Below, piece after piece: positions 1 through 64,000 of a stretch of DNA of 64,000 nt. The stretch comes from Opisthocomus hoazin (Eukaryota; Chordata; Aves; Opisthocomiformes; Opisthocomidae): NCBI RefSeq assembly GCF_030867145.1, contig NC_134428.1:806001-870000 (forward strand), read 5' to 3'. The first letter of the stretch is position 1; every line of letters begins with the position of its first letter. The translations under genes and the position numbers were made by a program. The notes beneath the pieces are model-generated. The model was not told the DNA's origin and searched no databases. It worked only from the letters and a program-made list of their open reading frames with translations.

Positions 1-724
1 TTTAATCTCCATTCCCTTCTCATCCAGCGCCTGGACCAAGTTCCAAAATTGCCCTCATTCAGTTGAAGTAGGATTGCCAAGGAATAGAGTGGACAGGGCA
101 GAAAGGCAATGCAGTTTGCTCTATGCTTTACATGGTCTTGCCATGGCCTCATACTCCTGCAGCTTTGGGCCATGGCACTGAAAGCCTTGGGAAAACTGAC
201 CTCTACTAAAGACGGAGTATTTCTCTGGGAATGGGAAATAAATCCTTGACACAAGTACTGGATTCTTCTTGCCAATCTAAAAAGAATAGGCATCTTGGAG
301 CTTTTTCAAAGCAACTAAAATTTACTCCTCCTATTTCTCTGCAGCATTTTTGGCTTCCTCAACTAGAGGAAGTAGCAATCAGCAAGAGCTGAGCTGAAAT
401 CAGTAAATTCAAAGATACAAACAACCATAAATTTTAAAGATTCAGCCTCAAAAGCAATCCTCAGTAAATCCTTACGCAAAGCGTTGAAAATGATGACTAT
501 AGAATAGAAGTATGTGGGGGACAATCTTAACTCCTTAGCAACAAAAGGATGAGAGGAGTTTTGAGCGTCTGATAAGTTCAGGCCAGATACTGTGACGTGT
601 GCCAGCATAGCTGAGTCTGATACTCCTTCTTGCCTTCACACTACAAATGCATGTAACGAAAAGCAGCACCCTTGACAGACTGTCAGCAGGAGGGAAAGCA
701 GCTCAGCTGATTTGCTGTGCCTAC

Positions 725-886
725 CTGGAGCTTACGGAGCTGTTTGATTGCTTCATCTCGAGCCTTGTTTGCAGCTTCTATCTGACCTTCCAGGTCTTTC
801 ATATCCATCTCCATTTTCTTCTTGGCTGCCACAGCAAGAGCCCTCTGTTTGCACTCATCTTCCAGTTCTGCCTCCAGCTCTCGCAC
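725..886 (-). pseudogene. MYH10-like: MYH10-like rod exon D, left duplicate
   Basis: This 162-bp, phase-0 exon encodes 54 residues of the myosin II coiled-coil rod, starting [11 protein letters not shown] and ending KQLRKLQ. On the minus strand the acceptor is TTTCACAG before GTG CGA and the donor is CTCCAG followed by GTAGGC. Phrases such as [13 protein letters not shown] and [10 protein letters not shown] favour MYH10 over MYH9 or MYH11. It differs from its right twin by an Arg-to-Cys change (DECKQ instead of DERKQ) in a normally highly charged segment. No stop codon is present. It is called pseudogenic from its context, not from a frame break. Confidence 0.75.
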
Positions 887-2154
887 CTGTGAAATCAAGG
901 GATTTAACAGGCTCAAGCTCCAGGAACAGAGCAAACACAAAATCCTAACAAAATGGCTGATGAATCCAAAAGGCCTTTGCAGATCAGAATTAGCATTACT
1001 CGATTCGAAGAGCCTACAGAACTCAAGCTACATGGGAAGACACTGCAGACGGCAAAAAAATCCACAAACTGGAAGCAGAGATCTCTGAACTGACAAAAGG
1101 AAAATAAAGAAAAGAGCTCAGCATCTGAAGCATTTCCATTTCATCTGTTCAGCTACTTCATGATCAGCTTCTGGCCCAGTACATCTGTCTACATTTAGGT
1201 ATGACTTGGGGGCAGATGTTGCTAATTCTGATCGAACCACTAAGAGGAAAATACGACATAGAATCACCACACATTCTCAAGAAAAAAAAAAAGAAATAAT
1301 TCTCTTTGAAACAGATGTGCTACAAGAATGTATACACCAACAACTTTTCTTTTTTTCAAAAGAAAACAGAGAAGCAAAGTATCTAAGAAAGCAGCTAACA
1401 AGAACTAAGATGAACTCATACAATAATAAAAGTGAGCCAGAAGTGCCACAGGTTGCCAACATGAAGGAATATGTTTCTTTTGAATCAAGCCTCCCTCCTC
1501 AGGCCAGGTCAGGAGCTCTTGTCCAGTGCAAGACAATAGCAATTCAGCATTGCAGGGAACTTCAAAAGCCTTCCAGGTCAATGCTTTTATTTATTTCTAG
1601 GAGATCTCTGTACAGGTGATTCTCAGTAAGTTTTTGTTTTCTTGTGATAAATCTTGAAATATTAGGTGCTTTTTCCTCAAAGCTTTAGAAATGTTAATTT
1701 AGATCTATCTTCTGCTACAAGCATGAAATTTTAAAGGCATTTCTTTAGAATTCTAGTATCATAAGGCAGATCTGAAGAGACTCAAGTCTGGCAAATCTGG
1801 AATCTTTGCTACGTTTTTCATTTAAGAAACTGTTCACTTAATTACAGTCTTTCAGTCTATGTCGGCATCCATGGATTCGTTGCTGTACACCAAACAGGAC
1901 GGGCTTGAAGGACACCCATGCAGCAACAGCCCAATCTACTTGCATGTTGAGTGCTTTTGAGGCAAGGTACAGTTGAATTGGAGGACCATCACTGGCAGAC
2001 TAACATTAACAGTAGCTAATCCACAACAAGACCTATTGTATTGTTGGTAAAGATCCGTGCTTGGGACTTCTATAGGATGGGATCTTTAAGCACAGAGTTT
2101 TATTTTCCTGGTAGCAAGTTCTCAAAGCCATAGAGCTTTGTCAAAAGATCATCA

Positions 2155-2403
<249 letters not shown>

Positions 2404-2861
2404 CTAAGCCACAAACATTAATCAGACCCTCTCAAAATCAGCAGTTAACAGCAAAAGTAGACATTATATGAACTCAGTACACTACACTTTGTGATGCTCC
2501 AAACTGGACAGTCAGAACAGGGAGAGCAGCATCTCTAAGATACAGATTAGAGAACCAAACAAACATCCGTGCAGATGAATGGAGAGATGAGCTGTGCAAT
2601 ATTCACAGAGAAAAAGTAGTAGTAGTAAGACAAGCTCTTAAATCCAGCACAAGTGCCATTAGGCATTGGGCCAGCAACTGCTGCTCTCCAAGTCTTCACA
2701 TCTTTTGAACAGGCCTCATCTTAATAGAGACCACCCTCGTGTTCTGAGCATTAATTCCTCCAGAATTTTGGGTTACAAATCAGCCTCAAAACGTTCCATA
2801 TTTGTGTCAAAAACACTTCTCCAACCAGGGAATTTTCCTGTGTTGTTCCCTGTGCAGTTCA

Positions 2862-3131
<270 letters not shown>

Positions 3132-4680
3132 TCATCAGTTCTATAATCAGGTCCTTCCTGCCTCAGAGGTGTTTTAGTCACTGAAGTGGTTAATGCTCTA
3201 AGTTTAACTGGCATTCAGAAGCTCTCTAGTCTCTCAGTCTTGATCCAAAGGCTAGTAAGAAAACAGCTACAGCTACTCTGGAATGAGGTGAGGAAAGCAA
3301 GCTACTAATAAAGATGAAATACTTTTCCTATTATTTCCATCGTTCAGTCTTCACACCCTTTCTTAGTCTATCCTGAGGGATTACAATAATAGTCTGAAGT
3401 TTTTGTTCCAATAGAATTTCTTTTTTGTATAGAAAGAGCTTATTACTTGATCTAACAAGACTCCAAGATGGCATTTAGCTCACTGAAATTAGAAGCAACA
3501 AGTTACTCCTAACAAAGGCCAAGCTGCTCCCAAAAGATTTATCAATCAACACAAACAAGATGCCATTCAAAATCATAGAAATCAGCAAGATGACAGGAAA
3601 GTAGACTACCTGATTAAACTTCCCGTAACTGCCACATGACTACTATGAATTTACTTCTCCCCGTCCCCTGAAAAGGCCAGTAACATTCAAGCCATAAGCA
3701 GGAGGAGAAAACCGTTCTGTCACATGCTCTAATTCATTAAGTATAACGTGGGCACTAAATTAAGCAAATTTTTTAGGTTCCTACAGAGTACGTAGCATGA
3801 CTGAAAGCAAAGTATAGAAAATGAATTTTTAGCACAAAAATATAACAGCGCTGAATCTTGTATTGTGAAATTGTATTGAGTGGTAGAAACACCCAGACAT
3901 TCACCAAGAAGGACACAATCTAATGCACTGCAAGTGCAAGACTGACTAGTTTGAAGTCTGTGAAAGAATGACATGGAGAAGCTCTAGTAAGTTGTAGGTA
4001 AAAGTCTCAAACATTAAGTGCAGTGTAAGCTGAGTGATTGCTTCAACCTTTGCAGCTAACAGGGCAAAAAGAGGCCGTCTCTCACACAAGGCAATTCTGT
4101 TGCCTTCAAACCTCAAACGTTTAACCTTGTGGCAGACAACGGAGATAATCGGAGATAAGTGACAGCGATATGTAGCACGACTTGGAGCTCTTACATGAAT
4201 TGCCAACAATGAGGGAACAAATGCCCGTAAAAGAAAGGGATGAGGACCTCAGACAGCAGAGAGATAAACCTCCACAGACTTACATGGTCCACTGAGGTAC
4301 TGGAGAGATTGTTAGGTTTTTATATACTTCCAGTGACCAGTTTTAGTACTGACAACTGTGCACCACAGCTTCCAGAGACTCTCAAACCACCTTGCAAATT
4401 TTAGTGAGGCTTGAAATCTGTTTAAGCAGTAGTAAGGCTTCCCTGCTACCCAGGCAGGGAAAGGAAGTCCAGACTACTAGAAGGATTCCTACAAAGCTAT
4501 AAGAAGCTCACTAATGACCTGGGGCAGTGAGGAAGAGAAACATCTCCAGGCTCCCACTTTTCTGTTCAACTCACTGGATGGCTTTTTATTTTTTTTTTTT
4601 TTTTTTAAAAAAAACAAACACACTCTGGCCTTCCCCTTTTCTCTAGAAAGAAAAACAGATTTCTTGGATTTCAATCTCAC

Positions 4681-4809
4681 CTCTTGGAGCTGGAGTATTT
4701 CTGCTTCAAGACCTTTGAGCTTCTTTTCACTTTCTTTGGACTGTGCAAAGATCTCATCTCTGGATGCACGGGCTTCTTCTAGCTCCCGCTGGTAGTCTTC
4801 CATTTGAGC
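4681..4809 (-). pseudogene. MYH10-like: MYH10-like rod exon E
   Basis: This 129-bp, phase-0 exon encodes 43 residues, [16 protein letters not shown] through EAEILQLQE, directly following exon D in the normal myosin II rod. The acceptor is CCAACTGCAG and the donor is CAAGAG followed by GTGAGA. A long T run on the plus strand (about 4590-4606) lies in the intron just downstream. Only one copy is inside the window because the left duplicate falls outside. No frame defect is seen. Confidence 0.75.
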
Positions 4810-4968
4810 CTGCAGTTGGAGAGCAGAGGAAAGAATAAGCCATGATACAGCAGGACAACCACAAGATTTATTAGTAGCTCTGAAGATTTTTTGCCCTTAG
4901 GAGGCATGACCTTCCTCCTAAAGTGGCTTCATTCCACTTAAATATATTTATTTTCAGTTCTTATTTTC

Positions 4969-5265
4969 ATAGAATTATAGAATGGTTTGGGTTGGACAGG
5001 ACCTTTAAAGATCTGAGTTCTATCCCTCTGCCACGGGCAGAGACACCTTCCAGGCTGCTCAAAGCCCCATCCAACCTGGCCTTGAACACTGCCAGGGAGG
5101 GGGCAGCCACAGCTTCTCTGGGCAACCTGGACCAGTGCCTCATCACCCTCAGAGTGAAGAATTTCTTTCTTATATCCAATTTAATTCTACCCTCTTTCAG
5201 TCTAAACCCTTCATTTTCTCATCTTTCCATCACTCACTCCTCATCAGAAATATCCCATTAGAAGA
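4969..5265 (-). mobile_element. CR1 LINE 3' fragment
   Basis: On the minus strand the sequence ends in two ATTCTATR octamers (plus-strand 4969-4984), the hallmark of CR1 3' termini. It contains the end of ORF2, including RHWSRLPREAVAAPSLAVFK, the common CR1 C-terminal region. It is strongly 5' truncated, as most CR1 copies are. It lies in the intron beyond exon E, inside the duplicated unit. Confidence 0.9.
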
Positions 5266-6468
5266 CTTCACTTCATTTATTAGTATATTTCTTGTAGGAA
5301 AAAACCTCTAGTAGAGGTAGTAGAGATACCTTTGTAGTAGATAGGTAATGCTCTTGCAATTGTCTTGGAAAAAAACAAACCTATTTACTTAAATTGACTG
5401 ATAAAACCTATTACAAGTACTCAAGGTAAGAAACTTCTCAGTGTAGAAGTACCACAATTCACCATTTTGCACATATAACGTAGAAGCACATACTTATCCT
5501 TCCCGTAAGACACTTAACACAGACTGATATCTTAATTCACACAAGTTTGACTTCAGATGCTAAAAGAATAAGGCTGGAGAAACTGCATTGAAGTTGTACC
5601 TGCATCTTCGCAATACCACCAGTCATGAGACCACTTATTTCAGGTGCTTGCATGAAAGTGTACAGAGATCAGGTATGAACTCTGTAACTGACTCAGCCTC
5701 TGGGAATAGAGAAGTCGCTACTGCTAGGTACCAGCATTTCTTGCTTTAATCTCCATTCCCTTCTCATCCAGCGCCTGGACCAAGTTCCAAAATTGCCCTC
5801 ATTCAGTTGAAGTAGGATTGCCAAGGAATAGAGTGGACAGGGCAGAAAGGCAATGCAGTTTGCTCTATGCTTTACATGGTCTTGCCACGGCCTCATACTC
5901 CTGCAGCTTTGGGCCATGGCACTGAAAGCCTTGGGAAAACTGACCTCTACTAAAGACGGAGTATTTCTCTGGGAATGGGAAATAAATCCTTGACACAAGT
6001 ACTGGATTCTTCTTGCCAATCTAAAAAGAATAGGCATCTTGGAGCTTTTTCAAAGCAACTAAAATTTACTCCTCCTATTTCTCTGGAACATTTTTGGCTT
6101 CCTCAACTAGAGGAAGTAGCAATCAGGAAGAGCTGAGCTGAAATCAGTAAATTCAAAGATACAAACAACCATAAATTTTAAAGATTCAGCCTCAAAAGCA
6201 ATCCTCAGTAAATCCTTATGCAAAGCGTTGAAAATGATGACTATTGAATAGAAGCACGTGGGCGACAATCTTAACTCCTTAGCAACAAAAGGATGAGAGG
6301 AGTTTTGAGCGTCTGATAAGTTCAGGCCAGATACTGTGACGTATGCCAGCATAGCTGAGTCTGATACTCCTTCTTGCCTTCACACTACAAATGCATGTAA
6401 CGAAAAGCAGCACCCTTGACAGACTGTCAGCAGGAGGGAAATCAGCTCAGCTGATTTGCTGTGCCTAC

Positions 6469-6630
6469 CTGGAGCTTACGGAGCTGTTTGATTGCTTCAT
6501 CTCGAGCCTTGTTTGCAGCTTCTATCTGACCTTCCAGGTCTTTCATATCCATCTCCATTTTCTTCTTGGCTGCCACAGCAAGAGCCCTCTGTTTGCGCTC
6601 ATCTTCCAGTTCTGCCTCCAGCTCTCGCAC
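6469..6630 (-). pseudogene. MYH10-like: MYH10-like rod exon D, right duplicate
   Basis: This is the same 162-bp exon as at 725-886, with identical splice signals (CACAG acceptor, GTAGGC donor). It retains the family-typical DERKQRALA segment, so the Arg-to-Cys change in the left copy is private to that copy. The 54-residue reading frame is open. It lies between exon C (7935-8147) and exon E (4681-4809), in correct myosin order. Confidence 0.75.
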
Positions 6631-7898
6631 CTGTGAAATCAAGGGATTTAACAGGCTCAAGCTCCAGGAACAGAGCAAACACAAAATCCTAACAAAACGG
6701 CTGATGAATCCAAAAGGCCTTTGCAGATCAGAATTAGCATTACTCGATTCGAAGAGCCTACAGAACTCAAGCTACATGGGAAGACATTGCAGACAGCAAA
6801 AAAAATCCACAAACTGGAAGCAGAGATCTCTGAACTGACAAAAGGAAAATAAAGAAAAGAGCTCAGCGTCTGAAGCATTTCCATTTCATCTGTTCAGCTA
6901 CTTCATAATCAGCTTCTGGCCCAGTACATCTGTCTACATTTAGGTATGACTTGCGGGCAGATGTTGCTAATTCTGATCGAACCACTAAGAGGAAAATACG
7001 ACATAGAATCACCACACATTCTCAAGAAAAAAAAAAGAAATAATTCTCTTTGAAACAGATGTGCTACTAGAATGTATACACCAACAACTTTTCTTTTTTT
7101 CAAAAGAAAACAGATAAGCAAAGTATCTAGGAAAGCAGCTAAGAAGAACTAAGATGAAATCATACAACAATAAAAGTGAGCCAGAAGTGCCACAGGTTGC
7201 CAACATGAAGGAATATGTTTCTTTTCAATCAAGCCTCCCTCCTCATGCCAGGTCAGGAGCTCTTGTCCAGTGCAAGACAACAGCAATTCAGCATTGCAGG
7301 GAACTTCAAAAGCCTTCCAGGTCAATGCTTTTATTTATTTCTAGGAGATCTCTATACAGGTGATTCTCAGTAAGTTTTTGTTTTCTTGTGATAAATCTTG
7401 AAATATTACGTGCTTTTTCCTTAAAGCTTTAGAAATGTTAATTTAGATCTATCTTCTGCTACAAGCATGAAATTTTAAAGGCATTTCTTTAGAATTCTAG
7501 TATCATAAAGCAGATCTGAAGAGACTCAAGTCTGGCAAATCTGGAATCTTTGCTACGTTTTTCATTTAAGAAACTGTTCACTTAATTACAGTCTTTCAGT
7601 CTATGTCGGCATCCATGGATTCGTTGCTGTACACCAAACAGGACGGGCTTGAAGGACACCCATGCAGCAACAGCCCAATCTACTTGCATGTTGAGTGCTT
7701 TGGAGGCAAGGTACAGTTGAATTGGAGGACCATCACTGGCAGACTAACATGAACAGTGGCTAATCCACAACAAGACCTATTGTCTTGTTGGTAAAGATCC
7801 GTGCTTGGGACTTCTATAGGATGGGATCTTTAAGCACAGAGTTTTATTTTCCTGGTAGCAAGTTCTCAAAGCCATAGAGCTTTGTCAAAAGATCATCA

Positions 7899-8147
<249 letters not shown>

Positions 8148-8605
8148 CTAAGCCACAAACATTAATCAGACCCTCTCAAAATCAGCAGTTAACAGCAAAA
8201 GTAGACATTATATGAACTCAGTACACTACACTTTGTGATGCTCCAAACTGGACAATCAGAACAGGGAGAGCAGCATCTCTAAGATACAGATTAGAGAACC
8301 AAACAAACATCCGTGCAGATGAATGGAGAGATGAGCTGTGCAATATTCACAGAGAAAAAGTAGTAGTAGTAAGACAAGCTCTTAAATCCAGCACAAGTGC
8401 CATTAGGCATTGGGCCAGCAACTGCTGCTCTCCAAGTCTTCACATCTTTTGAACAGGCCTCATCTTAATAGAGACCACCCTCTTGTTCTGAGCATTAATT
8501 CCTCCAGAATTTTGGGTTACAAATCAGCCTCAAAACGTTCCATATTTGTGTCAAAAACACTTCTCCAACCAGGGAATTTTCCTGTGTTGTTCCCTGTGCA
8601 GTTCA

Positions 8606-8875
<270 letters not shown>

Positions 8876-9352
8876 TCATCAGTTCTATAATCAGGTCCTT
8901 CCTGCCTCAGAGGTGTTTTAGTCACTGAAGTTGTTAATGCTCTAAGTTTAACTGGCATTCAGAAGCTGTCTAGTCCCTCAGTCTTGATCCAAAGACTAGT
9001 AAGAAAACAGCTACAGCTACTCTGGAATGAGGTGAGGAAAGCAAGCTACTAATAAAGATGAAATAATTTTCCTATTATTTCCATCGTTCGGTCTTCACAC
9101 CCTTTCTTAGTCTATCCTGAGGGATTACAATAATATCTGAAGTTTTTGTTCCAATAGAATTTCTTTTTTGTATAGAAAGAGCTTATTACTTGATCTAACA
9201 CGATTCCAAGATGGCATTTATTCACTGAAATCAGAAGCAACAAGTTACTCCTAACAAAGGCCAAGCTGCTCCCAAAAGATTTATCAATCAACACAAACAA
9301 GATGCCATTTAAAAATCATAGAAATCAGCAAGATGACAGGAAGCTAGACTAC

Positions 9353-9601
9353 CTGATCAAACTTCTTCAGCTTTTTCTTCAGGCTATAAACAATCTGGCG
9401 CTGATGATCTACGTCTACCACCACGTAATCCAGCTCTTGCTGCAGGCGATTCTTTGTCTTTTCCAGTTTGTCATAAGCCATTGCCTTCTCCTCTAGGCGT
9501 TGGCTTAAAGACTCCGCGTCCTTCAGTAATATCTTTTTGTTTTCCTCCAAGCCTTCAATGGTTCCCAAGTCATCATCTACCTTTTTCTTAGCATCAGCCA
9601 A
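9353..9601 (-). pseudogene. MYH10-like: MYH10-like rod exon A
   Basis: This 249-bp, phase-0 exon encodes 83 residues, [20 protein letters not shown] through KKKLKKFDQ, from the distal half of the myosin II rod. The acceptor is TAATTTCAG and the donor is GATCAG followed by GTAGTC. Family-conserved segments are altered: QQELDDLTVDLDHQRQ reads [16 protein letters not shown], and SNLEKKQKKFDQ reads [12 protein letters not shown]. This is more change than expected for MYH10, one of the most conserved myosins. The right breakpoint of the tandem duplication lies inside it, close to its donor. Confidence 0.75.
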
Positions 9602-9838
9602 CTGAAATTAAATAAAAGAAAATAATGTTCCTTGGTACATCATGAAAAGGAAAGAAAGGCAACAAGTCAAAAATACAAAACTAGGTGTTATTGCTAGCTA
9701 GAGTAACACAAAAATTATGAGCTAACAGGATTCCAAGTAGGGGAAAGTCCTGTCCACTGCAGTTAGTTGTTTTTTGAAATGCAAAGATGGTAGTTTTCAA
9801 AAAGAACAATAAACAAATGATAAAATATCCCAACTTAC

Positions 9839-9941
9839 AGGAATATTATGGTCCTTTCTTCCTTTATGGGAGGAAGCAACATGAGCAAGGTATGGAAAAA
9901 CCTTCTTCATGTTTTCAGTCTTCCCAGCACCCGATTCACCT
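9839..9941 (-). pseudogene. MYH10-like: MYH10-like motor exon with P-loop, misplaced next to the rod
   Basis: This 103-bp exon begins one base before GGT and encodes 34 residues. It includes the myosin ATP-binding P-loop [10 protein letters not shown] and the MYH10-type segment [16 protein letters not shown]. The acceptor is TTTTGCAG and the donor is ATTCCT followed by GTAAGT. In a normal gene, the rest of the motor, the neck and most of the rod separate this exon from exon A. Here exon A follows after 237 bp, so a very large internal deletion or fusion is implied. Substitutions just after the P-loop (TENTKKVIQY to [10 protein letters not shown]) put a proline in the helix after the loop. No motor exon upstream of it was recognised. 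Confidence 0.8.
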
Positions 9942-11307
9942 CTGCAAAACATTTCAGACATTTTCCTCAAAACTGATTTTCAACAACTTATGAAACCTTT
10001 GTTTAAAGCAACCTCATTTCATTCCATTTACGGCTTTGACTACACAACAGACCTTCACTGTCTAGAACAAAAAGCACTGATGTTGCAGGGAACTACATGG
10101 TGTTTGTTTGAAATACTTTCTTCATCCTAAAGATCATCTTAGCATTAAGATGTTGATACAATGCATCACATTAGTGTGATTAAAAGCTTTTTGCTATGTG
10201 CCTGAATTCCTGTGTTACCTTAAGTAACAAGAAACAGCTCTGTCCTCTTCCTTGATCACAAGTCCAGAGACAGATTTATTCAGAGTGCAGAGACATATAT
10301 ATTAGTTTTCTTAAAATCATTATACACACACACTTTTATATTTAGCATCATTTTAATATATTGTATATACCAGGAGCTGGTTATGAGTATTACCAAGTTG
10401 ATGGAAACATTCAGTATCTTTAGAAGCCAGTTTCAAAGTACAGTAAAACATATTTTAAAGAAACAGATTCTTTGCACTGCTTATCACAGACTCTTAGCTA
10501 GTTAAAAAATATATTTCTGGCCATACGGCTACATGAATTCATTAAGAAATGAATTTATTAGTGCAGAGTGGTACAGTACAGAGATAAATAAAGACAGCAA
10601 ATGCACATTTACTTCTTAAGACAGAGGTAGAGTTAAAGCAGAACGTGTTTAGACAGAATTTATTGTAGTGTTTACATACATGATATTGTAGGCAGGAAGC
10701 GTGACCAAGTTCATATCACTATAATTACGAATGATGTTACTACAGCTCTTTTTAAAAAAATAAAAATTAGGTCTTGTCTTCAGATAAGTCCAGGCACATC
10801 AATGGGATTACCAGGTCTCACTTAGCCATGATTAACTGGCAGTAAATTACTGGAGAAAGATCCCATTTCAAGCGAGAGAGTGACTGCCACTGGCAACTCT
10901 GATGGGTGTGAAGCAGAAACGCATTTCATTAGAGGGATTTGTGTGGAAAAAGTCAAAGTAGTTCCATCATTCAACAGTCCTTCAGAAATTAAAGGTTGGA
11001 AACCAACTACTTCAAGAATGACAAGTGTACATTTTGCATGCTTGCATATTTCTCAGCTAAGATACTCAGAACAGCAATGTTAATTTAGCAGGGGGAGTTT
11101 AAGCACATTCTTACAGTCTTCACCTTCCTCCACCATGCTGCATATGTCAGTGTTGCAGCTAGTCTGCATTCACTTGGGTATTTAGTACCTTCAGACCTGC
11201 ACTTCTTGATCAGATAGGCAGCTTAGAAGCATCCCTATCCTCACATCACACTTAACCTCTGCAAAAATGAGACAATATAGCACTTGAAATTTTAACTTTG
11301 CATATAC

Positions 11308-11358
11308 AGAAAGGATATCACCCCAGAAAGGATATCACCCCAGAAAGGATATCACCCC
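11308..11358. repeat. Three tandem copies of a 17-bp unit
   Basis: The unit AGAAAGGATATCACCCC is present three times without change. It is a simple minisatellite with no recognised function. Confidence 0.95.
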
Positions 11359-11818
11359 AGATGTTCAAAGAGAATGGACTCTAAAACCATCTCATTTCTT
11401 CTTACCTTCCAACCCTCTCAAATGACGGAAAGCCCACGGGACAGCTGCGCTAGCAGAGGTGACCTCTCGCTATGAGGTGGCCATATGTGCACTCCTCCAC
11501 CCATGATCAAGCAGCAATGGAGACTGAGGAAGTGCACTCACAGCAGCTTAGCAAACCCATCACGGAAAAGTAGCCTACAAGAGCTAGGTACAAACTTCAG
11601 GTGAAACAGCTTATCTGTTTGACCTGACAGAACAGTATCAGTCCCTAGGTTTTGAAGGAGAAAACTTTTAACTGAAAACACTAAAAAAAAAAGTTGATTC
11701 TGCAGACAAGCTATGGGATATTTATCACAGCCTCAGTTACCAAGTTGTGACCTGCAATACTAGAGGGTTAATCAAGGCACCTGATTTTATTGATGGCATA
11801 CATCAATAAAACAGACCC

Positions 11819-11856
11819 GCTCTCTCGGACCGCACCGGCGCCGCACGCTCCCGAAT
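11819..11856. repeat. Short scrap matching the solo LTR interior
   Basis: GCTCTCTCGGACCG followed by GGCGCCGCACGCTCCCGA is also found at about 14388-14418 inside the solo LTR. Here a few extra bases (CACC type) separate the two halves. It is a GC-rich island in otherwise A/T-rich DNA and may be a templated repair insertion. Confidence 0.6.
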
Positions 11857-14180
11857 TCTCAGAAGCAACTACATCAACCTGTCCAAAACCATTTTGTTCC
11901 ATTGTTCCTCATAAGACAAACATCACTGAAAAATAATACAGAATACCAGAGATTAAAAATCACTGTGCTCAATTAGTCAAAACTTTCCAGTGATTGAGAG
12001 AGTAGTTCCTTGAAACTTGTTGACTATGCTAGCTTTACTCATTGCATGGGAAAACTTGGAAGGTATTACTTGAAGAGCTGTTTACAAAGAAGATTACTCT
12101 GAGAATTAGCTAATGGATAACTCGGTTTCCTTTTTGCCAAGATACCATCGATGTGCAACACAAACTGGGTGTACTTTGGACTGCTACAAGTGGAAGAACA
12201 CACTTTGACTCTTAATGAACAATCCCATTTCTACCCAGGCCAGAGTCTCCACATACAAGACAAACGTGAAGACTGACAAGCAGGAATAAAAGACCTCAGG
12301 TGCCAATACAGTCTCCCTTTTACTACAGTGTTTACATTAACATAATTAATGACTTCAAGCAATATAATAATATAATAAAAGCAGTCTTGCTTGTTTCTAG
12401 ATGTGTATTAAAATATGCTCAATGCTAAAACTATTCTAGCAGATAAGAGAAGCAAGAAGAGTAGTACAGCAAAATATACATTTATGTTTTAAAACAATAC
12501 CGTTTGTTCTAACTGTCATCAGAGCTTGGGAACGCATTATTAGTTGTGCCTTTAAAATTGCACAAAATCTTTTCTGCCAAATCATAGAAACAAAGTTTAT
12601 CAAAATTTAAAGGAGGAAAATCTACTCTGACTCATCCAGTGACGAGAAAATAGTAGAATAAATACAGTCCAGATGTCGACTGTCTAGAAGGGCAGCACAC
12701 ATTGGAAGAGTCCAGTAATCAACAGGATTTTCTGGCATACGTACCAGTAAAGCTTCATACAGCACAGGAAGGTCGAAAGCTTGCAATACATTCCTTTTGC
12801 TAAAAAGCCTTTAAATCTAATAGTGATTTTCTTTTTTTTCCTCGAGAAAGTCTTTATGCAAGTTCTCATTCAAAAACAACGTTAATGGATATTATCATCC
12901 TAGTTCTCCTCTCCCTGGAGCTTACAAGTATGCCAAATATTTCCTGCAGGACAGAGTGTTAGATAGCTCTGCTGCCATATACTATAAAACAACTAGAAGA
13001 TTTAGGATTAAGTCCTTTTCATTTACAGAAATAATGACATCTGCGTACTTTAGTTCTTTCCTAGGAGTGCAAACACACAGATTATAAAAATAAATTAAAA
13101 TCTACCTCTATCAACCTGCCCAAAAAAGGTAAACTTTTAGTAACACTATGTACAATATTTATGGAATGGAGATTGTATCACGAAGCTAAAGATAAACTTT
13201 TTCAAAACCTTGTTTTAATATAACTCAATTAATATGTTACCATAAATTAAACAACCAAAACGCTTGGCTGAGATCCTAGCCTTATTTCAGTCAATGGCAG
13301 CTTTGCTAATGACTTCAGTAAGGTCGTAATTTCACCTGCTTTATTTCAGTCTCAATTCCACTACCAGTAGAAACAAAACCTTACCAGACCGAATTCAAAT
13401 GCTGTATCAACTCCAGCCAGGGGCTACGGCAAACAGCGCATCCAAGCAAGCAAACCGTCCTTAGCAATAGCCTCAAGCTGGAGGTACAAGGTTATTCCAT
13501 CAATTAACTGAAGGATCTCTCCATTACAAACTACGTTACACAGACAGGTCAAGGAAAGTCTAACAGTCGCTGGTAAATTGATGCAGTATCTAGAATTAAA
13601 GCTTTTTTCCCTAGAGCAGCAAAAGCTTCTGCTCTGAAGCAGCTTCAAACACATTTAAAATACAAAAAGCTCAGCTGGCATAAGCACTTTGAAGTTTCTA
13701 CATGGTTTTAAATTCATTGCGTGTAAAGTCATAGAGTCCTTTCCAATAAAGGAAAGTACTTTTCAGGCAAATTTATCTCAGCTACACTTTGGTTAGCAAA
13801 AATTAGTGACTGACTTCTCAACCAGCTGCAATTTCCCCCCCAAGCAACTTGAGCCCAGATCTTGCACAGAAGTAAAAGGTATTTCCTCTGCTGAACAGAT
13901 CGCCATCGAGAAAACAAGTAAAGCAAACATAGCGGGAGAGGACTCGCAGGTCATAAAGCAAATCAGCAACACGCAGGAACGGAAGCCAGTCTTCTGACTT
14001 CCAGGAGAACAGCATGCTCTTCCCATGCAGCCCACTTCTAGTGGCAGTTTTTATTCCACGAACAGGTCAAATGCCTGCCTGGGAAAGACGCTGTTCTAAA
14101 GGAAAACGGTAGCAAAACAGTTGCTTTTCTTATTGTCAGGCAGGTTTGAACATCTGCACATCTTCTTGTGACAGCTACAG

Positions 14181-14582
14181 TGTTTTGGTTTTGGTTGCCG
14201 CCTGCAACAAAAGCGCCACGTGGCCGACCCTCCCCCCCGCCGCGGTGCGGAGGAGAATGGAAAGAAAACAGGCAGAAAACCGGTGGGTCGGGATAAGGGC
14301 AGTTTAACAGAACAACAAACAGATGGAACAGGAACAACAACGATACAGATAAGGAGAAAACACGACAAAAAACAGACAGCTGCTCTCTCGGACCGGCGCC
14401 GCACGCTCCCGAGCCACGAGAGGGTTCTAGCCGAGCCGCCCCCCCAGCGGAACCCAGCGTGACGTCACAGGGTATGGAATACCGGGCTCTGTTCGGCCAG
14501 GTGGGGTCAGCCCTCACCCCCCGGCTGTGCCCCTTCCTGGAGTCCGGTGAAAATTAACCCTGTCCTGGCCGAACCCAGGACA
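14181..14582 (-). mobile_element. Solo LTR, avian ERV (ERVL-like), ancestral copy
   Basis: A 402-bp element begins TGTTTTGG and ends CCCAGGACA, flanked on both sides by the 5-bp direct repeat TACAG (14176-14180 and 14583-14587). No internal retroviral sequence is present, so it is a solo LTR. Its architecture matches, as I recall it, a common avian ERVL-type LTR in antisense: a GCCACGTGGCC-like start, a TTTAACAGAACA stretch, a CRE TGACGTCA followed by CAGGGTATGGAA, a GGCCAGGTGGGGTCAGC segment, and the end AAAATTAACCCTGTCCTGGCC. The LTR sense strand should be minus. It differs in many places from the 15 later copies and is the only one with a matching target duplication. Confidence 0.82.
14460..14467. 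promoter_or_regulatory. Palindromic CRE (TGACGTCA) in the solo LTR
   Basis: This is the perfect CREB/ATF consensus site. The same site is kept in LTR copies at 15307, 20168, 25034, 29862, 32548, 45310 and 49234. It is changed to TGATGTCA in the other eight copies, a CpG-decay type substitution. In this LTR family the site lies upstream of the core promoter, so any transcription would run leftwards. Confidence 0.7.
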
Positions 14583-14744
14583 TACAGCATTCAGCACTGG
14601 CAGGACAAGGCAACACCACCACCTCTTCCTGAACTGGTAAATGAGTTTCTGGATTTTAGGGAAGTCTAACTAGTTTGAAATTCCTTACTGAAATCGCACT
14701 GCGAGAACTGGCACCCTTCCACCACCACCCAGCTAGCCGTTAAT
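14583..14744. repeat. Spacer U (162 bp), right flank of the solo LTR
   Basis: This is unique-looking sequence beginning TACAGCATTCAGCACTGG and ending CCGTTAAT. Further copies at 19444-19604, 24310-24471, 29138-29299, 44589-44750 and 48510-48671 each follow a full-length LTR. No gene or RNA is recognised in it. Confidence 0.9.
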
Positions 14745-15008
14745 GTCACTAGCAGATCAGGGGCTCCGCAGAACGTGCAGTGTAGTGCTGCGAGTCACGT
14801 AGACAGAAGGACACAAAATGACACATGCAAAGAAAGCTTTAAAATTCAAAGGCAGACTTCTCTTCCTCTTGCTACCTTTGCACAAAGTCTACTGCAAGCT
14901 AACAATATTTGCAAAGATAAACATCTGAAGTATATTAGGATGGTCAGATGCAGTTAGTGTCATCTGTCCCATTACAGATCGTATCTGTGACTTAAATTGC
15001 TGAAAAAC
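14745..15008. repeat. Spacer R (264 bp), left flank of the array LTRs
   Basis: It starts GTCACTAGCAGATCAGG and ends TTGCTGAAAAAC directly before an LTR start (TGTTTCGG). It recurs before each of the 15 array LTRs, either after spacer U or after the last 191-bp unit. Overlapping open frames of about 60 residues in two phases are conserved only because the DNA is conserved; no coding signal is evident. Confidence 0.9.
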
Positions 15009-15399
15009 TGTTTCGGTTTCGGCTGCCGCCGGCAACAAAAGCGCCACGCAGCCGCCCCTCCCCCTGCCGGCGTGCGGAGGAGGAGAATGAAAAGAAAGAG
15101 GCAGAAACAGGTGGGTCGGGATAAGGGCAGTTTAACAGAACAGCAAACAGAGGGAAAACAGGAACAACAACGATACAAATAAGGAGAAAACACAACAACG
15201 AACCGTACAACCCAGACAGCTGCTCTGCCGAAACAGGACCGGTGCTGCGTCCCCCCAAGCCGCGAGTGCCTTCCCGCTGCCCCGCCCTCCCCACCGGAAC
15301 CCAGCGTGACGTCACAGGGTATGGAACACTGGGCTCTGTTTGGCCAGGTGGGGTCAGCCCCTCCCCCCGGCTGCGCCCCTTCCTGGAGTCCGGTGAAAA
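15009..15399 (-). mobile_element. LTR copy 1, right end replaced by satellite
   Basis: It starts TGTTTCGG and is cut at GGTGAAAA, where the full LTR would read TTAACCCTGTCC; the 10-bp satellite starts at the next base. CRE intact at 15307-15314. A Sp1-like CCCCGCCC box lies near 15280. Confidence 0.85.
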
Positions 15400-17890
15400 T
15401 GAGAACACATCAGAACACATCAGAACCAAACAGAACACAGCAGAACACTACACATGTGAAGACAAGAGAACACAACAGAACAAAACAGAACACTACACAC
15501 TTGAAGAGAACAGAACACAACAGAACACTTCACATGTGAACACATCAGAACACAATAGAACGAAACAGAACACTACACATCAGAACATCACAGAACCCAA
15601 GAGAATACAACAGAACACAACAGAAGACTACGGAACACAGTAGAACACTACACAGGAGAACACATCATAACAAAACAGAACACAACAGAACACTACACTT
15701 GAAAACACAACAGAAGACAACGCAATAGTACACATGAGAACACATCAGAACACAACAGAACACATAAGAACATCACTGCACACAACTCAACACTACATAT
15801 GTGAACAGAACACAGTAGAACACAACAGAACACAACAGAACAGAAAAATACACGAGAACACAAGAGAACACATCAGAACACAACAGAACACTACACATGA
15901 GAACACATGAAAACACATGAGAACACAACAGAACACAACAGAACACTGCACATCAGAATATAACAGAACACATCATAACACAACGAAAAACGACAGAACA
16001 CTAAAAATGAGAACACAGCAGAACACATCAGAACAAAACAGAACAGAACAGAACAGAACAGAACACATTAGAACACAACAGAACACAGCAGAACACAACA
16101 GAACACAAAAGACCACAACAGAACACAAAAGTACACAACAGAACAGAACACTACACATGAGAACACAACAGAACACAACCGAACACAACAGAAAACAACA
16201 GAACAGTACACATGAGAACACATCACAACACAACAGAACACAAAAGATCACTACACATCAGAACACAACAGAACACATAAGAATACAACAGAACACATCA
16301 GAACACAACAGAAGACAACAGAACACTACACATGAGAACACATGAGAACACAAGAGAACACAACAGAACACAACAGAACACTGCACATCAGAATATAACA
16401 GAACACATCAGAGCACAACAAAAAACAACAGAACACTGAAAATGAGAACACAGCAGAACACATCAGAACAAAACAGAACACAACAGAACACAACAGAACA
16501 CAACACGTTAGAACACAACAGAACACAGCAGAACACATCAGAACAAAACAGAACACAACAGAACACAACAGAACACAACAGAACACAACACAATATTACA
16601 CATCACAGAACACTACACGTAAACACAACAGAGCACAAGAGATCACAACACAACACAACAGAACACTACACATGAGAACACAACAGACCACAACAGAACA
16701 CATCAGAACACAGCAGAACACAACAGAAAAGACAACAGAAAACAACAGAACACTACACATGAGAACACATCAGAACACAACAGAACACACAGAACACAAC
16801 AGAACACCACTGAACACAACAGAACACAACAGAACACAACAGAACACAACAGAACACAAAAGAACACTGCACACGACAACACATCAGAACACAAGAGAAC
16901 ACAAGAGAATACAACACATCAGAACACAACAGAACACATCAGAACACATCATAACACAGCAGAACACAACAGAACACTACACAGCACTACAAAATGCTAC
17001 ATGTGAAGTAATCAGAACACAACAGAACACAACAGAACACTATACATGAGTACACATCAGAACACAACAGAACACAAGAGAACACAACAGAACACCACAG
17101 AACACTACACATGAGAACACAACAGAACACAACAGAACACAAAAGAACACTGCACCTGAGAACATATCAGAACACAACAGAACACAACAGAACACAACAG
17201 AACACAAAAGAACACTGCACCTGAGAACACATCAGAACAAAACAGAACACAACACAACACATGAAGACACAACAGAACACAAAAGAACACAATAGAACAC
17301 AACACAATACTACACATGAGAACACATCAGAACACAACAGAACACACAAGAACACAACAGAACATGAGAACACTACACATGTGAACAGAATTGAACACAA
17401 TAGAACACAACAGAACAAAACAGAAGAGAACAGAACAGAACACTACACATGAGAACACAACAGAACACAACAGAACACAAAAGAACACAACAGAACAGTA
17501 CACATGAGAATACATCAGAACATCAGAGAACACAACAGAACACAACATAACACAGCAGAACACATCAGAACACAGGAGAATACTATAAATGAGAACACAA
17601 GAAAACATATCAGAACACAATAGAACACTACACATCAGAACACAATAGAACACATCAGAACAAAACAGAAAAAAACAGAACAGAACCAAAAAGAATACAA
17701 TACATCAGAACACAAAAGAACACATCAGAACACAGCAGAACACAACAGAACACAACAGAACACAACAAAAAACAACAGAACACTAAAAATGAGTACACAT
17801 CAGAACACAGGAGAACACAACACAATATTACAGAACGCAAGAGAATACTAAATGTGAACACAACAGAACAGAAGAAAGAAAGAAAACAGA
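15400..17890. repeat. 10-bp-period satellite, block 1 (long form, 2.49 kb)
   Basis: It is built from GAACACAACA and variants such as GAACACATCA and GAACACTACACATGA. The plus strand is very rich in A and C and almost free of T. The 10-bp period rotates the frame, so all three frames on both strands read as low-complexity polypeptides (QNTTEHNRTQ on plus, CSVVFCCVLL on minus). AGAACA, the steroid-receptor half-site, recurs about every 10 bp. The block ends in GAAAGAAAGAAAACAGAA. Confidence 0.95.
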
Positions 17891-18110
17891 ATTAATTGCT
17901 TGGACAGGTTGCAAAAAAAATATATACATATTCCCTGAGGGATAGGTTCTTAGCTATGTAAATTTTTCCTATGTCCAAACAAATAATTAATTCAAATAGT
18001 GTTACATGTCATTACAGAAATTGTATATCTGATGTTTCCTTCTTCAGTAGTTATCCCTAAACAAACTGTATACTGTGCTAACCACATATGCTTCTAGTAT
18101 TAGAGCATGT
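17891..18110. repeat. Spacer M (220 bp) between satellite and 191-bp repeats
   Basis: This is A/T-rich sequence beginning TTAATTGCTTGGACAGG and ending TATTAGAGCATGT. The other copies are at 22757-22976, 27396-27614, 31308-31526, 33994-34212, 36881-37099, 39959-40177, 43038-43256, 46766-46984 and 50680-50898. No gene is recognised. Confidence 0.9.
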
Positions 18111-18758
18111 AGCTCGCAGCCAGAAGAGGCTAGCCTGGAAAGCTGTTGCTCAGCCTCATCTGCCCATGGCACAGCTCGCATAGAAACACAGAGACGGGGG
18201 CTGCTTGCTTGTCTTCCCACCTCAAACTTCAAACGTAGATTTGGGGGTTCGTGCAGGGGACCTCCGGCAGCCCTGCTCCGAAAATGCGAACGTCTGCAGA
18301 TAGCTCGCAGCCACAAAGAGCTAGCCTGGAAAGCTGTTGCTCAGCCTCATCTGCCCATGGCACTGCTCGCACAGAGGCACAGAGACTGGGGCTGCTTTCT
18401 TGTCTTGCCACCTCAAACTTCAAACGTAGATTAGGTGGTCAATGCATGGGGCCTGCTGGAGCCCTGCTCTGAAAATGTGAACGTCTGCAGATAGCTCGCA
18501 GGCAGAAAGATCTAGCCTGGAAAGCTGTTGCTCAGCCTCATCTGCCCATGGCACTGCTCGCACAGAGGCACAGAGACTGGGGCTGCTTGCTTGTCTTGCC
18601 CCCTCAGACTTCAAACGTAACTTTGAGAGTTCGTGCAGGGGGCCTCCGGCAGCGCTGCTCTGAAAATGTGAACGTCTGCAGATAGCTCGCAGCCAGAAAG
18701 AGCTAGCCTGGAAAGCTGTTGCTCAGCCTCGTCTGCTCATGGCACTGCTCGCACAGAG
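18111..18758. repeat. 191-bp tandem repeat, array 1 (3.4 units)
   Basis: Units start AGCTCGCAGCC at 18111, 18302, 18493 and 18684, exactly 191 bp apart. Each carries GCCTGGAAAGCTGTTGCTCAG, CCATGGCACTGCTCGCACAG and AATGCGAACGTCTGCAGAT or close variants. The last unit breaks off at GCACAGAG, where spacer R begins. Unit length resembles the roughly 190-bp satellites reported from several bird groups; I claim no sequence match. Confidence 0.93.
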
Positions 18759-19024
18759 CAGTCACTAGCAGATCAGGGGCTCCGCAGAACGTGCAGTGTA
18801 GTGCTGTGAGTCACGTAGACAGAAGGACACAAAATGACACATGCAAAGAAAGCTTTAAAATTCAAAGACAGGCTTCTCTTCCTCTTGCTACCTTTGCACA
18901 AAGTCTACTGCAAGCTAACAATATTTGCAAAGGTAAACATCTGGAGTATATTAGGATGGTCAGATGCAGTTAGTGTCATCTGTCCCATTACAGATCATAT
19001 CTGTGACTTAAATTGCTGAAAAAC

Positions 19025-19443
19025 TGTTTCGGTTTCGGCTGCCGCCTGCAACAAAAGCGCCACGCAGCCGCCCCTCCCCCCCCTGGCGTGCGGAGGAGAA
19101 TGAAAAGAAAGAGGCAGAAACAGGTGGGTCGGGATAAGGGCAGTTTAACAGAACAGCAAACAGAGGTAAAACAGGAACAACAACGATACAAATAAGGAGA
19201 AAACACAACAACGAACCTTACAACCCAGACAGCTGCTCTCCCGAAACAGGACCGGCGCTGCATCCCCCCAAGCCGCGAGTGCCTTCCCGCCGCCCCGCCC
19301 CCCCCCACCGGAACCCAGCGTGATGTCACAGGGTATGGAACACCAGGCTCTGTTTGGCCAGGTGGGGTCAGCCCCCACCCCCCGGCTGTGCCCCTTTCTG
19401 GAGTCCGGTGAAAATTAACCCTGTCCTGGCCGAACCCAGGACA
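19025..19443 (-). mobile_element. Full-length LTR, hybrid flanks (1st)
   Basis: 419 bp, TGTTTCGG to CCCAGGACA. The left flank is spacer R (GAAAAAC) and the right flank is spacer U (TACAG), so there is no target duplication. CRE changed to TGATGTCA. Confidence 0.85.
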
Positions 19444-19869
19444 TACAGCATTCAGCACTGGCAGGACAAGGCAACACCACCACCTCTTCCTGAACTGGTA
19501 AATGAGTTTCTGGATTTTAGGGAAGTCTAACTAGTTTGAAATTCCTTACTGAAATCGCACTGCGAGAACTGGCACCCTTCCACCACCACCCAGCTAGCCG
19601 TTAATGTCACTAGCAGATCAGGGGCTCCGCAGAACGTGCAGTGTAGTGCTGCGAGTCACGTAGACAGAAGGACACAAAATGACACATGCAAAGAAAGCTT
19701 TAAAATTCAAAGGCAGACTTCTCTTCCTCTTGCTACCTTTGCACAAAGTCTACTGCAAGCTAACAATATTTGCAAAGATAAACATCTGGAGTATATTAGG
19801 ATGGTCAGATGCAGTTAGTGTCATCTGTCCCATTACAGATCGTATCTGTGACTTAAATTGCTGAAAAAC

Positions 19870-20260
19870 TGTTTCGGTTTCGGCTGCCGCCGGCAACAAA
19901 AGCGCCACGCAGCCGCCCCTCCCCCTGCCGGCGTGCGGAGGAGGAGAATGAAAAGAAAGAGGCAGAAACAGGTGGGTCGGGATAAGGGCAGTTTAACAGA
20001 ACAGCAAACAGAGGGAAAACAGGAACAACAACGATACAAATAAGGAGAAAACACAACAACCAACCGTACAACCCAGACAGCTGCTCTGCCGAAACAGGAC
20101 CGGTGCTGCGTCCCCCCAAGCCGCGAGTGCCTTCCCGCTGCCCCGCCCTCCCCACCGGAACCCAGCGTGACGTCACAGGGTATGGAACACTGGGCTCTGT
20201 TTGGCCAGGTGGGGTCAGCCCCTCCCCCCGGCTGCGCCCCTTCCTGGAGTCCGGTGAAAA
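19870..20260 (-). mobile_element. LTR copy 2, fused to satellite
   Basis: 391 bp, truncated at GGTGAAAA like copy 1 and nearly identical to it. CRE intact at 20168-20175. Confidence 0.85.
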
Positions 20261-22756
20261 TGAGAACACATCAGAACACATCAGAACCAAACAGAACACA
20301 GCAGAACACTACACATGTGAAGACAAGAGAACACAACAGAACAAAACAGAACACTACACACTTGAAGAGAACAGAACACAACAGAACACTTCACATGTGA
20401 ACACATCAGAACACAATAGAACGAAACAGAACACTACACATCAGAACATCACAGAACCCAAGAGAATACAACAGAACACAACAGAAGACTACGGAACACA
20501 GTAGAACACTACACAGGAGAACACATCATAACAAAACAGAACACAACAGAACACTACACTTGAAAACACAACAGAAGACAACGCAATAGTACACATGAGA
20601 ACACATCAGAACACAACAGAACACATAAGAACATCACTGCACACAACTCAACACTACATATGTGAACAGAACACAGTAGAACACAACAGAACACAACAGA
20701 ACAGAAAAATACACGAGAACACAAGAGAACACATCAGAACACAACAGAACACTACACATGAGAACACATGAAAACACATGAGAACACAACAGAACACAAC
20801 AGAACACTGCACATCAGAATATAACAGAACACATCATAACACAACGAAAAACGACAGAACACTAAAAATGAGAACACAGCAGAACACATCAGAACAAAAC
20901 AGAACAGAACAGAACAGAACAGAACAGAACACATTAGAACACAACAGAACGCAGCAGAACACAACAGAACACAAAAGACCACAACAGAACACAAAAGTAC
21001 ACAACAGAACAGAACACTACACATGAGAACACAACAGAACACAACCGAACACAACAGAAAACAACAGAACAGTACACATGAGAACACATCACAACACAAC
21101 AGAACACAAAAGATCACTACACATCAGAACACAACAGAACACATAAGAATACAACAGAACACATCAGAACACAACAGAAGACAACAGAACACTACACATG
21201 AGAACACATGAGAACACAAGAGAACACAACAGAACACAACAGAACACTGCACATCAGAATATAACAGAACACATCAGAGCACAACAAAAAACAACAGAAC
21301 ACTGAAAATGAGAACACAGCAGAACACATCAGAACAAAACAGAACACAACAGAACACAACAGAACACAACACGTTAGAACACAACAGAACACAGCAGAAC
21401 ACATCAGAACAAAACAGAACACAACAGAACACAACAGAACACAACAGAACACAACACAATATTACACATCACAGAACACTACACGTAAACACAACAGAGC
21501 ACAAGAGATCACAACACAACACAACAGAACACTACACATGAGAACACAACAGACCACAACAGAACACATCAGAACACAGCAGAACACAACAGAAAAGACA
21601 ACAGAAAACAACAGAACACTACACATGAGAACACATCAGAACACAACAGAACACACAGAACACAACAGAACACCACTGAACACAACAGAACACAACAGAA
21701 CACAACAGAACACAACAGAACACAAAAGAACACTGCACACGACAACACATCAGAACACAAGAGAACACAAGAGAATACAACACATCAGAACACAACAGAA
21801 CACATCAGAACACATCATAACACAGCAGAACACAACAGAACACTACACAGCACTACAAAATGCTACATGTGAAGTAATCAGAACACAACAGAACACAACA
21901 GAACACTATACATGAGTACACATCAGAACACAACAGAACACAAGAGAACACAACAGAACACCACAGAACACTACACATGAGAACACAACAGAACACAACA
22001 GAACACAAAAGAACACTGCACCTGAGAACATATCAGAACACAACAGAACACAACAGAACACAACAGAACACAAAAGAACACTGCACCTGAGAACACATCA
22101 GAACAAAACAGAACACAACACAACACATGAAGACACAACAGAACACAAAAGAACACAATAGAACACAACACAATACTACACATGAGAACACATCAGAACA
22201 CAACAGAACACACAAGAACACAACAGAACATGAGAACACTACACATGTGAACAGAATTGAACACAATAGAACACAACAGAACAAAACAGAAGAGAACAGA
22301 ACAGAACACTACACATGAGAACACAACAGAACACAACAGAACACAAAAGAACACAACAGAACAGTACACATGAGAATACATCAGAACATCAGAGAACACA
22401 ACAGAACACAACATAACACAGCAGAACACATCAGAACACAGGAGAATACTATAAATGAGAACACAAGAAAACATATCAGAACACAATAGAACACTACACA
22501 TCAGAACACAATAGAACACATCAGAACAAAACAGAAAAAAACAGAACAGAACCAAAAAGAATACAATACATCAGAACACAAAAGAACACATCAGAACACA
22601 GCAGAACACAACAGAACACAACAGAACACAACAAAAAACAACAGAACACTAAAAATGAGTACACATCAGAACACAGGAGAACACAACACAATATTACAGA
22701 ACGCAAGAGAATACTAAATGTGAACACAACAGAACAGAAGAAAGAAAGAAAACAGA
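20261..22756. repeat. 10-bp-period satellite, block 2 (long form, 2.50 kb)
   Basis: Nearly identical to block 1. It is 5 bp longer, through one extra AGAAC in the CAGAACAGAACAGAACA run near 20905. Confidence 0.95.
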
Positions 22757-22976
22757 ACTAATTGCTTGGACAGGTTGCAAAAAAAATATATACATATTCC
22801 CTGAGGGATAGGTTCTTAGCTATGTAAACTTTTCCTATGTCCAAACAAATAATTAATTCAAATAGTGTTACATGTCATTACAGAAATTGTATATCTGATG
22901 TTTCCTTCTTCAGTAGTTATCCCTAAACAAACTGTATACTGTGCTAACCACATATGCTTCTAGTATTAGAGCATGT

Positions 22977-23624
22977 AGCTCGCAGCCAGAAGAGGCTAGC
23001 CTGGAAAGCTGTTGCTCAGCCTCATCTGCTCATGGCACAGCTCGCATAGAAACACAGAGACGGGGGCTGCTTGCTTGTCTTCCCACCTCAAACTTCAAAC
23101 GTAGATTTGGGGGTTCGTGCAGGGGACCTCCGGCAGCCCTGCTCCGAAAATGCGAACGTCTGCAGATAGCTCGCAGCCACAAAGAGCTAGCCTGGAAAGC
23201 TGTTGCTCAGCCTCATCTGCCCATGGCACTGCTCGCACAGAGGCACAGAGACTGGGGCTGCTTTCTTGTCTTGCCACCTCAAACTTCAAACGTAGATTAG
23301 GTGGTCAATGCATGGGGCCTGCTGGAGCCCTGCTCTGAAAATGTGAACGTCTGCAGATAGCTCGCAGGCAGAAAGATCTAGCCTGGAAAGCTGTTGCTCA
23401 GCCTCATCTGCCCATGGCACTGCTCGCACAGAGGCACAGAGACTGGGGCTGCTTGCTTGTCTTGCCCCCTCAGACTTCAAACGTAACTTTGAGAGTTCGT
23501 GCAGGGGGCCTCCGGCAGCGCTGCTATGAAAATGCGAACGTCTGCACATAGCTCGCAGCCAGAAAGAGCTAGCCTGGAAAGCTGTTGCTCAGCCTCGTCT
23601 GCTCATGGCACTGCTCGCACAGAG
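22977..23624. repeat. 191-bp tandem repeat, array 2 (3.4 units)
   Basis: Same unit number as array 1. The last unit reads GCTGCTATGAAAATGCGAACG where array 1 has GCTGCTCTGAAAATGTGAACG. Confidence 0.93.
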
Positions 23625-23890
23625 CAGTCACTAGCAGATCAGGGGCTCCGCAGAACGTGCAGTGTAGTGCTGTGAGTCACGTAGACAGAAGGACACAAAA
23701 TGACACATGCAAAGAAAGCTTTAAAATTCAAAGACAGGCTTCTCTTCCTCTTGCTACCTTTGCACAAAGTCTACTGCAAGCTAACAATATTTGCAAAGGT
23801 AAACATCTGGAGTATATTAGGATGGTCAGATGCAGTTAGTGTCATCTGTCCCATTACAGATCATATCTGTGACTTAAATTGCTGAAAAAC

Positions 23891-24309
23891 TGTTTCGGTT
23901 TCGGCTGCCGCCTGCAACAAAAGCGCCACGCAGCCGCCCCTCCCCCTGCCGGCGTGCGGAGGAGAATGAAAAGAAAGAGGCAGAAACAGGTGGGTCGGGA
24001 TAAGGGCAGTTTAACAGAACAGCAAACAGAGGTAAAACAGGAACAACAACGATACAAATAAGGAGAAAACACAACAACGAACCTTACAACCCAGACAGCT
24101 GCTCTCCCGAAACAGGACCGGCGCTGCATCCCCCCAAGCCGCGAGTGCCTTCCCGCCGCCCCGCCCCCCCCCACCGGAACCCAGCGTGATGTCACAGGGT
24201 ATGGAACACCAGGCTCTGTTTGGCCAGGTGGGGTCAGCCCCCACCCCCCGGCTGTGCCCCTTTCTGGAGTCCGGTGAAAATTAACCCTGTCCTGGCCGAA
24301 CCCAGGACA
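23891..24309 (-). mobile_element. Full-length LTR, hybrid flanks (2nd)
   Basis: 419 bp, spacer R on the left and spacer U on the right. CRE reads TGATGTCA. Confidence 0.85.
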
Positions 24310-24735
24310 TACAGCACTCAGCACTGGCAGGACAAGGCAACACCACCACCTCTTCCTGAACTGGTAAATGAGTTTCTGGATTTTAGGGAAGTCTAACTAG
24401 TTTGAAATTCCTTACTGAAATCGCACTGCGAGAACTGGCACCCTTCCACCACCACCCAGCTAGCCGTTAATGTCACTAGCAGATCAGGGGCTCCGCAGAA
24501 CCTGCAGTGTAGTTCTGCGAGTCACGTAGACAGAAGGACACAAAATGACACATGCAAAGAAAGATTTAAAATTCAAAGACAGGCTTCTCTTCGTCTTGCT
24601 ACCTTTGCACAAAGTCTACTGCAAGCTAACAATATTTGCAAAGGTAAACATCTGGAGTATATTAGGATGGTCAGATGCAGTTAGTGTCATCTGTCCCATT
24701 ACAGATCATATCTGTGACTTAAATTGCTGAAAAAC

Positions 24736-25128
24736 TGTTTCGGTTTCGGCTGCCGCCGGCAACAAAAGCGCCACGCAGCCGCCCCTCCCCCTGCCGGCGT
24801 GCGGAGGAGGAGAATGAAAAGAAAGAGGCAGAAACAGGTGGGTCGGGATAAGGGCAGTTTAACAGAACAGCAAACAGAGGGAAAACAGGAACAACAACGA
24901 TACAAATAAGGAGAAAACACAACAACGAACCGTACAACCCAGACAGCTGCTCTGCCGAAACAGGACCAGTGCTGCGTCCCCCCAAGCCGCGAGTGCCTTC
25001 CCGCTGCCCCGCCCTCCCCACCGGAACCCAGCGTGACGTCACAGGGTATGGAACACTGGGCTCTGTTTGGCCAGGTGGGGTCAGCCCCCCCCCCCCCGGC
25101 TGCGCCCCTTCCTGGAGTCCGGTGAAAA
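24736..25128 (-). mobile_element. LTR copy 3, fused to satellite
   Basis: 393 bp with an expanded C run (about 25086-25097). CRE intact at 25034-25041. Confidence 0.85.
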
Positions 25129-27395
25129 TGAGAACACATCAGAACACATCAGAACCAAACAGAACACAGCAGAACACTACACATGTGAAGACAAGAGAAC
25201 ACAACAGAACAAAACAGAACACTACACACTTGAAGAGAACAGAACACAACAGAACACTTCACATGTGAACACATCAGAACACAATAGAACGAAACAGAAC
25301 ACTACACATCAGAACATCACAGAACCCAAGAGAATACAACAGAACACAACAGAAGACTACGGAACACAGTAGAACACTACACAGGAGAACACATCATAAC
25401 AAAACAGAACACAACAGAACACTACACTTGAAAACACAACAGAAGACAACGCAATAGTACACATGAGAACACATCAGAACACAACAGAACACATAAGAAC
25501 ATCACTGCACACAACTCAACACTACATATGTGAACAGAACACAGTAGAACACAACAGAACACAACAGAACAGAAAAATACACGAGAACACAAGAGAACAC
25601 ATCAGAACACAACAGAACACTACACATGAGAACACATGAAAACACATGAGAACACAACAGAACACAACAGAACACTGCACATCAGAATATAACAGAACAC
25701 ATCATAACACAACGAAAAACGACAGAACACTAAAAATGAGAACACAGCAGAACACATCAGAACAAAACAGAACAGAACAGAACAGAACAGAACACATTAG
25801 AACACAACAGAACACAGCAGAACACAACAGAACACAAAAGACCACAACAGAACACAAAAGTACACAACAGAACAGAATACTACACATGAGAACACAACAG
25901 AACACAACCGAACACAACAGAAAACAACAGAACAGTACACATGAGAACACATCACAACACAACAGAACACAAAAGATCACTACACATCAGAACACAACAG
26001 AACACATAAGAATACAACAGAACACATCAGAACACAACAGAAGACAACAGAACACTACACATGAGAACACATGAGAACACAAGAGAACACAACAGAACAC
26101 AACAGAACACTGCACATCAGAATATAACAGAACACATCAGAGCACAACAAAAAACAACAGAACACTGAAAATGAGAACACAGCAGAACACATCAGAACAA
26201 AACAGAACACAACAGAACACAACAGAACACAACACGTTAGAACACAACAGAACACAGCAGAACACATCAGAACAAAACAGAACACAACAGAACACAACAG
26301 AACACAACACATCAGAACACAACAGAACACAGCAGAACACATCAGAACACAGCAGAACACAACAGAAAAGACAACAGAAAACAACAGAACACTACACATG
26401 AGAACACATCAGAACACAACAGAACACACAGAACACAACAGAACACCACTGAACACAACAGAACACAACACAACAGAACACAACAGAACACAAAAGAACA
26501 CTGCACACGAGAACACATCAGAACACAAGAGAACACAAGAGAATACAACACATCAGAACACAACAGAACACATCAGAACACATCATAACACAGCAGAACA
26601 CAACAGAACACTACACAGCACTACAAAATGCTACATGTGAAGTAATCAGAACACAACAGAACACCACAGAACACTACACATGAGAACACAATAGAACACA
26701 ACAGAACACAACAGAACACAAAAGAACACTGCACCTGAGAACACATCAGAACAAAACAGAACACAACACAACACATGAAGACACAACAGAACACAAAAGA
26801 ACACAATAGAACACAACACAATACTACACATGAGAACACATCAGAACACAACAGAACACACAAGAACACAACAGAACATGAGAACACTACACATGTGAAC
26901 AGAATTGAACACAATAGAACACAACAGAACAAAACAGAAGAGAACAGAACAGAACACTACACATGAGAACACAACAGAACACAACAGAACACAAAAGAAC
27001 ACAACAGAACAGTACACATGAGAATACATCAGAACATCAGAGAACACAACAGAACACAACATAACACAGCAGAACACATCAGAACACAGGAGAATACTAT
27101 AAATGAGAACACAAGAAAACATATCAGAACACAATAGAACACTACACATCAGAACACAATAGAACACATCAGAACAAAACAGAAAAAAACAGAACAGAAC
27201 CAAAAAGAATACAATACATCAGAACACAAAAGAACACATCAGAACACAGCAGAACACAACAGAACACAACAAAAAACAACAGAACACTAAAAATGAGTAC
27301 ACATCAGAACACAGGAGAACACAACACAATATTACAGAACGCAAGAGAATACTAAATGTGAACACAACAGAACAGAAGAAAGAAAGAAAACAGAA
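25129..27395. repeat. 10-bp-period satellite, block 3 (intermediate, 2.27 kb)
   Basis: It follows block 1 for most of its length but lacks several pieces in its second half, for example between about 26290 and 26400 and near 26650. Confidence 0.95.
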
Positions 27396-27614
27396 TTAAT
27401 TGCTTGGACAGGTTGCAAAAAAAATATATACATATTCCCTGAGGGATAGGTTCTTAGCTATGTAAACTTTTCCTATGTCCAAACAAATAATTAATTCAAA
27501 TAGTGTTACATGTCATTACAGAAATTGTATATCTGATGTTTCCTTCTTCAGTAGTTATCCCTAAACAAACTGTATACTGTGCTAACCACATATGCTTCTA
27601 GTATTAGAGCATGT

Positions 27615-28453
27615 AGCTCGCAGCCAGAAGAGGCTAGCCTGGAAAGCTGTTGCTCAGCCTCATCTGCTCATGGCACAGCTCGCACAGAGGCACAGAGACG
27701 GGGGCTGCTTGCTTGTCTTCCAACCTCAAACTTCAAACGTAGATTTGGGGGTTCGTGCAGGGGACCTCCGGCAGCCCTGCTCGCAAAATGCGAACGTCTG
27801 CAGATAGCTCGCAGCCACAAAGAGCTAGCCTGGAAAGCTGTTGCTCAGCCTCATCTGCCCATGGCACTGCTCGCACAGAGGCACAGAGACTGGGGCTGCT
27901 TGCTTGTCTTGCCACCTCAAACTTCAAACGTAACTTTGGGGGTCCGTGCAGGTGGCCTGCTGGAGCCCTGCTCCAAAAATGCGAACGTCTGCAGATAGCT
28001 CGCAGCCACAAAGAGCTAGCCTGGAAAGCTGTTGCTCAGCCTAATCTGCCCATGGCACTGCTCGCACAGAGGCACAGAGACAGGGTCTGCTTTCTTGTCT
28101 TGCCACCTCAAACTTCAAACGTAGATTAGGTGGTCAATGCATGGGGCCTGCTGGAGCCCTGCTCCGAAAATGCGAACGTCTGCAGATAGCTCGCAGGCAG
28201 AAAGATCTAGCCTGGAAAGCTGTTGCTCAGCCTCATCTGCCCATGGCACTGCTCGCACAGAGGCACAGAGACTGGGACTGCTTGCTTGTCTTGCCCCCTC
28301 AGACTTCAAACGTAACTTTGAGAGTTCGTGCAGGGGGCCTCCGGCAGCGCTGCTATGAAAATGCAAACGTCTGCACATAGCTCGCAGCCAGAAAGAGCTA
28401 GCCTGGAAAGCTGTTGCTCAGCCTCGTCTGCTCATGGCACTGCTCGCACAGAG
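27615..28453. repeat. 191-bp tandem repeat, array 3 (4.4 units)
   Basis: It has one unit more than arrays 1 and 2; the extra unit is of the GGGGTCCGTGCAGGTGGCC type. Confidence 0.93.
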
Positions 28454-28719
28454 CAGTCACTAGCAGATCAGGGGCTCCGCAGAACGTGCAGTGTAGTGCT
28501 GCGAGTCACGTAGACAGAAGGACACAAAATGACACATGCAAAGAAAGCTTTAAAATTCAAAGACAGGCTTCTCTTCGTCTTGCTACCTTTGCACAAAGTC
28601 TACTGCAAGCTAACAATATTTGCAAAGGTAAACATCTGGAGTATATTAGGATGGTCAGATGCAGTTAGTGTCATCTGTCCCATTACAGATCATATCTGTG
28701 ACTTAAATTGCTGAAAAAC

Positions 28720-29137
28720 TGTTTCGGTTTCGGCTGTCGCCGGCAACAAAAGCGCCACGCGGCCGCCCCTCCCCCCGCCGGCGTGCGGAGGAGAATGAAA
28801 AGAAAGAGGCAGAAACAGGTGGGTCGGGATAAGGGCAGTTTAACAGAACAGCAAACAGAGGGAAAACAGGAACAACAACGATACAAATAAGGAGAAAGCA
28901 CAACAACGAACCGTACAACCCAGACAGCTGCTCTCCCGAAACAGGACCGGCGCTGCGTCCCCCCAAGCCGCGAGTGCCTTCCCGCCGCCCCGCCCCCCCC
29001 ACCGGAACCCAGCGTGATGTCACAGGGTATGGAACACCGGGCTCTGTTCGGCCAGGTGGGGTCAGCCCCCCCCCCCCGGCTGCCCCCCTTCCTGGAGTCC
29101 GGTGAAAATTAACCCTGTCCTGGCCGAACCCAGGACA
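28720..29137 (-). mobile_element. Full-length LTR, hybrid flanks (3rd)
   Basis: 418 bp. It carries the variant set GGCTGTCGCC, CACGCGGCCG, CCCCCGCCGG, GAGAAAGCAC and TGATGTCA, which recurs in the LTRs at 35127, 38205, 41283 and 48090. Confidence 0.85.
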
Positions 29138-29563
29138 TACAGCATTCAGCACTGGCAGGACAAGGCAACACCACCACCTCTTCCTGAACTGGTAAACGAG
29201 TTTCTGGATTTTAGGGAAGTCTAACTAGTTTGAAATCCCTTACTGAAATCGCACTGCGAGAACTGGCACCCTTCCACCACCACCCAGCTAGCCGTTAATG
29301 TCACTAGCAGATCAGGGGCTCCGCAGAACGTGCAGTGTAGTGCTGCGAGTCACGTAGACAGAAGGACACAAAATGACACATGCAAAGAAAGCTTTAAAAT
29401 TCAAAGGCAGACTTCTCTTCCTCTTGCTACCTTTGCACAAAGTCTACTGCAAGCTAACAATATTTGCAAAGATAAACATCTGGAGTATATTAGGATGGTC
29501 AGATGCAGTTAGTGTCATCTGTCCCATTACAGATCATATCTGTGACTTAAATTGCTGAAAAAC

Positions 29564-29954
29564 TGTTTCGGTTTCGGCTGCCGCCGGCAACAAAAGCGCC
29601 ACGCAGCCGCCCCTCCCCCTGCCGGCGTGCGGAGGAGGAGAATGAAAAGAAAGAGGCAGAAACAGGTGGGTCGGGATAAGGGCAGTTTAACAGAACAGCA
29701 AACAGAGGGAAAACAGGAACAACAACGATACAAATAAGGAGAAAACACAACAACGAACCGTACAACCCAGACAGCTGCTCTGCCGAAACAGGACCGGCGC
29801 TGCGTCCCCCCAAGCCGCGAGTGCCTTCCCGCCGCCCCGCCCTCCCCACCGGAACCCAGCGTGACGTCACAGGGTATGGAACACTGGGCTCTGTTTGGCC
29901 AGGTGGGGTCAGCCCCTCCCCCCGGCTGCGCCCCTTCCTGGAGTCCGGTGAAAA
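29564..29954 (-). mobile_element. LTR copy 4, fused to satellite
   Basis: 391 bp, copy-1-like variants, CRE intact at 29862-29869. First LTR followed by the short satellite form. Confidence 0.85.
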
Positions 29955-31307
29955 TGAGAACACATCAGAACCAAACAGAACACAGCAGAACACTACACAT
30001 GTGAAGACAAGAGAACACAACAGAACAAAACAGAACACTACACACTTGAAGAGAACAGAACACAACAGAACACTTCACATGTGAACACATCAGAACACAA
30101 TAGAACGAAACAGAACACTACACATCAGAACGTCACAGAACCCAAGAGAATACAACAGAACACAACAGAAGACTACGGAACACAGTAGAACACTACACAT
30201 GAGAACACATCAGAACACAACAGAACACACAGAACACAACAGAACACCACTGAACACAACAGAACACAACAGAACACAACAGAACACAAAAGAACACTGC
30301 ACACGAGAACACATCAGAACACAAGAGAACACAAGAGAACACAACACTTCAGAACACAACAGAACACATCAGAACACATCATAACACAGCAGAACACAAC
30401 AGAACACTACACAGCACTACAAAATGCTACATGTGAAGTAATCAGAACACAACAGAACACAACACAACACTATACATGAGTACACATCAGAACACAACAG
30501 AACACCACAGAACACTACACGAGAACACAATAGAACACAACAGAACACAACAGAACACAAAAGAACACTGCACCTGAGAACACATCAGAACACAACAGAA
30601 CACAACAGAACACAACAGAACACAAAAGAACACTACACGAGAACACATCAGTACAAAACAGAACACAACACAACACATGAAGACACAACAGAACACAAAA
30701 GAACACAATAGAACACAACACAATACTACACATGAGAACACATCAGAACACAACAGAACACACAAGAACACAACAGAACATGAGAACACTACACATGTGA
30801 ACAGAATTGAACACAATAGAACACAACAGAACAAAACAGAAGAGAACAGAACAGAACACTACACATGAGAACACAACAGAACACAACAGAACACAAAAGA
30901 ACACAACAGAACAGTACACATGAGAATACATCAGAACATCAGAGAACACAACAGAACACAACATAACACAGCAGAACACATCAGAACACAGGAGAATACT
31001 ATAAATGAGAACACAAGAAAACATATCAGAACACAATAGAACACTACACATCAGAACACAATAGAACACATCAGAACAAAACAGAAAAAAACAGAACAGA
31101 ACCAAAAAGAATACAATACATCAGAACACAAAAGAACACATCAGAACACAGCAGAACACAACAGAACACAACAGAACACAACAAAAAACAACAGAACACT
31201 AAAAATGAGTACACATCAGAACACAGGAGAACACAACACAATATTACAGAACGCAAGAGAATACTAAATGTGAACACAACAGAACAGAAGAAAGAAAGAA
31301 AACAGAA
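29955..31307. repeat. 10-bp-period satellite, block 4 (short form, 1.35 kb)
   Basis: After GGAACACAGTAGAACACTACACA it joins directly to sequence that lies about 1.1 kb further on in block 1. This is the internal deletion that defines the short form. Confidence 0.95.
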
Positions 31308-31526
31308 CTAATTGCTTGGACAGGTTGCAAAAAAAATATATACATATTCCCTGAGGGATAGGTTCTTAGCTATGTAAACTTTTCCTATGTCCAAACAAAT
31401 AATTAATTCAAATAGTGTTACATGTCATTACAGAAATTGTATATCTGATGTTTCCTTCTTCAGTAGTTATCCCTAAACAAACTGTATACTGTGCTAACCA
31501 CATATGCTTCTAGTATTAGAGCATGT

Positions 31527-31983
31527 AGCTCGCAGCCAGAAGAGGCTAGCCTGGAAAGCTGTTGCTCAGCCTCATCTGCCCATGGCACTGCTCGCACAGA
31601 GGCACAGAGACTGGGGCTGCTTGCTTGTCTTGCCACCTCAAACTTCAAACGTAACTTTGGGGGTCCGTGCAGGTGGCCTGCTGGAGCCCTGCTCCAAAAA
31701 TGCGAACGTCTGCAGATAGCTCGCAGCCACAAAGAGCTAGCCTGGAAAGCTGTTGCTCAGCCTCATCTGCCCATGGCACTGCTCGCACAGAGGCACAGAG
31801 ACTGGGACTGCTTGCTTGTCTTGCCCCCTCAGACTTCAAACGTAACTTTGAGAGTTCGTGCAGGGGGCCTCCGGCAGCGCTGCTATGAAAATGCGAACGT
31901 CTGCACATAGCTCGCAGCCAGAAAGAGCTAGCCTGGAAAGCTGTTGCTCAGCCTCGTCTGCTCATGGCACTGCTCGCACAGAG
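31527..31983. repeat. 191-bp tandem repeat, array 4 (2.4 units)
   Basis: The smallest array; the first unit is of the GGGGTCCGTGCAGGTGGCC type, so the interior units are missing. Confidence 0.93.
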
Positions 31984-32249
31984 CAGTCACTAGCAGATCA
32001 GGGGCTCCGCAGAACGTGCAGTGTAGTGCTGCGAGTCACGTAGACAGAAGGACACAAAATGACACATGCAAAGAAAGCTTTAAAATTCAAAGACAGGCTT
32101 CTCTTCCTCTTGCTACCTTTGCACAAAGTCTACTGCAAGCTAACAATATTTGCAAAGATAAACATCTGGAGTATATTAGGATGGTCAGATGCAGTTAGTG
32201 TCATCTGTCCCATTACAGATCGTATCTGTGACTTAAATTGCTGAAAAAC

Positions 32250-32640
32250 TGTTTCGGTTTCGGCTGCCGCCGGCAACAAAAGCGCCACGCAGCCGCCCCT
32301 CCCCCTGCCGGCGTGCGGAGGAGGAGAATGAAAAGAAAGAGGCAGAAACAGGTGGGTCGGGATAAGGGCAGTTTAACAGAACAGCAAACAGAGGGAAAAC
32401 AGGAACAACAACGATACAAATAAGGAGAAAACACAACAACGAACCGTACAACCCAGACAGCTGCTCTGCCGAAACAGGACCGGTGCTGCGTCCCCCCAAG
32501 CCGCGAGTGCCTTCCCGCCGCCCCGCCCTCCCCACCGGAACCCAGCGTGACGTCACAGGGTATGGAACACTGGGCTCTGTTTGGCCAGGTGGGGTCAGCC
32601 CCTCCCCCCGGCTGCGCCCCTTCCTGGAGTCCGGTGAAAA
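32250..32640 (-). mobile_element. LTR copy 5, fused to satellite
   Basis: 391 bp, copy-1-like variants, CRE intact at 32548-32555. It follows the 191-bp array through spacer R without an extra LTR module. Confidence 0.85.
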
Positions 32641-33993
32641 TGAGAACACATCAGAACCAAACAGAACACAGCAGAACACTACACATGTGAAGACAAGAGA
32701 ACACAACAGAACAAAACAGAACACTACACACTTGAAGAGAACAGAACACAACAGAACACTTCACATGTGAACACATCAGAACACAATAGAACGAAACAGA
32801 ACACTACACATCAGAACATCACAGAACCCAAGAGAATACAACAGAACACAACAGAAGACTACGGAACACAGTAGAACACTACACATGAGAACACATCAGA
32901 ACACAACAGAACACACAGAACACAACAGAACACCACTGAACACAACAGAACACAACAGAACACAACAGAACACAAAAGAACACTGCACACGAGAACACAT
33001 CAGAACACAAGAGAACACAAGAGAACACAACACTTCAGAACACAACAGAACACATCAGAACACATCATAACACAGCAGAACACAACAGAACACTACACAG
33101 CACTACAAAATGCTACATGTGAAGTAATCAGAACACAACAGAACACAACAGAACACTATACATGAGTACACATCAGAACACAACAGAACACCACAGAACA
33201 CTACACGAGAACACAATAGAACACAACAGAACACAACAGAACACAAAAGAACACTGCACCTGAGAACACATCAGAACACAACAGAACACAACAGAACACA
33301 ACAGAACACAAAAGAACACTACACGAGAACACATCAGTACAAAACAGAACACAACACAACACATGAAGACACAACAGAACACAAAAGAACACAATAGAAC
33401 ACAACACAATACTACACATGAGAACACATCAGAACACAACAGAACACACAAGAACACAACAGAACATGAGAACACTACACATGTGAACAGAATTGAACAC
33501 AATAGAACACAACAGAACAAAACAGAAGAGAACAGAACAGAACACTACACATGAGAACACAACAGAACACAACAGAACACAAAAGAACACAACAGAACAG
33601 TACACATGAGAATACATCAGAACATCAGAGAACACAACAGAACACAACATAACACAGCAGAACACATCAGAACACAGGAGAATACTATAAATGAGAACAC
33701 AAGAAAACATATCAGAACACAATAGAACACTACACATCAGAACACAATAGAACACATCAGAACAAAACAGAAAAAAACAGAACAGAACCAAAAAGAATAC
33801 AATACATCAGAACACAAAAGAACACATCAGAACACAGCAGAACACAACAGAACACAACAGAACACAACAAAAAACAACAGAACACTAAAAATGAGTACAC
33901 ATCAGAACACAGGAGAACACAACACAATATTACAGAACGCAAGAGAATACTAAATGTGAACACAACAGAACAGAAGAAAGAAAGAAAACAGAA
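32641..33993. repeat. 10-bp-period satellite, block 5 (short form)
   Basis: Same length (1353 bp) and deletion junction as block 4. Confidence 0.95.
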
Positions 33994-34212
33994 CTAATTG
34001 CTTGGACAGGTTGCAAAAAAAATATATACATATTCCCTGAGGGATAGGTTCTTAGCTATGTAAACTTTTCCTATGTCCAAACAAATAATTAATTCAAATA
34101 GTGTTACATGTCATTACAGAAATTGTATATCTGATGTTTCCTTCTTCAGTAGTTATCCCTAAACAAACTGTATACTGTGCTAACCACATATGCTTCTAGT
34201 ATTAGAGCATGT

Positions 34213-34860
34213 AGCTCGCAGCCAGAAGAGGCTAGCCTGGAAAGCTGTTGCTCAGCCTCATCTGCCCATGGCACTGCTCGCACAGAGGCACAGAGACGGG
34301 GGCTGCTTGCTTGTCTTCCAACCTCAAACTTCAAACGTAGATTTGGGGGTTCGTGCAGGGGACCTCCGGCAGCCCTGCTCCAAAAATGCGAACGTCTGCA
34401 GATAGCTCGCAGCCACAAAGAGCTAGCCTGGAAAGCTGTTGCTCAGCCTAATCTGCCCATGGCACTGCTCGCACAGAGGCACAGAGACAGGGTCTGCTTT
34501 CTTGTCTTGCCACCTCAAACTTCAAACGTAGATTAGGTGGTCAATGCATGGGGCCTGCTGGAGCCCTGCTCCGAAAATGCGAACGTCTGCAGATAGCTCG
34601 CAGGCAGAAAGATCTAGCCTGGAAAGCTGTTGCTCAGCCTCATCTGCCCATGGCACTGCTCGCACAGAGGCACAGAGACTGGGACTGCTTGCTTGTCTTG
34701 CCCCCTCAGACTTCAAACGTAACTTTGAGAGTTCGTGCAGGGGGCCTCCGGCAGCGCTGCTATGAAAATGCGAACGTCTGCACATAGCTCGCAGCCAGAA
34801 AGAGCTAGCCTGGAAAGCTGTTGCTCAGCCTCGTCTGCTCATGGCACTGCTCGCACAGAG
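34213..34860. repeat. 191-bp tandem repeat, array 5 (3.4 units)
   Basis: One unit longer than array 4. The second unit reads AGACAGGGTCTGCTTTC, a variant shared with arrays 3, 6, 7 and 9. Confidence 0.93.
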
Positions 34861-35126
34861 CAGTCACTAGCAGATCAGGGGCTCCGCAGAACGTGCAGTG
34901 TAGTGCTGCGAGTCACGTAGACAGAAGGACACAAAATGACACATGCAAAGAAAGCTTTAAAATTCAAAGACAGGCTTCTCTTCCTCTTGCTACCTTTGCA
35001 CAAAGTCTACTGCAAGCTAACAATATTTGCAAAGATAAACATCTGGAGTATATTAGGATGGTCAGATGCAGTTAGTGTCATCTGTCCCATTACAGATCAT
35101 ATCTGTGACTTAAATTGCTGAAAAAC

Positions 35127-35517
35127 TGTTTCGGTTTCGGCTGTCGCCGGCAAAAAAAGCGCCACGCGGCCGCCCCTCCCCCCGCCGGCGTGCGGAGGAG
35201 AATGAAAAGAAAGAGGCAGAAACAGGTGGGTCGGGATAAGGGCAGTTTAACAGAACAGCAAACAGAGGGAAAACAGGAACAACAACGATACAAATAAGGA
35301 GAAAGCACAACAACGAACCGTACAACCCAGACAGCTGCTCTCCCGAAACAGGACCGGCGCTGCGTCCCCCCAAGCCGCGAGTGCCTTCCCGCCGCCCCGC
35401 CCCCCCCACCGGAACCCAGCGTGATGTCACAGGGTATGGAACACCGGGCTCTGTTCGGCCAGGTGGGGTCAGCACCCCCCCCCCCCGGCTGCGCCCCTTC
35501 CTGGAGTCCGGTGAAAA
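35127..35517 (-). mobile_element. LTR copy 6, mosaic, fused to satellite
   Basis: It has the truncated right end of satellite-linked LTRs but the internal variant set of the full-length hybrids (GTCGCC, GCGGCCG, GAGAAAGCAC, TGATGTCA). It is therefore a recombinant or gene-converted copy. Confidence 0.82.
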
Positions 35518-36880
35518 TGAGAACACATCAGAACACATCAGAACCAAACAGAACACAGCAGAACACTACACATGTGAAGACAAGAGAACACAACAGAACA
35601 AAACAGAACACTACACACTTGAAGAGAACAGAACACAACAGAACACTTCACATGTGAACACATCAGAACACAATAGAACGAAACAGAACACTACACATCA
35701 GAACGTCACAGAACCCAAGAGAATACAACAGAACACAACAGAAGACTACGGAACACAGTAGAACACTACACATGAGAACACATCAGAACACAACAGAACA
35801 CACAGAACACAACAGAACACCACTGAACACAACAGAACACAACAGAACACAACAGAACACAAAAGAACACTGCACACGAGAACACATCAGAACACAAGAG
35901 AACACAAGAGAACACAACACTTCAGAACACAACAGAACACATCAGAACACATCATAACACAGCAGAACACAACAGAACACTACACAGCACTACAAAATGC
36001 TACATGTGAAGTAATCAGAACACAACAGAACACAACAGAACACTATACATGAGTACACATCAGAACACAACAGAACACCACAGAACACTACACGAGAACA
36101 CAATAGAACACAACAGAACACAACAGAACACAAAAGAACACTGCACCTGAGAACACATCAGAACACAACAGAACACAACAGAACACAACAGAACACAAAA
36201 GAACACTACACGAGAACACATCAGTACAAAACAGAACACAACACAACACATGAAGACACAACAGAACACAAAAGAACACAATAGAACACAACACAATACT
36301 ACACATGAGAACACATCAGAACACAACAGAACACACAAGAACACAACAGAACATGAGAACACTACACATGTGAACAGAATTGAACACAATAGAACACAAC
36401 AGAACAAAACAGAAGAGAACAGAACAGAACACTACACATGAGAACACAACAGAACACAACAGAACACAAAAGAACACAACAGAACAGTACACATGAGAAT
36501 ACATCAGAACATCAGAGAACACAACAGAACACAACATAACACAGCAGAACACATCAGAACACAGGAGAATACTATAAATGAGAACACAAGAAAACATATC
36601 AGAACACAATAGAACACTACACATCAGAACACAATAGAACACATCAGAACAAAACAGAAAAAAACAGAACAGAACCAAAAAGAATACAATACATCAGAAC
36701 ACAAAAGAACACATCAGAACACATCAGAACACAACAGAACACAACAGAACACAACAAAAAACAACAGAACACTAAAAATGAGTACACATCAGAACACAGG
36801 AGAACACAACACAATATTACAGAACGCAAGAGAATACTAAATGTGAACACAACAGAACAGAAGAAAGAAAGAAAACAGAA
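35518..36880. repeat. 10-bp-period satellite, block 6 (short form)
   Basis: 1363 bp, 10 bp longer than block 5 because ACACATCAGA is repeated at its start (AGAACACATCAGAACACATCAG). Confidence 0.95.
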
Positions 36881-37099
36881 TTAATTGCTTGGACAGGTTG
36901 CAAAAAAAATATATACATATTCCCTGAGGGATAGGTTCTTAGCTATGTAAACTTTTCCTATGTCCAAACAAATAATTAATTCAAATAGTGTTACATGTCA
37001 TTACAGAAATTGTATATCTGATGTTTCCTTCTTCAGTAGTTATCCCTAAACAAACTGTATACTGTGCTAACCACATATGCTTCTAGTATTAGAGCATGT

Positions 37100-37938
37100 A
37101 GCTCGCAGCCAGAAGAGGCTAGCCTGGAAAGCTGTTGCTCAGCCTCATCTGCTCATGGCACAGCTCGCACAGAGGCACAGAGACGGGGGCTGCTTGCTTG
37201 TCTTCCAACCTCAAACTTCAAACGTAGATTTGGGGGTTCGTGCAGGGGACCTCCGGCAGCCCTGCTCGCAAAATGCGAACGTCTGAAGATAGCTCGCAGC
37301 CACAAAGAGCTAGCCTGGAAAGCTGTTGCTCAGCCTCATCTGCCCATGGCACTGCTCGCACAGAGGCACAGAGACTGGGGCTGCTTGCTTGTCTTGCCAC
37401 CTCAAACTTCAAACGTAACTTTGGGGGTCCGTGCAGGTGGCCTGCTGGAGCCCTGCTCCAAAAATGCGAACGTCTGCAGATAGCTCGCAGCCACAAAGAG
37501 CTAGCCTGGAAAGCTGTTGCTCAGCCTAATCTGCCCATGGCACTGCTCGCACAGAGGCACAGAGACAGGGTCTGCTTTCTTGTCTTGCCACCTCAAACTT
37601 CAAACGTAGATTAGGTGGTCAATGCATGGGGCCTGCTGGAGCCCTGCTCCGAAAATGCGAACGTCTGCAGATAGCTCGCAGGCAGAAAGATCTAGCCTGG
37701 AAAGCTGTTGCTCAGCCTCATCTGCCCATGGCACTGCTCGCACAGAGGCACAGAGACTGGGACTGCTTGCTTGTCTTGCCCCCTCAGACTTCAAACGTAA
37801 CTTTGAGAGTTCGTGCAGGGGGCCTCCGGCAGCGCTGCTATGAAAATGCGAACGTCTGCACATAGCTCGCAGCCAGAAAGAGCTAGCCTGGAAAGCTGTT
37901 GCTCAGCCTCGTCTGCTCATGGCACTGCTCGCACAGAG
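37100..37938. repeat. 191-bp tandem repeat, array 6 (4.4 units)
   Basis: 839 bp. The first unit ends GCTCGCAAAATGCG and CTGAAGATAGC, a marker shared with arrays 7 to 10. Confidence 0.93.
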
Positions 37939-38204
37939 CAGTCACTAGCAGATCAGGGGCTCCGCAGAACGTGCAGTGTAGTGCTGCGAGTCACGTAGAC
38001 AGAAGGACACAAAATGACACATGCAAAGAAAGCTTTAAAATTCAAAGACAGGCTTCTCTTCCTCTTGCTACCTTTGCACAAAGTCTACTGCAAGCTAACA
38101 ATATTTGCAAAGATAAACATCTGGAGTATATTAGGATGGTCAGATGCAGTTAGTGTCATCTGTCCCATTACAGATCATATCTGTGACTTAAATTGCTGAA
38201 AAAC

Positions 38205-38595
38205 TGTTTCGGTTTCGGCTGTCGCCGGCAAAAAAAGCGCCACGCGGTCGCCCCTCCCCCCGCCGGCGTGCGGAGGAGAATGAAAAGAAAGAGGCAGAAA
38301 CAGGTGGGTCGGGATAAGGGCAGTTTAACAGAACAGCAAACAGAGGGAAAACAGGAACAACAACGATACAAATAAGGAGAAAGCACAACAACGAACCGTA
38401 CAACCCAGACAGCTGCTCTCCCGAAACAGGACCGGCGCTGCGTCCCCCCAAGCCGCGAGTGCCTTCCCGCCGCCCCGCCCCCCCCACCGGAACCCAGCGT
38501 GATGTCACAGGGTATGGAACACCGGGCTCTGTTCGGCCAGGTGGGGTCAGCACCCCCCCCCCCCGGCTGCGCCCCTTCCTGGAGTCCGGTGAAAA
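38205..38595 (-). mobile_element. LTR copy 7, mosaic, fused to satellite
   Basis: Nearly identical to copy 6; a private GCGGTCGCC replaces GCGGCCGCC. CRE reads TGATGTCA. Confidence 0.82.
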
Positions 38596-39958
38596 TGAGA
38601 ACACATCAGAACACATCAGAACCAAACAGAACACAGCAGAACACTACACATGTGAAGACAAGAGAACACAACAGAACAAAACAGAACACTACACACTTGA
38701 AGAGAACAGAACACAACAGAACACTTCACATGTGAACACATCAGAACACAATAGAACGAAACAGAACACTACACATCAGAACGTCACAGAACCCAAGAGA
38801 ATACAACAGAACACAACAGAAGACTACGGAACACAGTAGAACACTACACATGAGAACACATCAGAACACAACAGAACACACAGAACACAACAGAACACCA
38901 CTGAACACAACAGAACACAACAGAACACAACAGAACACAAAAGAACACTGCACACGAGAACACATCAGAACACAAGAGAACACAAGAGAACACAACACTT
39001 CAGAACACAACAGAACACATCAGAACACATCATAACACAGCAGAACACAACAGAACACTACACAGCACTACAAAATGCTACATGTGAAGTAATCAGAACA
39101 CAACAGAACACAACACAACACTATACATGAGTACACATCAGAACACAACAGAACACCACAGAACACTACACGAGAACACAATAGAACACAACAGAACACA
39201 ACAGAACACAAAAGAACACTGCACCTGAGAACACATCAGAACACAACAGAACACAACAGAACACAACAGAACACAAAAGAACACTACACGAGAACACATC
39301 AGTACAAAACAGAACACAACACAACACATGAAGACACAACAGAACACAAAAGAACACAATAGAACACAACACAATACTACACATGAGAACACATCAGAAC
39401 ACAACAGAACACACAAGAACACAACAGAACATGAGAACACTACACATGTGAACAGAATTGAACACAATAGAACACAACAGAACAAAACAGAAGAGAACAG
39501 AACAGAACACTACACATGAGAACACAACAGAACACAACAGAACACAAAAGAACACAACAGAACAGTACACATGAGAATACATCAGAACATCAGAGAACAC
39601 AACAGAACACAACATAACACAGCAGAACACATCAGAACACAGGAGAATACTATAAATGAGAACACAAGAAAACATATCAGAACACAATAGAACACTACAC
39701 ATCAGAACACAATAGAACACATCAGAACAAAACAGAAAAAAACAGAACAGAACCAAAAAGAATACAATACATCAGAACACAAAAGAACACATCAGAACAC
39801 AGCAGAACACAACAGAACACAACAGAACACAACAAAAAACAACAGAACACTAAAAATGAGTACACATCAGAACACAGGAGAACACAACACAATATTACAG
39901 AACGCAAGAGAATACTAAATGTGAACACAACAGAACAGAAGAAAGAAAGAAAACAGAA
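38596..39958. repeat. 10-bp-period satellite, block 7 (short form)
   Basis: Same length as block 6. The repeats starting at 35127 and 38205 are both exactly 3078 bp long, the clearest sign of a very recent duplication. Confidence 0.95.
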
Positions 39959-40177
39959 TTAATTGCTTGGACAGGTTGCAAAAAAAATATATACATATTC
40001 CCTGAGGGATAGGTTCTTAGCTATGTAAACTTTTCCTATGTCCAAACAAATAATTAATTCAAATAGTGTTACATGTCATTACAGAAATTGTGTATCTGAT
40101 GTTTCCTTCTTCAGTAGTTATCCCTAAACAAACTGTATACTGTGCTAACCACATATGCTTCTAGTATTAGAGCATGT

Positions 40178-41016
40178 AGCTCGCAGCCAGAAGAGGCTAG
40201 CCTGGAAAGCTGTTGCTCAGCCTCATCTGCTCATGGCACAGCTCGCACAGAGGCACAGAGACGGGGGCTGCTTGCTTGTCTTCCAACCTCAAACTTCAAA
40301 CGTAGATTTGGGGGTTCGTGCAGGGGACCTCCGGCAGCCCTGCTCGCAAAATGCGAACGTCTGAAGATAGCTCGCAGCCACAAAGAGCTAGCCTGGAAAG
40401 CTGTTGCTCAGCCTCATCTGCCCATGGCACTGCTCGCACAGAGGCACAGAGACTGGGGCTGCTTGCTTGTCTTGCCACCTCAAACTTCAAACGTAACTTT
40501 GGGGGTCCGTGCAGGTGGCCTGCTGGAGCCCTGCTCCAAAAATGCGAACGTCTGCAGATAGCTCGCAGCCACAAAGAGCTAGCCTGGAAAGCTGTTGCTC
40601 AGCCTAATCTGCCCATGGCACTGCTCGCACAGAGGCACAGAGACAGGGTCTGCTTTCTTGTCTTGCCACCTCAAACTTCAAACGTAGATTAGGTGGTCAA
40701 TGCATGGGGCCTGCTGGAGCCCTGCTCCGAAAATGCGAACGTCTGCAGATAGCTCGCAGGCAGAAAGATCTAGCCTGGAAAGCTGTTGCTCAGCCTCATC
40801 TGCCCATGGCACTGCTCGCACAGAGGCACAGAGACTGGGACTGCTTGCTTGTCTTGCCCCCTCAGACTTCAAACGTAACTTTGAGAGTTCGTGCAGGGGG
40901 CCTCCGGCAGCGCTGCTATGAAAATGCGAACGTCTGCACATAGCTCGCAGCCAGAAAGAGCTAGCCTGGAAAGCTGTTGCTCAGCCTCGTCTGCTCATGG
41001 CACTGCTCGCACAGAG
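40178..41016. repeat. 191-bp tandem repeat, array 7 (4.4 units)
   Basis: Same unit number and unit order as array 6. Confidence 0.93.
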
Positions 41017-41282
41017 CAGTCACTAGCAGATCAGGGGCTCCGCAGAACGTGCAGTGTAGTGCTGCGAGTCACGTAGACAGAAGGACACAAAATGACACAT
41101 GCAAAGAAAGCTTTAAAATTCAAAGACAGGCTTCTCTTCCTCTTGCTACCTTTGCACAAAGTCTACTGCAAGCTAACAATATTTGCAAAGATAAACATCT
41201 GGAGTATATTAGGATGGTCAGATGCAGTTAGTGTCATCTGTCCCATTACAGATCATATCTGTGACTTAAATTGCTGAAAAAC

Positions 41283-41672
41283 TGTTTCGGTTTCGGCTGT
41301 CGCCGGCAAAAAAAGCGCCACGCGGCCGCCCCTCCCCCCGCCGGCGTGCGGAGGAGAATGAAAAGAAAGAGGCAGAAACAGGTGGGTCGGGATAAGGGCA
41401 GTTTAACAGAACAGCAAACAGAGGGAAAACAGGAACAACAACGATACAAATAAGGAGAAAGCACAACAACGAACCGTACAACCCAGACAGCTGCTCTCCC
41501 GAAACAGGACCGGCGCTGCGTCCCCCCAAGCCGCGAGTGCCTTCCCGCCGCCCCGCCCCCCCCACCGGAACCCAGCGTGATGTCACAGGGTATGGAACAC
41601 CGGGCTCTGTTCGGCCAGGTGGGGTCAGCCCCCCCCCCCCCGGCTGCGCCCCTTCCTGGAGTCCGGTGAAAA
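41283..41672 (-). mobile_element. LTR copy 8, mosaic, fused to satellite
   Basis: 390 bp, same variant set as copies 6 and 7. CRE reads TGATGTCA. Confidence 0.82.
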
Positions 41673-43037
41673 TGAGAACACATCAGAACACATCAGAACC
41701 AAACAGAACACAGCAGAACACTACACATGTGAAGACAAGAGAACACAACAGAACAAAACAGAACACTACACACTTGAAGAGAACAGAACACAACAGAACA
41801 CTTCACATGTGAACACATCAGAACACAATAGAACGAAACAGAACACTACACATCAGAACATCACAGAACCCAAGAGAATACAACAGAACACAACAGAAGA
41901 CTACGGAACACAGTAGAACACTACACATGAGAACACATCAGAACACAACAGAACACACAGAACACAACAGAACACCACTGAACACAACAGAACACAACAG
42001 AACACAACAGAACACAAAAGAACACTGCACACGAGAACACATCAGAACACAAGAGAACACAAGAGAACACAACACTTCAGAACACAACAGAACACATCAG
42101 AACACATCATAACACAGCAGAACACAACAGAACACTACACAGCACTACAAAATGCTACATGTGAAGTAATCAGAACACAACAGAACACAACACAACACTA
42201 TACATGAGTACACATCAGAACACAACAGAACACCACAGAACACTACACATGAGAACACAATAGAACACAACAGAACACAACAGAACACAAAAGAACACTG
42301 CACCTGAGAACACATCAGAACACAACAGAACACAACAGAACACAACAGAACACAAAAGAACACTACACGAGAACACATCAGTACAAAACAGAACACAACA
42401 CAACACATGAAGACACAACAGAACACAAAAGAACACAATAGAACACAACACAATACTACACATGAGAACACATCAGAACACAACAGAACACACAAGAACA
42501 CAACAGAACATGAGAACACTACACATGTGAACAGAATTGAACACAATAGAACACAACAGAACAAAACAGAAGAGAACAGAACAGAACACTACACATGAGA
42601 ACACAACAGAACACAACAGAACACAAAAGAACACAACAGAACAGTACACATGAGAATACATCAGAACATCAGAGAACACAACAGAACACAACATAACACA
42701 GCAGAACACATCAGAACACAGGAGAATACTATAAATGAGAACACAAGAAAACATATCAGAACACAATAGAACACTACACATCAGAACACAATAGAACACA
42801 TCAGAACAAAACAGAAAAAAACAGAACAGAACCAAAAAGAATACAATACATCAGAACACAAAAGAACACATCAGAACACATCAGAACACAACAGAACACA
42901 ACAGAACACAACAAAAAACAACAGAACACTAAAAATGAGTACACATCAGAACACAGGAGAACACAACACAATATTACAGAACGCAAGAGAATACTAAATG
43001 TGAACACAACAGAACAGAAGAAAGAAAGAAAACAGAA
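41673..43037. repeat. 10-bp-period satellite, block 8 (short form)
   Basis: 1365 bp; it keeps CACTACACATGAGAACACAATAG near 42240, where the other short blocks have CACTACACGAG. Confidence 0.95.
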
Positions 43038-43256
43038 TTAATTGCTTGGACAGGTTGCAAAAAAAATATATACATATTCCCTGAGGGATAGGTTCTTAGC
43101 TATGTAAACTTTTCCTATGTCCAAACAAATAATTAATTCAAATAGTGTTACATGTCATTACAGAAATTGTATATCTGATGTTTCCTTCTTCAGTAGTTAT
43201 CCCTAAACAAACTGTATACTGTGCTAACCACATATGCTTCTAGTATTAGAGCATGT

Positions 43257-43904
43257 AGCTCGCAGCCAGAAGAGGCTAGCCTGGAAAGCTGTTGCTCAGC
43301 CTCATCTGCTCATGGCACAGCTCGCACAGAGGCACAGAGACGGGGGCTGCTTGCTTGTCTTCCAACCTCAAACTTCAAACGTAGATTTGGGGGTTCGTGC
43401 AGGGGACCTCCGGCAGCCCTGCTCGCAAAATGCGAACGTCTGAAGATAGCTCGCAGCCACAAAGAGCTAGCCTGGAAAGCTGTTGCTCAGCCTCATCTGC
43501 CCATGGCACTGCTCGCACAGAGGCACAGAGACTGGGGCTGCTTGCTTGTCTTGCCACCTCAAACTTCAAACGTAACTTTGGGGGTCCGTGCAGGTGGCCT
43601 GCTGGAGCCCTGCTCCAAAAATGCGAACGTCTGCAGATAGCTCGCAGCCACAAAGAGCTAGCCTGGAAAGCTGTTGCTCAGCCTCATCTGCCCATGGCAC
43701 TGCTCGCACAGAGGCACAGAGACTGGGACTGCTTGCTTGTCTTGCCCCCTCAGACTTCAAACGTAACTTTGAGAGTTCGTGCAGGGGGCCTCCGGCAGCG
43801 CTGCTATGAAAATGCGAACGTCTGCACATAGCTCGCAGCCAGAAAGAGCTAGCCTGGAAAGCTGTTGCTCAGCCTCGTCTGCTCATGGCACTGCTCGCAC
43901 AGAG
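43257..43904. repeat. 191-bp tandem repeat, array 8 (3.4 units)
   Basis: It lacks the AGACAGGGTCTGC unit present in arrays 6, 7 and 9. Confidence 0.93.
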
Positions 43905-44170
43905 CAGTCACTAGCAGATCAGGGGCTCCGCAGAACGTGCAGTGTAGTGCTGCGAGTCACGTAGACAGAAGGACACAAAATGACACATGCAAAGAAAGCT
44001 TTAAAATTCAAAGACAGGCTTCTCTTCCTCTTGCTACCTTTGCACAAAGTCTACTGCAAGCTAACAATATTTGCAAAGATAAACATCTGGAGTATATTAG
44101 GATGGTCAGATGCAGTTAGTGTCATCTGTCCCATTACAGATCATATCTGTGACTTAAATTGCTGAAAAAC

Positions 44171-44588
44171 TGTTTCGGTTTCGGCTGCCGCCGGCAAAAA
44201 AAGCGCCACGCGGCCGCCCCTCCCCCCGCCGGCGTGCGGAGGAGAATGAAAAGAAAGAGGCAGAAACAGGTGGGTCGGGATAAGGGCAGTTTAACAGAAC
44301 AGCAAACAGAGGGAAAACAGGAACAACAACGATACAAATAAGGAGAAAGCACAACAACGAACCGTACAACCCAGACAGCCGCTCTCCCGAAACAGGACCG
44401 GCGCTGCGTCCCCCCAAGCCGCGAGTGCCTTCCCGCCGCCCCGCCCCCCCCACCGGAACCCAGCGTGATGTCACAGGGTATGGAACACCGGGCTCTGTTC
44501 GGCCAGGTGGGGTCAGCCCCCCCCCCCCGGCTGCGCCCCTTCCTGGAGTCCGGTGAAAATTAACCCTGTCCTGGCCGAACCCAGGACA
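44171..44588 (-). mobile_element. Full-length LTR, hybrid flanks (4th)
   Basis: 418 bp, spacer R on the left, spacer U on the right. CRE reads TGATGTCA. Confidence 0.85.
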
Positions 44589-45014
44589 TACAGCATTCAG
44601 CACTGGCAGGACAAGGCAACACCACCACCTCTTCCTGAACTGGTAAACGAGTTTCTGGATTTTAGGGAAGTCTAACTAGTTTGAAATCCCTTACTGAAAT
44701 CGCACTGCGAGAACTGGCACCCTTCCACCACCACCCAGCTAGCCGTTAATGTCACTAGCAGATCAGGGGCTCCGCAGAACGTGCAGTGTAGTGCTGCGAG
44801 TCACGTAGACAGAAGGACACAAAATGACACATGCAAAGAAAGCTTTAAAATTCAAAGGCAGACTTCTCTTCCTCTTGCTACCTTTGCACAAAGTCTACTG
44901 CAAGCTAACAATATTTGCAAAGATAAACATCTGGAGTATATTAGGATGGTCAGATGCAGTTAGTGTCATCTGTCCCATTACAGATCATATCTGTGACTTA
45001 AATTGCTGAAAAAC

Positions 45015-45402
45015 TGTTTCGGTTTCGGCTGCCGCCGGCAACAAAAGCGCCACGCAGCCGCCCCTCCCCCTGCCGGCGTGCGGAGGAGAATGAAAAGAAA
45101 GAGGCAGAAACAGGTGGGTCGGGATAAGGGCAGTTTAACAGAACAGCAAACAGAGGGAAAACAGGAACAACAACGATACAAATAAGGAGAAAACACAACA
45201 ACGAACCGTACAACCCAGACAGCTGCTCTGCCGAAACAGGACCGGCGCTGCGTCCCCCCAAGCCGCGAGTGCCTTCCCGCCGCCCCGCCCTCCCCACCGG
45301 AACCCAGCGTGACGTCACAGGGTATGGAACACTGGGCTCTGTTTGGCCAGGTGGGGTCAGCCCCTCCCCCCGGCTGCGCCCCTTCCTGGAGTCCGGTGAA
45401 AA
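45015..45402 (-). mobile_element. LTR copy 9, fused to satellite
   Basis: 388 bp, copy-1-like variants but one GAG fewer in GGAGGAGAATG. CRE intact at 45310-45317. Confidence 0.85.
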
Positions 45403-46765
45403 TGAGAACACATCAGAACACATCAGAACCAAACAGAACACAGCAGAACACTACACATGTGAAGACAAGAGAACACAACAGAACAAAACAGAACACTACA
45501 CACTTGAAGAGAACAGAACACAACAGAACACTTCACATGTGAACACATCAGAACACAATAGAACGAAACAGAACACTACACATCAGAACATCACAGAACC
45601 CAAGAGAATACAACAGAACACAACAGAAGACTACGGAACACAGTAGAACACTACACATGAGAACACATCAGAACACAACAGAACACACAGAACACAACAG
45701 AACACCACTGAACACAACAGAACACAACAGAACACAACAGAACACAAAAGAACACTGCACACGAGAACACATCAGAACACAAGAGAACACAAGAGAACAC
45801 AACACTTCAGAACACAACAGAACACATCAGAACACATCATAACACAGCAAAACACAACAGAACACTACACAGCACTACAAAATGCTACATGTGAAGTAAT
45901 CAGAACACAACAGAACACAACAGAACACTATACATGAGTACACATCAGAACACAACAGAACACCACAGAACACTACACGAGAACACAATAGAACACAACA
46001 GAACACAACAGAACACAAAAGAACACTGCACCTGAGAACACATCAGAACACAACAGAACACAACAGAACACAACAGAACACAAAAGAACACTACACGAGA
46101 ACACATCAGTACAAAACAGAACACAACACAACACATGAAGACACAACAGAACACAAAAGAACACAATAGAACACAACACAATACTACACATGAGAACACA
46201 TCAGAACACAACAGAACACACAAGAACACAACAGAACATGAGAACACTACACATGTGAACAGAATTGAACACAATAGAACACAACAGAACAAAACAGAAG
46301 AGAACAGAACAGAACACTACACATGAGAACACAACAGAACACAACAGAACACAAAAGAACACAACAGAACAGTACACATGAGAATACATCAGAACATCAG
46401 AGAACACAACAGAACACAACATAACACAGCAGAACACATCAGAACACAGGAGAATACTATAAATGAGAACACAAGAAAACATATCAGAACACAATAGAAC
46501 ACTACACATCAGAACACAATACAACACATCAGAACAAAACAGAAAAAAACAGAACAGAACCAAAAAGAATACAATACATCAGAACACAAAAGAACACATC
46601 AGAACACAGCAGAACACAACAGAACACAACAGAACACAACAAAAAACAACAGAACACTAAAAATGAGTACACATCAGAACACAGGAGAACACAACACAAT
46701 ATTACAGAACGCAAGAGAATACTAAATGTGAACACAACAGAACAGAAGAAAGAAAGAAAACAGAA
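45403..46765. repeat. 10-bp-period satellite, block 9 (short form)
   Basis: 1363 bp; private changes include AACACAGCAAAACAC near 45845. Confidence 0.95.
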
Positions 46766-46984
46766 TTAATTGCTTGGACAGGTTGCAAAAAAAATATATA
46801 CATATTCCCTGAGGGATAGGTTCTTAGCTATGTAAACTTTTCCTATGTTCAAACAAATAATTAATTCAAATAGTGTTACATGTCATTACAGAAATTGTAT
46901 ATCTGATGTTTCCTTCTTCAGTAGTTATCCCTAAACAAACTGTATACTGTGCTAACCACATATGCTTCTAGTATTAGAGCATGT

Positions 46985-47823
46985 AGCTCGCAGCCAGAAG
47001 AGGCTAGCCTGGAAAGCTGTTGCTCAGCCTCATCTGCTCATGGCACAGCTCGCACAGAGGCACAGAGACGGGGGCTGCTTGCTTGTCTTCCAACCTCAAA
47101 CTTCAAACGTAGATTTGGGGGTTCGTGCAGGGGACCTCCGGCAGCCCTGCTCGCAAAATGCGAACGTCTGAAGATAGCTCGCAGCCACAAAGAGCTAGCC
47201 TGGAAAGCTGTTGCTCAGCCTCATCTGCCCATGGCACTGCTCGCACAGAGGCACAGAGACTGGGGCTGCTTGCTTGTCTTGCCACCTCAAACTTCAAACG
47301 TAACTTTGGGGGTCCGTGCAGGTGGCCTGCTGGAGCCCTGCTCCAAAAATGCGAACGTCTGCAGATAGCTCGCAGCCACAAAGAGCTAGCCTGGAAAGCT
47401 GTTGCTCAGCCTAATCTGCCCATGGCACTGCTCGCACAGAGGCACAGAGACAGGGTCTGCTTTCTTGTCTTGCCACCTCAAACTTCAAACGTAGATTAGG
47501 TGGTCAATGCATGGGGCCTGCTGGAGCCCTGCTCCGAAAATGCGAACGTCTGCAGATAGCTCGCAGGCAGAAAGATCTAGCCTGGAAAGCTGTTGCTCAG
47601 CCTCATCTGCCCATGGCACTGCTCGCACAGAGGCACAGAGACTGGGACTGCTTGCTTGTCTTGCCCCCTCAGACTTCAAACGTAACTTTGAGAGTTCGTG
47701 CAGGGGGCCTCCGGCAGCGCTGCTATGAAAATGCGAACGTCTGCACATAGCTCGCAGCCAGAAAGAGCTAGCCTGGAAAGCTGTTGCTCAGCCTCGTCTG
47801 CTCATGGCACTGCTCGCACAGAG
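46985..47823. repeat. 191-bp tandem repeat, array 9 (4.4 units)
   Basis: Same unit order as arrays 6 and 7. Confidence 0.93.
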
Positions 47824-48089
47824 CAGTCACTAGCAGATCAGGGGCTCCGCAGAACGTGCAGTGTAGTGCTGCGAGTCACGTAGACAGAAGGACACAAAAT
47901 GACACATGCAAAGAAAGCTTTAAAATTCAAAGACAGGCTTCTCTTCCTCTTGCTACCTTTGCACAAAGTCTACTGCAAGCTAACAATATTTGCAAAGATA
48001 AACATCTGGAGTATATTAGGATGGTCAGATGCAGTTAGTGTCATCTGTCCCATTACAGATCATATCTGTGACTTAAATTGCTGAAAAAC

Positions 48090-48509
48090 TGTTTCGGTTT
48101 CGGCTGTCGCCGGCAACAAAAGCGCCACGCGGCCGCCCCTCCCCCCGCCGGCGTGCGGAGGAGAATGAAAAGAAAGAGGCAGAAACAGGTGGGTCGGGAT
48201 AAGGGCAGTTTAACAGAACAGCAAACAGAGGGAAAACAGGAACAACAACGATACAAATAAGGAGAAAGCACAACAACGAACCGTACAACCCAGACAGCTG
48301 CTCTCCCGAAACAGGACCGGCGCTGCGTCCCCCCAAGCCGCGAGTGCCTTCCCGCCGCCCCGCCCCCCCCCACCGGAACCCAGCGTGATGTCACAGGGTA
48401 TGGAACACCGGGCTCTGTTCGGCCAGGTGGGGTCAGCCCCCCCCCCCCCGGCTGCCCCCCTTCCTGGAGTCCGGTGAAAATTAACCCTGTCCTGGCCGAA
48501 CCCAGGACA
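48090..48509 (-). mobile_element. Full-length LTR, hybrid flanks (5th)
   Basis: 420 bp, GTCGCC and TGATGTCA variants; long C runs near 48364 and 48440. Confidence 0.85.
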
Positions 48510-48935
48510 TACAGCATTCAGCACTGGCAGGACAAGGCAACACCACCACCTCTTCCTGAACTGGTAAACGAGTTTCTGGATTTTAGGGAAGTCTAACTAG
48601 TTTGAAATTCCTTACTGAAATCGCACTGCGAGAACTGGCACCCTTCCACCACCACCCAGCTAGCCGTTAATGTCACTAGCAGATCAGGGGCTCCGCAGAA
48701 CGTGCAGTGTAGTGCTGCGAGTCACGTAGAGAGAAGGACACAAAATGACACATGCAAAGAAAGCTTTAAAATTCAAAGGCAGACTTCTCTTCCTCTTGCT
48801 ACCTTTGCACAAAGTCTACTGCAAGCTAACAATATTTGCAAAGATAAACATCTGGAGTATATTAGGATGGTCAGATGCAGTTAGTGTCATCTGTCCCATT
48901 ACAGATCATATCTGTGACTTAAATTGCTGAAAAAC

Positions 48936-49326
48936 TGTTTCGGTTTCGGCTGCCGCCGGCAACAAAAGCGCCACGCAGCCGCCCCTCCCCCTGCCGGCGT
49001 GCGGAGGAGGAGAATGAAAAGAAAGAGGCAGAAACAGGTGGGTCGGGATAAGGGCAGTTTAACAGAACAGCAAACAGAGGGAAAACAGGAACAACAACGA
49101 TACAAATAAGGAGAAAACACAACAACGAACCGTACAACCCAGACAGCTGCTCTGCCGAAACAGGACCGGTGCTGCGTCCCCCCAAGCCGCGAGTGCCTTC
49201 CCGCCGCCCCGCCCTCCCCACCGGAACCCAGCGTGACGTCACAGGGTATGGAACACTGGGCTCTGTTTGGCCAGGTGGGGTCAGCCCCTCCCCCCGGCTG
49301 CGCCCCTTCCTGGAGTCCGGTGAAAA
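48936..49326 (-). mobile_element. LTR copy 10, fused to satellite
   Basis: 391 bp, copy-1-like variants. CRE intact at 49234-49241. Last LTR of the array. Confidence 0.85.
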
Positions 49327-50679
49327 TGAGAACACATCAGAACCAAACAGAACACAGCAGAACACTACACATGTGAAGACAAGAGAACACAACAGAACAA
49401 AACAGAACACTACACACTTGAAGAGAACAGAACACAACAGAACACTTCACATGTGAACACATCAGAACACAATAGAACGAAACAGAACACTACACATCAG
49501 AACGTCACAGAACCCAAGAGAATACAACAGAACACAACAGAAGACTACGGAACACAGTAGAACACTACACATGAGAACACATCAGAACACAACAGAACAC
49601 ACAGAACACAACAGAACACCACTGAACACAACAGAACACAACAGAACACAACAGAACACAAAAGAACACTGCACACGAGAACACATCAGAACACAAGAGA
49701 ACACAAGAGAACACAACACTTCAGAACACAACAGAACACATCAGAACACATCATAACACAGCAGAACACAACAGAACACTACACAGCACTACAAAATGCT
49801 ACATGTGAAGTAATCAGAACACAACAGAACACAACAGAACACTATACATGAGTACACATCAGAACACAACAGAACACCACAGAACACTACACGAGAACAC
49901 AATAGAACACAACAGAACACAACAGAACACAAAAGAACACTGCACCTGAGAACACATCAGAACACAACAGAACACAACAGAACACAACAGAACACAAAAG
50001 AACACTACACGAGAACACATCAGTACAAAACAGAACACAACACAACACATGAAGACACAACAGAACACAAAAGAACACAATAGAACACAACACAATACTA
50101 CACATGAGAACACATCAGAACACAACAGAACACACAAGAACACAACAGAACATGAGAACACTACACATGTGAACAGAATTGAACACAATAGAACACAACA
50201 GAACAAAACAGAAGAGAACAGAACAGAACACTACACATGAGAACACAACAGAACACAACAGAACACAAAAGAACACAACAGAACAGTACACATGAGAATA
50301 CATCAGAACATCAGAGAACACAACAGAACACAACATAACACAGCAGAACACATCAGAACACAGGAGAATACTATAAATGAGAACACAAGAAAACATATCA
50401 GAACACAATAGAACACTACACATCAGAACACAATAGAACACATCAGAACAAAACAGAAAAAAACAGAACAGAACCAAAAAGAATACAATACATCAGAACA
50501 CAAAAGAACACATCAGAACACAGCAGAACACAACAGAACACAACAGAACACAACAAAAAACAACAGAACACTAAAAATGAGTACACATCAGAACACAGGA
50601 GAACACAACACAATATTACAGAACGCAAGAGAATACTAAATGTGAACACAACAGAACAGAAGAAAGAAAGAAAACAGAA
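49327..50679. repeat. 10-bp-period satellite, block 10 (short form)
   Basis: 1353 bp, the same form as blocks 4 and 5. Last satellite block. Confidence 0.95.
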
Positions 50680-50898
50680 TTAATTGCTTGGACAGGTTGC
50701 AAAAAAAATATATACATATTCCCTGAGGGATAGGTTCTTAGCTATGTAAACTTTTCCTATGTCCAAACAAATAATTAATTCAAATAGTGTTACATGTCAT
50801 TACAGAAATTGTATATCTGATGTTTCCTTCTTCAGTAGTTATCCCTAAACAAACTGTATACTGTGCTAACCACATATGCTTCTAGTATTAGAGCATGT

Positions 50899-52241
50899 AG
50901 CTCGCAGCCAGAAGAGGCTAGCCTGGAAAGCTGTTGCTCAGCCTCATCTGCTCATGGCACAGCTCGCACAGAGGCACAGAGACGGGGGCAGCTTGCTTGT
51001 CTTCCCACCTCAAACTTCAAACGTAGATTTGGGGGTTCGTGCAGGGGACCTCCGGCAGCCCTGCTCGCAAAATGCGAACGTCTGAAGATAGCTCGCAGCC
51101 ACAAAGAGCTAGCCTGGAAAGCTGTTGCTCAGCCTCATCTGCCCATGGCACTACTCGCACATAGGCACAGAGACTGGGGCTGCTTGCTTGTCTTGCCACC
51201 TCAAACTTCAAACATAGCTTAGGTGGTCCGTGCAAGTAGCCTCTAGCAGCCCTGCTCCGAAAATGCGAACGTCTGCAGATAGCTCGCAGCCACAAAGAGC
51301 TAGCCTGGAAAGCTGTTACTCAGCCTCATCTGTCCATGGCACTGCTCGCACAGAGGCACAGAGACTGGGGGTGCTTGCTTGTTTTGCCACATCAAATGTC
51401 AGACGTATCTTTGGGGGTCCGTGCTGGGGGCCTCCAGCAGCCCTGCTTTGAAAATGCGAACGTCTGCAGATAACTGGCAGGCAGAAGAGTCTAGCCTGGA
51501 AAGCTGTTGCTCAGCCTCATCTGCCCATGGCACTGCTCGCACAGAGGCACAGAGACTGGGGCTGCTTGCTTGTACTGCCACCTAAAACTTCAAACATATC
51601 TGTAGGGGTACATGAAGGGGGCCTCCGCAGCCCTGCTCTGAAAATGCAAACGTCTGCAGATAAGTGGCCGCCAGAATGAGCTAGGCTGGAAAGCTGTTCC
51701 TCAGCCTCATCTGCCCATGGCACTGCTCGCACAGAGGCACAGAGACTGGGGCTGCTTGCTTGTCTTGCCTCCTTAAACTTCAAAAGTAGCTTTGGGTGTT
51801 CGTGATTTGGGCCTCCGGCAGCCCTGCTCCCTAAATGCGAACGTCTGCAGATAGCTCGCAGTCAGAAAGATCTAGCCTGGAAAGCTGTTGCTCAGCCTCA
51901 TCTGCCCATGGCACTGCTCACGCAGAGGCACAGAGACTGGGGCTGCTTCCTTGTACTGCCACCTAAAACTTCAAGCATATCTTTAGTGGTACATGCAGGG
52001 GGCCTCCGCAGCCCTGCTCTGAAATTGCGAACGTCTGCAGATAACTGGCAGCCAGAAAGAGCTAGCCTGGAAAGCTGTTGCTCAGCCTCGTCTGCCCATG
52101 GCACTGCTCGCACAGAGGCACAGAGACTGGGGCTGCTTGCTTGTCTTGCCCCCTCAAAATTCAAACGTTGCTTACGTGGTCCGTGCAGGTGGCCTCTGGC
52201 AGCCCTGCTCTGAAAATGCGAACGTCTGCATGTAGCTCACA
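50899..52241. repeat. 191-bp tandem repeat, terminal array (7 units)
   Basis: 1343 bp. The first two or three units are close to those of the other arrays. Units from about 51230 onwards diverge progressively (for example AACATATCTGTAGGGGTACATG, CGTGATTTGGGCC) and keep the 191-bp spacing only approximately. The last unit fades into unique sequence at AGCTCACAGCTTAACAGG. These look like old edge units outside the amplified and homogenised part. Confidence 0.9.
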
Positions 52242-52640
52242 GCTTAACAGGAAGAATGATGTGGGGAGTTTGAATCGTAAGAATGGGTCATTCCTCCCTT
52301 TTCGCCACCGCTGTTTGAGCAAGAGCGAAGTGTAGTTCCGCAGGCATTTGTGACCAGCTGCAGTTCGCGTAACGCACTTTCCATGGGTCTCGCACCACAG
52401 ATGGGGAAGATACTGCGGAAAAGTCACCTGCTGTGCTTACACGTGACAGGTAGTGATGGTCTGGGGCTGTGACTGCCCTGAGGTAGGGGTTCTCGCTGCT
52501 GCAGAAAGCCAGCAGCAGGCAGTTAATACAGAGTTGTTGCAAAGTGTTTCCTCCTCATCCCTCCCAAATGAATAGAGACAGTGTTTATTAGGGAACTCGG
52601 TCACCAAGATGTGTGGGTTTTTTATTCTTTCAACCCTCAG
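52242..52640. other. Unique flank between satellite and NDEL1 exon
   Basis: No repeat or exon is recognised. It ends in a pyrimidine-rich tract and CAACCCTCAG, the splice acceptor of the following NDEL1 exon, so at least its right part is intron. Confidence 0.6.
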
Positions 52641-52814
52641 ACTTACGGCAAGAGCTAGCAGTACGGGAGAGGCAACAAGAAGTCACCCGAAAGTCAGCGC
52701 CCAGTTCTCCGACTCTAGACTGTGAAAAGATGGATTCGGCTGTCCAGGCATCTCTCTCCTTGCCAGCTACACCTGTTGGAAAAGGATTGGAAAATAGTTT
52801 TCCTTCCCCAAAAT
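52641..52814 (+). CDS. NDEL1: NDEL1 internal exon (first one visible)
   Basis: This 174-bp exon encodes the end of the NDEL1 coiled coil and the start of its regulatory C-terminal region: [47 protein letters not shown] and SFPSPK. NDEL1 is a dynein regulator that binds LIS1 and acts at centrosomes, kinetochores and in neuronal migration. The proline-directed sites SSPT, ATPV and PSPK, known targets of mitotic kinases in this family, are kept. The acceptor is CAACCCTCAG. The frame needs one base after AAA, giving a donor T followed by GTATAA, which is weak and changes the family Ala at this junction to Ser. Exons for the first half of the protein are not found to the left. Confidence 0.88.
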
Positions 52815-53658
52815 GTATAATTTGTAGAAACTGTGTCTAGTTGTTAGGCAGTACCTGCAGCTTGTTAACAAACAATTTCAGGCCAGGTGCTTGTTGGTGA
52901 ACTTGAAGTAAGTGTAGGTAGGTGTGGATCCCACCTGCATTGGATCAGGTGTGTTTAAATCCTGGGGCAGTATCAGGTGCATTTAAGGAGTATAATCAGT
53001 AAACAGCATGGAGAAGCAGGACGGTGAAGCTTAGATACTGCTTTTACCAGGGCAAGGGTTTGTGCTCTGCAGTGGATGCCTGCAGCAGAGCTCTGAAGAC
53101 CTTTGAGATCGCAGGGAAGTGCAGTGGCTGATATTTCTGCTTAAATGTGGAGCAGCAGTGGTGAGTAAATGGTGGGCAGTAATTCAAACAGTCTAGACTG
53201 CCCCTGTTACAACACATACTTTTTGGGGGTCTTGTTTTCTCTATGAGGCAGCAGGGTGTTAGTCCAGTCTGCTTCCCTGTCTGGAAGGCTCTGGACAACT
53301 GCAAGGATTAATACGTTATTTTTCAAATTAGAAAGAATAGATTCCAGGGGAAGCTCTGGCTGGATTAGATGGATTGCGGGCAATAGCCTTGCAGATGGAG
53401 AGTGCGAGAACTCTGTGTGTAGTTCTAATGGGAAAGAGGGCAGTGGACAGGAATTAAGCTTTTTCGTTTTTCCATGGCTAGTCATCATGTAGTCTGCGTG
53501 TTATTGTGGGGTAATTGTGTGAATATCCTGCAGTAGGATTTTAGATTTACTTTTTTACGTTGGAGTTGATTTATTGAAATTGAAACAAACAAAAAAAAAA
53601 CAAATAAAAAAACCTGTGGAGAAGTGGAGCAGGTAATAAAATGTGTCTGTGTTTGCAG
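52815..53658 (+). other. NDEL1: NDEL1 intron
   Basis: 844 bp without recognised genes; short A-rich runs near 53590-53615. It starts at the weak GTATAA donor and ends TGTTTGCAG. Confidence 0.7.
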
Positions 53659-53750
53659 CTATACCAAATGGATTTGGTACCAGCCCCCTTACTCCTTTGG
53701 CTAGAATATCTGCGCTCAACATTGTGGGAGATCTGTTGCGGAAAGTGGGG
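53659..53750 (+). CDS. NDEL1: NDEL1 internal exon
   Basis: This 92-bp exon encodes [17 protein letters not shown] and [13 protein letters not shown]. The acceptor is TGTTTGCAG and the donor is GTGGGG followed by GTGAGT. It contains the RIS motif whose serine is reported as an Aurora-A site in NDEL1, and the start of the C-terminal dynein-binding helix. The family sequence reads TPSARIS where this copy reads TPLARIS. Phase (2 nt, then 30 codons) fits the exons on both sides. Confidence 0.9.
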
Positions 53751-56635
53751 GTGAGTGCTCTGAACTGAAGTATTCCTGTCTCGGTGGGGTTGTCACTGAG
53801 CTTTCATCCTTGTGCACAATCACAAGGTCTTGGCCTGTGCTGCAGTTTCCAAAGCATCCATATTCAGTGTTTAGTATGTGATAATGTATTTTTTTTAATG
53901 ATCTTGATTTGTAAAGCATATTACTAAGGTTCCGATTCCAACTTTGGGTGATGAAATTCATATTTGGAGTAAGAAGTTTCTCAAGCACTTTGGTGTATGG
54001 GGTTAGACACTGTCAGCCACTTGTTCTTACCTCAGTTGTGGCCTGTGGCTTCCTCTCTAGTGAGACCCAGATGCAGAACTGGCACTCAGACTCTGGGTGC
54101 CTGCTGCACAGTAACTGTGTGTCATGGGAGGGGAGCTGAGATCATGCCTGGGGAGATATGCAACAGGTGCTGAAAACAGAAAAAAAAGTAGAAGCCTGTG
54201 CTAAGAAAGTGAGAAAATAAATCAGGAGAAAGCCAAATGTTCCCATCTGTAGTTGATGGGGAAGTGAAATGCGTGAGCCTTTAAAGGGATTACCACAATA
54301 AGCAAGGAAGAAGTGGTTTAAACATCTGTTACAGTGTTGTTTAGGATGCCAGGCTTTCCAGTTGAATGAAGGCGACTCTTGAGTTATGAGAAGCTTGTTG
54401 ACGTGCCTCAGTGGCTGGTGTTCTGAGTGGAAGCATGGGTAGCCTCCGTGTCTCGCCGCCGGTGCTGGCTTTCCTCTGTCTCTTGTGGTTAGCACTGAGA
54501 ACAGCAATAGCTGCAGTACAGAGAGTTGTTTTAGCAAAGTTTGAAATTAAAAATTACCTCATTGTTCATGTTTGGAGTTTGTGAGCTCGTAGCTGGTTTG
54601 AAAGGGCAGCAGGATAACTCGGGGTTATGGAGTGTCATGTTTAAAATGGGATCATTGTGAGTAAGAGTCTGCAGGGGATTTAGAGAGCTTAAGCACAATC
54701 CCGTGTGATTACTCTGCAAGGACAGGAAATGCCAAATAAGCATGGTTGTTCCCAGCCTGCTCCGAGACACACGCTCTGCCACTGGTACAAAATTCCAGCT
54801 CATGCATTTGTTCAGTAATGATTAGAGGATGTTTAGGATTTCTGTGGCTTTGGCTACTCATAAGATGCCTCATCCTGAGCCTCAGACTCCATTTCTCTGC
54901 AAGAAGTTTCCCCTCAGCTTTCTTGCATGCAGCTGAGATAGTCACTTGGCACAGATCACACAGGCTATTTCCAGCTGATAGGTGCTTTGAGACCAAGAGG
55001 TAGGTAGTTATCTATATCTCACAGGGTCACAGAATGGTGGGGGTTGGAAGGGACCTCTGTGGGTCACCCGGTCCAGCCCCCTGCCGAAGCAGGGTCACCC
55101 AGAGCAGGCTGCACAGGACCTTGTCCAGGAGGGTTTGAGTATCTCTAGAGAAGGAGACTCCACAGCCTCTCTGGGTAGCCTGTTCTAGTGCTCTGTCACC
55201 CTCAGAGTGAAGAAGTTGTTCTTCATGTTCAGCTGGAACTTCCTATTCTTCAATTTGTGCCTGTTGCCCCTTGTCGTTGGGCACCACTGGAAAGAATCTG
55301 GCCCTATCCTCTTGACACCGACCCTGAAGATGTTTCTAGGCAGTTATAAGGTCCCCTCTCTGCCTTCTCTTCTCCAGGCTGAACAATCCCAGCTCCCTTA
55401 GCCTCTCCTCGTAGGAGAGATGCTCCCGTCCCCTCACCATCTTTGCAGCCCTCCGCTGGACTCTCTCCAGTAGCTCCTCATCTTTCTTGAACTGGGGAGC
55501 CCAGAACTGGACAGAGTACTGCAGATGGGGCCTCACTAGGACCAAGTAGAGGGGATGGAGAACCTCCCTCGACCTGCTGACCACAATATATCTGCCTATA
55601 TAGCCACTGAGTAAGCTTGCATGGATTTCTAGAACACTGTGTAGTGTTCACTTACTTGTGATAGCATGTCAGTGTCTCATCAGTGGAATATTTTTCTACA
55701 TGGAATGGGACCAAGCCCCGTGTTTGGGGAGATGAGGTTTTGTCTCCGCTGTATGCATTTGCAAGTGTATGAATGCTCCCATGCGCAGGGTGGATGTAAT
55801 AAATTGTTGCAAGGACTTTCTGCTAGACCGGACTGCTATTGAAGCAAAGCCTCAGTTTGTGACAGACAGCAGAAAGGGCAGGGGGTGTGCTGCAGTGAAG
55901 GAGAGAATCAGGATTTTTGGCCTCCCTTCTGGCAGGAGTCAGCAGATGAGGCAGAGACTGTCACCTTGTACAGGGGAACAAGATCTCACCAGGCTTGCTG
56001 CGAAGTAATACAGGTGAGGTACAGACCACAGAGACAGGCTTAGTTGCTGCCTTGGGTTCCTCACCTGATGCTGTAGCACTTCTTGTTCTGAAGCATACCA
56101 ATGGCACTTAAGAAACTGGCTTTGTTTTGCAGGCCAAGATTAAGAAAGAAATGCTAGAAGGCATTGCCCTGGAGAAAAAAAATTCGAATTTCCAAATACA
56201 AAGTCCCAAATACAAAGTCCCTCGCAAAACTTGAGGATTCTGCTTTAGGCTCTGTCTTAGACTTCTGATTAGCTTATGCCAGCCTTACTGCAGCTGCTGA
56301 AGCAGGAAGTTTTGGTAACTTCTGCTAGGAATTGGCTTCCTTATTTTAGGTAATTAATTGAGTGTTGATATGTTGTAAAATCTGAGCCCGGATGGAACTG
56401 AGTCACGCGTGGCAGTCTGCGTCAGCGTCTCGTTGTGTGGGTTTCCTTTGTGGTTGGATGACAGAGGAAATGACAGCTTTGTTCCCATTTAGCTCAGCTT
56501 TCGCCAAAGGTGATCACACTGGGTTCCTGATCGTGGTGATCTTGGGGTCATGACAAAGCCTGAACTTGAGCAGCAAAATACTTCCTCTTAATGGTATTAC
56601 TTTTTTGACGTCATTTTTTTTTTCCCCTTTCACAG
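53751..56635 (+). other. NDEL1: NDEL1 intron containing a CR1
   Basis: 2.9-kb intron from GTGAGT to TTTCACAG. Apart from the CR1 at 55021-55592, no gene or RNA is recognised. Confidence 0.75.
55021..55592 (-). mobile_element. CR1 LINE fragment
   Basis: The plus strand opens CACAGGGTCACAGAATGG, the reverse of a CR1 3' terminus. The minus strand encodes [20 protein letters not shown] and [19 protein letters not shown], typical of the CR1 ORF2 C-terminal half. It is 5' truncated and in opposite orientation to NDEL1. Confidence 0.92.
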
Positions 56636-56787
56636 GCCTTAGAATCCAAATTAGCTGCTTGCAGAAATTTTGCAAAGGACCAGGCATCACGGAAATCCTA
56701 CTTTTCAGGGAATGTTAACAGCGTCATGATGAACAGCAAAGGCACAAAGTACCCTCATCCAGGACATACTTCTTTCTTTGACAAAGG
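56636..56787 (+). CDS. NDEL1: NDEL1 internal exon
   Basis: This 152-bp exon encodes [38 protein letters not shown] and [13 protein letters not shown]. The acceptor is CCTTTCACAG and the donor is AAAGG followed by GTAAGT. The cysteine in LAACRNF is the residue reported to be palmitoylated in NDEL1. SYFSGN replaces the family SYISGN; otherwise the exon fits NDEL1 well. Confidence 0.9.
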
Positions 56788-59741
56788 GTAAGTAAGGATA
56801 TGCTTTTATCCTGAAAGGGAGTGTGTTTCAGGACGCTACTTGGAGCAGAAGTTATTCTTGGTTTGTCTTTAGCCCACCACAGCTTTCATCCTATAGGACA
56901 AATAAATTGTGGAGCCAGTCTCAAGGGGATGGGGAGGGTGACAGTGCTGATTTCTGTAAAGCACAGAGCAAAGCAAGCGTGATTGTCTCGTAGCTGGCAG
57001 GGTGTCAGTGCCTGTCCTGTCCCTCTGCTGCAGAATCTCTTGGCAGCTGCATCTCAGGTAATAAAAAATCAACCCAGGCAGCAAACCTGCTGGTGAAGTG
57101 AACGTGCCCTTCGAAAGGATCTCAAGTAAGTAGCGGTGCAGTTGCCATAGCTACTGGTGTGCTCACACGGGGGAAGTACGTGATGGCAAATCTGGAGGTT
57201 CCCTTGGTGAGAACAGCTGAGTGCAGGCAGCAAATGCTCGCTTGGAGGGTGGTGCCCTGTTTGCTCTACTTCCCCCTCTATGAGGGGAAAAAGAAAACGT
57301 CATTAAGGGCATAGTTCTGGCTGATCGAGGGAGCAACTGCTTCCATGCTGTCTGTGCTGTGCGTCAGCCGTGAAGCCAGAAACTGCTTTCACAGGAGAAA
57401 CGACCCCGTGTGTCTCCCGTGACTCGCCCGTGGTCAGGTCTTTCCGCACATCCTCAATACAGAATTCATTTTGGAGAAGTAAATGAGCAGTTGCCGACCT
57501 GAAGAGTGCCGTATACAGAGCAGACAAGCTGAGCTTCCTACAATCATTCTTCTTTGAGCTGAATTGTGTTGCTACGTGGGTAGCGGGGCAAGTTGCATCT
57601 TAGAAACTGGTATTCAGAGTTTTTTTAGAGTCACTGTTGTTTGCTGGTTTTGGAATAGAAGAGTTTGGAGACATAACAAAGTCAGTGTCCTGTGCAAATC
57701 GGACAGACTTTTGGGTCGTCTGTGCACTGCAAGGCTGGCTGGGGTCTGTGCATCACCACGGCAGCTCACACTTGCAGGGCACGGGCGAAATTTCAGGTAC
57801 AAGCTGTCAGGGTAGTTGCTAGGGAGAGATTATAGCTGTTCTTAGGAGGCAGCATGGCTATATCGAGTTGTGGTGTGACAAATAAGCTGATTGCTGTGTG
57901 GGGTGGGGTCACTTTTAATTATCTGGATTGTCATCACACTTGCTATCTGGGCTGGCTGCCTGGAGTTACCAGCAGGTGGTAGCTGAAAAAGATTTAGAAA
58001 CCCACCCTCCTGAAAACTAACTTCTACAGCAGAGCTGGAGGATGTTAGTGGGCTAGAAAAGGGGGTGGAAATGACTGACGTCCTTATCGGCAGGTTGTTA
58101 GAGATCCCTGCCGTCCTGTCCTCCTCCTCTGCGTGCCCACATGCTGTTGACAGCGGATGGCCTGTGCCTCTTCCCCGCATCGGCTCCTGCTCAATCTTGC
58201 TGCCCCTGTGGAGGTCTCTGAGTGCTGAGGCTGATCGCAGTGTCTGTGCTGGGCACGCGTCTCCGTGGCTGCCGTGTAAAACCTGTACAACTTTGCACGT
58301 GTAAGCTGAACCGAGCTCTGAACCGCAATGTGGTCAGCCCCATCACGCCCGCACGCTGCAGCAGCCACCCAGCTCCAGCTGCGCTGGCAGGAGTCGGACC
58401 TGGAGCATGCGGCGGTGGCTGGGCACGAGGGGCTGAGGCAAGGCATGCCTTGCTTATCCCCTCTCTTCCTCTCTCCCCAGCCCCTGTACTCTCCTCCCTG
58501 CCCCTCATTGTTGCTGGAGCCTGAAACAGCCACATGTGATTGTAGATGCCATCCCATCTGCAGCCGCTGCCTAAAGAGCAGCCCGTGGTTGGGTGGTGGG
58601 AATGGGACAGAGGTAACTCAGCTGCAGCATTACATTTCCACTTACTTTCCTTCCTCTGCCATTTTGTTGGTTAAAGTGTTTGGCCAGTCTCCATCTCCTG
58701 TCAAACATCTGCTCTTTGCTTGCTGAGCGGAGCTGAGCAGGCAGCCGAAGACAGCGATGGGCAGGAGCTGACATAGGGGAGTATCACTTTAGCAGAGGCC
58801 TGGAGGACAGCTGGGCCTGCAGCGAGGCTTTGCTGGGGAATTGGAAGAGTCAGGACTTGCCTACTTTTTCAAAACTCAATGTCTGCTGTGAGATTAGATT
58901 CCTGCAGACTTGTTCCTTCAGGAATGTGCTGTTACTGTTCGGATGCCCGGGCATGGCAGAACAGCACCTGAGGATGTTCTCGAATAGATACTTGTTTTTT
59001 TTGGTGTTGTAATATTTCTTAATTGGTTATTAACTTCGATCCAGTTGGGGAACAAAATGGCTCTGACTTTGATGGGCTCTGCAGAGCCTTGGCACTTGAA
59101 CAGCAGAGCTGAGGCAGCATGTGAGCCAGCATGTAGTGTTTGTTGCTTGAGGCATGAACTCTGTGTTCACTGCTCCCCCACTCCCCTGCCTGCACTCTTA
59201 TCAAAGTCCTTGTAGATGGTGTTTATGCTTAGGTTATTTTGGTCAATCTGCTGGGCTTTGTTTTATTCAAACAAGCTCAGGTTTGAATGTGAGAAGCACC
59301 TCTGCTTGCACACTTGTAGCAGTCCCGTGAAGCACGTAGGGATATTTACACAGTGCACACAGTTACCCCAACCCTGATCGTAATACATCAGGCAGTGAAA
59401 GCAGGGCGGTCTTCCCGTTCCCTAGTCCGCCTTATGAAAAAGTTTTCCTGGAAAAGAGGGACGTGTGGGTACCTCGGATGCAGGTGAGTAATCCCATGTT
59501 CTGTAACGTGCTTTGCAATGCTCCAGGGTTTTATCTGGGTCACGCGCTTGTGGCCGTGGAGTGGTGGGAGTGCTGGTTGTCGCTGAAATAGGACCCTTCG
59601 TCTGCCCGGGCAGAGGTGGAAGGGGAGAGGTCTGGTGAGGTTCAGCTGAACACCTTTGCTTTGCCCCATTCCTTGCGTCCAGGGTTATGGCCAAGAACGT
59701 CTTTATCGTGTGCATAAACTGTTTCAATTTTTCTCCACTAG
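56788..59741 (+). other. NDEL1: NDEL1 last intron
   Basis: 2.95 kb from GTAAGT to CTCCACTAG. The alternative terminal exon encoding the longer C-terminus known in other species (AVNGFDPAPPPPGL type) was searched for by eye and not found. GC-rich stretches near 58320-58510 carry open frames with no recognisable product. Confidence 0.65.
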
Positions 59742-59784
59742 GCGTGAAAAGGTCGTATTCCCCACCTTGGTCATGGGTAAATGA
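59742..59784 (+). CDS. NDEL1: NDEL1 alternative terminal exon
   Basis: After the acceptor TTTTTCTCCACTAG, the frame carried from the previous exon continues as REKVVFPTLVMGK and stops at TGA (59782-59784). It closely resembles the short alternative NDEL1 C-terminus that I recall as REKVIFPTLFMGQ. The splice phase (GG plus G) fits exactly. The protein would end 13 codons after the shared FFDKG. Confidence 0.8.
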
Positions 59785-60512
59785 ATTCATTTGCAATGAT
59801 AAGCTGCATGCGTTTTAACTCGGTGCTTGGAGGTGCAGAGTCGGTGGTTCCAGGAGTTGGTGCCTGGGATCAGCTCTGGTCCCCAGCAGCCATTCGGTGC
59901 TGGAGGCTCCCTCAGCCCAGGCTTGCTGGGACCAGAGGGACCACTGACAGCAGCCCTGGACTGTAGAGCCCAGGCAGGGGCTTCCTGCTCTCCCCCACCC
60001 CTCTCCTCTCACTCCAGTTTTAAGCCCACCATCTCCCTGCTCCTATCAGCTCCCCACGCTGGTCCACCTTCTCTGTGCAGGGACCAGCCCCAGGGCACCA
60101 GTGACAGCCTTGGCCTTACCCAACGCCATCACTGCCTTGTGCCAGGGGAGCAGGTACTGCACACTGGGACCTCTGAAACAGGAGATTCCACCGCCCAGCA
60201 GAAAGCCCAGACCCCCCTGAAGGCAGCCATGGGGCCTCTGCCTGGGTCCCAGCCCTGCAGGTCAGCAGGAGGCGACTTTGGACTCTAATGGCAACACAAA
60301 GGCTCAGCCCTGACCAGGCCATTTACACTGTGTTTAGGTCAAAAGAGAAAAAAACCCCTGAGCAAACAAAAGAGGAAGAAGGGTAAATGCAGCTTCCAGT
60401 CATATTCTTGTTTATTAAGGTCTACGCCAGCCTCAGGAGATAGCTCTTCCTGTAAGTAAACAGAGCAGGCGGCCACATCTATAATGAATAAATTTATTGT
60501 CTTACAAAAATC
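59785..60512 (+). other. NDEL1: Probable NDEL1 3'UTR
   Basis: The sequence after the stop runs to an AATAAA at 60487-60492. The end is inferred as 10-30 bp after that signal. The middle (59830-60290) is GC-richer and has a 153-codon open frame I do not regard as coding. Confidence 0.45.
60487..60498. promoter_or_regulatory. Palindromic poly(A) signal for two convergent genes
   Basis: AATAAATTTATT reads AATAAA on both strands, back to back. The plus-strand copy lies 0.7 kb after the NDEL1 stop and the minus-strand copy 1.5 kb after the MYH10 stop. Use by both genes is inferred. Confidence 0.5.
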
Positions 60513-61008
60513 ATTGTCTAGAAATATGGGTATACAAGAAAACAAGATATTTGCACTCAGATGCCTGGTGGTCAACAGCCAGTTTGATTAAAAGTATCCA
60601 AACACACACAACAAAACCTTTGTGACAGATGTTAAAGCTTTTAACCAAAAAAGGAAATCCACGGTTTTTGAGTATGTGGCAGAGGAAGGTTCCTAGTTAA
60701 CACTGATTCATTGTCACTAATATCAATAATACCACTTGGACTAGAGAGGTACGTGATATGAAGCACAGTCAAAATACATTAAATCATTGTTATATAGGCA
60801 AATTATATATGCAACATTGTCTTAGTACTGTAGTGTCTAAGGCACTTTCTGTAATGTCAGTTTTTCAGCTATTTAAACAAAAAGAATGCTAACTACTCGC
60901 TGTAATACTGTTCAAAATTAAAAAAAAAACAAAACACAACAACAAAATGGATTCACATCCACTGGCATGTCAGCTCCTAGGCAGGCAACATCTGTCGCTG
61001 AACCCCTG

Positions 61009-61120
61009 TCACCGCCAGCTCCGCACCCGCCCCGCGCGGCCCCGGAGCCGCTCCCGCCGGAGCCGCCGCACCACCTCGGCCTCCACGCACCGTGCAGCCG
61101 CTCGGCTCTGCGGCTTGAAG
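61009..61120. other. CpG-rich patch in the MYH10 3'UTR
   Basis: About 110 bp with dense CG dinucleotides (CCGCCCCGCGCGGCCCCGGAG and similar) amid A/T-rich UTR. No open frame or motif is identified beyond GC boxes. Confidence 0.6.
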
Positions 61121-61977
61121 GCTAACTCACTCGGCCCTAAATTAATAAATTAATTCCGCCTGCGTTTTCTGTTTATTTTCCACTGGTGTTCACATTATAG
61201 TAGCCTTAATATATACACAGATCTGTGGGGGGTGGTGATAGCGGGTCTCTACAAACGCAGAAGTACTGTACAGATGAGGAACGGCGACACTGTTTCAGTT
61301 TGCCTGTACTGCAGGAACGCTAACTGATGAAGCAGGTGCTGAGAACACTTCAAAAGGGTATTGCAGGTTAAAAATGGACGCTACTCGTTCATCCCTACAT
61401 CTCCCTCTAACACTTCCCAAGGCCTTTTCACAGTTCACTCGCTGATTGTGTGCTGATCACAACAATTAGAAGAAAAAAAAAAATACAGGTGCAGTTTGGT
61501 CTTCAATGATCCACCAGACTCGATACAGCCACGGGCCGCCTGAGCACAGGAGAAACGGAAGGATGCTGTCTGTACAACAAAGCATGCATAGTCATGACGA
61601 CGGGTCTGCCCCAACCACCTACCCTCTGGGAATGAAGTTTCCGTGTTGATAAAAAAAAAAAAGTTCCATCCTTCACATGATGCTTTATAAAATGGCTATA
61701 CAATGAGTATCTGGAAAATAGATGCACTGAACAGAGACAACTCCATTTTATTTACTACAGAAAAAAAGCAGTTGTAACTATATCCGAAGCAGGGTACAGT
61801 ATGGTGAGGCTGGAGAGCCTTAAGACATAGTTGACCTAGGATAAGTAACCTTGTAGCATGCCGACGTCTCGTAAGGCAGATTGATGGCCACAAGGCAGTT
61901 GGGTGGTCAGGAAAGTCCTCCTCCTCCTGCCAACTGTTGTGTCAAAGGTCTCTGCATGCGAACGGTGTGACGGGGCT

Positions 61978-62122
61978 CTACTCGGCAGGCGCAGGCTGCG
62001 CTTCGTTCACGTCACTGCCTTTGCTCTCTGCGTCATTGTCCGAGAGCTCCAGCGAGGCCCCTTCGATGTGCAGCTGGCGTCTCCCGGATCGGCTCGAAGA
62101 GAAGGTGATGGGGCCCCCCCTC
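61978..62122 (-). CDS. MYH10: MYH10 last coding exon (non-helical tailpiece)
   Basis: After the acceptor CTGTTCGCAG, the frame reads [20 protein letters not shown] and [20 protein letters not shown], ending EAQPAPAE and TAG (61978-61980). This is the characteristic MYH10 tailpiece (family: [20 protein letters not shown] and ELSDDDTESKTSDVNETQ). It distinguishes MYH10 from MYH9 and MYH11. The tailpiece controls filament assembly and carries the acidic serine cluster phosphorylated by CK2 and PKC-type kinases. The exon is in phase with the penultimate exon (CTAAG plus GAGG). An antisense open frame of 175 codons covers the same bases and is a shadow. Confidence 0.95.

Positions 62123-64000
<1,878 letters not shown>

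Follow-up and report, generated by a model that had tools for sequence, protein, structure and literature searches.

Results

The window, meaning the whole stretch of 64,000 nucleotides analysed here, contains an array of ten large repeat units at positions 14176-52243 (about 38 kb), located beside a myosin gene. The right flank carries the 3' end of MYH10 on the minus strand. The left flank holds a rearranged and partly duplicated MYH10-like fragment, also on the minus strand, with exons at 0.7-9.9 kb and a P-loop exon that adjoins tail exons. Also part of the left flank is a 5.74-kb tandem duplication with 98.4% identity. A literature search found no papers joining MYH10 with the germline-restricted chromosome. 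A CR1-type reverse transcriptase is present in the window as well; together with the MYH10 exons, it is consistent with an amniote source.

Each unit of the array is composed of pieces of an old retroviral LTR, a 10-bp satellite and a 191-bp satellite. The left edge and the ten units are made up as follows.

14176..14180, left TACAG, 5-bp target-site duplication
14181..14582, minus strand, LTR1, intact 402-bp solo LTR of the left edge, TG...CA
14583..15008, left-edge copy of the LTR1 right flank: right TACAG (14583-14587), rest of U (to 14744) and R (14745-15008)
15009..15400, minus strand, truncated LTR2 of unit 1, which gives way at CCGGTGAAAAT to the 10-bp satellite
15401..17870, 10-bp satellite (AGAACACAAC) in unit 1, about 2.47 kb (long class)
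17871..18109, M of unit 1, a segment of 239 bp in single copy
18110..18758, 191-bp satellite of unit 1: monomers A, C and D and a truncated monomer
18759..19024, founding junction of the 191-bp satellite with R (191|R), and R copy
19025..19443, minus strand, recombinant LTR (Lc) of unit 1, with LTR2 left flank and LTR1 right flank (TACAG, U)
19444..19869, U-R copy belonging to unit 1's extra module, which units 2, 3, 8 and 9 have too
19870..24735, unit 2: long satellite, A-C-D, extra module
24736..29563, unit 3: long satellite that carries extra deletions, A-B-C-D, extra module
29564..32249, unit 4: short satellite, A/B hybrid and C/D or B/D hybrid monomer, without extra module
32250..35126, unit 5: short satellite, A-C-D, without extra module
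35127..38204, unit 6: short satellite, A-B-C-D, without extra module
38205..41282, unit 7: like unit 6 (short satellite, A-B-C-D, without extra module)
41283..45014, unit 8: short satellite, A-B-hybrid whose end is of D type, extra module
45015..48935, unit 9: short satellite, A-B-C-D, extra module
48936..52243, unit 10, right edge: truncated LTR, short satellite, M, monomer A, six divergent 191-bp monomers

A first-pass annotation had described the region as a composite higher-order array, and this reading is confirmed here. When pieces of the units were compared with the window by BLAST, the truncated LTRs were found to start at 15009, 19870, 24736, 29564, 32250, 35127, 38205, 41283, 45015 and 48936. 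All ten unit starts given by that annotation are exact, and so are its nine spacings of 4861, 4866, 4828, 2686, 2877, 3078, 3078, 3732 and 3921 bp; the last unit measures 3308 bp. The four length steps to which the differences had been ascribed are likewise real. The 191-bp step is one tandem monomer, the 10-bp step is one satellite step that directly follows the LTR and that units 4, 5 and 10 lack, the step of about 0.84 kb corresponds to an LTR-U-R module carried by five of the ten units (1, 2, 3, 8 and 9), and the step of about 1.1 kb is a deletion within the 10-bp satellite of units 4-10. At the array edges the order is solo LTR1, U, R, truncated LTR2, 10-bp satellite, 239-bp M and 191-bp satellite, and it is at these edges that the ancestral order of the array can be read.

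The interpretation of the LTR pieces as such is supported by the left-edge copy. LTR1 has TG...CA ends, a length of 402 bp and TACAG on either side, a perfect 5-bp target-site duplication, a length that suggests an ERVL-type element. Sixteen LTR copies are present in total (one at the edge, ten truncated, five recombinant), all in the same orientation, which is minus if the TGTCCTGGG end of LTR1 is taken as the 5' end. Three LTR sequence classes are distinguished, about 3-5% apart, and LTR1 differs from the 15 other copies at 46-52 positions per 369-371 aligned bases. The junction of LTR2 with the 10-bp satellite at CCGGTGAAAAT is common to units 1-10. The extra module starts with an LTR that has an LTR2-type left flank and an LTR1-type right flank: all five Lc copies have ...GAAAAAC as their left and TACAG as their right flank, whereas LTR1 has TACAG on both sides. 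Such mixed flanks are a mark of recombination between two LTR insertions. Within the Lc sequence itself, most of 51 diagnostic sites hold LTR2-type bases. At the last two of these sites the Lc copies of units 1-2 match LTR1. Their counterparts in units 3, 8 and 9 lack LTR1-type bases at the last sites, so that either the switch point lies further right or conversion has to be invoked. Across the 51 sites, Lc copies have 8-10 LTR1-type bases, but such bases are also found in LTR2 of units 6-8 (8 sites) and of units 4 and 9 (2 sites); hence scattered LTR1-type bases are no proof of exchange.

A second key junction connects the units. Here a 191-bp monomer is cut after about 75 bp and followed by R, and the sequence is identical in all nine internal units, so that one founding tandem duplication explains them. 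The LTRs next to this junction bear on the order of events. Nine LTRs lie immediately to the right of the junction R, and eight of them belong to the two non-alpha classes, while the LTRs right of U-R are of the alpha class in six of six cases. LTR class thus goes with the neighbour on the left, which is what one would expect had the founding duplication preceded the LTR exchange. We favour this order, although it is not proven. LTR2 of unit 5, the single exception, is of the "wrong" class and counts against the model. A loss of the extra module from units 6 and 7 was also considered and not retained, since the LTR classes fit equally well with a module that was never there. U copies differ by 0-3/190 and R copies by 0-9/264, one of the latter (Ru2) being unusually divergent (3-9/264). 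With LTR classes about 3-5% apart, the modules are unequally alike, and age or homogenisation therefore varies along the unit.

The 10-bp satellite occurs in two length classes, long and short. In a diagonal analysis, the alignment shift relative to unit 1 is 0-10 before the deletion, jumps by 1105 and, through a few minor changes, ends at 1128-1139. The short satellites differ by only 1-5 of about 1331 bases; their length is 1331 where the 10-bp step is absent and 1338-1342 in units 6-9. The adjoining M copies differ by 0-2/239 across all ten units. Inverted hormone-receptor sites in the satellite were considered and rejected (AGAACA 1128 times in 16547 bases, AGAACAnnnTGTTCT not once). No direct relationship among the modules was found; the low-complexity filter was on, so that this comparison says little of the 10-bp satellite.

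The 191-bp satellite is organised as a true higher-order repeat: its monomers differ by 0-8/191 when they occupy the same position in their units and by 12-27/191 when they occupy different ones, ranges that apply apart from the hybrid first monomer of unit 4 and the edge monomers of unit 10. Chance or low-complexity similarity was rejected: the window contains 39 occurrences of a 28-base fragment of the monomer, against none in 100 shuffles. Viral contigs scanned for a 28-base monomer fragment gave no match. The first monomer of unit 4 is an A/B hybrid with one switch (4 differences from B, 11-16 from A), and the D-ending hybrids u4.2 and u8.3 each have one further C/B-type site. At the left edge the array is without 191-bp monomers. 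At the right edge the monomers of unit 10 run on into non-array DNA, and u10.2-u10.7 differ by 13-33 from all others. Since these edge monomers match none of B, C and D, loss of ancestral monomers must be assumed. Whole-unit distances were taken without unit 10, where unequal monomer number inflates them. Units 6 and 7 differ at 4 of 3078 positions, and unit 8 differs from unit 6 at 3 of 2886, gaps aside. The homogenisation of the components described earlier is incomplete, as three LTR classes, two satellite length classes and unhomogenised edge monomers persist.

Protein-coding and structural RNA contents were considered for the units and set aside: ten open reading frames from unit 1 and the left edge gave no Pfam match, and no Rfam family reached the gathering score anywhere in the window. 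The array sequence as such appears to bear no sign of function.

Discussion

We show here that ten direct, head-to-tail units of kilobase size, each joining LTR, 10-bp and 191-bp repeats, lie beside MYH10. Very probably, the locus is a young composite macrosatellite, that is, a higher-order tandem repeat, which is likely local and was built by unequal exchange without a selected function. In a plausible course of events, an illegitimate event would have duplicated R-LTR2-satellite-M-191 once, and misaligned exchange between the repeated units would then have multiplied them. The U-R-LTR module of about 0.84 kb may have been added through exchange between the LTRs, which are direct repeats of about 400 bp. 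In-register slippage of whole 191-bp monomers and partial loss of the 10-bp satellite could account for the remaining length steps, and unequal exchange together with gene conversion would have homogenised the interior more than the edges. The array probably persists through recombination, with no selected function.

Other explanations have to be weighed against this one. The higher-order arrangement of a 191-bp monomer and the segmental duplication in the nearby left flank would suit an outlying portion of a centromeric or pericentromeric satellite that occurs genome-wide, with the 191-bp and 10-bp repeats as its main components. A 191-bp satellite has indeed been named in zebra finch, and the zebra finch satellite names Tgut191A and Tgut716A were considered for the repeat. 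However, the literature search returned no papers for either name, nor for a '191-bp' satellite with zebra finch, Myosin-10 exons flank the array on both sides, and both edges pass into non-array DNA; we regard this origin as unlikely. The near-identity of units 6, 7 and 8 and the left-flank duplication at 98.4% identity raise the question of whether a smaller real array was enlarged in assembly, by false duplication or by haplotypes joined in tandem, so that unit number and similarity would partly be artefacts. Yet there are no N runs in the window, non-array DNA is reached at both array edges, and the units vary in length class, monomer order, hybrid monomers, LTR class and substitutions, a pattern that recombination explains. 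An assembly artefact is therefore quite improbable.

A regulatory role would be suggested by the LTRs themselves. With the TGTCCTGGG end of LTR1 taken as the 5' end, all 16 copies point leftward, the direction in which the MYH10-like exons run, and a perfect TGACGTCA site, presumably a CRE, is kept in LTR1 and in seven of the ten LTR2 copies. The copies might thus act jointly as putative promoters or enhancers for leftward transcripts into the MYH10-like fragment, the array being kept for regulation. But the site is missing, by one base, from the other eight of the 16 copies, the leftward gene copy is rearranged, and the common orientation follows from tandem duplication alone, which makes such a role highly improbable. 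That the array should be a cluster of 16 LTR promoters in one orientation, specific to the lineage and selected to drive the rearranged MYH10-like gene on the left, with the 10-bp satellite as a helically phased spacer, is hardly credible.

The composite macrosatellite favoured here clearly exemplifies a kind of sequence that is already known, and is not a new kind. Composite elements are tandem units of several different repeats including pieces of transposable elements, and Hoyt et al. 2022 reportedly describe them in the human T2T annotation. The array resembles them by this definition, as its units are tandem and each combines several repeats including transposable-element pieces. Unlike in human composite elements, it combines a solo LTR with satellites of 10 bp and 191 bp, and the founding and LTR-exchange junctions are still readable. 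The suggestion that such an array is unusual beside conserved genes is poorly supported, as one account names both a macrosatellite among genes, D4Z4 between FRG1 and FRG2, and composite transposable-element arrays (PMC9186530), so that these kinds are established. With D4Z4, the array shares large tandem units beside genes (PMC9186530). The D4Z4 unit, in contrast, contains the gene DUX4, while none of the ten open reading frames of left edge and unit 1 had a Pfam match. A large tandem unit in a bird genome is also known from the hooded crow, where the 14-kb satellite crowSat1, compared here by its description, is suspected of being a major component of heterochromatin (PMC6115840); the present array, however, spans about 38 kb between gene exons. 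As in the retrotransposon-derived satellites of Lathyrus, tandem repeats are tied to LTR elements, but in Lathyrus short arrays inside LTR retrotransposons expand (PMC7004042), whereas at the present locus the duplication took in two LTR insertions along with two separate satellites.

With the ancestral order and both key junctions still visible, the birth of a composite satellite can be traced step by step at this locus. Target-site duplications mark the exchange that took place between two LTR insertions, and the array can be used as a test case for LTRs seeding and reshaping tandem arrays.

Organization of the array

The first-pass annotation had proposed a higher-order array built from an LTR, a 10-bp satellite and a 191-bp satellite at 14176-52241, and this array is indeed present there; the ten copies of a truncated LTR, the first starting at 15009, and all nine spacings claimed between them were recovered as well. 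Tandem Repeats Finder identifies in every unit both the 10-bp satellite, with the consensus AGAACACAAC (70-71% matches), and the 191-bp satellite (85-92% matches). The single-copy segment between them, M (239 bp), has 0-2 differing positions across all ten copies, a likeness that far exceeds chance. The edges of the array are laid out as follows.

14176-14180, left TACAG
14181-14582, LTR1, 402 bp, with TG...CA ends
14583-14587, right TACAG
up to 14744, segment U
14745-15008, segment R, left-edge copy
48936-52243, unit 10 (last), with seven 191-bp monomers, then DNA outside the array

LTR1 is a solo LTR with the 5-bp target-site duplication TACAG. To the right of R stands LTR2, the truncated LTR opening each unit, which is cut off at CCGGTGAAAAT and followed immediately by the 10-bp satellite, then by M and the 191-bp satellite. 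In all nine internal units the 191-bp satellite breaks off about 75 bp into a monomer and is joined to R with identical sequence. It is implausible that nine separate events struck the same base, hence a single tandem duplication founded the array.

The 10-bp satellite occurs in the following lengths.

units 1 and 2, about 2470 bp
unit 3, about 2247 bp
units 4-10, 1331-1342 bp

The short class (units 4-10) carries a 1105-bp deletion and a few smaller changes, and its 10-bp satellites show 1-5 differences per approximately 1331 positions. The 191-bp monomers fall into four positions, A to D, with 0-8/191 differences at the same position and 12-27/191 between positions (hybrids left out).

A-B-C-D, units 3, 6, 7 and 9
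A-C-D, units 1, 2 and 5
A-B and a hybrid ending as D, unit 8
A/B hybrid and a hybrid ending as D, unit 4

In-register hybrids of this kind arise when unequal exchange shifts whole monomers. On their left side the D-ending hybrids fit C or B, and each has one extra C/B-type site beyond what a single switch explains. Monomers 2-7 of unit 10 show 13-33 differences from all others, as expected at an array edge.

Proposed LTR exchange and LTR lineages

Five units (1, 2, 3, 8 and 9) contain an extra LTR-U-R module, approximately 845 bp long. In all five modules its LTR, Lc, is bordered on the left by the sequence found left of LTR2 and on the right by that found right of LTR1, the latter starting TACAG. 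Across 51 diagnostic sites the Lc bodies carry mostly LTR2-like bases; units 1 and 2 have LTR1-like bases at the final two sites, and units 3, 8 and 9 do not. We read the flanks and end sites as the product of an exchange at the LTR's right end. Scattered LTR1-type bases (8-10 of the 51 in Lc; in LTR2, 8 for units 6-8 and 2 for units 4 and 9) were discounted as evidence of exchange, because copies without the extra module share them. Three LTR classes can be distinguished.

alpha, LTR2 of units 1-5, 9 and 10
beta, LTR2 of units 6-8 and Lc of units 3, 8 and 9 (0-4 differences within the class)
gamma, Lc of units 1 and 2

LTRs directly behind the R copy at the 191-bp satellite junction are beta or gamma in eight of nine cases, with LTR2 of unit 5 as the one exception, and those behind U-R are alpha in 6/6. 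A founding duplication that made two LTR2 lineages, one behind each type of R, with exchange with LTR1 coming afterwards, would be expected to leave this pattern. The R copies agree with it in part: edge and U-side copies, the one in unit 2 left out, differ among themselves at 0-3/264 positions, as do the junction copies, and the two groups differ at 2-6/264. Among the junction copies, the one nearest to the edge R (3/264) is that of unit 4, which adjoins the exceptional LTR2 of unit 5. In unit 2, the R of the extra module (24472-24735) is unusually divergent, at 3-9/264 from all others.

Flanking myosin sequence and other repeats

Both flanks hold open reading frames matching myosin-10.

9800-9979, minus, residues 172-212 (top match a nonmuscle myosin heavy chain B chimera, then myosin-10)
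9347-9607, minus, residues 1372-1456
6442-6771, minus, residues 1594-1652
4489-4896, minus, residues 1646-1701
63889-63999, minus, best match residues 1893-1929 of myosin-10 9z3w_A (1976 residues)
61981-62211, minus, best match residues 1928-1975 of 9z3w_A

Since the best matches on the right are to the C-terminal residues, the 3' end of MYH10 lies in this flank, and the two frames are apparently its last two coding exons (residues 1893-1975). The left fragment is a rearranged MYH10-like copy: the P-loop exon (residues 172-212) sits about 230 bp upstream of the exon for residues 1372-1456, some 1160 residues further on, and the intervening exons are missing. A 5.74-kb tandem duplication (1-3622 versus 5745-9365, 98.4% identity) holds MYH10-like tail exons and may extend past the window. 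Pfam places a myosin tail above the curated cut-off in three of ten ORFs scanned on the left; on the right, one of 20 passes, a reverse transcriptase at 63398-63934. The stretch 62683-63255 recurs at 55019-55585 (87.6%), and a weak piece at 4967-5170 matches 62683-62888 at 69.7%; we take 55019-55585, 62683-63934 and the weak piece to be parts of CR1-type retrotransposons. A perfect 17-bp minisatellite (3.2 copies) is located at 11307-11361.

Discussion

Satellites inside one length class differ by less than 1%. U copies differ at 0-3/190 and R copies at 0-9/264 positions, LTR classes are approximately 3-5% apart, and LTR1 is 12-14% from the remaining copies. Judged by divergence, low in M and the satellites and higher in U, R and the LTRs, most of the unit was amplified recently, with uneven homogenization. 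Direct repeats are on offer at three scales: the kilobase-sized units, the LTRs (about 400 bp) and the 191-bp monomers. On the preferred reading, exchange at each of these scales generates the main length steps. In an unlikely rival reading, the LTR copies would serve as promoters or enhancers for transcripts running left into the MYH10-like fragment; it draws on their shared orientation and on a perfect TGACGTCA palindrome. This palindrome is retained in eight of the 16 LTR copies, LTR1 (14181) and seven of the ten LTR2 copies (alpha class, e.g., 15009), and is missing from the other eight; the case for regulation is weak.

For the features tested, the array agrees with both a higher-order repeat and a composite macrosatellite. 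PMC9186530 names composite transposable-element arrays as well as D4Z4, and PMC6115840 names crowSat1 as a 14-kb satellite; PMC4921805 treats gene conversion among LTRs, and PMC7004042 retrotransposon-derived satellites of Lathyrus. Passages from PMC7757076 and PMC12287470 contributed nothing specific. The best reading of the hoazin array is that of a neutral, recombination-driven composite macrosatellite.
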